Shown here one piece after another: positions 1 through 64,000 of a DNA stretch of 64,000 bases (positions are counted from its first letter, which is position 1; the number at the start of each line of letters is the position of its first letter). Source of the DNA: Streptomyces lydicus (GTDB taxonomy: Bacteria; Actinomycetota; Actinomycetes; Streptomycetales; Streptomycetaceae); NCBI RefSeq assembly GCF_000717345.1, contig NZ_JNZA01000005.1:62001-126000 (forward strand). The letters are read 5' to 3'. The notes beneath the pieces were generated by a model. It saw nothing but the letters and a program-made list of their open reading frames with translations, did not search any database and was not told the DNA's origin. The position numbers were made by a program, and so were the translations under genes.

Positions 1-441
1 GCCGGAGAGCTTGTCGACCATGCGGTCGGCGATCTCGGTGATGCCGGCGGTGGCCATGATGTGGTCGAGCGGATAGGCGCGCGGGTGCAGGTCGCGGGCC
101 AGCCCGACCAGTTCCTTGACCTTGACGCCCTCCATCAGGCCGCCGCTCTGGAGCATCGCGCCGACCTTGCCCTGCTCGATGGCGCGCTGCGGGGTCGTAC
201 CGAAGAGCGTCACGGTGCCGGAGTCGGCGCTGCGCAGGCCGAGGAGCAGGTCGAGGGTGGAGGACTTGCCGGCGCCGTTCGGGCCGAGGAGGGCGACGGT
301 CTCGCCCGGGTGCAGCTCCAGATTCAGGTCGGCCACCGCGCGCACCGCGCCGTAACTCTTGTTGACCTGGCGGAAGCTGACCACGGGTGACCCGCCCGCC
401 TCACGGGCGGGGGTCGCTGCGGTGGTCGCTGTGGTCGTCAT
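1..441 (-). CDS. ABC transporter ATP-binding protein, 3' part beyond window
   Basis: The first 147 codons of an ATPase subunit are present, reading leftward from an ATG at 441; the gene runs out of the window exactly at the ABC signature (KLSG). The Walker A motif GPNGAGKSS and the switch glutamine in MLQSGG are visible. The compact form, with a short N-terminal extension and no fused membrane domain, fits the CcmA/DrrA-like ATPases that pair with an ABC-2 permease for drug or lipid export. Partners would lie to the left, outside the window, so the substrate cannot be named. A palindrome at 500-515 lies about 60 bases upstream of the start and may be its operator. Confidence 0.88.
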   Translation of the reverse strand, partial: MTTTATTAATPAREAGGSPVVSFRQVNKSYGAVRAVADLNLELHPGETVALLGPNGAGKSSTLDLLLGLRSADSGTVTLFGTTPQRAIEQGKVGAMLQSGGLMEGVKVKELVGLARDLHPRAYPLDHIMATAGITEIADRMVDKLSG

Positions 442-499
442 GGCATTCAGCTTCGGGGATCCGCGCGCGCGGCGGCAGTGTCGCCCGTACGCGGTACGG

Positions 500-515
500 C
501 ATGACATCTGTCATG
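500..515. promoter_or_regulatory. Candidate operator palindrome upstream of the ABC ATPase
   Basis: CATGACA-TC-TGTCATG is a perfect inverted repeat with 7-base arms, about 60 bases upstream of the ATPase start at 441. ABC-2 exporter operons in Streptomyces often sit beside a two-component system, so a response-regulator site is plausible, but the regulator is not in the window. Confidence 0.35.
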
Positions 516-603
516 GGTGAGGCCCCCTAGGGGTCTTCCGGGGTGAGCCGGGAAGACCGCCCGTGGGGGCCTCTGACCTGCCGGCACCCGGCGTGACGGG
601 GCG

Positions 604-2793
604 TCAGCCGCCGTCCGCGCCGATGGTCTGGACCCGCTGGGCCGGGGTGGTGCCGAGCAGTGCCTTGCCGACCGCGCTGGCCACCTCCTCGACGGTGACC
701 GGCTTCTTGGAGCCGTCGCCCTTGGTGAGCAGCACGCCGTTGAAGGTGTCGCCGTAGAGCTGCTGGAGGGCCGGCCGGTCGTAGTACGGCACGAGGTCGC
801 CGTTGCTGCCGACCTTGAAGGACAGGAACTTCGGGATGGACTTCTGCGGGCTGAACGAGACCGTGTGCGTGGCGTCCGTACGGACCGTCACCAGGCCGGC
901 CATCGCGGGCTCGGCGTACTGCTTCATCGCCTTGTCCACCGCGGCCTTGCTGACCTGCGGCTGCTGCGTGCTCGCGGCGAGCACGACCGGCGAGTTGGTG
1001 CCGGTGGCGGCGCGGTCGCGGTAGGCGTCGGCGATCTTCTCCTTGGAGGTCTTGACGTCGATCGCCTTGTGCGGCACGCCGTAGTGCGGCACCGCCTTGC
1101 CGTTCTCGAAGGTGATCCCGCCGTCCTCGGCGGCGCCGCCCTCGCCGGCCACGTTCTGGAGCGCGATCTGCAGCTTCTCGTCGTCGACGATCATCGCCGG
1201 TTTGGCGGTCCGGGTGCCGCCGAACAGCGAGCCGATGACGGAGACCGGGTTGTAGTCCCGGCCGGACGCGTCGCGGACCGTGGCCTGGAGGTCGATGTCG
1301 AGACCCGCCTTGGCGGGCTCCAGGGTGGCGGGCTTGCCGTCGACGGTGAGCTTCAGCGGCGCGGTGCGGCGGTCCTTGAGGGCCGCCTCCAGCTTCTTGA
1401 CCGCGTCGTCCTTGGTGGTGCCGCCGATGTCCACGCCGAGCGCGGTGGTGCCGTTGGGCACGTCGGCGTGGTCGAGCAGCAGTCCCGCGCCGTAGGCGAC
1501 GCCGGCCAGGACGACGACGGCGACACCCACGAGGACGAGCTTGTTGCGGCCCTTCTTCGGCGGGTTGATCGGCTCGGGGATCTTGGGCCGCGGCTTCGGT
1601 GCGGCGCCGTGGTCCTCACCGGCCGGGGCGTGGGCGAACGGCGACGGGGAGGCCGGGCCCTCGGCGCCGGGCACCTTCGGGATGCCGCTGACGAGGGTGT
1701 CGCCGGACACCCGGTCGTGGCCGCCGGGGCCGCCGCCGACGTCGTTCCGGGCGCCGCGCCTGCCCTTGGGGGCGCCCGGCGCGGCGGCGCCGCGGCCACC
1801 GGGCAGACCGCCCGTGATGCCGCCGCCGGTGCCGGCGCCCCTGCCCGGGCCGGTGAGCGGCGCGGGCGGCTGCGGGGTGAGTTCCGCGGTGTCGTCGCTG
1901 ATCCCCGGCGGGGTGCCGGGGCCGGCGAGCGGGTCACTGAAGCCGGGCGGGAGGTTGAGCGCGGACTGGCCGCGGGCCGGGCCGGTGGTCGGACCGCCGG
2001 GGCCGGCCGCCGGGCCGTCGAAGGGGCTGTGGTCGCGGGCGACACCGGGGGTGTCGAACGGCGAGTCGTCCCCGCGGGGCTCGTTGTCGAACGGCGAGTC
2101 GTCCCCGCGGGGCTCGTTGTCGAACGGCGAGCCGCCGCCGGGCCGGGCGCCGCCGTCGAAGGGCGAGCCGCCACCGGACCGGGCGCCGCCGTCGAACGGC
2201 GAGGCGCCGCCGGACGGTTCCGGGTTGTCGGAGAAGTACGGCAGGTCGGGCCGCTGCGGAGGCTTGGCGCCCGCGGACCCGCGCGGCGGGGTGGCGCCAC
2301 CGGGGGCGGGGGGTGCCGGATGGGAGCCGGTGCTCGACGACTGGCCGGACGGGCCGCCCTGCGTCTTGCGCGGCGCGAACCAGTCACTGGGCCGCTCGGA
2401 CCTGGCACCCGCCGCGGCGTCGTCCGCGGGGACGTCGGGGCGGGCGGTGTTCGCGGTGCGTTCCGCGGCCCGCTCGCCGCCGCGCGGGGCGCGGGGCGTA
2501 CCTCGGGAGGCGGCGGAACCGCCGGACCCGGTCGATCCGTTCATGCCGGACTCCTCACCGACGGGCTTGCGCACGACGACCGGCGGGATGGGGCGCGACC
2601 CCGGAATGTTGATCTTGATCCGCGTCGTCAGTGTGGTCTCGGTCTTGGGCTCCTCCGGCTGCATCGCAGCTCCGGGTGCCGGCGTCTCGTCGGCGTCCCC
2701 CCTGGGCGAGCCGTACGGCGGCGTCCCGGACGGGTACGCGGCTCCGCCACGGCCCCGGGGGCCGGAGGACGAACTGTCAGATTCACGACTCAA
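604..2793 (-). CDS. Membrane-anchored protein with long Gly/Pro-rich cytoplasmic region and putative peptidoglycan-binding exterior
   Basis: I place the start at a TTG (2793) preceded by GGGAGA, giving about 729 aa; the frame is open further upstream without a comparable ribosome-binding site. Residues 1-410 are low complexity, rich in Gly, Pro, Ser, Asp and Arg, and include a conserved-looking stretch (TTRIKINIPGSRPIPPVVV) and six SPFD repeats around residues 193-251. A single membrane segment follows (about 413-437). The remaining 290 residues should be extracytoplasmic and resemble the YoaR/VanW-associated putative peptidoglycan-binding module (GVDIGGTTKDDAVKKL, then repeated alpha/beta units). 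This points to an envelope role, but no catalytic domain is visible. Domain naming is from memory. Confidence 0.8.
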   Translation of the reverse strand: MSRESDSSSSGPRGRGGAAYPSGTPPYGSPRGDADETPAPGAAMQPEEPKTETTLTTRIKINIPGSRPIPPVVVRKPVGEESGMNGSTGSGGSAASRGTPRAPRGGERAAERTANTARPDVPADDAAAGARSERPSDWFAPRKTQGGPSGQSSSTGSHPAPPAPGGATPPRGSAGAKPPQRPDLPYFSDNPEPSGGASPFDGGARSGGGSPFDGGARPGGGSPFDNEPRGDDSPFDNEPRGDDSPFDTPGVARDHSPFDGPAAGPGGPTTGPARGQSALNLPPGFSDPLAGPGTPPGISDDTAELTPQPPAPLTGPGRGAGTGGGITGGLPGGRGAAAPGAPKGRRGARNDVGGGPGGHDRVSGDTLVSGIPKVPGAEGPASPSPFAHAPAGEDHGAAPKPRPKIPEPINPPKKGRNKLVLVGVAVVVLAGVAYGAGLLLDHADVPNGTTALGVDIGGTTKDDAVKKLEAALKDRRTAPLKLTVDGKPATLEPAKAGLDIDLQATVRDASGRDYNPVSVIGSLFGGTRTAKPAMIVDDEKLQIALQNVAGEGGAAEDGGITFENGKAVPHYGVPHKAIDVKTSKEKIADAYRDRAATGTNSPVVLAASTQQPQVSKAAVDKAMKQYAEPAMAGLVTVRTDATHTVSFSPQKSIPKFLSFKVGSNGDLVPYYDRPALQQLYGDTFNGVLLTKGDGSKKPVTVEEVASAVGKALLGTTPAQRVQTIGADGG
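2054..2119. repeat. Perfect 33-base tandem duplication in the SPFD repeat region
   Basis: Two identical 33-base units (2054-2086 and 2087-2119) encode two copies of an 11-residue unit containing SPFDNEPRGDD. Degenerate copies flank them, six SPFD units in all between about 2030 and 2215. The perfect DNA identity suggests recent duplication and likely length variation between strains. Confidence 0.85.
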
Positions 2794-3008
2794 AGCAGGT
2801 TCTCCCGGTTGGCTCCGCCGCTCGTCAGAGATGATCCCCGGTCCGAAGCCGGGGGGTGCCCCCAGGGCGGCGCGACGGCGCGCACCACCATACTGTCCGC
2901 CGCGGGCGGACACCCGGGGAGCGTACGAACACCGCCGCCACGGGCGATACCCCGGTGCCGGGGCCGGGCGCCCTCACCCGCGCGGCATCCGTCCCCATTT
3001 GGACCACG

Positions 3009-3548
3009 TCATCCGCCAACTCGGCCGGCCTGCACGCCCATCATGCGCCGCTGGGTCGCGGTGGCGCAGATCACAGCGATGAGGATCCCGCCGAGCAGGA
3101 AGACGTACGAACCGGCCCCCGGGCCGAAGAGGAAGTCGCCCTCCGGCCGGACGTCGCTGAGCAGCAGGAACACCGTCACGAGCCAGGCCGCACCGGGCAC
3201 CAGCACACCGGCCGAGGTGCCGGTGGCGGCGGCGCCCCCGTAGAAGAGGCCGCCGACGCCGCACAGCGCCAGCGCCAATCCGCCGGGGAACCACGCCGCT
3301 TGCACCAGCGTCCCGGCGCACGCGACCAGCACGGCCGCCACCAGGAGCAGCAGGTAGACGCCGATCCGTCCGGCCGTCAGCGGCGCGGCGCCGCCGACCG
3401 GGACCGCCGAACCGCCGGTGCGGGCCTGCGGCCGGGCGCCGGACGCCCCGCCGGAGCCCGCCCGGGACCGCTGCCCCTTGGCGCCGCCGCCCTTCCCGCC
3501 GGCCGGCGGGGTGCCGTCAGCGCCGTTGCCGCCCTTGGCCGTGCTCAT
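3009..3548 (-). CDS. Small integral membrane protein coupled to mshB (DUF6113-like)
   Basis: The 179-aa product has a disordered Gly/Ala/Lys-rich N-terminus (1-58) followed by about four hydrophobic segments (roughly 60-80, 85-103, 112-131, 148-166). Its ATG overlaps the mshB stop by four bases (ATGA), so it is almost certainly translationally coupled to mshB. Streptomyces genomes commonly carry a protein of this shape beside mshB (DUF6113 as I recall). No catalytic motif is seen and its function is unknown; a membrane role connected with mycothiol is only suggested by position. Confidence 0.78.
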
Positions 3549-4516
3549 TCCGCCGCCTCCTCGATCCGGGCACGCTCCTCCGTACCCACCGTCTCACCGA
3601 CCCCCGCGAACAGGTCACCCTCCCGGCCGCCGGCCGCGGGAGCGCCCGGCGTGCCGTGCACCAGCTGATAGTGCTCGGTGCCGAACAGCGGCTGCCCCAG
3701 GTCGTTGGAGAGCGCGAAGAACGGCCCGTCGACCGCGATCTGGGTGTAATGCGCGCGCATCGCCGCGGTCTTCGCCGCCCGGTGCGCCGCCGAACCGGTG
3801 ATCGACGCGGTGACCTCGGCGTCCGGCAGCACGCCGGGCACGTCGTCGACGGTGGCGATGCCGGGGAAGCTCCGGCCGGCCGCGCGCAGCCGCTCGAAGC
3901 CCTCCTCGACCACGGAGCGGGGGTTGCAGTTCCAGTAGATCTTCTCGATCGCGTGCGGCCCGCCCAGGTCGGGCCGGAAGTCCGCCCGCGCGGCGAGCTC
4001 GGCGCCGCGCATGGCGACGCGGTGCGCCTGGATGTGGTCGGGGTGGCCGTATCCGCCGTTCGGGTCGTAGGTGACCAGGACCTGCGGCCCGACCTCGCGG
4101 ATGACGGCCACCAGGTGGGCGGCCGCCTCGTCGAGCGGGGCCTGCCAGAAGCAGTCGGGCCGCTGGTTCTGCGGGGCGCCCATCATGCCGGAGTCGCGGT
4201 AGCGGCCGGGCCCGCCGAGGAAGCGGTGGTCGGTGACGCCGAGCGCGTCCATCGCGGCGGCCAGCTCGTCGACGCGGTACGGGCCGAGGGTGTCGTCGCG
4301 GTCCGGCGCGAGGTGGGCGAGCTCGGGCGGGATGACCTCGCCCTCCTCGCCGCGGGTGCAGGTCACGAGGGTGACCAGCGCGCCCTCGGCCGCGTACTTG
4401 GCCATGGTCACGCCGTTGTTGATCGACTCGTCGTCGGGGTGCGCGTGCACCAGGAGGAGACGGCGGGCGGGCCGGGAGGACCTCGCAGCGGCAGCTGGGG
4501 ACGGGTGGGCGGTCAT
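3545..4516 (-). CDS. mshB: N-acetyl-1-D-myo-inositol-2-amino-2-deoxy-alpha-D-glucopyranoside deacetylase (mycothiol biosynthesis)
   Basis: MshB removes the acetyl group from GlcNAc-inositol, giving GlcN-Ins, the second stage of mycothiol synthesis in the cytoplasm. The 323-aa sequence has the zinc-binding signature HAHPDDE at residues 24-30 and the second site GYGHPDH at 156-162. By analogy with the mycobacterial enzyme, zinc would be held by His26, Asp29 and His161, with Asp28 as the general base. Other family stretches such as TCTRGEEGE are intact and the length is normal. The ATG at 4516 starts MTAHPSP; the first dozen residues are a non-conserved extension. It forms a two-gene unit with the downstream membrane protein. 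Confidence 0.95.
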
Positions 4517-4629
4517 GCCGACAGCCTACGAGCCGGCCGGCCCGCCCTCACCCCGCGATCCCGGTGGTCGCATGCCTGGCGGCGGGGCGGACCACCGGAG
4601 GGGTGGGAGCGGGCCGGTTCGCGCGCGGC

Positions 4630-4824
4630 TCAGAACCTGATGCCCCCGATCATGCTGGCGACGTTCGTCGTCAGCGTCTTGACCGACGGCGCGATGGACG
4701 AGCTGGCCAGATAGAAGCCCAGCAGCATGCAGACAAAGGCATGGGCGGCCTTCAGCCCGGATTTCTTCACGAGCAGGAAGACGATGATCGCCAGCAGCAC
4801 CACCGCCGAAATCGAGAGTGCCAC
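4630..4824 (-). CDS. 64-aa conserved-type membrane protein
   Basis: This short protein has two hydrophobic stretches: residues 4-19, followed by a KKSG turn, and about 28-50. A strong ribosome-binding site (GGAGGTGAA) sits just ahead of the ATG at 4824, which is the main argument that it is a real gene despite its size. It is read in the same direction as mshB but is separated from it by 113 bases, so it is probably independent. Similar tiny membrane proteins occur at this position in other Streptomyces as I recall; none has an assigned function. Confidence 0.75.
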   Translation of the reverse strand: MALSISAVVLLAIIVFLLVKKSGLKAAHAFVCMLLGFYLASSSIAPSVKTLTTNVASMIGGIRF

Positions 4825-5055
4825 GGCGGTTCACCTCCAAGTACACACGGTCCGGACAGAGTTGTGGTGCACCGGCCCGCGTCCACGGACCCGCGCACCG
4901 GGTATGCCAAGGGCTCTTTACCCCGTACCCACTACGCGCAAGGGATCATAACTTTCCGTCCTAGCGCATAAGTCGGAGCACGGAAGCAGAGCAGGGGCGC
5001 ACACGATCTTCACGAGCGCGACCGTGGTGAGCCCCGGCCCCCGTAGGCTCGCCCC

Positions 5056-7248
5056 ATGACCGGACAGCCTTCGTTCCCGCGGCAATCTGCCCGTACGCAG
5101 CGCTTCACTCTGGGCGCTCCGCGCGGCTACACCCTCTCCCCCGACGGTGCGCGCGTCGTCTTCCTCCGCTCTTCCTCGGGCACCGATCGCAGCCAGCAGT
5201 TGTGGGTGCTCGACGTCGAGGAGGGGCGGGAGTTCACCGCCGCCGACCCGCGGGCCCTGCTGGCCGGCGCGGAGGAGGACCTCCCGCCGCAGGAACGGGC
5301 CCGGCGGGAGCGCAGCCGGGAGGGCTCGGCCGGCATCGTCGGCTACGCGGCGGACTCCGCCGTGGAGTTGGCGGCCTTCTCGCTCTCCGGACGGCTGTTC
5401 GTCTCCGAACTGCGGGCCGGCACCACCCGTGAACTCCCGGTCCACGGGCCGGTGGTCGACCCCCGCCCGTCGCCGGACGGCCGGCACGTGGCGTTCGTCG
5501 CGGAGGGGCGGCTGCGGGTGGTCGCGGTGGACGGCGCGGCCACCTCGGACGACGGCGGGACGGCCGCCGGATCCGGTGGCGTACGGACGGACCGGGTGCT
5601 GGCGGAGCCCGACGGGCCCGAGGTGAGCTGGGGCCTGGCGGAGTTCATCGCGGCCGAGGAGATGGGGCGCTACCGGGGCTTCTGGTGGTCCCCGGACAGC
5701 GACGCGGTGCTGGCCGCGCGGGTCGACGAGGCGCCGGTGCAGCGCTGGTGGATCTCCGACCCGGCGCATCCGGACCGCGAGCCCGCCCGGGTCGCCTACC
5801 CGGCGGCCGGCACCGCCAACGCCGAGGTCACCCTGGCCCTGTTCGGCCTGGACGGCTCGCGCACCGACGTCACCTGGGACACCGTGCGCTACCCCTATCT
5901 GGCGCGCGTCCACTGGTCGGCGGCCGGCCCGCCGCTGCTCCTGGTACAGGCCCGCGACCAGCGCGACCAGCGCTACCTGACCGTCGACACCGCGACCGGC
6001 GCGACCCGGACGGTGCACGAGGACGAGGACGAGGTGTGGGTCGAGCCGTTCCCGGGCGTGCCGGCCTGGACGCCGGACGGCCGGCTGGTGCGGATCGCGG
6101 ACGAGGGCGGTGCGCGCAAGTTGTTCGTCGGCGCCCGGCCGCTGACCGGGGCGCCGCTGCACGTGCGGGCCGTCCTGGACATCGGTGAGGACGACGTGCT
6201 GTTCTCCGCGAGCAGCACCGACATGCACGACATCGGCGTCTACCGCGCCTGGTTCCGCGGCAGCGGCGACCAGGGCGGCTGGGAGCGGGTGGGCGCGCGG
6301 CCGTATCCGACGGTCTCCTCCGCGGTCCGCGGCGGGGCGCTGACCGTGCTGTCCCAGGCGTCGCTGGAGCGGCCCGGCACCCAGGTGGACGTGGTGCGGC
6401 TGGACCCCGACGGCGGGGAGAAGACCCTCGCCACGATCGGTTCGTACGCGGAGGAGCCGGGGATCACCGCGCGCCCCCGGCTCGTCCTGGCCGGGGAGCG
6501 GGAGATCCCGTGCGCGGTGCTGCTGCCGAGCGGCTACACGGAGGGCGACGGTCCGCTGCCCGTACTGCTGGACCCGTACGGCGGTCCGCACGGCCAGCGG
6601 GTGGTGGCCGCGCACCACGCCCATCTGACCTCGCAGTGGTTCGCCGACCAGGGGTTCGCGGTACTCGTCGCGGACGGCCGGGGCACCCCGGGCCGCTCCC
6701 CCGCCTGGGAGAAGGCGATCTCCCGGCGGGTCGCCGAGGTCGCCCTGGACGATCAGGTGCATGCCCTCCAGGCGCTGGCCGGTTCCTTTCCCTTCGACAT
6801 GGAGCGGGTGGCCATCCGCGGCTGGTCCTTCGGCGGCTATCTGGCGGGGCTCGCGGCGTTGCGCCGGCCGGATGTCTTCCGGGCCGCGGTGGTGGGCGCG
6901 CCGGTGACCGACCTGCGGCTGTACGACACCCACTACCAGGAGCGCTACCTCGGCCACCCCGCCGAGGAACCGGCGGTCTACGCCGCGAATTCGCTGCTCA
7001 CGGACGAGGGACTGTCCGGGGCGGTGGAGCCGCACCGGCCGATGCTGATCGTGCACGGCCTCGCCGACGACAACGTGGTGGTGGCGCATTCGCTGCGGCT
7101 GTCGTCGGCGCTGCTGGCGGACGGCCGGCCGCACGAGGTGCTGCCGCTGTCCGGCGTGACCCATATGACGCCTCAGGAGCAGGTGGCCGAAAACCTGCTG
7201 CTGCTCCAGGTGGACTTCCTCAAGAGGTCGCTGGGGATGACCGGGTAG
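5056..7248 (+). CDS. S9 family serine peptidase (dipeptidyl peptidase IV-like)
   Basis: The 730-aa protein joins an N-terminal beta-propeller region (about 1-480, with the DPP-IV-type entry RGYTLSPDGARV and the glutamate motif LAEFIAAEEMGRYRG) to a C-terminal alpha/beta hydrolase. The catalytic triad is visible: Ser591 in GWSFGGY, Asp671 in HGLADDN and His703 in GVTHMTP. Members cleave dipeptides, typically X-Pro, from short peptides. There is no signal peptide, so it is probably cytoplasmic. It lies 1.6 kb from an oligopeptide importer, so a role in processing imported peptides is tempting but unproven. The ATG at 5056 matches the expected family N-terminus. Confidence 0.92.
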   Translation: MTGQPSFPRQSARTQRFTLGAPRGYTLSPDGARVVFLRSSSGTDRSQQLWVLDVEEGREFTAADPRALLAGAEEDLPPQERARRERSREGSAGIVGYAADSAVELAAFSLSGRLFVSELRAGTTRELPVHGPVVDPRPSPDGRHVAFVAEGRLRVVAVDGAATSDDGGTAAGSGGVRTDRVLAEPDGPEVSWGLAEFIAAEEMGRYRGFWWSPDSDAVLAARVDEAPVQRWWISDPAHPDREPARVAYPAAGTANAEVTLALFGLDGSRTDVTWDTVRYPYLARVHWSAAGPPLLLVQARDQRDQRYLTVDTATGATRTVHEDEDEVWVEPFPGVPAWTPDGRLVRIADEGGARKLFVGARPLTGAPLHVRAVLDIGEDDVLFSASSTDMHDIGVYRAWFRGSGDQGGWERVGARPYPTVSSAVRGGALTVLSQASLERPGTQVDVVRLDPDGGEKTLATIGSYAEEPGITARPRLVLAGEREIPCAVLLPSGYTEGDGPLPVLLDPYGGPHGQRVVAAHHAHLTSQWFADQGFAVLVADGRGTPGRSPAWEKAISRRVAEVALDDQVHALQALAGSFPFDMERVAIRGWSFGGYLAGLAALRRPDVFRAAVVGAPVTDLRLYDTHYQERYLGHPAEEPAVYAANSLLTDEGLSGAVEPHRPMLIVHGLADDNVVVAHSLRLSSALLADGRPHEVLPLSGVTHMTPQEQVAENLLLLQVDFLKRSLGMTG

Positions 7249-7302
7249 CGCCGGGGCGGTCCCGCGGGCCGAGGGGGCGCGCGGCCGGGGCCCCGGTCCG
7301 GC

Positions 7303-8424
7303 TCACCAGCCCGGCGGGAGAGTGGACGGCGGGGGCGGGGCGTGCGGGGGCCGCACCGCCCCCGGGGCGGAGCCGTACGCCAGCGCGCCGCCCGCTCCGC
7401 CGGTGGCCGCCGGCACCCCGCGCCGGAAGGCCACGAGCAGCACGGTCAGTCCGGTGACCGCCAGGAAGGCGGCGGTCGCCAACTCCAGGCGGTCGGTGCC
7501 GGACAGCGCGGCGAGGCGGTCGGCCCGCCCGGTGTGCACGGCGAGGGCCAGCGCACCGGCCCCGTGGGCGCACAGCAGCGCCGCGGCCGCGACCGCCGCG
7601 GGCCGGGCCCAGGAGGCCCGGCGCAGCGCGGCCACCGCGGCCCCCAGGGCCAGCAGTGCGAGGACCGCCGCGTGCCAGTGCGCCGGCGGCGGCGGCAGGG
7701 CGGGCAGATCCGTCGCGTCACCGAGCAGCGCCTTGCGGTAGCCGTCCGCGCCGAGCGCCGGCAGCCGGTACAGCTCCCCGCCGGCGACGGTCAGTCCCGC
7801 GGCGGCCAGCAGGACGCCCACGGTGCGGGCCGGGCCCTTGCGGGAACGGCCGGGCCGGCCCGGGTCGGCCGCCTGCGGCACCGCGCGGACGACTCCGTAG
7901 GCCGACGGGGCCGTCTCCGGCCCGCTCGCCGGGCGCCCCCGGTGGCGGCCGGCCCGTCCGGCCCCCCGCCGGCCCGCCGCGACCACCACGAGCAGGGCGG
8001 CAGCCAGGGCCAGTTCGGCCAGGACGGTCCGCTGTGCCCACGACGTGAGACCGGTGTCCGTGCCCGGGAGCCGGCCCACGCCCGGCATCCAGAGCAGCGG
8101 GGCGCGCAGCAGGGCGGTGGCGGTCGCCAGGGAGAGCAGCGTGCCGGCGGCCACCGGCGCGGGGACGGCGCCGCGCAGCGCGGTGACCGCGGCGGTCAGC
8201 GCGCCCAGCGCCAGCAGCGGGTCGAGCAGGGAGGACGCCGGGGCGGTGGCGTCCCGCGGTCCGCGGGCCCCGCCGAGCCAGGCCCACCACACCTCCGCGC
8301 CGGGCCGGGCGGCGGTGAGGTCCCGGGCGGCCCAGGCCGCGCCGAGCAGTGCCAGCATCAGGCAGAGCAGCACGCCGGTGGTGCGCGCGCCGCCGGTGAG
8401 AACGCGATCCCGCACTGTGGACAC
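7303..8424 (-). CDS. Polytopic membrane protein of unknown function (about 8 TM)
   Basis: A GTG at 8424, preceded by a G-rich ribosome-binding site, begins a 373-aa protein with about eight hydrophobic segments and Ala/Leu/Gly-rich composition. The large hydrophilic loop between TM4 and TM5 is basic (GRRGAGRAGRHRGRP). The C-terminus is a Pro-rich tail. I see no transporter or enzyme signature. It converges on the S9 peptidase gene (54 bases apart) and diverges from the oligopeptide operon, so it is probably monocistronic. Codon use is typical of the host. Confidence 0.75.
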   Translation of the reverse strand: MSTVRDRVLTGGARTTGVLLCLMLALLGAAWAARDLTAARPGAEVWWAWLGGARGPRDATAPASSLLDPLLALGALTAAVTALRGAVPAPVAAGTLLSLATATALLRAPLLWMPGVGRLPGTDTGLTSWAQRTVLAELALAAALLVVVAAGRRGAGRAGRHRGRPASGPETAPSAYGVVRAVPQAADPGRPGRSRKGPARTVGVLLAAAGLTVAGGELYRLPALGADGYRKALLGDATDLPALPPPPAHWHAAVLALLALGAAVAALRRASWARPAAVAAAALLCAHGAGALALAVHTGRADRLAALSGTDRLELATAAFLAVTGLTVLLVAFRRGVPAATGGAGGALAYGSAPGAVRPPHAPPPPSTLPPGW

Positions 8425-8910
8425 GGCCCGCCCCCCGTCCGTGTCGGTGTATCAGGGTCGTCCACGGCGCCCCGGTATACGAGGCGTCCACCGCAGGTCT
8501 ACTGCAGTCGCGGCCCGGGGACAACAGACCCGATCGGGGCCCGGGGCGAAACGGGTACAAAACGGCAACCGGCCGGGACGCCACCTGGCGTCCCGGCCGG
8601 CCTACGGCACCCGCACGGCCGTACGTTGTTCATCATGGCGCGTCCGTATATCGGTGTTGCGACAGTGAAGTTGCCTTCATGTAAAAGCGGTTGGGGCGCA
8701 TATGTCCCCCATGCCGTATATCGTGCCCCCCTGTCAAGCACGCCCTTGCGTCAATCTGCGCAATCTTCGCTCAAGAAGTAGACGACCTGTTGACGAGCAC
8801 ACCCGATCCCCTTGACTCCGCCATAAATCACTTGCGAAAGTCCGCTCATCCAGCGGTGCGACCGGCGCCGCTTCACGTTCCAAGAGAACTCGGCGCGGGG
8901 GCACTTCGCG
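8425..8910. promoter_or_regulatory. Divergent intergenic region ahead of oligopeptide operon 1
   Basis: These 486 bases hold the promoters of both neighbours. The part from about 8640 to 8830 is noticeably AT-richer than the surroundings. The 10-mer CCGTATATCG occurs at 8644-8653 and again at 8714-8723, exactly 70 bases apart in the same orientation. A TTGACT at about 8812 could be a -35 element, but no convincing -10 follows. A short frame at 8691-8918 overlapping the permease start has no good ribosome-binding site and I do not call it. Confidence 0.5.
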
Positions 8911-9945
8911 ATGACTAGTCCATCCCAGACCGCGGCTACCAAGTCCGACACCCCGGGACTTGGACCCAAGGGTCTGAAGAAGGCAAAGAACAGCAAGGGC
9001 GGTGAGCTCGTCGGCCGTTCCCCGGGCCAGCTGATGTGGACGCGCTTCAAGCGCGACCGCACGGGTGTGGTCTGCGCGATCGTCGTGCTCGCGTTCTTCG
9101 TCATCGCCGCACTGGCCCCCGTCATCGGCGCCCTGTACGGCAAGGACCCGTACACGCTGTACGGCAACAACGATCCGAACCTGCTCGACGAGTTCGGATA
9201 CCCCGCCGGGGCCAACGGCGGCATCTCGCCCTCGCACTGGTTCGGCATCGAGCCGCAGCTGGGCCGCGACGTCTTCATGCAGCTGATCTACGGCATGCGG
9301 ATGTCGCTCGGCATCTCCGTCGCGGTGACCATCCTGACCGTCGTCACCGGCATCATCATCGGTGTGACGGCCGGCTACCTCGGCGGGAAGACCGACTACT
9401 TCCTGAGCCGGGTGATCGACTTCCTGCTGGCCTTCCCGAGCCAGCTGACCTTCGTGGCGTTCATGCCGGTCGTCGTGGCGCTCTTCGTGCCGCCGGGCGA
9501 CGAGACCCCCACCTACGTGCGGGTCTGCGCGCTGATCATCGTGCAGTGGTTCCTGGGGTGGATGGGCCTGGCACGACTGCTGCGCGGTCAGGTGCTCTCC
9601 CTGCGGGAGCGCGAGTTCGTGGAAGCCGCGAAGATCACCGGCGCCTCGCCCTGGCGGATCATCCGCAAGGAGCTGCTGCCGAACGTCGTCACGCCGGTGC
9701 TGGTGCAGAGCACGTACATGCTCCCCCTCTTCGTCACCGCCGAGGCGGGCCTGTCCTTCCTGGGCGTCGGCATCATCGAGCCGACCCCCGACTGGGGCCG
9801 GCTGTTCCAGGCGGGCGCCCGCTTCTACGAGAACGACCCGACCTTCCTGCTCTTCCCCGCCGCGGCCATGCTGATCTTCGTGCTGTGCTTCAACCTCCTC
9901 GGAGACTCGGTACGCGACGCCTTCGACCCCAAGTCCGGGCGCTGA
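8911..9945 (+). CDS. Oligopeptide ABC transporter permease, OppC/DppC type (candidate bldKA)
   Basis: The 344-aa inner-membrane permease has a cytoplasmic N-terminal extension of about 50 residues, the first membrane helix near 55-75, a periplasmic-type loop, and five further helices. The EAA coupling motif that contacts the ATPase is clear (EAAKITGASPWRIIRKELLPN region). It is the first gene of a permease-lipoprotein-permease-ATPase-ATPase operon, the order described for bldKABCDE of S. coelicolor, whose product imports a peptide needed for aerial growth. Equating the two rests on gene order and neighbourhood, so it is a candidate only. Confidence 0.9.
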   Translation: MTSPSQTAATKSDTPGLGPKGLKKAKNSKGGELVGRSPGQLMWTRFKRDRTGVVCAIVVLAFFVIAALAPVIGALYGKDPYTLYGNNDPNLLDEFGYPAGANGGISPSHWFGIEPQLGRDVFMQLIYGMRMSLGISVAVTILTVVTGIIIGVTAGYLGGKTDYFLSRVIDFLLAFPSQLTFVAFMPVVVALFVPPGDETPTYVRVCALIIVQWFLGWMGLARLLRGQVLSLREREFVEAAKITGASPWRIIRKELLPNVVTPVLVQSTYMLPLFVTAEAGLSFLGVGIIEPTPDWGRLFQAGARFYENDPTFLLFPAAAMLIFVLCFNLLGDSVRDAFDPKSGR

Positions 9946-10051
9946 TCGTCCACTTGAGGGGGGCTTGCTGTCACCCCCACCTGCCGGGCCTGCCCCGGAT
10001 GCTTCAGACAGCACATCTGGACCCCAACAGACAGGCAGGTGCTTGGAACTC

Positions 10052-11851
10052 ATGAACGCACTTTCTACGCGCAGAGCACGCGCGGTGATCGTGGCCCTGG
10101 CGGCCGGTTCACTCGCGCTCACCGGCTGCAGCGGCGGCAGTGGCTCCAACAAGGACAAGTCGCAGACGGACGCGGACGCGGCGGCGCAGGCCAAGGCGAT
10201 CCCGATGGGCACCGCGGCCGACTCCACCGGCCCGGCCGTCCCCGTCAAGGGCGCGCAGTCCGGTGGCACGCTCCGCGTGTACCAGCGTGACAGCTACAAC
10301 CACCTGGACCCCGGTCAGATGTACGTCAGCGACATGAAGGCGCTCTCGCAGCTGATCTTCCGCGGGCTGACCTCCTTCAAGCAGGACGACAAGGGCAACG
10401 CCAAGGTGGTGGGTGACCTCGCCACCGACGCCGGGCAGATGTCCGACGGCGGCAAGACCTGGAAGTACACGCTCAAGGACGGCATCAAGTTCGAGGACGG
10501 CAAGCCGATCACCTCGAAGGACATCCGTCACTCCATAGAGCGGCTGTACGCCAAGTTCATCACCGACGGCCCGACCTACGTCCAGACCTGGCTGTCGGGC
10601 GCCGGCACGTCCTACCGCAAGGCGCTGCCGGACGGTCCGTACAAGGGCGACCACCTGCCCAAGAGCGTGCTGGACACGCCGGACGACAAGACCGTCATCT
10701 TCCACTTCAAGCAGCCGCAGTCGCAGCTGCCGTACGCCCTGACGATGCCCGGCTACAGCGTGGTCCCGGACAGCGCCAAGGACACCAAGGACGCCTACGA
10801 CGTGGCGCCGGTGTGCTCGGGCCCGTACAAGATCGCCTCGTTCAAGTCCGGCAAGGCGATGCAGCTGGTGCGCAACAAGAACTGGGACCCGAAGACGGAC
10901 CCGATGCGCCACCAGTACCCGGACGGGTACAACATCACGTTCAACCACCAGGCGTCGGACTCCACCAAGCGGCTGATGTCCGACCAGGGTGAGGCCAAGA
11001 ACGCGGTGAGCTTCACCAACTCGGTGGACCCCACGCTGACCAAGGACGTGCTGAGCAACGCCAGCGCCAGCAAGCGCCTGGTGCAGGGCTACCAGCCCTA
11101 CGTCTGGCAGATGAACTTCAACATGGACCGCATCAAGGACAAGAAGATCCGCGACGCGATCACCTACGCGCTGCCGAACCAGCAGATCGTCCGGGTCAAC
11201 GGCGGCAGCTACGGCGGTGAGATCGCCGGCGGTCTGCTCGCCCCGACCGTGGCGGGCTACAAGAAGGGCTACGACCCCTACGGCAAGCTGTCGCACCCGA
11301 ACGGTGAGCCGGAGAAGGCCAAGAAGCTCCTCAAGGAGGCCGGCAAGTCGGGCATGAAGCTCGTCTACGCCTACTCCAACACCGAGTCGCGCCAGAAGGA
11401 AGCCGTCGTCATCGAGGACGCGCTGACCAAGGCCGGGTTCAACGTGCAGAAGAAGGAGGTCGACGCGGCCTCCTGGTACGAGCAGATGGGCAAGGTCGAC
11501 AACGGCTTCGACATCTACATGACCGGCTGGGGCCAGGACTGGCCGGACGCCTCGACCGTGATCCCGCCGTCGTACGACGGCACCACGATCCAGGACGGCG
11601 CCTCGAACTACTCCCACGTCAACGACAAGCACGTGAACTCCGAGATCGCCCGGATCTCCAAGATCACGGACGTCGCCAAGGCGACCGAGGAGTGGCAGAA
11701 GCTGCACCAGTACATCGTGGAGAAGGTCAACCCGGCCGCCCCGGTCTTCTACACCAAGGTCCTCCAGCTGTACGGCTCGAACGTCGGTGGCGCCCGCTAC
11801 AACCTGGACGTCAGCTACCTCGACCCGAACACCCTGTACCTGAAGAAGTAA
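10052..11851 (+). CDS. Oligopeptide-binding lipoprotein, family 5 (candidate bldKB)
   Basis: The product captures peptides outside the membrane and delivers them to the permeases. The ATG at 10052 (599 aa) is chosen because it gives a proper lipoprotein signal: basic MNALSTRRAR, a hydrophobic core, and lipobox LTGC with Cys26 as the lipidated residue. The open frame continues 29 codons upstream without a signal sequence. The mature part shows family 5 features (GGTLRVYQRDSYNHLDPGQMY region, KDGIKFEDGKPITSKDI, CSGPYKI). It lies 106 bases after the first permease and is followed by a strong hairpin before the second permease, which would let it be made in excess. Confidence 0.92.
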   Translation: MNALSTRRARAVIVALAAGSLALTGCSGGSGSNKDKSQTDADAAAQAKAIPMGTAADSTGPAVPVKGAQSGGTLRVYQRDSYNHLDPGQMYVSDMKALSQLIFRGLTSFKQDDKGNAKVVGDLATDAGQMSDGGKTWKYTLKDGIKFEDGKPITSKDIRHSIERLYAKFITDGPTYVQTWLSGAGTSYRKALPDGPYKGDHLPKSVLDTPDDKTVIFHFKQPQSQLPYALTMPGYSVVPDSAKDTKDAYDVAPVCSGPYKIASFKSGKAMQLVRNKNWDPKTDPMRHQYPDGYNITFNHQASDSTKRLMSDQGEAKNAVSFTNSVDPTLTKDVLSNASASKRLVQGYQPYVWQMNFNMDRIKDKKIRDAITYALPNQQIVRVNGGSYGGEIAGGLLAPTVAGYKKGYDPYGKLSHPNGEPEKAKKLLKEAGKSGMKLVYAYSNTESRQKEAVVIEDALTKAGFNVQKKEVDAASWYEQMGKVDNGFDIYMTGWGQDWPDASTVIPPSYDGTTIQDGASNYSHVNDKHVNSEIARISKITDVAKATEEWQKLHQYIVEKVNPAAPVFYTKVLQLYGSNVGGARYNLDVSYLDPNTLYLKK

Positions 11852-11888
11852 CCGAAGCGACCGCTTCAGGCACCACCACCGCATGACG

Positions 11889-11943
11889 AAGGCTCTCCGG
11901 ACGGCGCGCACACGGCGGAACGCGCGCCCTCCGGGGCCTTTGT
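11889..11943 (+). terminator. Intra-operon hairpin after the binding-lipoprotein gene
   Basis: Arms at 11897-11909 and 11922-11934 pair over 13 positions with one C:C mismatch around a 12-base loop. An outer stem AAGGC (11889-11893) with GCCTT (11936-11940) extends it, and the 3' side runs into CTTTGT. It lies between the lipoprotein stop (11851) and the next permease (11996), so it is likely a partial terminator or a 3' stabiliser of the lipoprotein message. Confidence 0.6.
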
Positions 11944-11995
11944 CCGCCACCCCTCACGCCCACTGCCGCCGCCGTCCTGAGAGCAGCGAACTGCC

Positions 11996-12967
11996 ATGCT
12001 TCAATTCCTACTTCGCCGGACGTTCGGCGCTGTTGTCATCCTCCTCCTGCTCAGTGCCTTCACTTTCTTCGTGTTCTTCGGTGCCGGCGACCCGGCCGCG
12101 ATGTCCTGCGGAAAGAACTGCACCGCGGACAACATCGCGCTGATCCACCAGAACCTCGGCCTCGACAAGCCGCTGACGACGCAGTTCTGGGACTTCCTCG
12201 TCGGCATCTTCGCCGGCCGCGACTACTCCATCGGCCACTGCAGCGCGCCGTGCTTCGGCTACTCCTTCGCCACCAAGCAGGACGTCTGGTCGACGCTGAT
12301 CGACCGGCTGCCCACCACCGCCTCGCTGGCCGTCGGCGGTGCCGCGGTCTTCCTGACCGTGGGTCTGGGCACCGGCCTGATCGCCGCCTACAAGCGCGGT
12401 TCGTTCCTGGACAAGGCGCTCACCTCGATCTCGATGGTGCTGAGTTCGGCGCAGATCTACATCCTCGGCCCGATCGCGCTCGGTCTGTTCGTCTACAGCG
12501 GCCTCATGGAGTCGCCCCGCTACGTGCCGATCACCTCGGACCCCGGCGGCTGGTTCATGGGCCTGCTGCTCCCCTGGGTCGTGATGGCGACGATCTTCAC
12601 CGCGCAGTACACCCGTATGTCCCGCTCGACGATGATCGAGCAGCTGCAGGAGGAACACGTCCGCACGGCCAAGGCCAAGGGCATGTCCAGCCGGTACGTC
12701 TTCCTGCGCTACGCCTGGCGGGGATCGCTGATCCCCATCGTCACCATCCTCGGCATGGACCTGAGCTCGCTGTTCGGCGGCGCGATGATCACCGAGTTCA
12801 CCTTCCAGCTCGCGGGCGTCGGACGGCTCGCGATCGACTCCGTCATCACCCTCGATCTGCCCATGGTCATGGGCGTGCTGGTCTTCAGCGCCGCCCTGAT
12901 CCTGGTGTTCAACATCATCGTGGATGCGACGTACGCCTTCATCGACCCGCGCGTGCGCCTGTCCTAG
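11996..12967 (+). CDS. Oligopeptide ABC transporter permease, OppB/DppB type (candidate bldKC)
   Basis: The 323-aa permease begins with the typical OppB start MLQFLLRRTFGAVV and has six predicted helices. The cytoplasmic coupling loop contains HVRTAKAKGMSSRYVFLRYAWR. Unusual for the family, the large loop after helix 1 has two CxxxC motifs (Cys38/Cys42 and Cys82/Cys86), which may form disulfides outside the cell. It partners the OppC-type permease at 8911. The ATPase gene follows after 11 bases, so the last three genes are a tight translational unit. Confidence 0.92.
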   Translation: MLQFLLRRTFGAVVILLLLSAFTFFVFFGAGDPAAMSCGKNCTADNIALIHQNLGLDKPLTTQFWDFLVGIFAGRDYSIGHCSAPCFGYSFATKQDVWSTLIDRLPTTASLAVGGAAVFLTVGLGTGLIAAYKRGSFLDKALTSISMVLSSAQIYILGPIALGLFVYSGLMESPRYVPITSDPGGWFMGLLLPWVVMATIFTAQYTRMSRSTMIEQLQEEHVRTAKAKGMSSRYVFLRYAWRGSLIPIVTILGMDLSSLFGGAMITEFTFQLAGVGRLAIDSVITLDLPMVMGVLVFSAALILVFNIIVDATYAFIDPRVRLS

Positions 12968-12978
12968 GAGAGCCTGAA

Positions 12979-14040
12979 GTGACCACACTCACCAAGACCG
13001 AAGGCACCACCGTGCCGGCCGGGTCCGACCCCTTCCTGTCCGTTCGTGACCTGCACGTGCGGTTCTCCACCGAGGACGGCATCGTCAAGGCGGTCGACGG
13101 TCTCTCCTTCGATCTGGAGCGCGGCGAAACCCTCGGCATCGTGGGCGAGTCCGGCTCCGGCAAGTCGGTGACCAACCTCGCGATCCTGGGGCTGCACAAC
13201 CCGAAGGCCACCGAGATCGGCGGCGAAATCGTCCTGGACGGGGACGAGCTGACGGGGGCCAGGGAGAAGACCCTGGAGAAGCTCCGCGGCAACAAGATGG
13301 CCATGATCTTCCAGGACGCGCTGACCGCCCTGTCGCCGTACTACACGGTCGGCCGGCAGATCGCCGAGCCGTTCATGAAGCACACCGGCGCCTCCAAGCG
13401 CGAGGGCCGGCAGCGCGCCATCGAGATGCTGACCAAAGTCGGCATCCCGCAGCCCAACCTGCGGGTGGACGACTACCCGCACCAGTTCTCCGGAGGTATG
13501 CGCCAGCGCGCGATGATCGCCATGGCGCTGGTCTGCAACCCGCAGCTGCTGATCGCGGACGAGCCCACCACCGCCCTGGACGTCACCGTCCAGGCGCAGA
13601 TCCTCGACCTGCTCAAGGACCTCCAGCAGGAGTTCGGCTCCGCGATCATCCTGATCACCCATGACCTCGGCGTGGTCGCCAACACCGCGGACAAGCTGCT
13701 GGTGATGTACGCCGGCCGGGCCGTCGAGCGGGGCTCCGTCAAGGAGATCCTCACCGAGCCCCGGCACCCGTACACCTGGGGCCTGCTGAGCTCCATGCCG
13801 CGGCTGTCCTCGGACGTCAGCGAGGCGCTGCACCCGATCCCCGGCTCCCCGCCGAGCCTGCTCAACCCGCCCTCCGGTTGCGCGTTCAACCCGCGCTGCG
13901 GCTTCACCGGCGAGGTGGACGGCAGCCGCTGCACCGACGAGCGGCCGCTGCTGGAGATCGGGCGGGCCGCCGCGTGCCACCTGACCTCCGAGCAGAAGCA
14001 GACCCTCTTCACCGAGCAGATCAAGCCCCGGCTGGGCTAG
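12979..14040 (+). CDS. Oligopeptide ABC transporter ATPase, DppD/OppD type (candidate bldKD)
   Basis: This cytoplasmic ATPase, starting at a GTG with AGGAG just upstream, is 353 aa. It has Walker A (GESGSGKSV), signature FSGGMRQR, Walker B with [12 protein letters not shown] and the switch histidine in ITHDLG. The C-terminal oligopeptide-transporter extension with its cysteine cluster ([11 protein letters not shown]) is present, as in DppD-type subunits. It pairs with the ATPase 11 bases downstream to drive peptide import through the two permeases of the operon. Confidence 0.93.
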
Positions 14041-14051
14041 GAGCGACCACC

Positions 14052-15179
<1,128 letters not shown>

Positions 15180-15198
15180 CCGCCGCAGACCGGTGTGC

Positions 15199-15236
15199 GC
15201 CGCCGTGGCGGGGAATGTTCCCGGCCGCGGCGGCGC
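15199..15236 (+). terminator. GC-rich hairpin at the end of oligopeptide operon 1
   Basis: CGCCGCCGTGGCGGGG pairs imperfectly with CCCGGCCGCGGCGGCG around a short AATGTT loop. There is no T-run, as is common for Streptomyces terminators. It separates the operon from the MerR gene. Confidence 0.45.
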
Positions 15237-15262
15237 TGTCGTTCGACGGGGAGGTGGTGCGG

Positions 15263-15652
15263 ATGCGGATCGGGGAGCTGTCGGAGCGGACCGGCACGTC
15301 CCACCGGCTGCTGCGGTACTACGAGGAGCAGGGACTGATCGTCGCGGACCGCTGCGCCAACGGCTACCGCTCCTACGACCCGTCCAGCGTCGACCGCGTC
15401 CGGCAGATCAGGGGGCTGCTGGACGCCGGGCTGCCGACCCGGCTGATCAAGCAGATCCTGCCGTGCCTCGACACCCCCCGCACCATCCACTTCCCGGACG
15501 CGACGCCGGAGATGCTCGCCACGCTGGAGCGGGAGCGGGACCGGATGACCGAACGGATCGAGACGCTGCTCCGCAACCGCGACGCCATCGGGGAGTACCT
15601 GGACGTGGTGCGGGCCACCCGGCGCCCGGACGCCGCCGCGCCGGCCCCCTGA
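15263..15652 (+). CDS. MerR family transcriptional regulator
   Basis: I start the gene at the ATG of MRIGELSERTG (15263), which has a GGGGAGG ribosome-binding site; this gives 129 aa, the usual size. The winged-helix DNA-binding part is at residues 1-70 (RIGELSERTGTSHRLLRYYEEQG, then YRSYDPSSVDRVRQI), followed by a dimerisation coiled coil (about 80-118). There are no clustered cysteines, so it is unlikely to be a metal sensor of the MerR/CueR type; small-molecule or redox ligands are possible. It sits between two convergent peptide-transport operons and could regulate either, but this is not shown. Confidence 0.88.
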   Translation: MRIGELSERTGTSHRLLRYYEEQGLIVADRCANGYRSYDPSSVDRVRQIRGLLDAGLPTRLIKQILPCLDTPRTIHFPDATPEMLATLERERDRMTERIETLLRNRDAIGEYLDVVRATRRPDAAAPAP

Positions 15653-15677
15653 GCCGCCGCGCCGCGCGCCCGGCCGG

Positions 15678-16775
15678 TCAGCCGCTCGGTACGGCCTTGC
15701 GCTCCTCGGCGAAGTGACAGGCCGAGGGGTGCCGCACCGGGCCCTCGTCCGCCGCGAACACCGCGGGCACGTCGAGCGGCGGGACGACTTCCGCGCAGAG
15801 GTCCCGGGCCTTCCAGCAGCGGGTGCGGAACGGGCAGCCGGACGGTGGGTCGGCGGGCGAGGGGACGTCGCCGGTCAGCAGGATCCTCCCGCGGGCGCTA
15901 CGGGCGTCCGGGTCGGGCACGGGCACCGCGGAGAGCAGCGCCTGGGTGTACGGGTGGGTGGGGTGCTCGTAGATCTGCTCGTCGGTGCCGGTCTCGACGA
16001 TCCGGCCCAGGTACATCACCGCGACCCGGTCGGAGAGGTGGCGGACCACCGACAGGTCGTGCGCGATGAAGACGTAGGAGAGGTCGAACTCGTCCTGCAA
16101 CTGCTCCAGCAGATTGACCACTTGGGCCTGTACGGAGACGTCCAGCGCGGAGACCGGTTCGTCGGCGACGATGATCTCGGGGCGCAGCGCGAGGCCGCGG
16201 GCGATGCCGATGCGCTGGCGCTGGCCGCCGGAGAACTGGTGCGGATAGCGGTTGATGTACTCGGGGTTGAGCCCGACCACGTCCAGGAGTTCCCGGACCT
16301 TTCGCCGGCGGTCCCCCTTGGGGGCCACCTCGGGGTGGATCTCGTAGGGCTCGCCGATGATGTCGCCGACGGTCATCCGGGGGTTCAGGGAGGTGTAGGG
16401 GTCCTGGAAGACCATCTGGATGTTGCGGCGCACGGCCTTCATCGCCCGGCCCGAGAGCCGGCTGATGTCCTCGCCGCGGTACCGGATCTGACCCGCCGTC
16501 GGGCGTTCCAGGGCGACCAGCATCTTGGCGACGGTGGACTTCCCGCAGCCCGATTCGCCGACGATGCCGAGGGTTTCGCCCTTGCGGAGGGTGAAGGAGA
16601 CCCCGTCGACGGCCTTGACCGCGCCCACCTGCTTCCGGAAGACCACGCCCCGGGTCAGCGGGAAGTGCTTGACCAGGTCGCGGACCTCCAGGAGCGGTTC
16701 GCCGGGCACCGCCGCTCCGGGCGCGGGGCCGGTCGCGGGGCCGGGCGCGGGCGCGGGACCGTCACCGTGCGCCAT
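15678..16775 (-). CDS. Oligopeptide ABC transporter ATPase, OppF/DppF type (operon 2)
   Basis: This is the last gene of the second oligopeptide operon, 365 aa. Walker [10 protein letters not shown], signature [10 protein letters not shown], Walker [13 protein letters not shown] and switch FIAHDLS are all present, as is the C-terminal [12 protein letters not shown] cluster. The N-terminus has an Ala/Pro/Gly-rich extension of about 25 residues before the domain begins at [13 protein letters not shown]. Its start lies inside the 3' end of the preceding ATPase gene (14-base overlap), so the two are translationally coupled. It is similar to the ATPase at 14052 but clearly not a recent copy. Confidence 0.93.
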
Positions 16776-17784
16776 CGAGGGTCTCCTTCCAGAAGTGGCA
16801 GGCGCTGGACCGGCCGGGGCCGACCTCGTACAGCGGCGGCAGCTCGCTGCGGCAGACGTCCTGGGCGAGCGGGCAGCGCGGGTTGAAGGGGCAGCCCGGC
16901 GGGATGGCGGTCAGATTGGGCGGCAGCCCCTTGATCGCGTACAGCCGCTGCCCCTTGCGGTCCAGCCGCGGGATGGAGTCCAGCAGCCCTCGGGTGTACG
17001 GGTGCGCGGGCGCCCGGTAGAGCTGGTGCACCGGCGCGGTCTCCACGATCCGGCCCGCGTACATCACCGCGATGGTGTCGGCGACGTCCGCGACCACACC
17101 CAGGTCGTGGGTGATCAGGATCAGCCCCATGGTCAGCTCGCGCTGGAGCTCCGCCAGCAGGTCCATCACCTGCGCCTGGACGGTGACGTCCAGCGCGGTG
17201 GTCGGCTCGTCCGCGATGATCAGGTCCGGGCCGAGGGCCAGCGCCATCGCGATCATGATGCGCTGGCGCATCCCGCCGGAGAACTGGTGCGGATAGTCCC
17301 CCACCCGCGCCCGGGCCGCCGGGATGCCGACCCGCTCCATCAGCTCGACGGCCCGGCCCCGGGCCGCCTTGCGGGACATCCCCTCATGGACCTGGAACAT
17401 CTCCCCGAGCTGGGCCCCGACGCTGAGGACCGGGTTCAGCGCGGACAGCGCGTCCTGGAAGATCATGGCCATCCTGGCGCCCCGGACCCGGCGCCGCTCC
17501 TCCTTGCGCAGGGTCAGCAGATCGCGGCCCTGGAAGACGATCTCGCCACCGGTGACATAGCCGGGCGGCGAGTCCAGGATGCCCATCACCGCCTGCGCGG
17601 TGACGGACTTGCCGGAGCCGGACTCGCCCAGCACCGCCAGCGTCTGCCCCGGCGCCACCCGGCAGCTGACGCCGTTGACGGCCTTCGCGATGCCGTCCCG
17701 GGTACGGAACTCCACCCGCAGGTCCCGCACGTCGAGCAGCGCCGCCGGCGCGCCGTCACCGGCCGTGGGAGCACCGTTCCTCAT
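16762..17784 (-). CDS. Oligopeptide ABC transporter ATPase, OppD/DppD type (operon 2)
   Basis: The 340-aa ATPase starts at [11 protein letters not shown] (17784); the frame is open far upstream only because it shadows the permease gene. It carries Walker [10 protein letters not shown], signature FSGGMRQRI, Walker [13 protein letters not shown], switch ITHDLG, and the C-terminal [11 protein letters not shown] cluster. It lies 11 bases after the OppC-type permease and overlaps the next ATPase by 14 bases. Function is as in operon 1: energising peptide uptake. Confidence 0.93.
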
Positions 17785-17795
17785 CTGCCGTCTCC

Positions 17796-18785
17796 TCAGC
17801 GCAACTTGGGGTCGAGGGCGTCGCGCACCGCGTCGCCGAGCATGATGAACGCGAGCACCGTGATGCTCAGCGCGCCGGCCGGCCACAGCAGCATGTGCGG
17901 GGCGCTGCGGATGTAGGTGGAGGCCGCGGAGATGTCGATGCCCCAGGAGACGGTGGGCGGCTTCAGGCCCGCGCCCAGATAGGACAGGGTGGCCTCCAGG
18001 GCGATGTACGTGCCGAGCGCGATGGTGGCGACGACGATGACCGGGGCGACGGCGTTGGGCGCGATGTGCCGCAGCAGCATCCGCCCGTTGCCGGCCCCCA
18101 GCGCCCGCGCGGCCTGCACGTAGTCGTTCTGCTTGGCGGTGACGACCGAGCCGCGGGCGATCCGCGAGATCTGCGGCCACCCGAGCAGCACGATGAAGCC
18201 GACCACCGGCCAGACCGTGGTGCCGGTGACCACGGACAGGAAGACCAGGCCGCCGAGGAGCACCGGGATGCCGAAGAAGATGTCGGCGAGCCGGGACAGC
18301 AGGGTGTCCGACCAGCTGCCGAAGAAGCCGGCCAGGCCGCCGAGCAGGCTGCCGAGCAGCGCCGCGCCGGCGGTGGCGCAGACGCCCACGGTGATCGACG
18401 CGCGGGCCCCGTAGACCACCCGGGTGTAGACGTCCCGGCCCTGGGTGTCGAAGCCGAAGGGGTGGCCGGGCTGGGAGCCCTGCTGCGCCTTGGCCAGGTC
18501 CGCGCGGTACGGGTTGCCGGTGGCGATGAGTTGCGGCCAGATCGCGATGACCACCAGGAAGACGATGACCAGCGCGGAGAGGACGAAGACCGGGTTGCGG
18601 CGCAGGTCGTGCCAGGCGTCGCTCCACAGGCTGCGCGGTTTGCCGAGGGGCCCGGCGGGCGGGCCGGCGCCGGGCGGTGCGGCGCCGGGCCGGCGCTCCA
18701 GCGACTCCGCCTCGCCGATGGCCAGCGCGGCGGAGCCGCCGTCGCCGTGGCCGATGGCTTCCTTGGGGACGTAGGGCTCAGGCAT
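17796..18785 (-). CDS. Oligopeptide ABC transporter permease, OppC/DppC type (operon 2)
   Basis: The 329-aa permease has a long hydrophilic N-terminus (about 1-65, with the RNPVF entry to helix 1), then six helices. The coupling motif is in the AARALGAGNGRMLLRHIAPN stretch. FDTQGRDVYTRVVYGAR is the typical OppC sequence after the first loop. It overlaps the end of the OppB-type gene by eight bases. The permeases and ATPases of operon 2 thus form a tightly packed unit. Confidence 0.92.
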   Translation of the reverse strand: MPEPYVPKEAIGHGDGGSAALAIGEAESLERRPGAAPPGAGPPAGPLGKPRSLWSDAWHDLRRNPVFVLSALVIVFLVVIAIWPQLIATGNPYRADLAKAQQGSQPGHPFGFDTQGRDVYTRVVYGARASITVGVCATAGAALLGSLLGGLAGFFGSWSDTLLSRLADIFFGIPVLLGGLVFLSVVTGTTVWPVVGFIVLLGWPQISRIARGSVVTAKQNDYVQAARALGAGNGRMLLRHIAPNAVAPVIVVATIALGTYIALEATLSYLGAGLKPPTVSWGIDISAASTYIRSAPHMLLWPAGALSITVLAFIMLGDAVRDALDPKLR

Positions 18786-19701
18786 AGCGGATCCTCGGGT
18801 CGAGGACGGCGTAGAGCAGATCGACGAGGAGGTTCGCGGTGAGGAAGACCAGTACCAGGATCGTCACGAAGCCCACGACGGTCGGTGAATTCTGCCGCAG
18901 GATTCCCTGGTAGAGCTGGTATCCGACGCCATGGATGTTGAAGATGCGCTCGGTGACGATGGCGCCGCCCATCAGGGCGCCGATATCGGTGCCGATGAAG
19001 GTGACGACCGGGATCAGTGAATTCCGCAGCAGATGGCGGCTGATGACGCGACGCCGGGGAAGTCCTTTGGCGATGGCGGTACGGACGTAATCGGCGCGGG
19101 TGTTCTCCGCGATCGAGGTGCGGGTCAGCCGGGTCACGTACGCGAGGGAGACCAGCGCCAGCACCAGGCCCGGCAGCAGCAGTTCGTTCAGCGGCGCCTC
19201 CGGGGCGACGGACGGCGCGGCCCAGCCCCACCGCACCCCGAACACGAACTGCAGGAGATAGCCGCTCACGAACGTCGGGATCGACACCACGACGAGGGAG
19301 GCGAGCAGCACCCCGGTATCGATGCTCCGGCCGCGCCGCAGCCCGCTGAAGACGCCCAGCACGATGCCCACCACCATCTCGATGACGACGGCGACGATCG
19401 TCAGCCGCAGGGTGACCGGGAAGGCCGAGGCCATCAGCTCGGTGACGGACTGCCCGTTGAACGCGGTGCCGAAATTCCCCTGGAAGATCTGCCCCATGTA
19501 GTGCACGTACTGCTTCCACAGCGGCTGGTCGAGGTAGAGGTCGCGGCGGATCTGCGCGGCGGTGGCGGGGTCCGGCGCCCGGTCGCCGAACATCGCGGCC
19601 ACCGGGTCGCCCAGCGCGTACACCATGAAGAAGAGGAGAAAGGTGCTGCCGACGAACACCGGGATCATCTGCAGCAGCCGCCGGGCCACATACCGTCCCA
19701 T
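18778..19701 (-). CDS. Oligopeptide ABC transporter permease, OppB/DppB type (operon 2)
   Basis: MGRYVARRLLQMIPVFVGST is a classic OppB start, and the 307-aa product has six helices. The coupling loop reads DYVRTAIAKGLPRRRVISRHLLRN. Unlike the OppB homologue of operon 1, it lacks the paired CxxxC motifs. It follows the lipoprotein gene by 27 bases and overlaps the next permease by eight, so it is expressed as part of the operon. Confidence 0.93.
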   Translation of the reverse strand: MGRYVARRLLQMIPVFVGSTFLLFFMVYALGDPVAAMFGDRAPDPATAAQIRRDLYLDQPLWKQYVHYMGQIFQGNFGTAFNGQSVTELMASAFPVTLRLTIVAVVIEMVVGIVLGVFSGLRRGRSIDTGVLLASLVVVSIPTFVSGYLLQFVFGVRWGWAAPSVAPEAPLNELLLPGLVLALVSLAYVTRLTRTSIAENTRADYVRTAIAKGLPRRRVISRHLLRNSLIPVVTFIGTDIGALMGGAIVTERIFNIHGVGYQLYQGILRQNSPTVVGFVTILVLVFLTANLLVDLLYAVLDPRIRYA

Positions 19702-19728
19702 GAATTCCCGGCCTCCTTCGGCGAGCGG

Positions 19729-21345
19729 TCAGTTGACCTTGATCTGGTTGTAGACGGGCACGCCGAAAGCGTTCAGCGACACATTGCTGATCCGTTCCGA
19801 ATAGCCGCCGCTGCCGTTCTGGTACCACAGCGGAATGGACGGCATCTGCTGGGCGAGAATCCGCTCCGCGTCCTGGAACTTCGCGACGGCCGCACCGGAA
19901 TCCGTCGCCGCGTTCGCCTGGTTGACGAGTGTGTCGAAGTGCGGATTGCTGAACTTGCCGTCGTTCGCCGAGCCGTTGGAGTAATACAGCGGCTGGAGGA
20001 AGTTCTGGATCAGCGGGTAGTCCATCTGCCAGCCGGCCCGGAACGGCCCGGTCAACGTCCTGGCCGCGATCTTGTTGCGGAAGTCGGCGAACGTCCCGAC
20101 CGGTGCCCCCACACACGCCCGGTCGTCCCGCAGCGTCCGGTTGATGCTGTTGCAGATCGCGTCGATCCAGTCCTTGTGCGACCCGGTGTCGGCGTTGTAC
20201 GTGAGCGTCATCCGGCCACCGGGCAGCCCGCCGCCCTCCTTGATCAGCTGCCGTGCGCGGGCCGGATCGAACACGCAGGCCGCACCGCACAGCCCGGCCT
20301 GGTACCCGCCGGCCTTCCCCAGCACCGGCGAGGTCCAGTCGGTGGCCGGCGTCCGGGTCCGCTGGAAGATCTCCTGGGTGATCTGCGCGCGGTCGATCGC
20401 CATCGACAGCCCGCGCCGGACCTTGTCCGACCCCGGCCGCGACCACCGCTTGTCGTACATGGGGAACGTCAGGGTCTGGATGATCCCGGCCGGCTGGTTG
20501 AGGTAGCGGCCCCCCAGGTCCTGCTTGACATGCGTCAGCTGCGCGGCCGGCACGTCGTCCACCAGGTCGAGGTTCCCGGCCTGCAGGTCCGTGTAGGCGG
20601 TGTTGTTGTCCGTGTACACCCGCAGATCGACGCCGCCGTTGCGGGCCGGATCGGCGCCCGGGTACTTCGCCCACTTCCGCATCCGCAGCACGGACCCCTT
20701 GTCGTAGGAGTCCACCAGGTACGGGCCGTTCCCGACGGGCTTGTCCACCCAGGCGGCGTGGTCCTTGAAGAACGCCTGCGGCAGCGGCATGAAGGCCGTG
20801 TAGCCCAGCGTGTCCGGCCAGCTGGAGAACTTCTGGTTGAGCGCCACGGTGAAGGTCCGCTCGTCCTTCACCGCCAGCCCGGACAACGTCGTGGCGGTCG
20901 CCGCACCGCTCGCCGGATGCACCCGGTCGAAGCCGTCGATGTACTGGAAGAACGCCGCGTTCTTCTGCTTGTTGCGCAGCTGCGCCCCGTAATTCCAGGC
21001 GTCCACGAAGGACTTGGCGGTGACCTTCTCGCCGTTGCTGAAGGTCCAGCCGGGCTTCAGCGTCACCGTGTAGTGCTGGGAATCCTTCGTCTCGATCCGG
21101 TCCGCGAGGACGTTCACTGCGGCGCCGGTCTTCGGGTCGTACCGCTTGAGGCCCCGGAACAGCATGTCCAGGACCTTGCCGCCCTGGACCTCGTTGGTGT
21201 TCGCCGGCTCCAGCGGATTCTGCGGATCCCCCCACGACGAGCTGACCACTCCGGACCGGCCGGCGCTCCCGCCGCCGCACGCCGTGGCCACGAGCGCGAC
21301 GGCGAGGGCGCCGGCCCCCCACTTCGCGCACCCGGGTCGACGCAT
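19729..21345 (-). CDS. Oligopeptide-binding lipoprotein, family 5 (operon 2)
   Basis: This first gene of operon 2 encodes 538 aa with a lipoprotein signal (basic MRRPGCAKW, hydrophobic core, lipobox ATAC, Cys23 lipidated). Mature features include GDPQNPLEPANTNEVQGGKVL, KPGWTFSNGEKVTAKSFVDAW, PVGNGPY and WQMDYPLIQNFL, typical of Streptomyces OppA/BldKB-type binding proteins. A cysteine pair (CGAAC) lies mid-protein. No hairpin separates it from the permease, in contrast with operon 1. Either of the two neighbouring systems could be the functional equivalent of BldK; sequence comparison would decide. Confidence 0.92.
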   Translation of the reverse strand: MRRPGCAKWGAGALAVALVATACGGGSAGRSGVVSSSWGDPQNPLEPANTNEVQGGKVLDMLFRGLKRYDPKTGAAVNVLADRIETKDSQHYTVTLKPGWTFSNGEKVTAKSFVDAWNYGAQLRNKQKNAAFFQYIDGFDRVHPASGAATATTLSGLAVKDERTFTVALNQKFSSWPDTLGYTAFMPLPQAFFKDHAAWVDKPVGNGPYLVDSYDKGSVLRMRKWAKYPGADPARNGGVDLRVYTDNNTAYTDLQAGNLDLVDDVPAAQLTHVKQDLGGRYLNQPAGIIQTLTFPMYDKRWSRPGSDKVRRGLSMAIDRAQITQEIFQRTRTPATDWTSPVLGKAGGYQAGLCGAACVFDPARARQLIKEGGGLPGGRMTLTYNADTGSHKDWIDAICNSINRTLRDDRACVGAPVGTFADFRNKIAARTLTGPFRAGWQMDYPLIQNFLQPLYYSNGSANDGKFSNPHFDTLVNQANAATDSGAAVAKFQDAERILAQQMPSIPLWYQNGSGGYSERISNVSLNAFGVPVYNQIKVN

Positions 21346-21480
21346 GACGCCTCCTCAGCTACGGGATCCTGCCTACGGCACATAAGATCGCAAAGGCAGA
21401 CAAACCGCACCCCCGCAGCAAGGGCCGCTGCTCCGGAACCCGGAGAAACCCCTCGGATGCCCTACACGCCGGTACGGCAA

Positions 21481-21513
21481 CGGGGGCGCCCCTCGTGAAG
21501 AGGGACGCCCCCG
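21481..21513 (-). terminator. Strong hairpin terminator of typA
   Basis: Arms at 21481-21494 and 21500-21513 match over 14 positions with one mismatch around the loop GTGAA. It lies 36 bases beyond the typA stop codon. Confidence 0.8.
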
Positions 21514-21548
21514 TGGGAGCCGGGGCCCGGCCGGAGCCGGGCGCGGAC

Positions 21549-23453
21549 TCAGCGCTTGGCGCGGGAGGCGGTGCGACCGCGCTCCTTCTGGTCCAGGACG
21601 ACCTTGCGGATGCGCACGGCCTCCGGGGTCACCTCGACGCACTCGTCGTCGCGGCAGAACTCCAGGGACTGCTCCAGCGACAGCTTGCGCGGCGGCACGA
21701 TCGCCTCGAAGGAGTCGGCGGAGGAGGAGCGCATGTTCGTGAGCTTCTTCTCCTTGGTGATGTTGACGTCCATGTCGTCGGCGCGGGAGTTCTCGCCGAC
21801 GATCATGCCCTCGTACACCTCGGTGCCCGGGTCGGTGAAGAGCACGCCGCGCTCCTGGAGGTTCGTCATCGCGAAGGCGGTGACGGAACCGGCGCGGTCG
21901 GCGACCAGGGAGCCGTTGTTACGGGTGGTCAGCGTGCCGAACCACGGCTCGTGACCCTCGTGGATGGAGTGCGCGATACCGGTACCGCGGGTGTTGGTGA
22001 GGAACTCCGTACGGAAGCCGATCAGACCGCGGGACGGGACGACGAACTCCATGCGGACCCAGCCCGAGCCGTGGTTGGACATGTTGTCCATCCGGCCCTT
22101 GCGGACACCCATGAGCTGGGTGACGGCGCCCATGTGCTCCTCGGGCACGTCGATGGTCATCCGCTCGACGGGCTCGTAGGTCTTGCCGTCGACCTGCTTG
22201 GTGACGACCTGCGGCTTGCCGATCGTCATCTCGAAGCCCTCACGGCGCATCTGCTCGACCAGGATGGCCAGCGCCAGCTCACCGCGGCCCTGCACCTCCC
22301 AGGCGTCGGGGCGCTCGGTCTCCAGGACGCGCAGCGAGACGTTACCGATCAGCTCGCGCTCCAGGCGGTCCTTGACCTGGCGGGCGGTGACCTTGCGGTC
22401 CTTGACCGCGGCCTTGGCGTCCGCGCCCTTGCCGGTGCCGCCCCGGCCGACCAGCGGCGAGGTGTTCGTACCGATGGTCATGGAGATCGCGGGCTCGTCG
22501 ACCGTGATCAGCGGCAGCGCGATCGGGTTCTCCGGGTCGGCCAGCGTCTCACCGATCATGATGTCGGGGATACCGGCGACCGCGCAGATGTCGCCCGGGC
22601 CGGCCTTCTCGGCGGGCTTGCGGGTGAGCGCCTCGGTCATCATCAGCTCGGTGATGCGGACGTTGGAGATCGAGCCGTCGCGCTTGATCCAGGCGACGTT
22701 CTGGCCCTTGCGCAGCTCGCCCTGCTCGACGCGGAGCAGCGCGATACGGCCGAGGAAGTTGTCCGCGTCGAGGTTGGTGACGTGCGCCTGCAGCGGGGCG
22801 GTCTCGTCGAACTCGGGCGCGGGGACGTGCTCCAGCAGCGTGGTGAAGAACGGCTCCAGGTTGGTGCTGTCGGACGGGACCGTGCCGTCCTCCGGCTTCG
22901 TCAGCGACGCGACGCCGTCACGGGCGCAGGCGTAGACGATCGGGAACTCGATCTGGTCCTCGTCCGCGTCCAGGTCCAGGAACAGGTCGTAGGTCTCGTT
23001 GACGACCTCGTCGATCCGGGAGTCGGGACGGTCGGTCTTGTTGATGCACAGGATGACCGGCATACGGGCCGCGAGGGCCTTGCGGAGCACGAAGCGGGTC
23101 TGCGGCAGCGGGCCCTCGGAGGCGTCGACCAGCAGGACGACCGCGTCGACCATCGACAGACCGCGCTCGACCTCACCACCGAAGTCGGCGTGGCCGGGGG
23201 TGTCGATGATGTTGATCGTGATGGGCTCCCCGCCGTCCTTGGGGTGATACTTCACCGCCGTGTTCTTGGCGAGGATCGTGATGCCCTTCTCACGCTCCAG
23301 GTCGTTGGAGTCCATCATCCGGTCGTCGAGCTTCTCGGCGGCGTGCTCGGCGAACGCGCCGGCCTGCTTCAGCATGGCGTCGACGAGGGTCGTCTTGCCG
23401 TGGTCGACGTGGGCGACGATGGCTACGTTACGAATGTCGTGGCGCGTGGGCAC
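21549..23453 (-). CDS. typA: Translational GTPase TypA/BipA
   Basis: TypA is a ribosome-associated GTPase of the EF-G family that assists 50S assembly and stress or cold adaptation. The start is a GTG at 23453 with a GGGAGAAG ribosome-binding site, giving 634 aa; the longer reading adds an unconserved Pro-rich leader. G1 is AHVDHGKTT (14-22), the switch region follows in EREKGITI, G3 is DTPGH and G4 is NKTD. The C-terminal TypA domain with [16 protein letters not shown] is intact. It is monocistronic, with a clear terminator. Confidence 0.96.
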
Positions 23454-23540
23454 TAGCGGTGCTTCTCCCGGAATCGTGGGTGGCGGCGCGTACGGACCAC
23501 GCGCGCCCGCCGGGCATGAAGACGCCACGGCCTCACCCCA

Positions 23541-23583
23541 TGGTACGGGGCCGGGGCGACAAAGGCCGCCCCAGCCCGTACCA
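23541..23583 (-). terminator. Hairpin terminator of the 811-aa binding lipoprotein
   Basis: TGGTACGGG at 23541 pairs with CCCGTACCA ending at 23583, and GGGGCG pairs with CGCCCC, with a small bulge and a loop around ACAAAGG. It is about 50 bases past the stop codon at 23634. Confidence 0.7.
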
Positions 23584-23633
23584 AGCGCCGCTGACCTGCG
23601 GTTTCTTATCGAATATTGGCTCGGCCGCCGCCC

Positions 23634-26069
23634 CTACTTCGTGTATCCGATGTCCTGGAAGCGGGGTGTGGCGAAGCCGAAGGCGCCGACGTTCGCCAGC
23701 GACTTCTTCGTGGCCACCAGCTCGGGCCGCTGGTAGAGCGGGATCGACCCGGCGGCCGCCCAGATGCGGGCGTCGGCCTGCTCCACGAGCGTGCGCGCGG
23801 AGTCCTCGTCCAGCTCGGAGGCGGCCTGGTCGAAGAGCTGGTCGATGTGGTCGCTGCCGACCCGGGTGTAGTTCTGCTCGACGGTCAGCGAGCCGTCCGG
23901 CGCGGGCTGCGGCTTCGCGTAGATCGGGCGGGCGTCGGTCGCCGGGTAGGCGGTGCCGGGCCAGGAGTACAGCGCCAGGTCGTAGTCGCCGGAGGCGATG
24001 TGGTCCTGGAAGTAGCTGGCGTCGGAGACCCGCTGGACGGAGGTCTGCACGCCGATCTTGGCGAGCATGGCGGCGATCCGGCGGCCCACGGTGCGCAGCT
24101 GCTCGGAGGCCGCGCCGTCGGGCAGCACGAACCGCAGGGTCAGCGGCTTGCCGTTCTTCCTGACCAGGGCGGTGCGGACCACCTTGTCACCGGCCGGCAG
24201 CCGGCCGACGCGGAAGGCCGCCGCGTCGTGGGTGCGCCCGGCCGCGGGGCGCCCGGCACCCGGGTGGCCGCCGGACCCCGGCAGGCCGTGGGCCTGGCCG
24301 GTCTCGATCACCTCGGCGGCGCTCAGCGCCCGCGCCGCACGCTTCTTGTACCGCTTGTACTTGGCGTAGGCCGACGACTCCTTGTCGCCGTCCGCCGCCT
24401 TCTTCTCGCTCACCGCGGCGTCCTTGTAGAACGCGGCGCTCTGCCGCAGCAGGGCGGCCTGCTGGACCTCGGAACCGACCGCTCCGGTAAAGGACAGCGG
24501 CGCCTCCGCGGCGGCCGGGCGGACGCCCTCCCGGTCGCCGCGGGCGGGCGCACCGCCGTGTCCGGGGATCGGCCGGCCCGGGTTGCGGCCGTCGTACGCG
24601 CCGTCGCCCTGGTCGTCGGAGCCGCCGGGCCAGCGGTCGTCCTCGTAGCCGTAGTCGTCACGGCCGTCCCCGTCCAGGGACGTGTCGGCGTCCTCGTCAC
24701 CGTAGTCGCCGGAGTCGCGCCCGGCGTCGGGGGCGGGGGCGCCCGCCTTCTCACCGGCCTGCTGGCGGTCGCCGCCCGCACGCTTCCAGCCGGCGTCGGC
24801 GAGCAGTTCCTGCGCCGCCTCGGTGTCCTGCTCGCCGAGCGCGTCGCTGTGGTCCTGGTAGCCCTGCTGCCCGGCCATCAGCAGATGGCTGCCGAGCGGC
24901 TTGGACGGCAGGTCGAGCGGCTTGAGGACGGTGTCGGCGAGGGCCTGCCGGTCGATGGCGCGGGCCACCGCGCGGCGCACCCGGTCGTCGGCGAGCGGGC
25001 CGCTGCTTCCGTTGAGGGCGAGCTGGGTGTAGGCGGGCTCCAGGGCCTTGCGGACGGTGTAGCCGCGCAGCCCGGAGTTCTCCGCGGCGGCCCGGGCACC
25101 GGCCCGGCCGGCGGCCCGCTCCCCGGCGCCCTGCGGGCCCGCGTTGCCGTCCTTGCGGGACGCGCCGGGGGCGGCGGGGCCGCGGGCCGAGGCGACCCGC
25201 TTCGCGGCCACCTGGTCGACCGCGGCCACGTCGATGGACCCGGCGGCCAGCGCCGCGGCCCGCTTGTCCCCGGGCAGCGACTCCAGCACGATCTTGCTGA
25301 GCTTGGCCCGCTCGCCCCACCACGCAGGGTTCCGTACGAGCACGACCCGGCCCGCTTCGGCGTCCCGCTTCTGGAGCCGGAAGGGGCCCGCGCCGACCTG
25401 GAGCTTCTCGCGCGCGCCGTCGTTGAAGGCGTTGGCGTTGCCCATCACGCTCCGGGGATAGAGCGGGGTGAACAGCGAGCGCCAGTCCGCGTAGGGCCGG
25501 GCGAAGGTGACCTTGACCTCGCGGCTGTTCGCGCCCTGCTCGACCTTGCCGATCCGGTCGTAGCCGGCGTTGCGCGCGGTCCAGTAGGCGTTGTCCTTGC
25601 CGCGCAGCGCGGTCCACTGGGCGACGAAGTCCGCGGCGGTGATCGCCGTGCCGTTGCTCCACCGCGCCTTGGGGTTGATCTTGTACGTGACGACCTGCTT
25701 GGGGTCGCGGGCGCTGACGTCCGCGGCGTCGAGGTAGTCGGCGTTGCGCTGCGGGGCGCCGCTGGCGTCGACGGTGAACATGCTGGGCAGCACCGCGCCG
25801 GTGATCCGGGTGGTGGTGGCGTCGGCGTCGGCCTGGAAGGCGTTGAGGGTGCCGGGCATCGCGTCGATCGCCCAGCGCACGGTGCCGCCGTCCTTGAGTT
25901 CGTCGCGCGGCGCCGGGGCGATGTCCTGGGACGCCGAGGAGGACGCCTCCGGGTCGTCGGTCCCGCAGCCGGCCAGCGCCGGCAGCGGGAGCAGCACCCC
26001 CGCCGCGACCAGCGCGGCGATGCGGCGTCTGCGGGCCGCGCGGGCTGAGGGGATGTCGTGGTCGGTCAT
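23634..26069 (-). CDS. Orphan family 5 extracellular solute-binding lipoprotein, unusually long
   Basis: The 811-aa product has a lipoprotein signal (RAARRRR, hydrophobic core, lipobox LAGC with Cys35). The family 5 fold is recognisable: DGGTVRWAIDAMPGTLN, KARWSNGTAITAADFVAQW, GAGPFRL, then DYDLALYSWPGTAYPATDARPIY near the C-terminus. Family members are normally 500-600 aa. The excess lies around residues 430-620, an acidic Asp/Gly/Tyr-rich linker followed by a Lys/Ala-rich helical stretch (YAKYKRYKKRAARALSAAEV). No permease or ATPase gene adjoins it, so it may feed a transporter elsewhere or act as a sensor or scavenger. Confidence 0.88.
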   Translation of the reverse strand: MTDHDIPSARAARRRRIAALVAAGVLLPLPALAGCGTDDPEASSSASQDIAPAPRDELKDGGTVRWAIDAMPGTLNAFQADADATTTRITGAVLPSMFTVDASGAPQRNADYLDAADVSARDPKQVVTYKINPKARWSNGTAITAADFVAQWTALRGKDNAYWTARNAGYDRIGKVEQGANSREVKVTFARPYADWRSLFTPLYPRSVMGNANAFNDGAREKLQVGAGPFRLQKRDAEAGRVVLVRNPAWWGERAKLSKIVLESLPGDKRAAALAAGSIDVAAVDQVAAKRVASARGPAAPGASRKDGNAGPQGAGERAAGRAGARAAAENSGLRGYTVRKALEPAYTQLALNGSSGPLADDRVRRAVARAIDRQALADTVLKPLDLPSKPLGSHLLMAGQQGYQDHSDALGEQDTEAAQELLADAGWKRAGGDRQQAGEKAGAPAPDAGRDSGDYGDEDADTSLDGDGRDDYGYEDDRWPGGSDDQGDGAYDGRNPGRPIPGHGGAPARGDREGVRPAAAEAPLSFTGAVGSEVQQAALLRQSAAFYKDAAVSEKKAADGDKESSAYAKYKRYKKRAARALSAAEVIETGQAHGLPGSGGHPGAGRPAAGRTHDAAAFRVGRLPAGDKVVRTALVRKNGKPLTLRFVLPDGAASEQLRTVGRRIAAMLAKIGVQTSVQRVSDASYFQDHIASGDYDLALYSWPGTAYPATDARPIYAKPQPAPDGSLTVEQNYTRVGSDHIDQLFDQAASELDEDSARTLVEQADARIWAAAGSIPLYQRPELVATKKSLANVGAFGFATPRFQDIGYTK

Positions 26070-26461
26070 GACTGTTACCTCCGGGCTCGCCCGCGTCGCG
26101 CCGCCTGGCCGGTCCCTCTCCGGCGCACCACGTTCGGCCGACTTTGCGGCTCATCACATCTATTGGCCCCTACTGAAGGCGACCGGCGGCCGGCCGGCCG
26201 CCCGACACGTCGGAAGCCGTCCGAAGGCCACCCGCCCGGCGCAATACGGGGCCGCCGGAAGCCGCCGCGCGGGGTCACGTACGGACGTACGTCCGCTCCG
26301 GCCCGTACCGGCGTTCGAACCCCACCGGGGCGCATGGTTGCCGAAACGCACCGGTTCGAGTCGTAATCGCGTTGGACCCCTTCCCAACGCCTACTGTGAC
26401 GCGCGACACTCTCGGGCGCATGAGATCGCCCACCACACCTTCAAAAGTGAGGGCACGTTAT
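26070..26461. promoter_or_regulatory. Divergent region between the orphan lipoprotein and the sdh-linked small gene
   Basis: The 392 bases contain two clear symmetries. CGGACGTACGTCCG at 26282-26295 is a perfect 14-base palindrome. GCGTTGG (26369-26375) pairs with CCAACGC (26384-26390), about 70 bases ahead of the 26462 start. Either could be an operator for the sdh-side transcript; the regulator is unknown. A GGTTCGAGTC string at about 26351 resembles a tRNA T-loop, but no tRNA folds here. Confidence 0.4.
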
Positions 26462-26761
26462 ATGTCCCTTCAGGACGAACTGACGGCGGTGGAACGCAAC
26501 CTGGACGACCTGGTCCGGTCGGTGGGACGACTGGAGACGCAGGTCGGGGCCGGCCTGGAGATCCGCCGGGTGCGCAGCGACACGGACCATCTGCGGGAGA
26601 GCCTCGCGCTGTTGAAGCAGAGCGCCGCGTCCGGGCCGCAGGCAGGCCGGCAGGCCGTCCCGGTCGAGATGGTGACGGTCTCCGACGCCCCGTACGACGC
26701 CACGCTCTGGGCCGACGCCGAGGACGAAGGGCTCGGCTCCCGCACCGGACACGCGCCGTAG
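26462..26761 (+). CDS. Small coiled-coil-like protein upstream of sdh
   Basis: The 99-aa protein (MSLQDELTAVERNLDDLVRS...) is hydrophilic and probably helical over residues 1-60, with heptad-like Leu/Val spacing. It ends in an acidic tail (ADAEDEGLGS). The ATG at 26462 is preceded by a weak GGGCACG; an in-frame start 30 codons upstream would add a basic leader that I judge less likely. It has no known domain. Its consistent placement before the sdh operon suggests a conserved Streptomyces gene, but nothing links it to succinate oxidation. Confidence 0.7.
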   Translation: MSLQDELTAVERNLDDLVRSVGRLETQVGAGLEIRRVRSDTDHLRESLALLKQSAASGPQAGRQAVPVEMVTVSDAPYDATLWADAEDEGLGSRTGHAP

Positions 26762-26764
26762 GAG

Positions 26765-26834
26765 CCCTGGGGGAAACCCCCGGGGGAAGTCCCTTGGGGG
26801 AAATCCCCTGGTGGCGGCCCCTTAGGGGGTGCGC
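26765..26834 (+). terminator. Repeated G-run/C-run region before sdhC
   Basis: Successive TGGGGGAAA-CCCC units and a CCCCTTAGGGG palindrome can fold into several alternative hairpins just after the stop codon at 26761. This is probably a terminator, and it may also attenuate read-through into the sdh operon. Confidence 0.5.
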
Positions 26835-26924
26835 TCGCCCCACTCAGACCCCTACCCCGTTGCCGCCTCGAGGACCCGCTTAGGCGGGGTGTTCCGGACG
26901 GGGCGCCCTTCACGGAGACCGACG

Positions 26925-27752
26925 TTGGCCACTGGCACCGAACCCTCCCCGCAACCGGCCGCGACCGGCGTGCCCACCGCCTCGCGTGCCGCCATCGCCG
27001 CCCGCCATCTGCGCACCGACCGCTGGTGGCTGGCCCCGGCCTGCACCGCCGCCGGGCTGCTCGCGTTCGTCGTGTACTCGACGTGGCGGGCGTTCGCGAA
27101 CGCCGACTACTACCACGCCCCCTACGTGTCGCCGTTCTACTCGCCGTGCCTGGCGGAGAACTGCCACACCATGCGCGGCGGCCCCAACTGGGAGATCTTC
27201 GGCAGCTGGTGGGGCCTGTCCCCCGCGCTGCTCATCCTGATCTTCCCGCTGGGCTTCCGGCTGACCTGCTACTACTACCGCAAGGCTTACTACCGGGGCT
27301 TCTGGGCCTCGCCGCCGGCCTGCGCGGTCGCCGAGCCGCACAAGAAGTACACCGGTGAGACCCGCTTTCCGCTGATCCTGCAGAACCTCCACCGGTACTT
27401 CTTCTACTTCGCGCTGCTGGTCGCCGGCGTCCTGACGTACGACACCGTGCTCACCTTCCGCGACGAGCACTACCAGTGGGGCCACATGGGCCTGGGCACC
27501 CTGGTGTTCCTCGTCAACATCGTGCTGATCTGGGCGTACACCCTCTCCTGCCACTCCTGCCGGCACATCGTCGGCGGCCGGCTGCGGCACTTCTCCAAGC
27601 ACCCGGTGCGCTACCGGCTGTGGGGCTGGATCGGCAAGCTCAACGCGCGGCACATGCTGCTCGCGTGGTCCTCGCTGATCAGCGTGGCCCTGGCGGACTT
27701 CTACGTCTTCCTGCTGGCCAGCGGGGCGTTCGCGGACCCCCGCTTCTTCTGA
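26925..27752 (+). CDS. sdhC: Succinate dehydrogenase cytochrome b (membrane anchor) subunit
   Basis: The 275-aa anchor has five or six hydrophobic helices and conserved His residues suited to haem binding (NLHRYFFY, CHSCRHIVGGRLRHF). As in other actinobacterial type-B-like enzymes, one polypeptide serves as anchor instead of separate SdhC and SdhD. The start is taken as TTG at 26925 behind ACGGAGACC, giving LATGTEPSPQ...; the open frame continues upstream without a ribosome-binding site. It precedes sdhA by 34 bases. The enzyme passes electrons from succinate to menaquinone at the inner membrane. Confidence 0.87.
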   Translation: MATGTEPSPQPAATGVPTASRAAIAARHLRTDRWWLAPACTAAGLLAFVVYSTWRAFANADYYHAPYVSPFYSPCLAENCHTMRGGPNWEIFGSWWGLSPALLILIFPLGFRLTCYYYRKAYYRGFWASPPACAVAEPHKKYTGETRFPLILQNLHRYFFYFALLVAGVLTYDTVLTFRDEHYQWGHMGLGTLVFLVNIVLIWAYTLSCHSCRHIVGGRLRHFSKHPVRYRLWGWIGKLNARHMLLAWSSLISVALADFYVFLLASGAFADPRFF

Positions 27753-27786
27753 CGACAGCTTCTACTGAGGAAAGGTGTGCCCTCCG

Positions 27787-29739
27787 ATGGCGCATGTGGA
27801 CCGGCAGGCATGGGACGTGGTCGTGGTGGGCGCGGGCGGCGCCGGGCTGCGCGCCGCCATCGAGGCCCGCGAAGCCGGCATGCGAACAGCCGTGATCTGC
27901 AAGTCCCTGTTCGGCAAGGCCCATACGGTGATGGCCGAGGGCGGCATCGCCGCCAGCATGGGCAACGCCAACGAACACGACAACTGGCAGGTCCACTTCC
28001 GCGACACCATGCGCGGCGGGAAGTTCCTCAACCACTGGCGGATGGCCGAGCTGCACGCCCGTGAGGCCCCCGACCGCGTGTGGGAGCTGGAGACCTGGGG
28101 CGCGCTCTTCGACCGCACACCCGACGGCCGGATCTCCCAGCGCAACTTCGGCGGCCACGAGTACCCGCGCCTGGCGCACGTCGGCGACCGTACGGGCCTG
28201 GAGCTGATCCGCACCCTCCAGCAGAAGATCGTCTCGCTCCAGCAGGAGGACGAGCGGGAGTTCGGCGCGTACGACGCCCGGCTGAAGGTCTTCCAGGAGT
28301 GCACGGTCACCCGGGTGCTGAAGGACGGTGACCGGGTCTCCGGCGCGTTCTGCTACGAGCGCGAGTCCGGCCGCTTCTTCGTGCTGGAGGCCCCGGCGGT
28401 GGTGCTGGCCACCGGCGGCATCGGCAAGTCCTTCAAGGTGACGTCGAACTCCTGGGAGTACACCGGCGACGGGCACGCGCTGGCGCTGCTCGCCGGGGCG
28501 TCGCTGATCAACATGGAGTTCGTGCAGTTCCACCCCACCGGCATGGTCTGGCCGCCGTCGGTGAAGGGCATCCTCGTCACCGAGTCGGTACGCGGCGACG
28601 GCGGGGTGCTGCGCAACAGCGACGGCAAGCGGTTCATGTTCGACTACGTCCCGGACGTCTTCAAGGAGAAGTACGCCGAGACCGAGGACGAGGGCGACCG
28701 CTGGTACGAGGACCCGGACCACAACCGCCGCCCGCCCGAGCTGCTGCCCCGCGACGAGGTCGCCCGGGCCATCAACGCCGAGGTCAAGGCGGGCCGGGGC
28801 TCCCCGCACGGCGGGGTCTATCTGGACGTGTCCACCCGGATGCCGGCCGAGGTGATCACCCGCCGGCTGCCGTCCATGCACCACCAGTTCAAGGAGCTGG
28901 CGGACGTGGACATCACCGCCGAGCCGATGGAGGTCGGCCCGACCTGCCACTACGTGATGGGCGGCGTGGACGTCGACCCGGACTCCGCGGCGGCGATCGG
29001 CGTGCCGGGCCTGTTCGCGGCCGGCGAGGTGGCCGGCGGGATGCACGGCTCCAACCGCCTCGGCGGCAATTCCCTCTCCGACCTGCTGGTCTTCGGCCGG
29101 CGGGCGGGACTGCACGCGGCCCGGTACGCGGCCTCGATGACCGGCCGGCCGGTGGCCGACCCGCTGCAGATCGACACCGCGGAGGCGGAGGCGCTGCGCC
29201 CCTTCAGCGCCGAGACCGGCACGGACACCGGCCCGGACGCGGTCCGCGACCGGGCCCCGGCGGAGAATCCGTACACCCTGCACCAGGAGCTTCAGCAGGC
29301 GATGAACGACCTGGTCGGCATCATCCGCCGGGAGAGCGAGATGTACGAGGCGCTCAAGCGGCTGGCCGATCTGCGGGTGCGGGCCCGGCGGGCCGGTGTC
29401 GAGGGGCACCGGCAGTACAACCCGGGCTGGCACCTGGCGCTCGACCTGCGCAACATGCTGCTGGTCAGCGAGTGTGTGGCGCGGGCGGCGCTGGAGCGCG
29501 AGGAGAGCCGGGGCGGGCACACCCGCGACGACCATCCGGCGATGGACCGCGGCTGGCGCAACATCAATCTGGTCTGCCGGCTCGCCGATCCGCAGGGCGA
29601 CTCGCGGGCCGCGGACCCGGCGCTGGGGCAGATCCGGCTCTCCCGCCGGGAGACCCCGCCGATCCGCCGCGACCTGCTGGAACTGTTCGAGAAGGACGAG
29701 CTGGCGAAGTATCTGACGGACGAGGAGCTGAGCCGGTGA
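27787..29739 (+). CDS. sdhA: Succinate dehydrogenase / fumarate reductase flavoprotein subunit
   Basis: The 650-aa catalytic subunit oxidises succinate to fumarate using covalently bound FAD. The dinucleotide motif GAGGAGLRAAIEA is at residues 15-27, and His46 in AHTVMAEGG is the expected flavin attachment site. Downstream are the active-site blocks QFHPTG and HGSNRLGGNSLSDLL. The ATG at 27787 follows AGGAAAGG; a GTG four codons earlier touches the ribosome-binding site and is unlikely. The stop overlaps the sdhB start by four bases (GTGA), so production of both subunits is coupled. Confidence 0.96.
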   Translation: MAHVDRQAWDVVVVGAGGAGLRAAIEAREAGMRTAVICKSLFGKAHTVMAEGGIAASMGNANEHDNWQVHFRDTMRGGKFLNHWRMAELHAREAPDRVWELETWGALFDRTPDGRISQRNFGGHEYPRLAHVGDRTGLELIRTLQQKIVSLQQEDEREFGAYDARLKVFQECTVTRVLKDGDRVSGAFCYERESGRFFVLEAPAVVLATGGIGKSFKVTSNSWEYTGDGHALALLAGASLINMEFVQFHPTGMVWPPSVKGILVTESVRGDGGVLRNSDGKRFMFDYVPDVFKEKYAETEDEGDRWYEDPDHNRRPPELLPRDEVARAINAEVKAGRGSPHGGVYLDVSTRMPAEVITRRLPSMHHQFKELADVDITAEPMEVGPTCHYVMGGVDVDPDSAAAIGVPGLFAAGEVAGGMHGSNRLGGNSLSDLLVFGRRAGLHAARYAASMTGRPVADPLQIDTAEAEALRPFSAETGTDTGPDAVRDRAPAENPYTLHQELQQAMNDLVGIIRRESEMYEALKRLADLRVRARRAGVEGHRQYNPGWHLALDLRNMLLVSECVARAALEREESRGGHTRDDHPAMDRGWRNINLVCRLADPQGDSRAADPALGQIRLSRRETPPIRRDLLELFEKDELAKYLTDEELSR

Positions 29740-30554
29740 GCGAGGCGCAGGCAGCAGAGCAGGGGACCGGGCCGGCCGGGCGGTCCGGCGCCTACCAGGC
29801 GCACTTCCGGGTGTGGCGCGGCGAGGCGGGCGCCGGGGGCCTGAAGGACTTCACGGTCGAGGTGCACGAGGGCGAGGTGGTGCTCGACATCATCCACCGG
29901 CTCCAGGCGACGCAGGCGCCCGATCTCGCGGTGCGCTGGAACTGCAAGGCGGGCAAGTGCGGTTCGTGCAGCGCGGAGATCAACGGGCGGCCGCGGCTGA
30001 TGTGCATGACGCGGATGTCGGTGTTCGACCGTGCGGAGACGATCACGGTCACCCCGATGCGGACGTTCCCGGTCATCCGCGATCTGGTCACCGATGTGTC
30101 GTTCAACTACGCCAAGGCGCGGGAGATCCCGGCGTTCGTGCCGCCGCCGGAGCTGGCGCCCGGCGAGTACCGCATGCAGCAGGAGGACGTCGGGCGCTCG
30201 CAGGAGTTCCGCAAGTGCATCGAGTGTTTCCTGTGCCAGGACACCTGCCACGTGGTGCGTGATCACGAGGAGAACAAGGCCGCGTTCGCCGGGCCGCGTT
30301 TCCTGATGCGGATCGCCGAGCTCGACATGCATCCGCTGGACGCGGCGCCGGAGGCCGGTATCGACCGCAAGACCTCCGCCCAGGACGAGCACGGGCTGGG
30401 CTTCTGCAACATCACCAAGTGCTGCACGGAGGTCTGCCCCGAGCACATCAAGATCACCGACAATGCGCTGATCCCGCTGAAGGAGCGGGCCGCGGACCGC
30501 AAGTACGACCCGCTGGTGTGGCTCGGGAACAAGATCCGGCGTCGTACGGAATGA
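29736..30554 (+). CDS. sdhB: Succinate dehydrogenase iron-sulfur subunit
   Basis: The 272-aa subunit carries electrons from FAD to the membrane. All cluster ligands are visible: Cys70, 75, 78 and 90 for [2Fe-2S]; the CIECFLCQDTC block (Cys161, 164, 167, 171) and CNITKCCTEVCPEH (Cys224, 229, 230, 234) for the [3Fe-4S] and [4Fe-4S] clusters. The start is a GTG at 29736 overlapping sdhA. The stop overlaps the ATG of the following amidohydrolase by four bases, an unusual partner for this operon. Confidence 0.96.
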   Translation: MSEAQAAEQGTGPAGRSGAYQAHFRVWRGEAGAGGLKDFTVEVHEGEVVLDIIHRLQATQAPDLAVRWNCKAGKCGSCSAEINGRPRLMCMTRMSVFDRAETITVTPMRTFPVIRDLVTDVSFNYAKAREIPAFVPPPELAPGEYRMQQEDVGRSQEFRKCIECFLCQDTCHVVRDHEENKAAFAGPRFLMRIAELDMHPLDAAPEAGIDRKTSAQDEHGLGFCNITKCCTEVCPEHIKITDNALIPLKERAADRKYDPLVWLGNKIRRRTE

Positions 30555-31954
30555 AACTGAGCCGGCGGCGGGTGCTCGCGGGTCTCGGCGGCGTCCCGCT
30601 GGCCGCCGCGACCGGCGTACCCGACGGGCGCCGTGACCGGCCCGCCGCACCGGAGGAGGCCCCGGGCAGCAGGCGGACCACCCTGCTGCGCGGCGCCGAC
30701 CTGGTGCTGACCATGGACCCGCGGCTCGGCGAGGGCCCGCTCGGCACGCTGGAGAACGGCGTCGACCTCCTGCTGCGGCACGGCGCGATCGAGGCCGTCG
30801 GCCGGCGCCTCGACGCCCCGCCCGGCGCCCGGATCGTCGACGCCGGCGGCAAGATCGTCCTGCCCGGCTTCGTCGACCTGCACAACCACCTGTGGCAGGC
30901 GGCCATCCGCGGCGGCTGCGCCACCTCGGACCTCAACGGCTGGCTGTCCGGCTGCAACCGCGCGACCCTGCCGAGGATCGACGCCCGGGACATGTACCGC
31001 TTCGTCCACCTGGCCGCCCTGGACGCCCTCCAGGCCGGCGTCACCACCGTCGTCGACTGGGTGCACCCCATCCCGTACACCACCAGCGAGGCGTACGTGC
31101 GGGCGCTGGACGACGCCGGACCGCGCTTCGTCTACGCGGCCTGCCAGAAGGCCGCCGACCTCGCCCTCGTCGCCGACGTCAAGAAGAACCTCCTCGACCC
31201 GCTGCCGCTGGCCTCCGCCCAGGTGGCGGTGCACGCCGGGATGACGGTGCGCGACGAGCTGCGGCAGTGCCGCGAACTCGCCCGCGACCTGGGCGTGATG
31301 CTCAACTCCCATGTCCTGGAACACCGCGACGACCGCCGCGACGACCCGATCCGCGCGCTGCGCGAGGCCGGCGCCTTCGGCCCCGGCCTGCTGATGAACC
31401 ACGCGATCCACCTCACCGGCGAGGAGATCGCCCTGACCGGCGAGCACGACGTGCGGGTCGCCCACTGCCCGCTCAGCAACATGCGGCTGGCCTCCGGCAT
31501 CATGCCGCTGCCCGCACTGCACCGGCACGGCGTACGGGCCGCGCTCGGCCACGACGGCGGGACCAACGACACCTCGGACATGTTCAACGTGATGAAGGCG
31601 GCGGTCGGGCTCCAGCGTGCCCGGCACGAGGACGCCGGGATCCACCCCACCCTCCCGGCCGTGCTCCGGATGGCGACCCTCGGCGGCGCCGAATGCCTCG
31701 GCATGGCGGACCGGATCGGGTCGCTGACACCCGGCAAGCGCGCCGATGTCGTCGTCCTGGACCCCGGCACGCTCAACTTCGCCCCGCGCTTCGACTGGAC
31801 CAGCCAGATCGTCCTCAACGGGCAGCCGCCGAACGTCAGCGACGTGTACGTCGACGGGCATCTGCGCAAGTCCCGCGGGGAACTGCTGCATGTGGACACC
31901 GCGCGGGTGGTCCGCGAGGCGGAGCGGGCGGCGGCGCGCGTCCGGGCCGCCTGA
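30551..31954 (+). CDS. Tat-exported-type metal-dependent amidohydrolase (TRZ/ATZ/guanine deaminase-like)
   Basis: The 467-aa protein belongs to the amidohydrolase superfamily, which hydrolyses or deaminates ring or amide substrates. Metal-ligand motifs are in order: DLHNHLW, the SHVLEH region, NHAIHLTGEEI and GHDGGTND with the final Asp. The N-terminus MKLSRRRVLAGLGGVPLAAA looks like a twin-arginine signal, so it may act outside the membrane, which is uncommon for nucleobase deaminases. It overlaps the sdhB stop by ATGA and is therefore part of the sdh transcript. The substrate is unknown. Confidence 0.85.
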   Translation: MKLSRRRVLAGLGGVPLAAATGVPDGRRDRPAAPEEAPGSRRTTLLRGADLVLTMDPRLGEGPLGTLENGVDLLLRHGAIEAVGRRLDAPPGARIVDAGGKIVLPGFVDLHNHLWQAAIRGGCATSDLNGWLSGCNRATLPRIDARDMYRFVHLAALDALQAGVTTVVDWVHPIPYTTSEAYVRALDDAGPRFVYAACQKAADLALVADVKKNLLDPLPLASAQVAVHAGMTVRDELRQCRELARDLGVMLNSHVLEHRDDRRDDPIRALREAGAFGPGLLMNHAIHLTGEEIALTGEHDVRVAHCPLSNMRLASGIMPLPALHRHGVRAALGHDGGTNDTSDMFNVMKAAVGLQRARHEDAGIHPTLPAVLRMATLGGAECLGMADRIGSLTPGKRADVVVLDPGTLNFAPRFDWTSQIVLNGQPPNVSDVYVDGHLRKSRGELLHVDTARVVREAERAAARVRAA

Positions 31955-31998
31955 GCACTACCGCCGGACGCGGGCGGCCCCCGCGCCCGACGCCGCGC

Positions 31999-34677
31999 TC
32001 AGAACAGGCTCAGCAGTGCCTCCGTCGGGTCCTTGACCGTCGACTCCCCGTCCGGCAGGGCGAGTTCGAACCACACGGTCTTGCCGCGCGGCGTCCGGCG
32101 GCTGCCCCAGCCCTGGCTGAGCAGGCCCACCAACTGGAGTCCGCGGCCGCCCTCGTCGGTGTCGCGGGCGCGGCGGCGGCGCGGCTGCGCCAGATCGGCG
32201 TCCCAGACCTCGCAGACCAGCGTGCGGTCCAGCAGCAGCCGCAGCCGGATCTCGCCGTGGCCGTGCCGCAGCGCATTGGTCACCAGCTCGCTGACCAGCA
32301 GCTCCGTGGTGTCGACCAGCTCCTGCAGGCCCCAGTCCAGGAGCTGCTCGCGGGCCAGTTCGCGGGCCCTGGCCACCGAGCGGGCCTCCGGGGCCAGGCT
32401 CCAGTCACCCACCGCGTCCTTCGGCAGCCCGTGCACCCGCGCCATCAGCAGCGCGATGTCGTCCTCGCCGTGCGAGGTGTCCAGCGCGCTCAGCACGTGA
32501 TCGCAGGCGTCCTCCAGCGCGCGCCCGGCGTCCGAGAGGGCCGCCCGGAACGCCTGCAGGCCCTCGTCGAGCGGGTGATGGCGGGACTCCACCAGGCCGT
32601 CGGTGTACAGCGCGAGCAGCGCCCCGTCCGGCAGCTCCACCTCGATCTCCTCGAACGGCTCGCCGCCGACGCCCAGCGGCATCCCCGGCGGCACGTCGAG
32701 CAGCAGCGCGTCCTCGCCGTCCTCGACCAGCACCGGCGGCAGGTGCCCGGCGTTGGCGAAGGTGGCACGCCGGGTGACCGGGTCGTAGACGGCGTAGACG
32801 CAGGTGGCCAGGTAGACCTCGGAGAGGTCGGCGGTACGGGCGGAGCGGCCGGAGTCCAGCGCGCCCCGGGCGGAGCCGGGCCGGCCGCGGCCGGCCCCGG
32901 CGGTGGGCCGGCCGTCGCCGCTGCCGCCGAGCCCGCGGGCGATCTCGTCCAGCGCCGAGAGCACCTCGGCCGGCTCCAGGTCCAGCAGCGCCAGGGTCCG
33001 TACGGCGGTGCGCAGTTCACCCATCGCGACGGCGGCGCGCAGCCCGCGGCCCATCACGTCGCCGACGACCAGCGCCGTGCGGTGGCCGGGGAGTTCGATG
33101 ACGTCGAACCAGTCGCCGCCGACCTCGGTGGCGGTGGTGCCGGGCAGGTAGCGGCAGGCGATGTCGAGGCCGGCCGCCTCCGGGTCGCCGGGCGGCAGCA
33201 GGCTGCGCTGGAGTATCAGGGCGCGTTCGTGTTCGCGGCGGTAGAGGCGGGCGTTGTCGATGCAGACCGCGGCGCGCGCGGCCAGTTCGACGGCGAGCGC
33301 GGTGTCGCGCTCCCCGAACGGCTCGCTGCCCTTCGTGCGGGAGAACTGCACCAGTCCGACGACGGTGTCCCGGGCGACCATCGGGACGGCGAGGGTGGAG
33401 TGCACCACGGCGCCCAGCTCCGGCCCGTCGTCGCTCTCCCGGCCGGGGATGATCTGCGCCTGGGCGGTGCGCAGGGCGCCCGCGCAGGGGGAGTTGAACG
33501 GGTAGCGGTGGACGGCGCCGACCGCGACCGGGGTGTCCTCGGGGGACCCGCCGGCGTCGGCGGCGAACGGGGCGTCGGAGACCGCGCTGGCGAAGGCGAC
33601 CCGGCGCAGTTCGGCGCTGCCGTCGCTCATGCCGGGCGGCGCCTCGTCACCGGCCAGCAGGCCCTGGTAGAGGTCGACCGACGCCAGGTCGCAGAACTGC
33701 GGGACGGCGACGTCCAGGAGGGTGCGGGCGGTGGTCTCCAGGTCGAGGGAGTTGCCTATCCGGGCGCCCGCCTCGTTGAGCAGGGCGAGGTTGCGGCGGG
33801 CGTTGGCCGCCTCCCGCTCGGCCCGGCGGCGGCCGGTGACGTCGGCGGCGAGCGCCGCGACGCCGATGGGGCGGCCGCTGGCGCCGTGCAGCCGGTAGAG
33901 CGACACCGACCAGCGGCGGCGCTCCTCCTCGCCGGGTACCAGGCCGACCAGTTGCATCTCGGTGACCGGCTCGCCGGTGTCCAGGACGCGGCGCAGCGCG
34001 GCCGCCATCCGGTCTGCCTCGGACCGCGGCAGGAAGTCGTGCGGGGTACAGCCGCGGTACTTGCTCGCCGGGCCGCCGAAGACCGTGGCGAAGCGCGCGT
34101 TGACCCGCAGCAGCTTCAGGTCCGTGCCGAACAGGGTGAAGCCCATGGGAGATTGACCGAAAACGGCCTGCGAGGCGGCCAGGTCGGTCTCGATGCCGCG
34201 CAGCGCCCGGACGTCGACGACGACGCACACCGCGGCGCGCTCGCCGTCCTCGTTGCGGGAGGGCATCACGTAGATCTCGGCGAGCCCGTCGGCCGGTCCG
34301 CTCTCGTCCCTGCGATAGGGGACCAGGCCGGTCCACTCGCGGCCGTCGAGGATCTCGGACACCTTGCGGCGGCCGGTCTCCCGCAACTCGCTGGGCACGA
34401 AGGCTTCGACGGGGTCCTTGCCGAGGGCATACCGGGCGGGGATGCCGAGGAGCTGCTCGGCGCGCTCGCTCCACTGCTCGATCCGCCCGTCGGGGCCGAG
34501 CGAGAAGGAGGCCACCCGGATGTAGTCGTAGATGGAGCCGGGCCGGCTGCTCTGCCATACGGGCGGGCCCTGCGGCTCGCGCAGGGGCGGACGGCCACCT
34601 GGGTCGCCGGGGCCGTCCACACCGCCCTGACCCTCGGCCTGCGCGGGTTCTGCCCCGCCAGATGACATGTCGCTCAC
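31999..34677 (-). CDS. PAS-GAF-PP2C (SpoIIE) phosphatase with C-terminal histidine-kinase-like ATPase domain
   Basis: The 892-aa signalling protein has, in order, two PAS-like regions (about 50-150 and 165-290), a GAF domain (about 305-460), a PPM/SpoIIE serine phosphatase (about 490-720, with GGDWFDVIELPG, VGDVMGRGLRAAV and GEDDIALLMARV) and an RsbW-like ATPase (about 755-885: VSELVTNALRHG, DEGGRGLQLV, GKTVWFEL). Such proteins switch anti-anti-sigma factors by dephosphorylation and may rephosphorylate them with the kinase domain. There is no membrane segment, so it is a cytoplasmic sensor. Streptomyces has many paralogues, and the target here is unknown. The gene is next to a stand-alone kinase of the same type. 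Confidence 0.93.
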   Translation of the reverse strand: MSDMSSGGAEPAQAEGQGGVDGPGDPGGRPPLREPQGPPVWQSSRPGSIYDYIRVASFSLGPDGRIEQWSERAEQLLGIPARYALGKDPVEAFVPSELRETGRRKVSEILDGREWTGLVPYRRDESGPADGLAEIYVMPSRNEDGERAAVCVVVDVRALRGIETDLAASQAVFGQSPMGFTLFGTDLKLLRVNARFATVFGGPASKYRGCTPHDFLPRSEADRMAAALRRVLDTGEPVTEMQLVGLVPGEEERRRWSVSLYRLHGASGRPIGVAALAADVTGRRRAEREAANARRNLALLNEAGARIGNSLDLETTARTLLDVAVPQFCDLASVDLYQGLLAGDEAPPGMSDGSAELRRVAFASAVSDAPFAADAGGSPEDTPVAVGAVHRYPFNSPCAGALRTAQAQIIPGRESDDGPELGAVVHSTLAVPMVARDTVVGLVQFSRTKGSEPFGERDTALAVELAARAAVCIDNARLYRREHERALILQRSLLPPGDPEAAGLDIACRYLPGTTATEVGGDWFDVIELPGHRTALVVGDVMGRGLRAAVAMGELRTAVRTLALLDLEPAEVLSALDEIARGLGGSGDGRPTAGAGRGRPGSARGALDSGRSARTADLSEVYLATCVYAVYDPVTRRATFANAGHLPPVLVEDGEDALLLDVPPGMPLGVGGEPFEEIEVELPDGALLALYTDGLVESRHHPLDEGLQAFRAALSDAGRALEDACDHVLSALDTSHGEDDIALLMARVHGLPKDAVGDWSLAPEARSVARARELAREQLLDWGLQELVDTTELLVSELVTNALRHGHGEIRLRLLLDRTLVCEVWDADLAQPRRRRARDTDEGGRGLQLVGLLSQGWGSRRTPRGKTVWFELALPDGESTVKDPTEALLSLF

Positions 34678-34789
34678 GAGCCCCGTCCCCTCCAGCTCAT
34701 CGTGCCCGGACCGGACCAGCCTGAGTATCCAGCACCTCGGCTATCCGGAACACGGTCTTCACGATCACAGCACAGTCTCGATCGCAGCC

Positions 34790-34808
34790 CATCGACAAAA
34801 TGTCGATG
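34790..34808. promoter_or_regulatory. Inverted repeat between the kinase gene and the SpoIIE gene
   Basis: CATCGACA-AAA-TGTCGATG has perfect 8-base arms, 113 bases upstream of the SpoIIE-protein start and 32 bases past the kinase stop. It may be an operator of the former or a terminator of the latter. Confidence 0.4.
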
Positions 34809-34839
34809 AAATGGCAACGATCAGGACCCCACCTGTCTC

Positions 34840-35337
34840 CTAACCAGCCACCGACAGCTCGAACCACACTGTCTTGCCACTCTTTCCGCGCCGGGTCCCC
34901 CAGCGGCGCGAACTGCACGCGACCAGCTGCAATCCGCGGCCTCCCTCGTCGTCCGGGGCGGCGGTGCGCTCCTGCGGCGGGTCGGGCAGCGGATCGGAGA
35001 CCTCGACGAGCAGCCCGCCGGCGCTCAGCAGCACCATGCGGACTCCGATCGGCCCGCTGGCGTAGCGCAGGGAGTTGGTGACGAGCTCGCTGACGAGTAG
35101 TACGGCCACATCGGCGGCGCCGTTCACTCCCCAGTCGTGCAGCACCCGGCGGACCATCGTGCGGGCGGTGCGCACCGCGCCGGGGTCTGCCGGGAAGCTC
35201 CATTCGGCGACGGGTGAACCGGTGGCCACACTGCGCTTGCGGGCGCCGGGGGTGCCGGGTTCCGGGACCCCTGCCGCTGCGCTGTCGCTCACGCCGATCA
35301 CATCCCAGCCCGATGGCATGCCCCTCGGATTGCCCAC
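34840..35337 (-). CDS. RsbW/SpoIIAB-like ATP-binding anti-sigma kinase
   Basis: The 165-aa protein is a single HATPase domain. The N box is LLVSELVTNSLRYA, the G1 box EVSDPLPD, the G2 region DDEGGRGLQLV, and the C-terminal strand GKTVWFELSV. Proteins of this class bind sigma factors or phosphorylate antagonist proteins. The first 45 residues are non-conserved. The ATPase core closely resembles the C-terminal domain of the neighbouring SpoIIE protein, suggesting an older duplication or a functional pair. No sigma factor or antagonist gene lies beside it. Confidence 0.9.
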   Translation of the reverse strand: MGNPRGMPSGWDVIGVSDSAAAGVPEPGTPGARKRSVATGSPVAEWSFPADPGAVRTARTMVRRVLHDWGVNGAADVAVLLVSELVTNSLRYASGPIGVRMVLLSAGGLLVEVSDPLPDPPQERTAAPDDEGGRGLQLVACSSRRWGTRRGKSGKTVWFELSVAG

Positions 35338-35546
35338 ATTGAAGGGCTCAACCAGGACATACCCGGTATCGCGCTCTCGGTACCGCCCTCAACGGTGCAC
35401 TGTGCCACAAATGGCGCATAAGGGGGCGAGGGTGCCCGAGGGGTGGACGGCCGGGCGCGACGGAGGGGACGGGGTACGCGGGGCGCGGACAGGGGCGGAC
35501 GCGGCACCGTACGCGCTCGGCACCCGGTCTCCCCGCCTGCCGCGGG

Positions 35547-35960
35547 CTACGGCCGTACGCCGGTCGCCCCCGCCAGCCGGCGCATCGCCTCGGCCACCGC
35601 GGGACGGTCCTGGTCCAGCCAGTCGACCTGTGACTCCTCGCCGGGCAGCAGCCAGCGCAGCTCGTCGTGATCCTGCAGGGGCCGCGGCACCCCGGACACC
35701 AGCCGGGCCGTCCACACCTGCAGGACGTAACCGGGCCGCAGCACCCACTCCCCCGGGATGCGTTCCCCGGCGGCCGCCTCGACGCCCAGCTCCTCGCGCA
35801 GCTCGCGCTCCAGCGCCCGTTCGGGCGTCTCGCCGTCCTCCACCTTGCCGCCGGGCAGCTCCCAGCGGCCGGCCAGCGCGGGCGGCGCGCTGCGCCGTGC
35901 GGCCAGCAGCCGCCCGCCTTCGCACACCGCTCCGCCCACCACTACGCGCACCGTCGTCAT
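35547..35960 (-). CDS. NUDIX hydrolase, MutT-like
   Basis: The 137-aa protein contains a complete Nudix box at residues 38-60 (GKVEDGE, then RELREELGV), which binds Mg and cleaves nucleoside diphosphate-X bonds. The surrounding sequence (VVVGGAVCEGGRLLAARR before the box, and WLLPGEESQVDWLDQDRP at the end) is typical of MutT-type enzymes that clean oxidised nucleotides such as 8-oxo-dGTP. Whether that is the true substrate cannot be read from sequence. It is separated by 51 bases from the small SPOR-like gene. Confidence 0.93.
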   Translation of the reverse strand: MTTVRVVVGGAVCEGGRLLAARRSAPPALAGRWELPGGKVEDGETPERALERELREELGVEAAAGERIPGEWVLRPGYVLQVWTARLVSGVPRPLQDHDELRWLLPGEESQVDWLDQDRPAVAEAMRRLAGATGVRP

Positions 35961-36011
35961 GCGCGGCAGCCTACGTCCCCCGCCCCCGTCCCGCTTCCCG
36001 CCCGCCGCCTC

Positions 36012-36191
36012 TCAGGTCGTCGCGCGGTCGACCTTCTCGACCACGTAGAGCTGCCGCCGGCCGCGGGTGTCGAGCCGGTCGGCCACCCGCTCCGCCTCCG
36101 CCCGGGTGGCATAGCGACCGACGCGGTACCGGTTGCCGCCTTCGTCCTGGCGGATGACGAGCCAGGGGAGCACCGCCCCACCCTCGGTCAT
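36012..36191 (-). CDS. 59-aa SPOR-like small protein
   Basis: MTEGGAVLPWLVIRQDEGG... is a short protein with a strong GGAGGGG ribosome-binding site before the ATG at 36191. Its RYRVGRYATRAEAERVADRL stretch is the characteristic beta-alpha repeat of SPOR-type domains, which bind peptidoglycan in larger proteins. Here there is no signal or anchor. The longer in-frame reading from 36566 covers non-coding-looking sequence and is rejected. The function is unknown; I recall similar proteins widely in Streptomyces. Confidence 0.8.
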   Translation of the reverse strand: MTEGGAVLPWLVIRQDEGGNRYRVGRYATRAEAERVADRLDTRGRRQLYVVEKVDRATT

Positions 36192-36454
36192 TGCGCCCCT
36201 CCGTCCGCCGCACAGCGCGCCGTTGCGCGCCCCTGGTCTGCTGATGCCGAAATCGCAATCCGCATATGCCCGAGCGTACGCCCGACCTTCACTCACCGGA
36301 TATGGATTTACACAAAGAGATACCGAACCGGCCACCCGCGGGCCTCCGGCGAACCGGAAACGACCTGCGAGTGGCCGGTTTTGCCCAATGCCTCGGGCGG
36401 TTTGTGGTGATGTGCTAGGGCGCGCACGCCCCGGGAGGGACGTCGCCGCTCGAC

Positions 36455-38155
36455 TCAGGCCCCGGCATGCGCCTTGGCCTCGTCGGTCTCGGCCGCGGCC
36501 GCCGCCTCGGCGTCGCTCTCCGCGGCCAGTTCGCGCTCGGCCTGCAGCAGCGACGGGTTGCGCCACGCGCTGCGCACGCCCCAGAAGTAGAAGGCCAGCC
36601 CGATCGCGGCGACCAGGACGATGTCCCAGCCCTCCGGCAGGTAGCCCTTACCGCCGAACTCCTTACCGCCCATGTACGAGACGGCGGCCATGACCAGCAG
36701 GTAGGCCACCATCCAGGCGCCGGCCTTGAGGTGCGGGCGCAGCGCCGCCCACGGCTTGCGGCCCTGGGTCAGCGGCTTGCCGATCTCGTACCAGGCCCAG
36801 ACCGGCAGCCCGACGGCCATGATCAGGATGACCTTGCCGGTGAGCGGCCAGCGGCCCCAGTACAGGACCAGCGAACCGAAGATCATCGCGACCGGCGCGA
36901 CGATCGGCATCGCCCGCAGCTTGACCGGGCGCTTGAGGTCCGGCGAGATGCGGCGCAGCGACATCACGGCGACCGGCCCGGTGATGTACGAGATGACCGT
37001 GGCGACGGAGACGATCTCGGCGAGCGAGCCCCAGCCGCGGAAGACCGCGAGGAAGAGGAACGCGATCACGAGGTTGAGCAGCAGCGCCGGACGCGGCACA
37101 CCGGTCTTCTTGTCCACCTTGCCGAAGACGCCGGGCAGATGGCCGTTCTCCTGCACACCGTGGATCATGCGGGAGGTGGTGGCGGCGTAGATCATGCCGG
37201 TGCCGGACGGCGAGATGAAGGCATCCGAGTACAGCAGCAGCGCCAGCCAGTTCAGGCCCCAGGCCACAGCGAGGTCGGCGAGCGGCGAGTTGAAGCCGAG
37301 ACCGGCCCAGCCGCCGCCGGCACCCAGCTTGTCGCCGGGGACCGCCATCAGGAACGCGACCTGGAGCGCGACGTAGATGACCAGCGCGATCAGGATCGAC
37401 CAGACGACCGCCTTGGGCAGCGACCGGCCGGGGTTGCGGGCCTCACCGGCGAGGTTCAGCGGCGACTGGAAGCCGTTGTAGGCCCAGACGATGCCGGAGA
37501 CCGCGACGGCGGTGAAGACCGAGCTCCAGCCGTTGGGGGTGAAGCCGCCGTGGTGGGTGATGTTGCCGGTGTCGAAGTGCGCCATCATCAGCGCGCTGGC
37601 GGTCAGCACGGGCACCACGACCTTGAAGACCGTGATCGCGGTGTTGGTCTTCGCGAACAGCGAGATCGCGAACCAGTTGAGGAAGAAGTAGAAGATCAGC
37701 AGGATGCTGGCCAGTCCGACGCCGGTGCCGGTCAGCTCCTTGCCGTCGTACAGCGCGTGCGCCCAGCCGAAGTCCCAGGAGCTCATGTACTGCACGGAGG
37801 CGGTGGCCTCACCGGGGATCACCGAGACGATGGCGATCCAGTTCGCCCACGCCGCGAGGTAGCCGGCGAGCGAGCCGTGCGAGTACTGGCCGTAACGGAC
37901 CATGCCGCCGGCCTTGGGGAACATCGCACCGAGCTCGGAGTAGGTGAGCGCGATGGTGAGCGCGACCAGCGCGCCGATGATCCAGGCGACGATCGCGGCC
38001 GGACCGGCGATGGCCGCGGCGCGCTCGGCACCGAAGAGCCAGCCCGACCCGATGATGGAACCGAGACCAGTGGCGGTCAGGGCGATGGTCCCGAGGGACC
38101 GACGGTAATTCGAATGCGAACCCTGCTCCGCACCCTCGGTATTCGTCGTGCTCAC
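36455..38155 (-). CDS. APC family amino acid permease
   Basis: The 566-aa transporter has about 12 membrane helices and opens with the family signature in TALTATGLGSIIGSGWLFGAE. Helix residues such as AFISPSGTGMIYAATTSRM and YNGFQSPLNLAGEARNP are typical of the amino acid-polyamine-organocation group. The C-terminus is an acidic, Ala-rich cytoplasmic tail. The GTG start at 38155 has AGGAGA upstream. A GntR regulator follows on the same strand 426 bases upstream and could control it. The substrate is not predictable. Confidence 0.9.
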   Translation of the reverse strand: MSTTNTEGAEQGSHSNYRRSLGTIALTATGLGSIIGSGWLFGAERAAAIAGPAAIVAWIIGALVALTIALTYSELGAMFPKAGGMVRYGQYSHGSLAGYLAAWANWIAIVSVIPGEATASVQYMSSWDFGWAHALYDGKELTGTGVGLASILLIFYFFLNWFAISLFAKTNTAITVFKVVVPVLTASALMMAHFDTGNITHHGGFTPNGWSSVFTAVAVSGIVWAYNGFQSPLNLAGEARNPGRSLPKAVVWSILIALVIYVALQVAFLMAVPGDKLGAGGGWAGLGFNSPLADLAVAWGLNWLALLLYSDAFISPSGTGMIYAATTSRMIHGVQENGHLPGVFGKVDKKTGVPRPALLLNLVIAFLFLAVFRGWGSLAEIVSVATVISYITGPVAVMSLRRISPDLKRPVKLRAMPIVAPVAMIFGSLVLYWGRWPLTGKVILIMAVGLPVWAWYEIGKPLTQGRKPWAALRPHLKAGAWMVAYLLVMAAVSYMGGKEFGGKGYLPEGWDIVLVAAIGLAFYFWGVRSAWRNPSLLQAERELAAESDAEAAAAAETDEAKAHAGA

Positions 38156-38581
38156 GTGCTGGTCTCCTGGTCTTCCCCCGTGCCGTGCACAAACTTCGCC
38201 ATCGTAAGAGCGAATCCGAAGATCGGCTGCCCGCTCTCGACAAAAAGACCCGCCCAGTTGAGGCTCTGTGAGGTTTCCAACACCAAGATCCGAGGGTCAC
38301 GTACGGACATATCCCGACAAAGGGGACGTAACGCCGGGAACCAAAGGCACCTACGGATCCGGTACACGGCCTTCACATCCGCCCTCTTCGCGACCCCGGA
38401 CCCCCACAACGGGGACCGAACCGGCCACTCAGGGACAGGATCGGCGACGCGGGGACCAGGCCACCCCACAGGTCCGTTATGTCCCGGTCATGCAGGATCG
38501 GGCCCGTCACACCGGACGGGCCGCTCCTCCGGGACCGGGCCGCACACCCCCGGTCGCGCGAGCGTCACCGCTCGTCCCCGG
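38156..38581. promoter_or_regulatory. Intergenic region between the GntR gene and the APC permease
   Basis: The 426 bases hold the permease promoter near 38160-38330. A small hairpin CGAGCG-TCAC-CGCTCG (38559-38574), right after the GntR stop, may end that transcript. I see no credible gene, and no copy of the GGCAAC-N5-GTTGCC repeat found upstream of the GntR gene. Confidence 0.35.
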
Positions 38582-39334
38582 TCACTTCACCGGCAGGTGG
38601 TACGCCACCCGGTAGCGGTCCGCGAGCGTGACGACATCGGCCGTCTCGACCGGCCGGCCGCCCGCGCAGTACGTACGCGAGATGACCAGCACCGCGTGCC
38701 CCGGCACCCCGCCCAGCGCCATCGCCTCCTCGGCCAGCGCGGGCCGCGCCCCGACCTCCTCGACGACGTTGTCCACCACCACGTCGATGGCCGCCATCCG
38801 CTCCACCACTCCGCGCCCCGCCAACGGCCCTTCCTCCGGCAGCATCACGGGCGTCCGCCCCGTCACGTCCAAGGGCTCCCAGGACGTCGAGAGCATCGCC
38901 GGCTCGCCCTCCGCCCGGAAGACGTAGCGGGTCCGCATCACCCTGGCCCCCGGCGGAATGCGCAGCCGGGCCGCGGTCACCGAACTCGCGGCCTCCTGCT
39001 CGCTGTTGGACTCCCAGGTGCCGCGCACCCGCTCGTCCGTCTGCTCCTGCCGGAACGGCGTACAGCCACCGACCGAGTGGAATCCGGCCCGGGCGATGCG
39101 ACGCGGGACGGGCTGCTCCCGTACGTACGTCCCCGACCCCGAGCGGCCCTCCACCAGCCCTTCCGCCATCAGGACCTTGCGCGCCTCCAGCGCGACGGTG
39201 TCCGAGACGCCGTACTCCTCGCGGATCCGGGCCTGGGAGGGAAGGCGGGTGTGCGGGGGCAGCACCCCGTCGACGATCTTCTGGCGCAGGTCGCCGGCGA
39301 CGCGGAGGTACGCGGGCTGCTCACCGAAAGGCAC
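38582..39334 (-). CDS. GntR/HutC family transcriptional regulator
   Basis: The 250-aa protein has a winged helix at residues 1-75 (YLRVAGDLRQKIVDG, LPSQARIREEYGVSD, LEARKVLMAEGLVEGRSGSGTYV) and a UTRA-type ligand domain (about 95-245). Effectors of this group are often sugars, amino acids or their phosphates. It could control the APC permease downstream on the same strand, or itself through the inverted repeat about 40 bases upstream of its start. The ATG at 39334 is followed by the expected family N-terminus. Confidence 0.92.
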   Translation of the reverse strand: MPFGEQPAYLRVAGDLRQKIVDGVLPPHTRLPSQARIREEYGVSDTVALEARKVLMAEGLVEGRSGSGTYVREQPVPRRIARAGFHSVGGCTPFRQEQTDERVRGTWESNSEQEAASSVTAARLRIPPGARVMRTRYVFRAEGEPAMLSTSWEPLDVTGRTPVMLPEEGPLAGRGVVERMAAIDVVVDNVVEEVGARPALAEEAMALGGVPGHAVLVISRTYCAGGRPVETADVVTLADRYRVAYHLPVK

Positions 39335-39371
39335 ATGCCCCTCCCAACAGCTTGACGGTCAGCAACAGCGT

Positions 39372-39388
39372 GGCAACCGCGCGTTGCC
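39372..39388. promoter_or_regulatory. Candidate autoregulatory operator of the GntR gene
   Basis: GGCAAC-CGCGC-GTTGCC is a 17-base inverted repeat centred 46 bases upstream of the GntR start. The size and position suit autoregulation, although the sequence does not match the usual HutC-family GTNTANAC core. Confidence 0.35.
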
Positions 39389-39614
39389 GTCCGCAACCTT
39401 GGGCCATTTATTCACCTGATGTGATGAAACCCAGTTCAGCCCCGCATCCAGCACGCCGGAACCGCACTCCCCGCAGCCACCTCCACCTCACCCACACCCC
39501 ACGCCTCACCTCCCCGAGAGCGCCACCCCCACGTGTCACGATCGATCCGTACGGGGCGAGGCAGCCGCCGGCCCAGCTCGCCACGGACCCGGACGCCGGA
39601 AGGGAGCCAGCACC

Positions 39615-40364
39615 ATGCCCGCCGAACCCCGCCTCTCCCCCATGCCCAAGGACTGGCAGCGCGCCCTCGCCGTCGTCGCCCACCCCGACGATCTCGAATA
39701 CGGCGCCGCGGCCGCGGTCGCCGAGTGGACCGCTGCGGGCCGCGAGGTCAGCTACCTCCTGGTCACCCGCGGCGAGGCCGGGATCGACGGACTGGCACCG
39801 AGGGAGTGCGCGCAGGTCCGCGAGGCCGAGCAGCGGGCCGGCGCCGCACTCGTCGGCGTCCACACCGTCGAATTCCTCGACGGCCACCAGGACGGCACCG
39901 TCCAGGCCGGTACGGCGCTGCGGCGCGACCTGGCCGCGGCCATCCGCCGCCACCGCCCCGAGCTGCTGATCACCCTCAACCACCACGACACCTGGGCCGG
40001 CGTGCACTGGAACACCCCGGACCACCGGGTGGTCGGCCGCGCCGTCCTGGACGCGGCGGGCGACGCCGGCAACCGCTGGATCTTCCCCGAACTCGCCGAC
40101 ACCCGCGGCCTGGCCCCGTGGAACGGCGTCCGCTGGGTGGCGGTGGCCGGCTCGCCGCACCCCACCCACGCCGCCGAGGTCGGCCCCGGCATCGACCGCG
40201 CGGTCGCCTCACTGGCCGCCCACGGCGCGTACATCAGGGGCCTGCGCGGCCCCGACCAGGACCCGCACACCTACGCGCGCACCTTCGTCGAGCAGATGCT
40301 GCGCACCGGCGGCGAACGCTACCGCGGCCACCCGGCAACCCTCTTCCAGGTCTTTCCCCGCTAG
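39615..40364 (+). CDS. PIG-L family deacetylase
   Basis: The 249-aa zinc deacetylase has the signature AHPDDLEYG (about residues 19-27) and the downstream ligand region NHHDTWAGVHWNTPDHR. Members deacetylate N-acetyl sugars such as GlcNAc-inositol or GlcNAc-lipid, or glycopeptide intermediates. This one is clearly distinct from mshB in the same window: it is shorter and has a different substrate loop. It precedes a MarR regulator by only nine bases, implying a two-gene operon. The specific substrate is unknown. Confidence 0.92.
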   Translation: MPAEPRLSPMPKDWQRALAVVAHPDDLEYGAAAAVAEWTAAGREVSYLLVTRGEAGIDGLAPRECAQVREAEQRAGAALVGVHTVEFLDGHQDGTVQAGTALRRDLAAAIRRHRPELLITLNHHDTWAGVHWNTPDHRVVGRAVLDAAGDAGNRWIFPELADTRGLAPWNGVRWVAVAGSPHPTHAAEVGPGIDRAVASLAAHGAYIRGLRGPDQDPHTYARTFVEQMLRTGGERYRGHPATLFQVFPR

Positions 40365-40373
40365 GTTCTGATC

Positions 40374-40865
40374 ATGAGACAGCTGACCGGCCTCGCTACC
40401 GACCAGGCGCCGGCCGATCCGGCCGCCACCGATGACATGCTGGCAACTCAGCCCGTCGGCTACTGGAGTGGCCTGGCCCACGAGGCCGTCACCCGGCATC
40501 TGCGTGACGCCATGGCCAGGATCGACGTCACGCAGCCGCAGTACTGGGTGCTCAACCACGTGAACGGCGCAGCCGCAGCGCCGAGCCGCGAGGAGGTGGC
40601 CGGGCAGCTGACCCCCCTTGCTGACGGGCAGCACGAGATCGCTCGGGTCGTCGACCAGTTGCTCCACCGTGGCTGGCTCGGGACCGACGCCGAGCAGCGC
40701 CTGCACCTCACCGATGCCGGGGAGGCCGCCAGAGCGCAGCTGCGCGAGCTGGTGACCGAGCTCCGTGCCGTGGTCCACCAGGGCATCAGCGACGAGGAGT
40801 ACGTGGCCGCGCTCAAGGTGCTCCGCACGATGATTGCCAACGTCGAGGGCAGCGGACCTTCCTAG
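40374..40865 (+). CDS. MarR-like winged-helix transcriptional regulator
   Basis: The 163-aa protein has the helical architecture of MarR regulators: a dimerisation helix (GYWSGLAHEAVTRHL), a recognition region around residues 55-95, and the wing with WLGTDAEQRLHLTDAGE. The last helices (LRELVTELRAVVHQGISDEEY) resemble the C-terminal dimer interface. Its start lies nine bases after the PIG-L deacetylase, so they are co-transcribed and it may regulate that operon. No cysteine sensor motif is seen. Confidence 0.85.
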   Translation: MRQLTGLATDQAPADPAATDDMLATQPVGYWSGLAHEAVTRHLRDAMARIDVTQPQYWVLNHVNGAAAAPSREEVAGQLTPLADGQHEIARVVDQLLHRGWLGTDAEQRLHLTDAGEAARAQLRELVTELRAVVHQGISDEEYVAALKVLRTMIANVEGSGPS

Positions 40866-41193
40866 GTTCACCCTCTGCGATCAGCTGTCCGTCCGGACAT
40901 GGAGGGCGGCGAGCCGGGGAGCCGGGGTGCGGCCCGGTGGGCAAGGGTGAGTTCGCCGGTTCGGCGGTTCGGCGGTTCGCACAGCCGGGCCGCGCCACTG
41001 CTCGCACCGGGCGATACCGCGTTCAACGGAGCGACGGAAAGACGGAGAAACGGAGAGATCGATCCCCGCCCTCGCCTCGCGCACACCGTCCAACGCCGCC
41101 GCGTCGAAGGACCGTCCGCCGGCCTCCAGCCCCACGTCCTGCTCGGGCCAATGACTAACCTGCCTTCCTCCGCTCCCTATTGGTTTTTCCCCG

Positions 41194-41222
41194 CCGCCCA
41201 CCCCCCTTCGGGGGGTGGGCGG
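41194..41222. terminator. Perfect 13-bp hairpin with TTC loop
   Basis: CCGCCCACCCCCC (41194-41206) and GGGGGGTGGGCGG (41210-41222) pair perfectly around three bases. It is 330 bases past the MarR stop, so it may end read-through transcription; there is no T-run. Confidence 0.5.
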
Positions 41223-41335
41223 GTGTAGTGCCTCGGTTTCGGGGGGGGGCGAGCGGGGCGTAGTGCCTCTGCTCCCGGCGGGCGGGTGTAGGAGTGCCTC
41301 TGCTTCGGGGCTGGGCGGGCGTGGTGCCGCTGTGG
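41218..41335. repeat. Degenerate G-rich tandem repeats
   Basis: About four units share the order GGGCGG(G/C)-TG/CGT-AGTGCC(T/G)C-TGCTTC-GGGG, with spacing of about 25-45 bases. They are imperfect, and no coding frame explains them. Confidence 0.55.
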
Positions 41336-41454
41336 GCCGTCGGTGGCAAATCAGCCCGGTTCCGCTTGCGCCTGCCGCCGCGCGCCCGCGCCCCGCTGAA
41401 CAATCTCCCTGGTCATCACATACGCACGCGTCTCGCGGACTGAGGGGAACGACG

Positions 41455-42195
41455 ATGGAAAGAGCCGGACATCCGGACCGCAGAGCACTGCTCGCCGGCG
41501 GACTGGCGGTCGGCGCGCTCACCCTCGCGGGGTGCTCCGCAACGAGCGCCGCCCCGTTGGCGAGCACCCCGTCCCCGGAAGCGCGCCCGCGCCCGACCAC
41601 GCCCGCCGGGGCCTTCGCACGGCTGATGGCCGGCAACAGGCGCTGGGTGAGCGGCGACCTCCGGCACCCCGACCGGGACCCGGACCGGCGCGAGTTCGTG
41701 GCCCAGGGCCAGGAACCGTTCGGTGCGATCCTGTCGTGCATCGACTCCCGGGTGCCGCCAGAACTCCTCTTCGACACCGGGCTCGGCGACCTCTACGTGA
41801 TGCGTACGGGCGGCGAGGCGATCGACCCGGTGGTCACGGGTTCCGTGGAGTACGGGCCGATGACCAGCGGCACGCCACTCGTCATGGTGCTCGGCCATCA
41901 GCGGTGCGGCGCCGTCGAAGCGGCGTACAAGTCCCTCCGCGACGGAAAGCCGCTGCCCGGAAACCTTCAGGCGATCGTCAAGGCGCTGCGGCCGGCGTAC
42001 GAGCAGACGGTCCGGCAAGGCGGCTCCGACCCGGTCGACACCATGGCCCGCGCCCAGGTCAAACTGACCGCCACCGACCTGCGCTCCAACCAGGACCTGG
42101 CCCCCCTGGTGGCCAAGGGCACCCTCGCCGTCGTCGGCGCCTACTACTCGCTAGACACCGGCAAGGTGGAGGTCCTGACCGGCGCACCGTCCTGA
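41455..42195 (+). CDS. Beta-class carbonic anhydrase, exported lipoprotein form
   Basis: The 246-aa product has the beta-carbonic anhydrase zinc site: Cys95, Asp97 and Arg99 in CIDSR, plus His148 and Cys151 in GHQRCGAV. It would interconvert CO2 and bicarbonate. The N-terminus is a lipoprotein signal with lipobox LAGC (Cys27); the DRRALLAGG stretch hints at Tat export. Beta enzymes are usually cytoplasmic, so an anchored external form is notable, although I recall relatives in actinobacteria. The ATG at 41455 lies behind GAGGGGAACG. It appears monocistronic. Confidence 0.9.
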   Translation: MERAGHPDRRALLAGGLAVGALTLAGCSATSAAPLASTPSPEARPRPTTPAGAFARLMAGNRRWVSGDLRHPDRDPDRREFVAQGQEPFGAILSCIDSRVPPELLFDTGLGDLYVMRTGGEAIDPVVTGSVEYGPMTSGTPLVMVLGHQRCGAVEAAYKSLRDGKPLPGNLQAIVKALRPAYEQTVRQGGSDPVDTMARAQVKLTATDLRSNQDLAPLVAKGTLAVVGAYYSLDTGKVEVLTGAPS

Positions 42196-42314
42196 CCTGC
42201 TGCGACGGGCCTGCGGAAGGGGGCCGCAACAGCCTCAGCACCGGCGGCAGGAGAGGCGGTCGCCCCGTTGACGATCTCGTGGCCCGGGTCTCGTCGAGTC
42301 GCTACGGTCGAGCC

Positions 42315-42896
42315 ATGACCGGACTGCCCGACTGGATGCGCCCGCCGCGCGCGGAAGGCTGGTTCGCGGAGGACCTGGACCGCCTCCCCGAGGCACCCCG
42401 CCACACCGAGCTGATCGACGGAGCCCTCGTCTTCATCCTGTCGCCCCAACGGTGGTGGCACAGCCACCTCGTCACTTCCCTCACCACCGCACTCATGGCG
42501 ACCGCGCCCGCCGGTTTCGAGGTCGAACGGCAGATGACGATCCGCCTTGACGCACGCAACCGCCCGGAGCCGGATCTCCTCGTGACGACCGCCCCCTACG
42601 ACCCGAATCGCACATGGTTCGCATCGGAAGAGGTCCGGCTCGTCGTCGAGGTCGTCTCCCCCGAATCCGCCCACCGCGACCGCACGGTCAAGCTCCGCAA
42701 GTACGCGGAGGCCGGAATCCCGCACTACTGGTGCGTCGAGGACGAGGGCGGCGCCCCCGTCGTCCACGTCTACGAACTCGACGAACCCACCGGCTCCTAC
42801 GCGCCCGCCGGCATCTTCCGGGGCACCCTGAAGCGCCCCGTGCCTTTCGAGATCAGCCTGGACCTCGACAAGCTCACCCCGCCGCGGAGCAACTAG
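42315..42896 (+). CDS. Uma2 family (DUF820) putative nuclease
   Basis: The 193-aa protein carries the Uma2 PD-(D/E)xK-like core: the ELIDGALV start, RPEPDLLV (metal-binding Asp) and EVVSPES, then the KLRKYAEAGIPHYW segment. Such proteins are abundant in Streptomyces and cyanobacteria and are presumed nucleases with unknown targets. A perfect 15-bp stem terminator follows at 42935. It is the last gene before the proposed left end of the integrated element. Confidence 0.92.
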   Translation: MTGLPDWMRPPRAEGWFAEDLDRLPEAPRHTELIDGALVFILSPQRWWHSHLVTSLTTALMATAPAGFEVERQMTIRLDARNRPEPDLLVTTAPYDPNRTWFASEEVRLVVEVVSPESAHRDRTVKLRKYAEAGIPHYWCVEDEGGAPVVHVYELDEPTGSYAPAGIFRGTLKRPVPFEISLDLDKLTPPRSN

Positions 42897-42934
42897 GAGT
42901 CACCAGGAGTCAGTGCCAGGTCGGCACGGGAACG

Positions 42935-42968
42935 CGGAAGGTCGGGCTCTCCGGAGCCCGACCTTCCG
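42935..42968. terminator. Perfect 15-bp stem terminator after the Uma2 gene
   Basis: Arms 42935-42949 and 42954-42968 are exact complements around the tetraloop TCCG. It is 38 bases past the Uma2 stop. If the proposed element were absent, it would also lie just downstream of ychF, so it may once have served both converging genes. Confidence 0.88.
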
Positions 42969-43012
42969 GCATACGCGCTAGACGAGTCACCTCGCCCGCG
43001 GCAACGGCACAC

Positions 43013-43034
43013 TCACACGTTGAACAGGAATGCC
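43013..43034 (-). repeat. Candidate attL: displaced copy of the ychF 3' end
   Basis: On the minus strand this reads GCA-TTC-CTG-TTC-AAC-GTG-TGA, encoding AFLFNV and stop. The intact gene ends TTC-CGG-TTC-AAC-GTC-TAA, encoding FRFNV. Fifteen of 18 bases match, including a 9-base identical core GTTCAACGT, in the same orientation. Confidence 0.55.
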
Positions 43035-43135
43035 TGAGGCCCGATCTTGACCTGCGGCGGAGCCCCACCTAGGGCCCTGACCTGGGACATCACGTTGGTA
43101 TGCGTTGGCTCCCGACTGCTGTCTACGAATGTCTT

Positions 43136-43152
43136 GCGGACTGGCTGCGGAC
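43136..43152. promoter_or_regulatory. Candidate integrase arm site, left end
   Basis: GCGGAC occurs twice with 11-base spacing (43136 and 43147), about 100 bases inside the proposed left end. The same arrangement occurs inside the right end at 57612. Confidence 0.35.
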
Positions 43153-43396
43153 CGGATCCGTTGTCGCCTCTCCTGCACTACGTCAGTCTCTCGAACCGGG
43201 CAGCAGTCCCGAAGGCCGGAGATCGCTAGTACCAACATTCTCCGGCCATGCGAGACCGCGCGGGACCATGACAACCGATCTAGGCAGTCGCAGTGATCCA
43301 TTGCCCGCCGAGTTGACCAGTCACGAGTGGCGCCGACCAAGCCCACCCCTCACTGTTCGCGCTCACGCACCTCTGCGGCCCTGGCGGACTCAGGGT

Positions 43397-46117
43397 CTAG
43401 CGGGGCGGCTTAAAGGCAGCAAGGAGTGCCCTGGCCTCAGCATTGTCAAGGTTGAGAGATGCACCCAACGTACGGGCAGCTGTCTCGTAGAGTGCCTGCG
43501 CCTTGCGCTCCAAGGATCGAGCGTCTTCCACGGCCTTGACGGCGGCTTCGCTGACTTCTACAGACGGCACTGGAAGCTGCAACTGAGAGACGATTCCCCA
43601 GTCCACCCTCGTCCTTCCCATCCCCGTCGAAGCAAGAAGAAGGTCGGCCCGAGCTTCCGGAGTACGCAGCATCTGCCAAATAAGAAAGGGATGGTACCCC
43701 TCCCTTGGGCGACACACCGTGTATTCCTTAGTAGCTACCATCCCTTCGAGTTCCACCGGAATTACCGCAACTGCCCCATGGACGGCATTAATGTGGCTAA
43801 TGACCACATCCCCCGCCTTAACCTTATACAGCACGTCGTACGTCGAGTCGGAGGCCACGATAGTCTCGCCAGACTCAGCTACTCCATCATAGCGGACTCG
43901 AAGCAGCGTTACGAGATCATCATTCTCGGCCGGGACGACAATGTCACTCGCTCGATCGATGGACTGCAAACCATCTGCAGAAATTTCGACCGCACCGAAG
44001 GCCGGCCTGAGCATCTCCCCAACGCTCAAGACTTTATGCCCTGCATCCTGCCACTTTTCCACATTTCGCCCTGGACTCGGCAAGCATGCCTTGACATCCA
44101 TTCGGCCATTAATCGCATCAGCGGCTACCGTCCAGTCATCCGCATCAGCTCGCCCATCCAGAAACGCCTTATATAGACTTCCGACTTTTTCGATTTCCGC
44201 TTCTGCAGCCTTGCGGTTCTCTTCATCGATTGGCAGCACTCGTTGGCGAGCAACTTCGTCGATTCCGACCCGGGTGCAGTAGTACATGAAGACCGGCGTC
44301 TGCTCTTCTTCCGGATGATGTTTCTTCTGCAGCACCACGATGGAAGTCTTCACTCGCGCTTGCGAACGCTGAAAAGCATCGCCAGGCAGAGAAACCACTG
44401 CCTTGACGATGAACTTGTCACGTACGTAAGATCGAATTCTCTTTTCCCGATCCCCACCGAGAATTGAGTCGTCGATCACCGTCACGAGGCGGCCACCCGG
44501 CCGCAGCAAGTCGTGGTACCTCTCAATAAACATCATGCTCGACTTCAGGCTAGACACCGGCTTCCGCGTCCGACCTGAATCTTGGAAAGCAAGCTCGTAC
44601 TGATCAAGAATCTGCCGTTCCACATCCGTCTTGCGTGCATACTCCTTCGCAAATGGCGGATTTGTCAGGGCAACATCGAATCCTGAAGTTTCTGCGACGT
44701 ATTTAAACTCATCCTTTTCGTCGCGAACCTCGCGTGTCTCGGTTGGGTGAGACCTGACGCGCTTATCAAGGGCGTCAAGCTGGTAGACGCGGCTTCCGCC
44801 GTCTCCATGCAGGTACATGTTGATGCGGGCGATTCGCGCGAGGGCAGGTTCCTTCGCGACGTCGATTCCGAAGATTCGCTGAGTGGCAATATCCTCGCGC
44901 AGCTTCCCTTTCTCGGCTGCCGACAGGCTCTTATTCCCATCAACCTTTGCCCACATGTCGGAAAGGCTCTCAATTAGAAACCCGCCGGTTCCGCAGCATG
45001 CATCGATCATGGTATCAACATGATCACGCCGAACCTGCAAATCAGCAAGTCGAGTAGCTAGCTTCACCACGCTACGCGGCGTAAAGAACTGACCAAGGTC
45101 TTTACCGCGCAGAGTTGCATTTAGGAACGTCTCAAAAAGACGCCCATTGAGATCCGAGTCCATGCTATAGAGATCAAGGTCTTGTAGTTTTGCCACCACC
45201 CCCTTAATCGTTTCAGGGCTCAGATCAAGAATCTCTCCTGGATTGAAGATCCGCTTCTTATTGCGCTTTCGGATCTCCTCTTCCAGATCGCGGACAAGAT
45301 TTCCGAACTGAACATCGGCAACAGGATTCGGGCTTTCCCTCTCCATCCTTTCAATCCAGGCGGTAGAGAACTTTACCTCGTTTGCAGGAATCTGCAGAGT
45401 GCCATCTTCCGACACTGAAGCTTCAGGATTCGCGTGTATGGCCTTATCGCTCAGCAGCTTAAGGAACACAACTTTCACGAACTCCATGAAAGCAGCAGAG
45501 TAACTGTAGTTCTCGCGACGATAGATGAACTTGTGACACCAAGCGAAAGCTGCGTTAATTTCCGAAATGGATGCAGGGCGAATGGTCATTGATGTCTCAA
45601 AAAGGGAAGGCTGGGAAGACCATCCCTTAGATGCGAACGCATCGGGCGACATGATCTCTTTCAACTTCACCCACTTTTCACTAACACCGTCAAAGTCTTT
45701 AAAGGACAACGAGAGGATTGGATCCTGTCGATCCCACTCGTAAACTTCCGTTTGATCACCGTTCGTCATGATGAAATGCGTAACGGGGTTCCCGTCGCGA
45801 TGGGAAGCGTTGATTTTGTGACAGTAACTGGCTGCCTGACCAACAAAGGGAAGAAGGCTTTCGTCTCTCGCTTTAGCTTCAACGACCCAGCGGATTGTAT
45901 TGTCGACCTCTAGCGCGTAATCCGGTCGATACATCTTTCGCTGACGCCCCTCACTAACCATCAGCTTTGTGAGCGACTCCTTCGTTTTGATCTGCCCGTC
46001 ACGGTAGCCAAGCTCCTCAAGGAGGCGGTTGACGAAGAACGTTTCGACGCTCGCCTCGTTTCCCAACACGGCGCGATCGCAGAACATATTGCGCTGGGAA
46101 TTAAAGGAACTAGGCAC
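43397..46117 (-). CDS. Single-chain restriction-modification enzyme (nuclease, N6-adenine methylase and specificity domains fused)
   Basis: The 906-aa protein combines three parts. Residues 20-130 have a PD-(D/E)xK-type nuclease pattern (RPDY with Asp66, then Glu80-Ala-Lys82 in VVEAKA). Residues about 180-640 are a HsdM-like adenine methylase: FTPRSVVKLA, SAM-binding DACCGTGGF (372-380) and catalytic NPPF (486-489). Residues about 690-900 resemble one target-recognition domain with a helical spacer, as in HsdS. This suits a type IIG-like or one-polypeptide type I-like system defending against foreign DNA. GC content, judged by eye at about 50%, is far below the neighbours, implying transfer. 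The start is a GTG with GAAGGAAG; an inverted repeat spans it. Confidence 0.88.
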   Translation of the reverse strand: MPSSFNSQRNMFCDRAVLGNEASVETFFVNRLLEELGYRDGQIKTKESLTKLMVSEGRQRKMYRPDYALEVDNTIRWVVEAKARDESLLPFVGQAASYCHKINASHRDGNPVTHFIMTNGDQTEVYEWDRQDPILSLSFKDFDGVSEKWVKLKEIMSPDAFASKGWSSQPSLFETSMTIRPASISEINAAFAWCHKFIYRRENYSYSAAFMEFVKVVFLKLLSDKAIHANPEASVSEDGTLQIPANEVKFSTAWIERMERESPNPVADVQFGNLVRDLEEEIRKRNKKRIFNPGEILDLSPETIKGVVAKLQDLDLYSMDSDLNGRLFETFLNATLRGKDLGQFFTPRSVVKLATRLADLQVRRDHVDTMIDACCGTGGFLIESLSDMWAKVDGNKSLSAAEKGKLREDIATQRIFGIDVAKEPALARIARINMYLHGDGGSRVYQLDALDKRVRSHPTETREVRDEKDEFKYVAETSGFDVALTNPPFAKEYARKTDVERQILDQYELAFQDSGRTRKPVSSLKSSMMFIERYHDLLRPGGRLVTVIDDSILGGDREKRIRSYVRDKFIVKAVVSLPGDAFQRSQARVKTSIVVLQKKHHPEEEQTPVFMYYCTRVGIDEVARQRVLPIDEENRKAAEAEIEKVGSLYKAFLDGRADADDWTVAADAINGRMDVKACLPSPGRNVEKWQDAGHKVLSVGEMLRPAFGAVEISADGLQSIDRASDIVVPAENDDLVTLLRVRYDGVAESGETIVASDSTYDVLYKVKAGDVVISHINAVHGAVAVIPVELEGMVATKEYTVCRPREGYHPFLIWQMLRTPEARADLLLASTGMGRTRVDWGIVSQLQLPVPSVEVSEAAVKAVEDARSLERKAQALYETAARTLGASLNLDNAEARALLAAFKPPR

Positions 46118-46123
46118 TAGTTC
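46107..46123. promoter_or_regulatory. Inverted repeat spanning the start codon of the restriction-modification gene
   Basis: GAACTAG-GCA-CTAGTTC overlaps the GTG start (46115-46117) and abuts the ribosome-binding site. It could be an operator or an mRNA hairpin limiting translation. Confidence 0.45.
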
Positions 46124-46300
46124 TTCCTTCTAATGAGAGCTTATGTGTGGAGCTTCTACCCATGATGATTGACGCGCGGCCAACTACCCAAATAGAGCAG
46201 CCTACATCACCTGAGTGCAAGCAGTACCGGCGGGTACTACTAGTAGTCCGAACTCGACTGACGAACCAGGGCTATGGCTAGGAAGGCAACGACCAACGGT

Positions 46301-46798
46301 CTACTGCCACCCGTCGAGCGAGACTTGAAGCCCGCCTGCAAGGTACCGGTGAACGGCACTGGCGGTAGTGTCCACGAACCTTTCGGGAATGGCGTCAGCG
46401 TCGACCCAGCGGACCTGGCTGTGCTTGTGGGGTTCACGGTTCTCGGGTTCACCGGTCCATTCGTGGGTGGCGAAGACGACGGTGAGGAAGCCGTTGGGGG
46501 CTTCGACGCCCCAGGCGCCGTGGATGATATGGGCGACCTTGAGGGACTCTGGCTTCACGGTGAGGCCCGTCTCCTCGAAAAGCTCGCGGACCGCGGTCTC
46601 GGTGATGGGCTCGCCCGGTTCGCTCTTGCCGACGGGGAGGTCCCACTTGCCTTGGGCGAACTTGGCGTTCTCGCTGCGCTGGAGGAGGACGACGCGGTTG
46701 GTGGCCTTGTCGTGGACGATGACGGCCGCGACCAGCAGGGTCATCGAGTCGAGCGCCGGCTTGAGGGCCTTCGGCTGGTCATCGGTCTGCTGGGCCAC
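46301..46798 (-). CDS. NUDIX hydrolase
   Basis: Starting at a GTG (46798) with a GAAGGGA ribosome-binding site, the product is 165 aa; an ATG at 46831 would add 11 residues but overlaps the upstream stop and has no such site. The Nudix box is complete at residues 57-79 (GKSEPGE, then RELFEETGL). TLLVAAVIVHDKATNRVVLLQRSE before the box resembles MutT-type enzymes acting on nucleoside di- or triphosphates. It follows the XRE-TPR regulator by 34 bases on the same strand, so the two are probably co-transcribed. Substrate unknown. Confidence 0.9.
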   Translation of the reverse strand: MAQQTDDQPKALKPALDSMTLLVAAVIVHDKATNRVVLLQRSENAKFAQGKWDLPVGKSEPGEPITETAVRELFEETGLTVKPESLKVAHIIHGAWGVEAPNGFLTVVFATHEWTGEPENREPHKHSQVRWVDADAIPERFVDTTASAVHRYLAGGLQVSLDGWQ

Positions 46799-46832
46799 GG
46801 TGTTCCCTTCGTCGGGCGGGTTGTTGGGCATG

Positions 46833-48188
46833 TTAGGCGAGGGCCTCGCGGGCGCGGCGGGCGAGATCGGCGGCACCGGGGACGCGACGGCGCTGGTAGA
46901 CCGCGAGGGTGGAGCGGATCGAGGTGATCGCTTTGCGGGTGCGGTCGGAGGTCATGCCTTCCATGAGCACGAGGGCCTGGGTCCAAGCGGCGACCGCTTC
47001 ATCAGCTCGGGTCTGGGCGGCAAGGCTGTCGCCGAGGTCGGCGTAGGTGAGGGCGTGGACGCGCTTGTACTTGTCGGGGTCCCAGCGGGTGAGGGCGTCC
47101 CGGTGCTGCTGTTCGGTGCCGATGTGGTCGGCGAGGTCAGTGAGGGTGCGGGCGGTGTGGCTGGCCACGGTGCCGGCAGCCGGGCCGCTGACGCGGGAGT
47201 AGCTGGGCTGGGTGCCGTCGTCCCGTAGGAGGGCGTCTTCGGCAGCGAGGAGGGCACGTGCTGCTGCCGGGTTCTCGTCGGTGGCCGCGTAGGCGCGGGC
47301 GTGGGTGATGTGGAGGAGAGCCTCGGTCTGGCCGTCGACGTGGCCGAGGCCGCGTCGCAGGGCGCCTTCGACGAGGTCGACGCAGTGGTGGGGCAGCTTG
47401 AGGCTCAGGGCCTGGTGGGCGAGGGCGCGCATCATCCAGGCCGCGTGACCTTGGGGGTCGGCTTCGCAGGCGAGCTGGTAGCCGACTTGGTAGTAGCGCT
47501 GGGCCGCGCCCTCGTGGCCCAGGTCGTGGTGCTTCCACCCGGCGAGGTAGGCGAGTTCGGCGACGGCGCCGAAGGCGGCGCGGCGTAACGGCTCCGAGGG
47601 GAAGCGTCCGCGGAGCATCGGGGCGGCGGTGTCGGCGAGGTACGCGGTGACGGTGGTCAGACCGTGCCCGCCGCCGAGACGCTCGTCGGCGGCGCTGAAG
47701 GCCGCGGTGATCTGGCGTACGACGTCCACGTCCTCCGCGCCGACCACGGATGTGCCGGTGCGGGCTCGGAGCATGCGGGCGGCGGCCTCGTGGTCGTAGC
47801 CGAGCGGCATGGCGACGCCGGCGGTGGTGAAGGCCGCGATGGAGAGGAAACGTCGGCGCTCGACGTCGGCGCGGCCCAGGTCGGTGACGGCGAGGACGGG
47901 GTCGGATTCCGCCGGCTCTTCGGCCTCGCCAGCGCGTAGGCCGATCTCGGTCTGGGTGATCGTTCGTCCCTCTCGGCGGGACAGCGCTTCGGCGAGGTAT
48001 TGGCCTACCCGGCCCGAGGGGCTGCGGGTGCCGTTCACCCAGTGCGAGATGGCCGACTTGTTGGTCTGGAGGATCTCGCCGTTCTCGGCGGCGATGCGCC
48101 GCACGTCTCGGGCGAGGGCCTCGTAGGTGCAGCCGACCGCGTCGATGACTTCGCGCAGAAGGAAGTTGGGGGCTCTCTGCGCCGCCAC
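46833..48188 (-). CDS. XRE-type helix-turn-helix regulator with TPR-like repeats
   Basis: The 451-aa protein has an N-terminal DNA-binding region (about 1-75: LLREVIDAVGCTYEALARDV, KSAISHWVNGTRSP) and a long helical repeat region of about 35-residue units rich in Ala and Leu, as in actinobacterial TPR regulators that bind peptides or partner proteins. The GTG start at 48188 has GGAGGCGAAC upstream. It is divergent from the 249-aa gene across 222 bases and co-oriented with the NUDIX gene, so it may control the whole cargo set. Confidence 0.88.
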   Translation of the reverse strand: MAAQRAPNFLLREVIDAVGCTYEALARDVRRIAAENGEILQTNKSAISHWVNGTRSPSGRVGQYLAEALSRREGRTITQTEIGLRAGEAEEPAESDPVLAVTDLGRADVERRRFLSIAAFTTAGVAMPLGYDHEAAARMLRARTGTSVVGAEDVDVVRQITAAFSAADERLGGGHGLTTVTAYLADTAAPMLRGRFPSEPLRRAAFGAVAELAYLAGWKHHDLGHEGAAQRYYQVGYQLACEADPQGHAAWMMRALAHQALSLKLPHHCVDLVEGALRRGLGHVDGQTEALLHITHARAYAATDENPAAARALLAAEDALLRDDGTQPSYSRVSGPAAGTVASHTARTLTDLADHIGTEQQHRDALTRWDPDKYKRVHALTYADLGDSLAAQTRADEAVAAWTQALVLMEGMTSDRTRKAITSIRSTLAVYQRRRVPGAADLARRAREALA

Positions 48189-48410
48189 GTTCGCCTCCGC
48201 TCCGGAGCTGTAAACCGCGTATACCGCTTCAACTGCCTTCCACCGTACCCACTGAGCGTGACCACCGGTTCACTTATCAGCAGCCGCCCGGAACGGCGCG
48301 ACCGTGATCCAGGCTCCCCCTTGGTCCGGGCGGCTCCCCGAAGTTCCGTACGCCCACACCGGCTTCGGGCATTCCTGTGCCCGGACCGGACGATCAGAGA
48401 CGGAGACACG

Positions 48411-49160
48411 GTGACCACCATCGACACCACGGCCATCACGGTCGAGCTGCCCGAGGCGTTCGACCCGCGCTGGAGCCGACTGCCCGGCATCCAGGTCAAC
48501 GGCCGGCGCATCACCATCGACCCGGCCGAGTACTTCTTCCGCTTCGAGTCGAGCACGTGGCTCGTCGCCGACTGGGAGCTGGTCAAGGCCCAGCTCCTGG
48601 ACGTGGACGAGACGACCGAGAGCGCGGTCGAGCAGCTCGCGCTCGACTTCATCAAGCACCACGGCGGGTCCACCTCGGACGCCGCTCGCGTACTGACCAC
48701 CGCGTACGAGGTGTACGCCTACCTCTTCCGCGATGAGCACCTGGCCGGTCTCGGGCTCCCGCAGATCACCGCTGACCACCTGCGGATGCTCCGCGAGGCA
48801 GCCACGCTCATGGCGCTCAACAAGGTCGAACTGGACGGTCACATCTCCAACGTCGGCCCGTGCTGGTTCTTCCCCGCCGCCACCTCCGTCGTCTTCGACC
48901 TGGACGACGACATGGGCGGGATGCTCGATGAGGTCTACCACGGCGGCTGGTTCAACGAGCACCGCCGGATCGAGTCCATCAAGGCCCACGCCGCGCTGGG
49001 TGGACGCCTGGTGCACGGCTGCCAGTCCGTGCCGGACCAGACCGGTGGTGTCGTCGCGCCCTACGGCGCCTTGATGGCGAACTTCCGTGACGACCTCGCC
49101 GCGTTCAAGGCGGGCTGGATCGCGCAGGTCTACGCCCGCCGCGTGAACCCCGCCGCATAA
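48411..49160 (+). CDS. Unrecognised 249-aa protein in the element cargo
   Basis: The GTG at 48411 (GGAGACACG upstream) gives 249 aa beginning VTTIDTTAITVELPEAF; the frame stays open upstream through the regulator gene's 5' end, which I treat as shadow. The protein is soluble and mixed alpha/beta, with aromatic-rich patches (EYFFRFESSTWLVADWELV, GPCWFFPAATSVVFDLDDDMGG) and no signal or membrane helix. The conserved-looking acidic DLDDDMGG and CWFF stretches could form an active site. I recognise no family. It heads a plus-strand series of four genes likely expressed together, under divergent control with the XRE-TPR regulator. Confidence 0.72.
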   Translation: MTTIDTTAITVELPEAFDPRWSRLPGIQVNGRRITIDPAEYFFRFESSTWLVADWELVKAQLLDVDETTESAVEQLALDFIKHHGGSTSDAARVLTTAYEVYAYLFRDEHLAGLGLPQITADHLRMLREAATLMALNKVELDGHISNVGPCWFFPAATSVVFDLDDDMGGMLDEVYHGGWFNEHRRIESIKAHAALGGRLVHGCQSVPDQTGGVVAPYGALMANFRDDLAAFKAGWIAQVYARRVNPAA

Positions 49161-49237
49161 CCCTCACCCGATCAGGTTCCGGGGCGGGCCGGCCCCACTT
49201 GCCCGCCCTGGACGCCTCCAACCGACCGGAGCCCCCG

Positions 49238-50149
49238 ATGAGCCCGAACCCCAGCGCCGAACTCCTCGACAACCTGATCACCGTGATCGGTCAGGCCGCC
49301 GCCGTACGGGAGGAGGTCCGCGTGTGGTCGATGTCCGGAGTCGAGCGCGTGGCCTTCCCTGACGGCTCCACGGCCATCTTCAAGTACGCCAAGAAACCGT
49401 TCGACAGCGAGGATCAGGCCCTCCACCTGGCCCACACCCTCGGCGTTCCCGTCCCCCAGGTCCACGCATCCGCCGTTCTGGACGGCTGGCTCGGCATGCT
49501 CATGGAGGACCTCGGACCGTCCGTGCGCGAGGCCGATGACCTGGACGGCGTCGCCGCAGCCGTGGTCCTGCACGGCACCCGTGCGGCTCCTCCCTTGCCC
49601 GTCCTGGACCGGGAGCGGCTGCGTATGCTGCCGGCCCGGGCATTGGAGCACCTCGGACGGCTGCGCAAGGCCGACCGGTGGCAGGAAGCCGACGACGTCG
49701 AGGACACGCTCGACCGGGTTGGCCAGGCAGCCGAAGACCGCTCGGCCGGAGCGACGCTGGCGCCGTTCGGCTGGGTGCACTCCGAGTTTCACCCCACCAG
49801 CCTCCACCTCGGCAAGCGCGGGTGGCGACTGCTCGACTTCGCCCGCGCCTTCACCGGCCCCGGTCTGCTCGACCTCGCCAGCTGGCACGGCACCATCGAG
49901 CCCCCGCACCCTGTGCGCCTGCGCGTGTTCCTGGAGCAGTACGTCACCGCCGGCGGAACCCCCGACGCCCTCGCCCCACGCGGCGGGCTCGCCGCCGAGA
50001 ACTGGGCCCTGGGCTGGCACCGCATGTGGGCCGTCGAGTGGTTCATGGAGCAGGCCATCCGCTGGATCGACGACCCGGCCACCGACCCTGCCTACATCAA
50101 GGTCGTCCGACGCCACCTCAGCGATGTCCTCCACCTTCTGGAGATCTGA
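49238..50149 (+). CDS. Aminoglycoside phosphotransferase-like kinase with altered catalytic residues
   Basis: The 303-aa protein has the APH/choline kinase outline: a small N-lobe with AIFKYAKK (likely nucleotide lysine Lys49), then the C-lobe with VHSEFHPTSLHL (180-191) and LLDFARAF (198-205). In typical enzymes the catalytic loop is HGDxxxxN; here it is His181-Ser-Glu183 with Ser188 in place of Asn. Asp200 of the metal-binding motif remains. It may be a weak or repurposed kinase, not necessarily a resistance enzyme. The methyltransferase gene follows after one base. Confidence 0.8.
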   Translation: MSPNPSAELLDNLITVIGQAAAVREEVRVWSMSGVERVAFPDGSTAIFKYAKKPFDSEDQALHLAHTLGVPVPQVHASAVLDGWLGMLMEDLGPSVREADDLDGVAAAVVLHGTRAAPPLPVLDRERLRMLPARALEHLGRLRKADRWQEADDVEDTLDRVGQAAEDRSAGATLAPFGWVHSEFHPTSLHLGKRGWRLLDFARAFTGPGLLDLASWHGTIEPPHPVRLRVFLEQYVTAGGTPDALAPRGGLAAENWALGWHRMWAVEWFMEQAIRWIDDPATDPAYIKVVRRHLSDVLHLLEI

Positions 50150-50150
50150 C

Positions 50151-50843
50151 GTGCTCGCCCAGGCTTCCCCATGGCACGCCCACGCCCTTCAGCGCACCGC
50201 CGCCGGACTTGCCGAACCCCTCGCCGTACCCGCCCGGATGGAGTGGACCACGAGACCCGGTCAAGGGCCCGGCGCCGAGATCCTCGGCCCCGACCTGCAC
50301 GGCAAGCGACTCCTCGAACTCGGCTGCGGCCCCGGTCACAACGCCGCCCACCTCGCCACCCGCCACGGCGCCCACGTCACCGGCGTCGACTTGGTCGGCC
50401 TCCAGGTCCGCCGCGCCCGCTCCCACTACGGACGGCTGAACAACCTCACCTTCGTCGCCGGCCATGCCCTGCACTACCTGCACGCCTCCGACGAGCAGTT
50501 CGACGCGATCTACTCCGTCTTCGGCGCCGTCGGGCTTGTCGCCCCCGAACTCCTCCTCCCAGCCCTCGCCCAACGCCTCACGCCCGGCCGGGTACTCGCC
50601 TTCTCCGTCCCCCACCCGCAGCGCGGCGGCCGAAGCCCCGCCGCCGACGACCGGCCCCGCCGCGACCACGTCACTCTCCCCGACCGCACCCAGCTCCCCA
50701 TCGCTCGCTGGGAGTTCGCCACCGACCACTGGGATAAGCACCTCAGCCGGGCGGGCTTCTGGCTCACCGCGTCCCAGGAGTTCCACGACCCCCGCATGGG
50801 CCACTGGCCCACCACCTTGCTGATCCGCGCTCGCAGGCTCTGA
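50151..50843 (+). CDS. SAM-dependent class I methyltransferase
   Basis: The 230-aa product starts at a GTG one base after the kinase stop, implying coupled translation. Motif I is LLELGCGPGH (54-63), with an acidic end to the second strand in HVTGVDLVGLQ, and motif post-I in FDAIYSVFGAVG. The C-terminal region (LPIARWEFATDHWDKHLSRAGF) is typical of small-molecule methyltransferases of the UbiE/BioC fold. Substrate unknown; its tight pairing with a kinase-like gene suggests successive action on the same compound or RNA/protein partner. Confidence 0.87.
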   Translation: MLAQASPWHAHALQRTAAGLAEPLAVPARMEWTTRPGQGPGAEILGPDLHGKRLLELGCGPGHNAAHLATRHGAHVTGVDLVGLQVRRARSHYGRLNNLTFVAGHALHYLHASDEQFDAIYSVFGAVGLVAPELLLPALAQRLTPGRVLAFSVPHPQRGGRSPAADDRPRRDHVTLPDRTQLPIARWEFATDHWDKHLSRAGFWLTASQEFHDPRMGHWPTTLLIRARRL

Positions 50844-50877
50844 CAGCCATTCGCCCCGGCTTCCCCTGGAGGAACCG

Positions 50878-51456
50878 ATGCGCCCGCCCTGCCTGCTCCT
50901 TGACATCGACGGCGTCCTCATCCCCTTCCCCGACACAGACGGCTCGATCCCGGCCACCCACTCCCGCCACGACGTCGTTCCTACTGGCCGCAACGCCGAC
51001 AACCCGGTCACCGTCTGGCTCGACCCCGCCCATGGCCCCATGCTTATGGACGTGATCCGTACGGGGCTCGTCACGCCGCTCTGGTGCACGAGCTGGCGGC
51101 AGGACGCCACCACCCTGATCGGACCGCTTCTCGACCTCCCGCCTCTGCCGCACGTCGACCTGCCACATCCGCAGATCACCACCAGCCACCCCAACGGCTA
51201 CCTGTGGAAACGCGACCACGTCGACGCCTGGCTGGACGATGCCCCCGCGGTCTGGATCGACGACGACTTCACCGCCCTCGACCACTCCTGGGCCGCAGAG
51301 CGCACCGCCCACGGCGCGGCGACCCTCCTGATCCAACCTGACCCCCGTACCGGGCTCCAAGCAGAGCACCTGATCAAGGCCCGGACGTGGGTAGGGCGGC
51401 TGCTCACTGCGCGGACTGCTGCACCCGCTGCTCCGAACGAAACCGAAGCAGCCTGA
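50878..51456 (+). CDS. HAD-superfamily hydrolase-like protein
   Basis: The 192-aa protein begins MRPPCLLLDIDGVLIPF, in which Asp9 and Asp11 match HAD motif I (DxDG). WCTSWR fits the motif II position, and VWIDDDFTALD fits motif IV with paired acidic residues. No cap domain is evident. Members are phosphatases or nucleotidases. The ATG follows GGAGGAACCG, 34 bases after the methyltransferase. It is the last of the plus-strand cargo genes before a bidirectional terminator. Confidence 0.82.
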   Translation: MRPPCLLLDIDGVLIPFPDTDGSIPATHSRHDVVPTGRNADNPVTVWLDPAHGPMLMDVIRTGLVTPLWCTSWRQDATTLIGPLLDLPPLPHVDLPHPQITTSHPNGYLWKRDHVDAWLDDAPAVWIDDDFTALDHSWAAERTAHGAATLLIQPDPRTGLQAEHLIKARTWVGRLLTARTAAPAAPNETEAA

Positions 51457-51465
51457 CGCGAACCC

Positions 51466-51488
51466 GGGGGCAAAGGGCCGATGCCCCC
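51466..51488. terminator. Bidirectional hairpin between cargo and mobilization genes
   Basis: GGGGGCA (51466-51472) pairs with TGCCCCC (51482-51488) around nine bases, between convergent stops at 51456 and 51519. Confidence 0.6.
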
Positions 51489-51518
51489 GCCGCGACGTGG
51501 CGAGGGCATCTGGCCGGG

Positions 51519-52967
51519 TCAGCGGTGCCGACCGCGTTCTTCGGGCCTCATGGCCATTGGTGACGTGGCCGGAGGGTGCAATGTGGCAGTCGCGGACGAG
51601 GCGCCGCTGGTGGTGCGTCGTCCGCGAGCGGCTTGCGCCCGCTTGTTCGGTTGAGCAGTGATGCGCCAGTTGAGGACCTCGGCGGGGTGCTCGACGCTGT
51701 TGAGTTCTCGCTCTGATCCCACCTCTGCCAGGAGGCGTCGGGGATTGTGGCCGGCGGTCTCGGCGTAGGCGAGGGTTGTGGTCAGGGCGGCCCAAGCGGG
51801 GTCGGTGAGGATCCGGTCGGCGTGGTTGGGGAGGGTCGCGCGAACGTCCTGCTCGAAGCGGCGGGCGGTCGCGGCTCGCGGTGCGCGGCGGGCCAAGTCG
51901 GCCAGGACGGGTGAGGTGGCCTGCTGATAGCCCGCCTGAAGGTGGCGGAAGGCTTCCTCGGCCGCAGCGGCCTGCTGTTCGTGGCCGCGCTGCTCGTGCC
52001 ACTTGGCGGCGGCGCGGGCCAGATGAACGGTGGTGAAGAGCAGGGCGATGGCGAGCCCTCCCGGCTCGCTGGAGGCGTAGGCGAGTTCCTTGGCTGCCTT
52101 GCGCAAGGCGGTGGCGCCTTGGTGGTCGGCGCGGATGGCGGAGCGACGGGCGCGGTTGAACGCTTTGGCCGCCGCCCGCAGTTCTGCCCGGTGTGGGCTG
52201 GTCGTGGCGCTGGCGATGTTGTACAGGGCATCGCCGAAGGCGGCCAGGTAGCCCTGGGCGGCGGCATCGTCACCGGAGTCGAGGACGGAGTGCGCCGTGT
52301 GTATTGCGGTGGTGGCGTTCCTCCATGGCTCGGCAGGGTCCGCCGCATCCTGCGGGCGGTCGGCCACTTCCTGGTCGGGGAGGCGTTCGCGTAGACGGTT
52401 GATGGAGAGGTCAGGGGCGAGTTTCGAGCCGCCGTACCAGACGGGTTCGCCCGCCGCGTTGGTGTCGCCAGGTGCGGCGAGGCTGTAGCCGATCACGTCA
52501 CCAGTCTCTGGGCCGAGGCGAGTCTTGACCTTGATGCCGAGGGACTGGAGCACGGTGAAGTAGTCGGCTTCGTTGTGTACGGCGGCGACCGCGTACGCCT
52601 GCTCGCGCAGCCACTGCCGTGCCGTGACCGCCTGGCCCTGGCGCTCGGCCTTGGCGCGTTCGGCGCCGGTGGGGGTGCGAGGAGCGGTGAGGTAGCGGTC
52701 GCCGGGCGCGGTACGGACCGGACAGTGCCAGACATGCTGAGGTGGTTTCTTGCCACCCAGCTCGCGGGTGCGTAGGTCGACGTGGTGGTCGAGGCGCTTG
52801 GCGAGCTGGGAGTAGGTGGCCGCCGGGTCGCGGCCGGGGTCAGGGGCGCCGGCCATGTCCCAGGCGGCGACGATATGAGAGTCCGTGTGTTCGTCGCGTC
52901 GGCCGGGGCCGAAGAGGTAGACGATCAGTCCGCGGGAGTCGGAACCGGTGGAGACGTCAGGCACCAT
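51519..52967 (-). CDS. Relaxase/mobilization protein
   Basis: The 482-aa protein starts MVPDVSTGSDSRGLIVYLFGPGR, a beginning I associate with actinobacterial mobilization relaxases. It continues with EHTDSHIVAAWDM and, at about residues 78-92, HVWHCPVRTAPGDR, probably part of the metal-binding active site. The second half is helical and Ala-rich, likely for DNA or partner binding. Relaxases nick one strand at oriT and pilot it during conjugation. The gene overlaps the end of the mobC-like gene by 11 bases, forming a classical mobCA pair. The canonical three-histidine motif is not fully evident. Confidence 0.82.
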   Translation of the reverse strand: MVPDVSTGSDSRGLIVYLFGPGRRDEHTDSHIVAAWDMAGAPDPGRDPAATYSQLAKRLDHHVDLRTRELGGKKPPQHVWHCPVRTAPGDRYLTAPRTPTGAERAKAERQGQAVTARQWLREQAYAVAAVHNEADYFTVLQSLGIKVKTRLGPETGDVIGYSLAAPGDTNAAGEPVWYGGSKLAPDLSINRLRERLPDQEVADRPQDAADPAEPWRNATTAIHTAHSVLDSGDDAAAQGYLAAFGDALYNIASATTSPHRAELRAAAKAFNRARRSAIRADHQGATALRKAAKELAYASSEPGGLAIALLFTTVHLARAAAKWHEQRGHEQQAAAAEEAFRHLQAGYQQATSPVLADLARRAPRAATARRFEQDVRATLPNHADRILTDPAWAALTTTLAYAETAGHNPRRLLAEVGSERELNSVEHPAEVLNWRITAQPNKRAQAARGRRTTSGASSATATLHPPATSPMAMRPEERGRHR

Positions 52968-53667
52968 GAGCGGTGCCCTCTGCCAGGAGCTGGTCGATCA
53001 GTCGGTAGCTCTTCTCGGCTGATTGCTCGACGCATTCCAGCACGGCCTCGGCACGCTCGGGCACCGTTCCTCGGTGGATGGCTGCGGTGATCTGGTTGAG
53101 GTTGCCACCGATGCGGTTCAGCGCGACCGTGTGCGCCTCGACGGCCTCGATCAGCGGGCGGAGTGGATCGTCCTCCGGGCTGCCAACCAGCCCCGCCTTG
53201 CCAAGGGCGACGGCGAGGGCGGCGTCCCCGACGAATCCGGCGAACTTCTGCCCGCGCTGGTGAGCGGCGGCGCTGATCACGCGGACCGCGGTCCGCGTGA
53301 AGCGGATGGTCTTCTCCTGGTCGCGCTTTTCAACCGTGCGCTTGCGGTTCATCAGCGCGGGCAGGACGGGGGCGTCGAGATCCCGCCAGGAGGGCTGCTC
53401 GACGGGCGGTTGGACTTCGGCGGGCGGCTGAGTGATCGGGGCGACGGAATCTGCTGCGGGCAGGCAGCCGATCTCGGCTATGCCCTCCTCCGGCTCGTGC
53501 GCCCCCTGGCGCTCGGCCTTCTCCTCCGCCACCCCTGGGGCGGGGGCAAGCGCGGACGAAGCCTCGTTAGAGGCTCGTTCGCTCCAGCTTGCTGCTGATC
53601 GACAGGTCAGGCCGAAGAATCCCTTGCGGCGGCGGGTGGGGGCGTTGTCGGTGCTCGTTTCGGACAT
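52957..53667 (-). CDS. MobC-like relaxosome accessory protein
   Basis: The 236-aa protein has a non-conserved N-terminal half (about 1-105) and a C-terminal MobC domain. The core is KTIRFTRTAVRVISAAAHQRG, followed by the family hallmark LNRIGGNLNQITAAIHRGT, then a helical tail. MobC helps the relaxase open DNA at oriT. An initiator at MNRKRTVEK (about residue 107) would give just the domain; the upstream ATG with a GGAG site at 53667 is retained. The palindrome-rich region just upstream (53707-53828) is the obvious oriT candidate. Confidence 0.88.
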   Translation of the reverse strand: MSETSTDNAPTRRRKGFFGLTCRSAASWSERASNEASSALAPAPGVAEEKAERQGAHEPEEGIAEIGCLPAADSVAPITQPPAEVQPPVEQPSWRDLDAPVLPALMNRKRTVEKRDQEKTIRFTRTAVRVISAAAHQRGQKFAGFVGDAALAVALGKAGLVGSPEDDPLRPLIEAVEAHTVALNRIGGNLNQITAAIHRGTVPERAEAVLECVEQSAEKSYRLIDQLLAEGTAHGA

Positions 53668-53706
53668 GGTGGCGCTCCGGTGGTCGTGGGGTGGGGCTTC
53701 GTCACG

Positions 53707-53828
53707 TCCGTTGCATCCGTCCCGTAGCTGGTCAGGGTGGGTACGGAGGCGGGCGCCGGTACGGAGTGATCCGTATCGGCAAGGAACTCCGTCCCCGCGC
53801 TGACCTGCGCGGGGACGGATGCGACGGA
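53707..53828. other. Candidate origin of transfer (oriT): nested inverted repeats
   Basis: An outer 17-base inverted repeat (53707-53723 and 53812-53828, one mismatch) encloses a perfect 13-bp stem with TGACCT loop (53788-53800 and 53807-53819), a TACGGA-GTGA-TCCGTA palindrome near 53760, and repeated (G/A)TACGGAG. It lies directly upstream of the mobC-relaxase genes, the usual oriT position. The outer and inner repeats share bases, so they are alternative folds. Confidence 0.5.
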
Positions 53829-53845
53829 TTGATACGGAGCTGGTG

Positions 53846-55468
53846 TCAGCGAGTGGGCTTGGGGCTGGCAGGCCCGCCGGGCGGACCGATGGGCAGCATC
53901 CCGGTGGGAGGGGCGGGCAGCTTGCCGTGGGTTGGCCGTGCGAGCGCGGCCTCGTCGGCTGTGGGGGCCGGCTGGGAAGGGTCAGGGCAGTAGCGAGCCC
54001 AGGCGTCGAAGAACTGGTTACGGGCGTACGCCTTGGCCTGCCTGCCGTTCTCGAAACGGTGGTTGGCCGGGCTGATGCCGAAGTCGCGCAGCAGGTTGGC
54101 CAGGTGGTAGGCGTTCAGACCCTTGGTCCCGTACTCGGCCCACGGCCCCTCGGCGTCCTGGACGAGGGCGGCGAGCAGGTCCTGGCTGCGCAGAGCATCC
54201 TTGTTGCCCTCCTGCTCGAACACACGGCGGACGTCGCGCAGCAGCCGCGTCTTCAGCGTCGTCTGCTCGTCCTGGACCACCTCGTTGCGCGTCATCGCCA
54301 GGCAGGCGGCACGGGCCCGCGAGGGCCAGTGACCGCCGGCCAGGTCGGCGACGATCACCAGCGGCTCCCAGGTGTCGGCGGCGCGATCCTCGACCGGCAT
54401 CTTCGGAACCAAGCCCGCGGCGCTGCTCCGCAGCGGGGCCAGCCAGGCGGTCAGCCGGTCACGCAGAGCGTGCAGTTCGGGCAGCGAGTACCGCGAGCGG
54501 AATGGAGTGATCCGCTCGCCCGGCTTACGCTTCTGCATGCGGATGACGACCGCCCGGTCCATGATCGTGTCCGGTAGGTTGCCGATCCCGGCGAGCGCGG
54601 CCATGGCGAAGGTGGGAAACGCCGTCGGCTTGTGCTCTGGCCCGGAGATCCGCCAGGCGGGTCGGTTGCGCTGGTGCCCGGCGTTCAGCAGGCCGCGAAG
54701 GTCCTCCTTGTCGCCGGCCTTGGGGCCGAAGATGGTGTCGGCCTCGTCCACCAGCAGCGTCGGCGGGTTCTTGCCGATGACGCGGAACACCACCGCAGGC
54801 GACGTGTTCACCGTCATCATCGGCTGGTGCACGGTCTCATGGAGCACGTCCAGGACCCGGGACTTGCCGCACCCCTTGGTCGGCCCCACGACCGCCAGCC
54901 GTGGGGCGTGCTGGAGGGCAGGCTGGATGTGGGAGGCCGCCACCCACAGCGTGACCGCCGTCAGGGCCTCGTCGCTCGGCAGCACCGCGTACCGGCCGAT
55001 CGCCGCACGTAGGTCATCCAGCAGCGCGGCTCCTTCGTCGGCCGTCTCGCTGCTCGTACCGGCGCGGTCCCCGGTCCCCGATTCGCCGTCGGGGACCACG
55101 GTCCCCGCAGATGCGTGGGGACCGTGGCCCTCGCCATCTACTCGCAGCGCGCCGCGCTGGTCCGAGATTCGGGGACCGGGTTCGGGGACCGGCGGACCGA
55201 AAGTCTCCGCCCGGTCCCCGGCTTCCGCGCCGGCGGGACCGGTCCCCAAGGCGCTGACCTGCTCATATTCCGTGCGGGGGGAATTTCGGTCCCCGACCGG
55301 AACACCCGTCGAAGCATCACGGCTGGCGTGTGCAGCAGGGGACCGTGACTCCGTTCGGTCCCCGCTTCGGTCCCCGTTGCGCCAGGGGATGCCCTGGCCG
55401 GGGACCGCGGTGGTGGGCCAGACAACCTTGGATGTGTTCGAGGTGGCGGGGGACGTAAAGTCCTCCAT
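53846..55468 (-). CDS. DUF3631-type P-loop ATPase of the mobile element
   Basis: The 540-aa protein begins at MEDFTSPATS (ATG at 55468 with AGAGGA upstream). Residues 1-150 are low complexity. The ATPase region has Walker A VVGPTKGCGKSR and Walker B PTLLVDEAD, then sensor-like sequence and a DUF3631-like C-terminus (RAADTWEPLVIVADLAGG). Proteins of this kind occur on actinobacterial plasmids and integrated elements, where a replication or helicase-loading role is suspected. The DNA encoding the N-terminal region contains about 13 copies of GGGGACC/GGTCCCC. Confidence 0.83.
   Translation of the reverse strand: MEDFTSPATSNTSKVVWPTTAVPGQGIPWRNGDRSGDRTESRSPAAHASRDASTGVPVGDRNSPRTEYEQVSALGTGPAGAEAGDRAETFGPPVPEPGPRISDQRGALRVDGEGHGPHASAGTVVPDGESGTGDRAGTSSETADEGAALLDDLRAAIGRYAVLPSDEALTAVTLWVAASHIQPALQHAPRLAVVGPTKGCGKSRVLDVLHETVHQPMMTVNTSPAVVFRVIGKNPPTLLVDEADTIFGPKAGDKEDLRGLLNAGHQRNRPAWRISGPEHKPTAFPTFAMAALAGIGNLPDTIMDRAVVIRMQKRKPGERITPFRSRYSLPELHALRDRLTAWLAPLRSSAAGLVPKMPVEDRAADTWEPLVIVADLAGGHWPSRARAACLAMTRNEVVQDEQTTLKTRLLRDVRRVFEQEGNKDALRSQDLLAALVQDAEGPWAEYGTKGLNAYHLANLLRDFGISPANHRFENGRQAKAYARNQFFDAWARYCPDPSQPAPTADEAALARPTHGKLPAPPTGMLPIGPPGGPASPKPTR
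55066..55406. repeat. Cluster of GGGGACC/GGTCCCC motifs within the DUF3631 gene
   Basis: About 13 copies in both orientations occur in 340 bases, for example at 55066, 55073, 55091, 55100, 55117, 55171, 55184, 55213, 55241, 55288, 55338, 55357, 55369 and 55400. In the protein they appear as loosely repeated Gly-Asp-Arg. Such density suggests a protein-binding or origin function in DNA. Confidence 0.6.
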
Positions 55469-55616
55469 AGACGTTCCTCTCAAGTGAGGGACGGGACGGG
55501 CAAGGTCCCGCCCCTCACCGGTTCGTTCGTTCAGGGATGGGCGACGTGCAGGGGAATCTCCGGCCCTCGGCGTTGGCGCGCCGGGGGCCGTTGCTGTGTC
55601 TGGGGCTGCCGGCAGC

Positions 55617-55811
55617 TCATGAGGCCAGGCCCCACTCGTCTCGGCCGTCGATCAAGGTGCGCTCGTAGCGCAGCAGCTCGGCCTCGGGGTACAGCACCCG
55701 CTTGCCGACCCTGATGCCGAGCGGCCCCTTCTTGATGTGGCGCCAGTAGCGGACGGTGCTTTCGGCTGTGCGGTAGCGCTCGGCGACCTCGGCGGTGGTC
55801 AGATATCGCAT
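55617..55811 (-). CDS. AlpA/excisionase-like small DNA-binding protein
   Basis: The 64-aa MRYLTTAEVAERYRTAESTVRYWRHIKKGP... is a MerR/AlpA-type winged helix used by excisionases. GIRVGKRVLYPEAELLRYE forms the wing region. The ATG at 55811 has GGGAA upstream. A longer in-frame reading exists but covers the regulatory region. Lying close to the integrase, divergently from the XRE regulator, it probably directs excision of the element. It is unlikely to be a transcriptional activator of distant genes. Confidence 0.85.
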   Translation of the reverse strand: MRYLTTAEVAERYRTAESTVRYWRHIKKGPLGIRVGKRVLYPEAELLRYERTLIDGRDEWGLAS

Positions 55812-55875
55812 GCATTCCCATTCGGCTAGGAAGTGATTCGATCCGCATAGAGTTGTACCCCAGGATCGGCGGTTA

Positions 55876-55912
55876 CCCAAATTGGGAAGCTCGTGTTTCA
55901 ATTGGGATAGCT
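55876..55912. promoter_or_regulatory. Operator-like repeats between excisionase and XRE regulator
   Basis: CCCAAATTGGG (55876-55886) is a perfect palindrome. ATTGGGA-AGCT at 55881 recurs as ATTGGGA-TAGCT at 55901, spaced 20 bases, about two helical turns. The interval between divergent starts (55811 and 55933) is AT-rich, as expected for a lysogeny-type switch. Confidence 0.45.
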
Positions 55913-55932
55913 ACGGTGACGATGGAGGTTCG

Positions 55933-56433
55933 ATGGCAGGCGACAAGCCCGAGGGTGGCGAGGTGCCCCTGCTCTACAGCGAGGGGAACGTGGCCGCGCG
56001 CGTGGCCCTGGAGCGCGAGGTCAGAGGTTGGAGCACGACCGAGCTGGCCGAGCGGGTGACCAGGGCTGGCGTCAGGATGAACCAGACAGCGGTCTGGCGC
56101 ATCGAGAACGGCACGCCTCGCCGGCGCATCAACCTCGACGAGGCCCTCGCCTTTACGCGGGTCTTCGAACTCCCCCTCGAAGAGCTCATGTCACCGCCCC
56201 TGGAGGGCCTCGACATCGATAGCCGCCGGCTCGTCCAGGAAGCCGTCGAGGCGTTCTACGAGACCCGAGACGCACGCGACCGCCTGCACCACGCCGTGGT
56301 CGCCATCGCCAATCACGTCAAGGCTCACCCCGACAGCTCGCGGGCGATCCACGAGCAGTGCCTCCGCCTCATGGGCGACGAGCGGGACGCTCGCACCCTC
56401 ACCAGTGACATCGAGGACGGCGGCCACTACTGA
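55933..56433 (+). CDS. XRE family transcriptional regulator of the element
   Basis: The start is ATG at 55933 behind GGAGG, giving 166 aa. An XRE helix-turn-helix occupies about residues 15-85 (GWSTTELAERV, MNQTAVWRIENGTPRRRI, LDEALAFTRVFELPLEELM), followed by a helical tail. A longer reading starts inside the operator region and is unlikely. The gene precedes the integrase by 24 bases, so it is probably co-transcribed with it and keeps the excisionase side repressed. This is the expected phage-like control module. Confidence 0.9.
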   Translation: MAGDKPEGGEVPLLYSEGNVAARVALEREVRGWSTTELAERVTRAGVRMNQTAVWRIENGTPRRRINLDEALAFTRVFELPLEELMSPPLEGLDIDSRRLVQEAVEAFYETRDARDRLHHAVVAIANHVKAHPDSSRAIHEQCLRLMGDERDARTLTSDIEDGGHY

Positions 56434-56457
56434 TAACCGACGCGAAGGAGAGGCCAC

Positions 56458-57576
56458 TTGGCCAACATCCAGAAGCGCCCCAACGGCAAATGGCGGGCCC
56501 GCTACCGCGACCTCGACGGCAAGGAGCACGCCCGCCACTTCGACCGCAAGATCGACGCCCAGCGGTGGCTCGACGAGGTCACGGCCAGCGTGGTCACCGG
56601 ACAGTACGTCGACCCGCGGTCGGCGAAGAAGCCCTTCAAAGAGTACGCAGAGGAATGGCGGGCCATCCAGCCGCACCGGCCTTCCACGGCCAAGGCGGTG
56701 GCCCAGCACTTGCGCTGCTACGTCTACCCCGCTTGGGAGAAGCGGGCACTCGGCGCCATCAAGCCCGGCGACGTACAGAGCTGGGTCACCAGCCTGACCG
56801 CCACGCATGGGCTGGCCGCCAGCACCTCACGCACGGTCTTCAACACGGTCAACGCCGTCTTCCGGGCGGCCGTCCGTGATCGGATGATCCCTCACAACCC
56901 GTGCGCCGAGGCGAAGCTGCCGTCGGTACCACGGAAGAAGATCGTGCCACTGGCCGTTGAGCAGGTGCGGACGCTGTCCGAGGAGATACCCGCCCGGTAC
57001 AAGGGCCTTGTGCTGCTCGGCGCGGCCACTGGGCTCCGCCCCGGCGAGCTCTTCGGCCTCCAACTCCGGCACGTGGACCTGCTGCACGCGACCGTCTCGG
57101 TCGAGCAGCAGATACAGCAGGCCGCCAAGCATGGGGTGTACGTCGGACCGCCGAAGACCGCGCGCTCACACCGCACGGTTCCGCTCCCCCGCATGGCAGT
57201 GGATGCGATGAAGGCCCACCTGCGGGACTTCCCCGCCGATGGGCCCGAGAGCTGGATCTTCACGGCGCCGCAAGGCGGGCCTGTGGTCTACACGCACTTC
57301 ATGGACGGGTCCTGGCGGCCCGCCTGCGCCAAGGCCGGCCTACCGAAGGGCACCGGACCCCACGCCCTCCGGCACCACTACGCCAGCCTGCTGATCAAGC
57401 ACGGCGAGTCGGTGAAGACCGTCTCTGAGCGCCTCGGCCACACCAACGCGGCCATGACGCTGAACATCTACACCCACCTGTGGCCCGACTCCGAGGAGCG
57501 GACCCGGGCCGCCGTCGACAAGGCGTACGCGGACCGCCCTGCGGACGGCGAGACGGCGGTCGACGAAGCGGCGTAA
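56458..57576 (+). CDS. int: Tyrosine site-specific integrase
   Basis: The 372-aa recombinase begins with TTG at 56458 (GAAGGAGAG upstream). It has an N-terminal arm-binding region (MANIQKRPNGKWRARYRD), a SAM-like core-binding domain (60-160) and a catalytic domain with Arg194 in ATGLRPGEL, His302 and Arg305 in HALRHHY, His328 in LGHTN and nucleophile Tyr338 in NIYTHLW. All catalytic residues are intact, so it should be active. It lies just inside the proposed right end and converges on ychF, 108 bases away. The target site would be the ychF terminus. Confidence 0.95.
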   Translation: MANIQKRPNGKWRARYRDLDGKEHARHFDRKIDAQRWLDEVTASVVTGQYVDPRSAKKPFKEYAEEWRAIQPHRPSTAKAVAQHLRCYVYPAWEKRALGAIKPGDVQSWVTSLTATHGLAASTSRTVFNTVNAVFRAAVRDRMIPHNPCAEAKLPSVPRKKIVPLAVEQVRTLSEEIPARYKGLVLLGAATGLRPGELFGLQLRHVDLLHATVSVEQQIQQAAKHGVYVGPPKTARSHRTVPLPRMAVDAMKAHLRDFPADGPESWIFTAPQGGPVVYTHFMDGSWRPACAKAGLPKGTGPHALRHHYASLLIKHGESVKTVSERLGHTNAAMTLNIYTHLWPDSEERTRAAVDKAYADRPADGETAVDEAA

Positions 57577-57611
57577 CCGCTCCACCTCGTGCCGGACTCA
57601 TCCAGCACGTT

Positions 57612-57628
57612 GCGGACTCTGCGCGGAC
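57612..57628. promoter_or_regulatory. Candidate integrase arm site, right end
   Basis: GCGGAC occurs at 57612 and 57623 with 11-base spacing, about 60 bases inside the proposed attachment core. A matching pair is at 43136. Confidence 0.35.
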
Positions 57629-57631
57629 CGC

Positions 57632-57673
57632 AAAGGCCGCCCAACCCGCTCCGTCGCAGGTCAGACGGCCTTT
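57632..57673. terminator. Bidirectional hairpin between integrase and ychF
   Basis: AAAGGCCG (57632-57639) pairs with CGGCCTTT (57666-57673); the flanking A- and T-runs suit termination in both directions between the convergent genes. Confidence 0.55.
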
Positions 57674-57684
57674 CGCCGGACGTA

Positions 57685-58773
<1,089 letters not shown>

Positions 58774-59027
58774 GGTGGCGACTCGACTTCCGAAGGGTGG
58801 TGGTGGGTGGGCAGCCGCTCCGTCACCGGATCCGGTGACGGATGCCGGTCCCGGGAGGGCCGATCCACCAGTCTACGGGGCGAGCCGCCGCAGACGGCCG
58901 CCACCAGGGACACCCGCCCCCGGCCCGCGCCCGCACCCCCCGCCCGGTGTCGAACGAAGGATCAAGGTCGGAACAAAGGGCGTGTCCCGTAACCGGTTAA
59001 TACCACTTAGCGACCTACCGTTGACGG

Positions 59028-60029
59028 GTGGAGCAATACGAAACGCGCACGCACCAGCACGGTCCGCCGCGGTCCGGACGCCCGGGCACGGACACCGGCA
59101 CCCGGCTCCCACGCCCCGCGGAGGCCGTGGCCGACGATCCCGATGACGCCTTTCTCTCCGCGATGCGGGCCTCCGGGTTCGCGTCCGTACCGGCCTCCGG
59201 CACCGCACGGACCGCCGGCAGCGCCCAGGTCTCCGGCGGCGCGCCGGCCGCCGTCCACGCGCCGGCGGGCATGCGTCCGCCGGCCCGCGGCCCGGCGCCG
59301 GCCGGGGCCGCCCGTGGTCGCGGCCGCGCGGACGAAGGCGGCCGGGCGCCGCGCCGTACCCCGCCGCCCCCGGTCGGCGCCGAGTCCTCGGCCGTCTACC
59401 GGGCCCGCGGGCAGCGCGGTCCGGTGCCCGTCCCGGCCGCCGCGCCCCTGGCCAGGATGCCCGCCGCCAAGCTCACCGGGCTCGGCTGCTGGCTGCTGGC
59501 GACGCTGGCGCTGCTGGCGTTCGCCTTCCTGGACCAGCTGCTCCTGGGCGGCGTGCAGAGCGCGTACGGGGTCTTCTTCCTGCTGGTGAGCGTGGGCGCG
59601 GCGCTCTGGGTGCGGCCGTACGACCTGGTCTTCGCGCCGGTCACCCTGCCGATCGCGTTCACCCTGGGCACGCTGCCGATCCAGCACGGCGGGGCCGGTT
59701 TCGGCGGGGTGGTGACGGGCGTCTTCACGGTCCTCGCGCTGAACGCCGGCTGGCTCTACGCGGGCACGCTGGTCTGCGCGCTCATCGCGCTCGTCCGGCG
59801 GGTGGCGGTCATCGCCCGGCGTCGGGCCAGCCGAGGGGCGATTCGACCGCAGGACGGGGCGCGGGACCGCCAGGACGGGCCGCCGGCGCAGGCTGCCGAG
59901 CAGGCGCGGCCACAACCGGGGAACCGTCCGCGCCGGGTGGCTCGCCAGTCCGAGCGGCGTACGCCGCCATCGCGGCCCCGACGATCCCCGCGTTGTTCCG
60001 AAGCTGAGCCGGCACGATCTCGGCCCTGA
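59028..60029 (+). CDS. DUF6542-type membrane protein
   Basis: The start is a GTG at 59028 ([12 protein letters not shown]), giving 333 aa. The N-terminal 140 residues are disordered. Four hydrophobic segments follow at about 145-250 ([54 protein letters not shown]). The tail is Arg/Pro-rich and low complexity, and its coding sequence overlaps the end of ppgK on the opposite strand by 221 bases. I recall this family next to ppgK in Streptomyces; its function is unknown. Confidence 0.78.
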
Positions 60030-60702
60030 TGCCCTCGATCAGCGGCAGGAACTTCTCCGCCTTGCGGGACACCCCGCCGCCGATCACGAACAGCTCGGGC
60101 GAGAACAGCATCTCCACATGGGCGAGGTACTTCTTGACCCGGTGGGCCCACTGCTCCCAGCTGAGGTCGTGGTCCTCCTTGGCCTTCGTGGACGCGCGCT
60201 TCTCGGCCTCGTGCCCGTGCAGCTCCAGATGGCCCAGCTCGGTGTTGGGGAGCAGCCGGCCGTCGCTGAAGACGGCGCTGCCGATGCCGGTGCCGAAGGT
60301 CAGGAGGATGACCGTGCCGGACCGGCCGCGGCCCGCGCCGTGCTGCATCTCGGCCAGGCCGGCCGCGTCCGCGTCGTTGAGCACCGTGACGGGGCAGCCG
60401 CCGGCCTCGCCGCCCAGCCGCTCGGTGAGCAGGGCGGCGACGTCGGTGTCGATCCAGCGCTTGTCGACATTGGCGGCCGTACGGGCGGTGCCGCCGATGA
60501 TCACGCCGGGGAAGGTCACCCCGACCGGCCCCGACCACCCGAAGTGCTCCACGACCTCTGTGACGCAGTCCGCGACCGCGTCGGGGGTGGCCGGGTGCGG
60601 GGTCAGTACCTTGTGGCGCTCCTCCGTCAGGTCGCCCCGCTCCAGATCCACCGGGGCACCCTTGATGCCCGATCCGCCGATGTCCACGCCGAAGACCCTC
60701 AT
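59809..60702 (-). CDS. ppgK: Polyphosphate glucokinase (ROK family)
   Basis: The enzyme phosphorylates glucose using inorganic polyphosphate or ATP, feeding glycolysis. The 297-aa sequence has the phosphate motif [12 protein letters not shown] (5-16), the sugar-binding region [17 protein letters not shown], and [22 protein letters not shown]; the LLTFGTGIG sequence is typical of PPGKs. The catalytic core ends near residue 250 (AAMAAYAA). The last 45 residues are a Pro/Ala-rich tail encoded opposite the DUF6542-type gene's 3' end. Confidence 0.93.
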
Positions 60703-60761
60703 GGGAAAAGGCTAGGCGGCCACGGGCCGGGATGCCCGGGGGAAACGCAATCCCGTGCCGG

Positions 60762-61808
60762 TCAGTCCTCGGCCGTGCCGCCGGCCGCCCTGGCCTCGGC
60801 GCGCAGGTCGCGGCGCAGCTCCTTGGGGAGGGAGAAGGCGATGGACTCCTGGGCAGCGGTGACGGTCTCGACGTCCTCGTAGCCGCGCTGGGCGAGCCAG
60901 TCCAGGACGCCGTGGACGAGGATCTCGGGGACCGAGGCGCCGGAGGTGACACCGACCGTGCCGACGCCCTCCAGCCAGCTCTCGTCGATCTCCTCGGCGT
61001 AGTCCACCAGGTGGGCGTCGCGCGCGCCGGCGCCCAGCGCCACCTCGACCAGCCGGACGGAGTTGGAGGAGTTCTTGGAGCCGACGACGATGACCAGGTC
61101 GGCCTCGGCGCCCATCTGCTTCACCGCGGTCTGGCGGTTCTGGGTGGCGTAGCAGATGTCGTCGCTGGGCGGCGAGAGGAGGTTGGGGAAGCGGCCCTTG
61201 AGGGCGTCCACGGTCTCCATGGTCTCGTCGACCGAGAGCGTCGTCTGGGACAGCCAGACGACCTTGTCGGGGTCGCGGACCTCCACGTTCGCGACGTCGT
61301 CGGGGCCGTCGACGAGGGTGATGTGGTCGGGGGCCTCACCGCTCGTGCCGATGACCTCTTCGTGGCCCTCGTGGCCGATCAGGAGGATGTCGTAGTCCTC
61401 GTTGGCGAACCGGACGGCTTCCTTGTGGACCTTGGTGACCAGCGGGCAGGTCGCGTCGATGGTGGCGAGCTTGCCGCGCTTGGCCTCCTCGTGCACGACG
61501 GGGGCGACGCCGTGCGCCGAGAAGATGACGATGTTGCCCTCGGGCACCTCTTCGGTCTCGTCGACGAAGATCGCGCCCTTCTTCTCGAGGGTCTTGACGA
61601 CGTACTTGTTGTGCACGATCTCGTGGCGCACGTAGACGGGGGCGCCGTACTGCTCAAGTGCCTTCTCGACGGCGATCACGGCGCGGTCCACGCCCGCGCA
61701 GTAGCCACGGGGGGCGGCGAGCAGGACCTTGCGGGCGGACGGCTGGATGTCGCTGCGACGCGCAGCGTCTCCACTGGGGGCGGCGGTGGGCGACGGGCGG
61801 GAAGTCAT
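60762..61808 (-). CDS. ispH: 4-hydroxy-3-methylbut-2-enyl diphosphate reductase
   Basis: IspH makes IPP and DMAPP in the last step of the MEP isoprenoid pathway, using a [4Fe-4S] cluster. The three cluster cysteines are Cys37 ([10 protein letters not shown]), Cys121 ([11 protein letters not shown]) and Cys219 ([11 protein letters not shown]). The substrate-binding histidines in HEIVHNKYV and SAHGVAP, and the TSGASVPE motif, are present. I start at ATG 61808 (348 aa); an ATG three codons upstream is equally possible. The gene is complete, and its start faces an APC transporter across 84 bases. Confidence 0.95.
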
Positions 61809-61892
61809 GCGGTCCATCGTAAGGCCGTGCCCCTTCCCCGGAAGATCTCGCCCGGTGGCCCAGACTGGGGCCGGTCGACCGAGGAGGCAGGG

Positions 61893-63278
61893 ATGGCGTC
61901 GCTGCGGCGGACCGAGGAGGCGGGAGCGGGGCCGCTGCGCCGGACGCTGACGTTCCGGGATCTGCTCGTCTACGGGCTGCTGTTCATCGCCCCGATGGCG
62001 CCGGTCGGCATCTTCGGCACGCTGCAGGCGAAGTCGCACGGCGCGGTGGCCCTCGTGTACGTCGTCGCGACGGTCGCGATGGCCTTCACGGCGTATGCGT
62101 ACGCCCAGATGGTGCGGGTCGCCCCGCAGGCCGGGTCGGTCTACACGTACGCGCGGGTGGGGCTGGGGCGGGGCGCGGGGTTCGTCGCGGGCTGGATGGC
62201 GATGCTGGACTACCTGCTGATCCCGGCGGTGGCGTACCTGTTCTCGGGGATCGCGCTGCACACGCTGGTGCCGTCGGTGCACCAGTGGGTGTGGACGGCG
62301 CTCGCGGTGGTGGTGACGACGCTGCTGAACCTGTGGGGCGTACGGACCGCGGCGCGGGTCGGCTTCGCGGTGCTGGCGATGGAGCTCGTGGTGCTGGCGG
62401 TCTTCGTCGTGGCGGCGGTGTGCGTGCTCGCCGCGCACGGGGCGCAGCGGGGCTGGTCGGCGCCGTTCACCGGTGAGGGGGCGTTCTCGCCGGGCGCGGT
62501 GCTGTCCGCGGTGTCGGTGGCGGTGCTGTCCTATCTGGGTTTCGACGCGATCGCCTCGTTCGCCGAGGAGTCCGCGGGAGGGGCGCGGCGGGTGGCGCGG
62601 GCGGTGCTGTCCTGCCTGGTGGTGGCGGGGGTGCTGTTCGCCGTGCAGACGTATCTGGCGGCGCTGCTCGCCCCGGTGCCGGCGGCCGAGCTGGCGGCGA
62701 GGCCGGGCGAGCAGGGGGACGCCTTCTACGTGACGGCGGGCGCGGCGGTCGGCGGGTGGCTGCAGAAGCTGGTGGCGGCGAGCAAGGCGATCGGGGCGGC
62801 GTTCGCGGCGCTGGCGGGGCAGGCGGCGGCCGGACGGCTGCTGTTCGCGATGGCGCGGGACCGGCGGCTGCCGGGGGCGATGTCGCAGGTGGACGAGGGC
62901 AGCGGGGTGCCGCGCCGGGCGTTGCTGGGTGCGGCCGTGGTGACGCTGGTGGCGGCGGTGTGGGCGGCCCGGCGGGAGGACGGGCTCGACCAGCTGTCGT
63001 CGGTGGTGAACGTGGGGGCGCTGACCGCGTTCGCGTTGCTGCACGCCTCGGTGATCGGCTGGTTCGGGATCCGCAAGGGGGCCGGGACGCCGGGCCCGCT
63101 GCGGCACGTGGTGGTGTCGCTGCTGGGGCTCGTGGTGGTGGGCGCGGTGATCGTGGCGGCGTCCCCGACCGCCCAGGTGGTGGGCGGCGTCTGGCTGGCG
63201 GTGGGGCTGGTGGTGCTGGCGGTGCAGTACCTGCGGCAGGCACGGGCCGGCGGCGGGGCGGCCGGGGCAGGGGACTGA
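61893..63278 (+). CDS. APC family amino acid transporter
   Basis: The ATG at 61893 has GGAGGCAGGG upstream and gives 461 aa with about 12 membrane helices. The family signature is [22 protein letters not shown], and [14 protein letters not shown] on helix 6 is a typical substrate-site region. It is distinct from the permease at 36455 and lacks the long C-terminal acidic tail. Gly/Ala/Val richness is normal for helices here. It precedes xseA by 47 bases; the substrate is unknown. Confidence 0.9.
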
Positions 63279-63325
63279 GGGCGAGCTCGCGGCCACTGTC
63301 AGTGCCCACCGCTACTCTCGCTCGT

Positions 63326-64000
63326 ATGGCTGTCTCAACGTCCCCGGAAACGCCGATCCCGGTCGGCGAGGTGTCCCGGCTCATCGGCGGGTGGATCGAC
63401 CGCCTCGGCGCGGTGTGGGTCGAGGGGCAGATCACCCAGCTCTCGCGGCGGCCCGGCGCGGGGGTGGTCTTCCTGACGCTGCGCGACCCCTCGTACGACA
63501 TCTCGCTGAGCGTGACGTGCTACCGCCAGGTCTTCGACAAGGTCGCCGACGTGATCAGCGAGGGCGCCCGGGTGGTGGTGCACGCCAAGCCGGAGTGGTA
63601 CGCGCCGCGCGGCCAGCTGTCGCTGCGGGCGGCCGAGATCCGGCCGGTCGGGGTGGGTGAACTCCTCGCCCGGCTGGAGCAGTTGAAGAAGTCCCTGGCG
63701 GCGGAGGGGCTGTTCGCGGCGGAGCGCAAGAAGCCGCTGCCGTTCCTCCCGCAGCTGATCGGGCTGGTCTGCGGCCGGGCCAGCGCCGCCGAGCGCGACG
63801 TACTGGAGAACGCCCGGCACCGCTGGCCGGCGGTCCGCTTCGCGGTGCGCAACGTACCGGTGCAGGGGGTGCACGCGGTGCCACAGGTGATCGCGGCGGT
63901 GCAGGAGCTGGACGCGCTGCCCGAGGTGGACGTGATCATCGTGGCGCGCGGCGGCGGCAGCGTGGAGGACCTGCTGCCGTTCTCCGACGAGCAGCTCGTT
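63326..64000 (+). CDS. xseA: Exodeoxyribonuclease VII large subunit, 3' part beyond window
   Basis: The first 225 codons are present from ATG 63326. The N-terminal OB-fold ([40 protein letters not shown]) is followed by the catalytic region start, with [25 protein letters not shown] and [20 protein letters not shown], diagnostic of XseA. With the small subunit it degrades single-stranded DNA into oligonucleotides in repair. The small-subunit gene xseB would be expected downstream, outside the window. Confidence 0.95.

What the first reader, a model, noticed from the sequence alone, without database searches (positions are those of the whole stretch)
43013..57706. Integrated mobilizable element that uses the ychF 3' end as its attachment site
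A tyrosine integrase lies next to ychF. At the far left, positions 43013-43034 read on the minus strand as a second YchF C-terminus (FxFNV plus stop). Fifteen of 18 bases match, including the 9-base core GTTCAACGT, with orientation as expected for a displaced attB half. Tyrosine integrases often use tRNA genes; a protein-coding target such as ychF is less familiar to me and may define a distinct family.
Basis: partly seen in the sequence, partly recalled or inferred. Interest (0 to 1): 0.72.

Follow-up and report, generated by a model that had tools for sequence, protein, structure and literature searches.

The report
Mobile element docked on ychF gene
A 14.7-kilobase mobile DNA element in a Streptomyces-type bacterium has inserted itself exactly into the tail end of the core gene ychF and given the gene a replacement tail; the same element, with different cargo genes that often look like virus-defence genes, sits at the same spot in many related bacteria.

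Summary
The finding holds. The window carries a 14.7-kb element (43,017 to 57,688) bounded by imperfect copies of the last codons of ychF. In four relatives (G004, G018, G035, G012) the left neighbour, a Uma2-type gene, is followed directly by the ychF end; the window's flanks joined at the core align across the junction as one block to three of them (1,820, 1,820 and 1,308 bp). In a named-genome scan 26 of 43 integrase loci have ychF immediately next to the integrase and 5 more within 10 kb. Displaced ychF tails read Val-stop in 14 of 15; the element supplies its own Val-stop, so YchF stays intact.

It works like an integrative and mobilizable element: integrase, excisionase-like and MobC/NikA-like proteins, relaxase, oriT-like hairpin. 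But this copy's relaxase lacks about 83 residues with the HxH motif, so it probably cannot start its own transfer. A left cargo bay is variable; many of its large genes look like defence genes. Integrase cousins lie at 3' ends of other conserved genes, so target choice has switched. Protein-gene 3' ends are known targets; this site I did not find in print.

The parts
42315..42896 (+). Uma2-type gene (193 aa), chromosomal left flank; neighbour of ychF in relatives
   Evidence: tblastn synteny with ychF: directly adjacent in G004, G018, G035, and (gene degraded) G012; in G017 about 0.55 kb extra and a shortened match. The name Uma2 is recalled, not from a call
43013..43027 (-). displaced original 3' end of ychF (F-N-V-stop, TGA)
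43017..43030 (.). left core (attL)
   Evidence: same position relative to the conserved inward sequence in 14 other elements
43048..43056 (-). inverted arm motif CGCAGGTCA, +31 from the core; putative integrase arm site
   Evidence: +31 in 10 of 10 elements for which the offset was computed
43397..46117 (-). cargo: 906-aa N6 DNA methyltransferase; a PD-(D/E)xK-like stretch near the N-terminus was seen by eye, so perhaps a fused restriction-modification enzyme
   Evidence: PF02384 4.4e-33; PADLOC type I/II MTase; MAD2 model 209 bits, below its cut-off of 720
46301..46876 (-). NUDIX hydrolase, backbone gene; possible Pif-like conjugal immunity (inference)
   Evidence: PF00293 1.2e-21; found in most relatives
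46833..48188 (-). NsdA-family regulator, backbone (start uncertain)
   Evidence: NF053720, 350.8 bits vs cut-off 75
48453..49160 (+). conserved backbone protein of unknown function (start uncertain)
   Evidence: no Pfam hit; conserved
49199..50149 (+). conserved backbone protein, no family hit (phosphotransferase-like by eye only)
50109..50843 (+). class I methyltransferase, backbone (start uncertain)
   Evidence: PF13649 2.5e-14
50878..51456 (+). HAD domain protein, backbone
   Evidence: PF18143 2.9e-08
51519..52967 (-). MobA/VirD2-type relaxase with an internal in-frame deletion of about 83 aa that removes the HxH motif
   Evidence: window copy has no Pfam hit; full-length homologue in G024 hits PF03432 2.9e-09; alignment
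52957..53667 (-). MobC/NikA-like relaxosome protein
   Evidence: weak: PF21983 0.0028, PF05713 0.0056, both below cut-off; conserved next to the relaxase
53707..53838 (.). conserved palindromic region with a hairpin of two perfect 13-bp arms; the motif CGCAGGTCA spans its loop and inner arm bases; oriT candidate
53846..55483 (-). DUF3631 protein, backbone
   Evidence: PF12307 7.1e-72
55617..55901 (-). excisionase-like HTH_17 protein (start uncertain)
   Evidence: PF12728 3.4e-09
55882..56433 (+). HTH regulator preceding the integrase gene
   Evidence: PF13560 0.00074, below cut-off; conserved
56458..57576 (+). tyrosine integrase, 372 aa
   Evidence: PF00589 and PF22022; R194, H302, R305, H328, Y338 invariant among 14 aligned sequences; their catalytic role is recalled
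57655..57663 (+). arm motif CGCAGGTCA, -34 from the right core
   Evidence: at exactly -34 in 30 of 33 ychF-type cores of the named loci
57689..57702 (.). right core (attR), inside the ychF 3' end
57685..58773 (-). ychF; the last base of the Val codon and the TAA stop lie on the element side of the core
   Evidence: TIGR00092 1.1e-132; codon counts

Best explanation
The 14.7-kb segment is an integrated element of the integrative-and-mobilizable type whose tyrosine integrase uses the 3' end of ychF as attB. In the circular form the attP carries a copy of the last ychF codons plus stop, flanked by two inverted copies of CGCAGGTCA that probably bind the integrase arm domain (inferred). Recombination within the ACGTTGAA core gives ychF the element's own Val-stop and pushes the original ychF tail to the far left end (shown by comparison). 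The HTH_17 protein probably directs excision (inferred). A relaxase, a MobC/NikA-like protein and the hairpin before mobC would, in intact members, let the circle be nicked and moved by another element's transfer apparatus (inferred). A bay between attL and the NUDIX gene holds variable cargo, here a DNA methyltransferase. In this copy the relaxase lacks its catalytic motif, so it may still excise but probably cannot start its own transfer.
For: Empty sites: uma2 directly followed by ychF in G004, G018, G035 and G012; joined window flanks give a single alignment across the junction to G018 (1,820 bp, 87%), G004 (1,820 bp, 86%) and G012 (1,308 bp, 84%). Same site elsewhere: 10 of the 19 integrase loci found in 392 genus genomes, the window's own included, have ychF directly downstream; 5 more have it on the same contig 2.6-18 kb away. 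Of 43 loci in the named-genome scan 26 are directly at ychF and 5 within 10 kb; the two sets share genomes. Fifteen left ends (window included) share the inward sequence, and 14 of 15 displaced cores keep Val-stop (G024 read). Ends differ as predicted: cores followed by ychF-like sequence read GTC-TAA in 20 of 33; 0 of 15 displaced tails has TAA. Backbone order recurs in relatives. Integrase more alike than YchF in 20 of 21 host pairs at protein level, 16 of 21 at DNA level, as expected for horizontal movement. Integrase clade support 100/96.
Against: No excised circle or transfer was observed. The relaxase of this copy lacks the HxH motif, and the window's two cores differ at one base within the 14, so this copy could be fixed in place. 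Some relatives also lack a full relaxase (G088 and G179 shortened, G196 partial, G233 and G314 none). The MobC assignment is weak (below Pfam cut-off). The oriT is a structural guess. Integrase, excisionase and arm-site roles rest on homology and position. One clade member (G314) has its truncated integrase 119 kb from ychF, and for G109 ychF is on another contig; in the named scan 12 of 43 loci show no ychF in the stretch held.
Confidence: 0.93

Rival explanations
1. A decayed island: it entered by the integrase at ychF long ago, but this copy is now immobile and kept for its cargo.
For: Relaxase lacks the catalytic motif; core copies differ by one base; relatives show degraded integrases at ychF (L126, L128, L129, L134, L135, L137, L138) and a 77-aa remnant in G016.
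Against: Integrase is full length with the expected catalytic residues, the excisionase-like gene is open, both arm motifs are at the conserved spacing. Loss of the relaxase would stop transfer, not excision.
Confidence: 0.4
2. An actinomycete ICE (AICE) that moves double-stranded DNA with a TraB/FtsK-type protein.
For: Actinobacterial host; NUDIX and regulator genes resemble AICE accessory genes (PMC3218068, passages read).
Against: No FtsK/SpoIIIE domain in the 13 element proteins scanned; relaxase and MobC-like genes are present instead. The host genome has 12 FtsK-family matches, none of them in the element.
Confidence: 0.03
3. A phage satellite or prophage remnant rather than a conjugation parasite.
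For: A cargo bay with defence-like genes recalls phage satellites (recalled); a pneumococcal satellite prophage integrates upstream of ychF (PMC10383233, passage read).
Against: Full-length relaxase in 9 of 11 relatives aligned and a conserved oriT-like hairpin. No capsid, terminase or portal hit among the 13 element proteins scanned with Pfam and, for 10 of them, NCBIfam; PHROGs was not searched.
Confidence: 0.04
4. Chance repeat: the genes belong to the chromosome and the FNV-stop at 43 kb is a coincidence.
For: The repeat alone is short and imperfect (15/18).
Against: Empty sites and multiple conserved left ends.
Confidence: 0.005

Closest known systems
Integrative and mobilizable elements (IMEs) targeting 3' ends of housekeeping protein genes (review PMC5704250, passages read)
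   Same: tyrosine integrase, target gene end restored by the element, relaxase and accessory protein, no transfer apparatus of its own found
   Different: ychF has 0 occurrences in that review's main text; backbone with DUF3631, NUDIX, NsdA-type regulator, methyltransferase and HAD genes; this copy's relaxase is defective
Pneumococcal prophage PPH005 / satellite PhiBM6001.4 at ychF (PMC6375853, PMC8637289, PMC10383233; passages read)
   Same: integrate next to ychF
   Different: they insert upstream of ychF, in its promoter region, and can alter its expression; here it is the 3' coding end, which is restored
PAISt of Streptomyces turgidiscabies at the bacA 3' end (PMC4057263, passages read)
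   Same: Streptomyces, tyrosine recombinase, 3' end of a protein gene, modular/tandem arrays
   Different: 8-bp palindrome core, 674 kb, described there as an ICE
dusA-targeting integrase family (PMC4482086, start of abstract in a search listing only)
   Same: one integrase family defined by one protein-coding target
   Different: 5' end of dusA; other elements
AICEs such as pSAM2 (PMC3218068, passages read; Streptomyces population survey PMC9513070, passages read: 36 tRNA, 14 protein-coding and 1 intergenic insertion sites)
   Same: actinobacterial, NUDIX gene of the Pif kind, sometimes protein-gene targets, accretion at one site
   Different: TraB-type transfer; not met here

Membership tests
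IME | site-specific recombinase gene at one end | tested here: met
   PF00589 integrase beside the right core
IME | flanking att repeats and an empty site | tested here: met
IME | own relaxase or oriT for mobilization | tested here: inconclusive
   full-length relaxase in 9 of 11 relatives aligned; window copy lacks the HxH stretch; oriT only a candidate
IME | no complete transfer apparatus of its own | tested here: met
   no T4SS or FtsK domain among the 13 element proteins scanned
IME | transfer with a helper | not testable with these tools
   needs mating experiments; host genome has one AAA_10 match (the VirB4-type reading is recalled)
AICE | TraB (FtsK/SpoIIIE) translocase in the element | tested here: not met
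AICE | Rep-type replication initiator | tested here: inconclusive
   only a DUF3631 protein was found; no Rep model hit
phage satellite | packaging or helper-interference genes | tested here: inconclusive
   none among Pfam and NCBIfam hits; PHROGs not run
ychF-3'-end integrase clade | integrase groups with other ychF-adjacent integrases | tested here: met
   clade of 18 rows, support 100/96, in a 35-row tree; L139 from another family is a separate ychF user outside it

The most novel reading that the evidence does not exclude
One integrase lineage has repeatedly changed its docking gene: the window's group uses the 3' end of ychF, its nearest group the 3' end of a type II topoisomerase subunit B gene, and more distant cousins a DtxR-type regulator, mmsA and the RNase P RNA gene. 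The nearer groups keep the CGCAGGTCA arm motif and parts of the same backbone. In its ychF form the chassis acts as a shuttle for interchangeable genes, many of them anti-phage, in a fixed bay, and has made ychF in Streptomycetaceae a defence hot spot.
Probability: 0.5. Interest if true: 0.65.

Novelty: new member of a known kind. Interest (0 to 1): 0.5.

Why it matters
It gives a mapped, widely occurring attachment site (the ychF 3' end) and its integrase in antibiotic-producing bacteria, a possible new integration site that leaves the core gene intact. The set of related integrases at different gene ends makes it possible to ask which integrase residues choose the target. The variable left bay is a place to look for unrecognised defence genes.

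Tried and rejected
Chance repeat: rejected by empty sites. AICE: rejected, no TraB in the element. tRNA target: no tRNA or tmRNA gene in the window. A second full ychF: not supported, only the displaced tail is present. I first took the 35-kb, 5-kb, 3-kb and 1.5-kb inserts between uma2 and ychF in G013, G028, G016 and G031 for sister elements; only G016 keeps an integrase piece of this kind, G028 has a core-like site after its Uma2-type gene, G013 and G031 have neither by my searches, so the three without an integrase piece are left unexplained. The 7.4-kb distances between integrase and ychF in L103 and L127 are not second elements: genes, in L127 a type I restriction set, lie between the integrase and attR. 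Left-end pattern searches did not find attL for G088, G153, G362, G411 and G233 in the stretches fetched. G017 was at first counted as a clean empty site; recounting shows about 0.55 kb extra and a shortened Uma2 match, so it is not counted. For the topoisomerase group one of two genomes searched gave a displaced copy (G819, 57 nt at 81%, E 6e-08; G877 none), and for mmsA one of two (G1009 29/29; G111 none). A protein-database search returned 2,432 proteins at E <= 1e-60 among 7,998 scored candidates, 120 listed; I used it only to see that identity falls gradually. A family scan for integrases in five genomes was used only for G104, G379 and G293.
Full report
What is there. The window holds a segment bounded by two copies of the ychF tail. 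The right copy is inside ychF itself (57689-57702); the left copy is at 43017-43030 and reads F-N-V-stop on the minus strand. The two 18-mers match in 15 of 18 bases. No other place in the window matches that well, and 50 simulated windows gave none. There is no tRNA gene in the window. G+C falls from about 70% in the left flank to 49-60% just inside the left core, in the cargo gene.

Empty sites. I searched 61 genomes for the left flank; 39 had some match. Of the 19 relatives' loci fetched, each with 1.5 kb around the match, five contain ychF. In G004 and G018 the Uma2-type gene ends 117 nt from the ychF coding end, as the window's own left flank predicts; in G035 the gap is 80 nt; in G012 it is about 90 nt and the Uma2-type gene is degraded. 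G017 has a shortened Uma2 match and about 0.55 kb extra, so I do not count it. Joining the window's flanks at the core gives one alignment across the junction to G018 (1,820 bp, 87%), G004 (1,820 bp, 86%) and G012 (1,308 bp, 84%). For G035 and G017 the ychF side starts at the core and the Uma2-type gene aligns separately. Four other genomes with a close Uma2-type match (G013, G016, G028, G031) have about 35, 3, 5 and 1.5 kb between it and ychF. G016 keeps a 77-aa piece of a related integrase there; no related integrase was found in the other three stretches.

A family of elements at the same place. The integrase has matches at E <= 1e-95 in 19 of 392 genus genomes. Ten of the 19, the window's own included, have ychF directly downstream. 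Of the other nine, five (G303, G104, G379, G293, G070) have ychF on the same contig 2.6 to 18 kb away, one (G109) has it on another contig, one (G314, truncated integrase) 119 kb away, and two (G111, G277; 61% and 54% identity) elsewhere. In the named-genome collection 43 loci encode a relative. Twenty-six have ychF immediately next to the integrase (within 200 nt), five within 10 kb (L103, L122, L127, L131, L133), and twelve have none in the stretch held (L096, L099, L112, L113, L116, L120, L130, L136 and the Nocardioides loci L123, L124, L125, L132); several of the twelve end at a contig end. Hosts of direct cases include Kitasatospora sp. GP82 and, with a degraded integrase, Actinacidiphila cocklensis. 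The two sets share genomes.

Ends. Fifteen left cores, the window's included, are followed inward by the same kind of sequence (GATCCTGACCTGCGGCGGAG and variants). Fourteen of the 15 displaced tails still read Val plus stop; G109 does not. The script's line for G024 was off by two bases and I read that one. At 33 core sites followed by ychF-like sequence in the 43 named loci the last codon and stop are GTC-TAA in 20; 0 of the 15 displaced tails has TAA. So the element brings its own Val-stop, and the chromosome's original stop is pushed to the far end. The motif CGCAGGTCA lies 31 bp inside the left core in 10 of 10 elements for which the offset was computed, and, in the opposite orientation, exactly 34 bp before the core in 30 of those 33 right sites; the three others are L134 (one base different) and the cores of L122 and L133 that lie away from the integrase. 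I read it as the integrase arm site; that is inference.

Gene content. Right of the cargo, the order NUDIX, NsdA-family regulator, two conserved unknown proteins, methyltransferase, HAD protein, relaxase, MobC/NikA-like protein, DUF3631 protein, excisionase-like protein, regulator, integrase recurs in relatives; G196, G179, G233 and G314 have lost parts. The full-length relaxase of G024 hits PF03432; the window copy does not. In an alignment with 11 relatives, nine are 565-589 aa, two are shortened (G088, G179), and the window copy lacks about 83 aa that contain the HADDHIHIM motif. G196 (partial match), G233 and G314 (no match) were not in that alignment. The region before mobC is conserved in 11 of 11 elements compared, with a gap in G411; in the window it forms a hairpin of two perfect 13-bp arms, and CGCAGGTCA spans the loop and inner arm bases. 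I propose it as oriT. The 13 element proteins scanned contain no FtsK/SpoIIIE or T4SS domain.

Cargo. In 15 elements with a mapped left core the genes between it and the backbone vary. Nine have one or more large genes (window, G024, G379, G179, G293, G109, L117, L131, L136); six have only small genes, mostly of unknown function (G196, G303, G104, G314, L126, L135), for example DUF6000. Of 10 large cargo proteins scanned against PADLOC, five have a hit at 1e-5 or better (window methyltransferase, G024, G179 AbiU at 2e-182, G293, G109), two only weak hits (L131 caspase 3e-4, L136 ThsA-type 3e-4), three none (two from G379, one from L117). Of those three, Pfam gives SIR2 and STAND domains, a macro domain, and a STAND domain. 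G109 also has GmrSD and AlbA_2 domains, G024 AlbA_2 with NB-ARC. Such hits mark a type of domain; no defence was tested.

Horizontal movement. In 21 host pairs with full-length integrase and YchF, the integrase is more alike than YchF in 20 at protein level and 16 at DNA level. YchF is a core protein, so this is what transfer between species would give.

Target switching. I searched 394 class genomes (8 with a match at E <= 1e-95) and 394 family genomes (19 with a match). Integrases 75-79% identical (L151, L152, L156) lie at the 3' end of a type II topoisomerase subunit B gene; one at 70% (L120/L154) at a DtxR-type gene; two at about 60% (L059, L157) at mmsA (family scan done for L157, L059 read by eye); four at 47-51% (L140, L141, L143, L144) at the RNase P RNA gene; one at 67% from another family (L139) at ychF again. 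The targets of other distant hits (L060, L123-L125, L132, L142, L158) were not resolved. Displaced copies support the reading for dtxR (24/24), mmsA in G1009 (29/29), ychF in G707 (18/19), rnpB in G643 (24/27) and topoisomerase B in G819 (57 nt, 81%), but not for topoisomerase B in G877 or mmsA in G111. The CGCAGGTCA motif is at the right end of the three topoisomerase users, the DtxR user and L157, not in L139, L059 or the rnpB users that I looked at. In a 35-row tree the Streptomycetaceae ychF users form one group (18 rows, 100/96), the topoisomerase users another (100/98); their sister relation has 90/83, short of the program's star. L139 falls outside, with the mmsA users (92/89); the root is a midpoint. 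So ychF was adopted at least twice or kept from an ancestor.

Literature. I searched for ychF with integrase, prophage, attB and Streptomyces terms and for Streptomyces IMEs. Only searches listed every paper found; the others showed 15 of 1,106, 534, 934 and 143. I found pneumococcal elements upstream of ychF (passages) and no report of the ychF 3' end in Streptomyces; most subscription papers and the island databases were not searchable. IMEs at 3' ends of housekeeping genes are known, and PAISt at bacA is a Streptomyces precedent.

Verdict. The observation and its reading are right. This is a new family of a known kind of element, with an unusually well-resolved site. It may still be excisable; its own relaxase is probably dead in this copy.

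Noticed in passing
window 51519-52967: The relaxase lacks about 83 residues including the HxH motif that 9 of 11 aligned relatives keep.
   Followed up: yes
window 53801-53809, 43048-43056, 57655-57663: The same 9-base motif CGCAGGTCA sits at both element ends and in the hairpin before mobC; within the element it occurs only at these three places. A shared binding protein for excision and transfer is possible.
   Followed up: partly
G104:C1:4774755-4787358 (L073, L092): A second, distant integrase (29% identity) lies beside a ychF-type core, with another core at ychF 12.5 kb away: possibly a different integrase lineage using the same site.
   Followed up: partly
G013:C1:5593840-5628933 (L032, L033): A 35-kb island with several very large open frames lies between ychF and the Uma2-type gene, with no related integrase found.
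   Followed up: no
L103 11117-18586, L127 11114-18547: Extra genes lie between integrase and attR, in L127 a type I restriction set: a second cargo position (families scanned for L127 only).
   Followed up: partly
L133 11335-17554: Three large open frames that look by eye like a type I restriction set lie between a displaced core and ychF (not scanned).
   Followed up: no
L140, L141, L143, L144: Integrases about 50% identical lie next to the RNase P RNA gene (RF00010).
   Followed up: partly
empty sites in L002 and L009: The chromosomal stretch beyond the ychF end has a TGACCTGC motif some 50-60 bp from the core, resembling the element's arm motif; perhaps a remnant of older insertions (sequences).
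   Followed up: no
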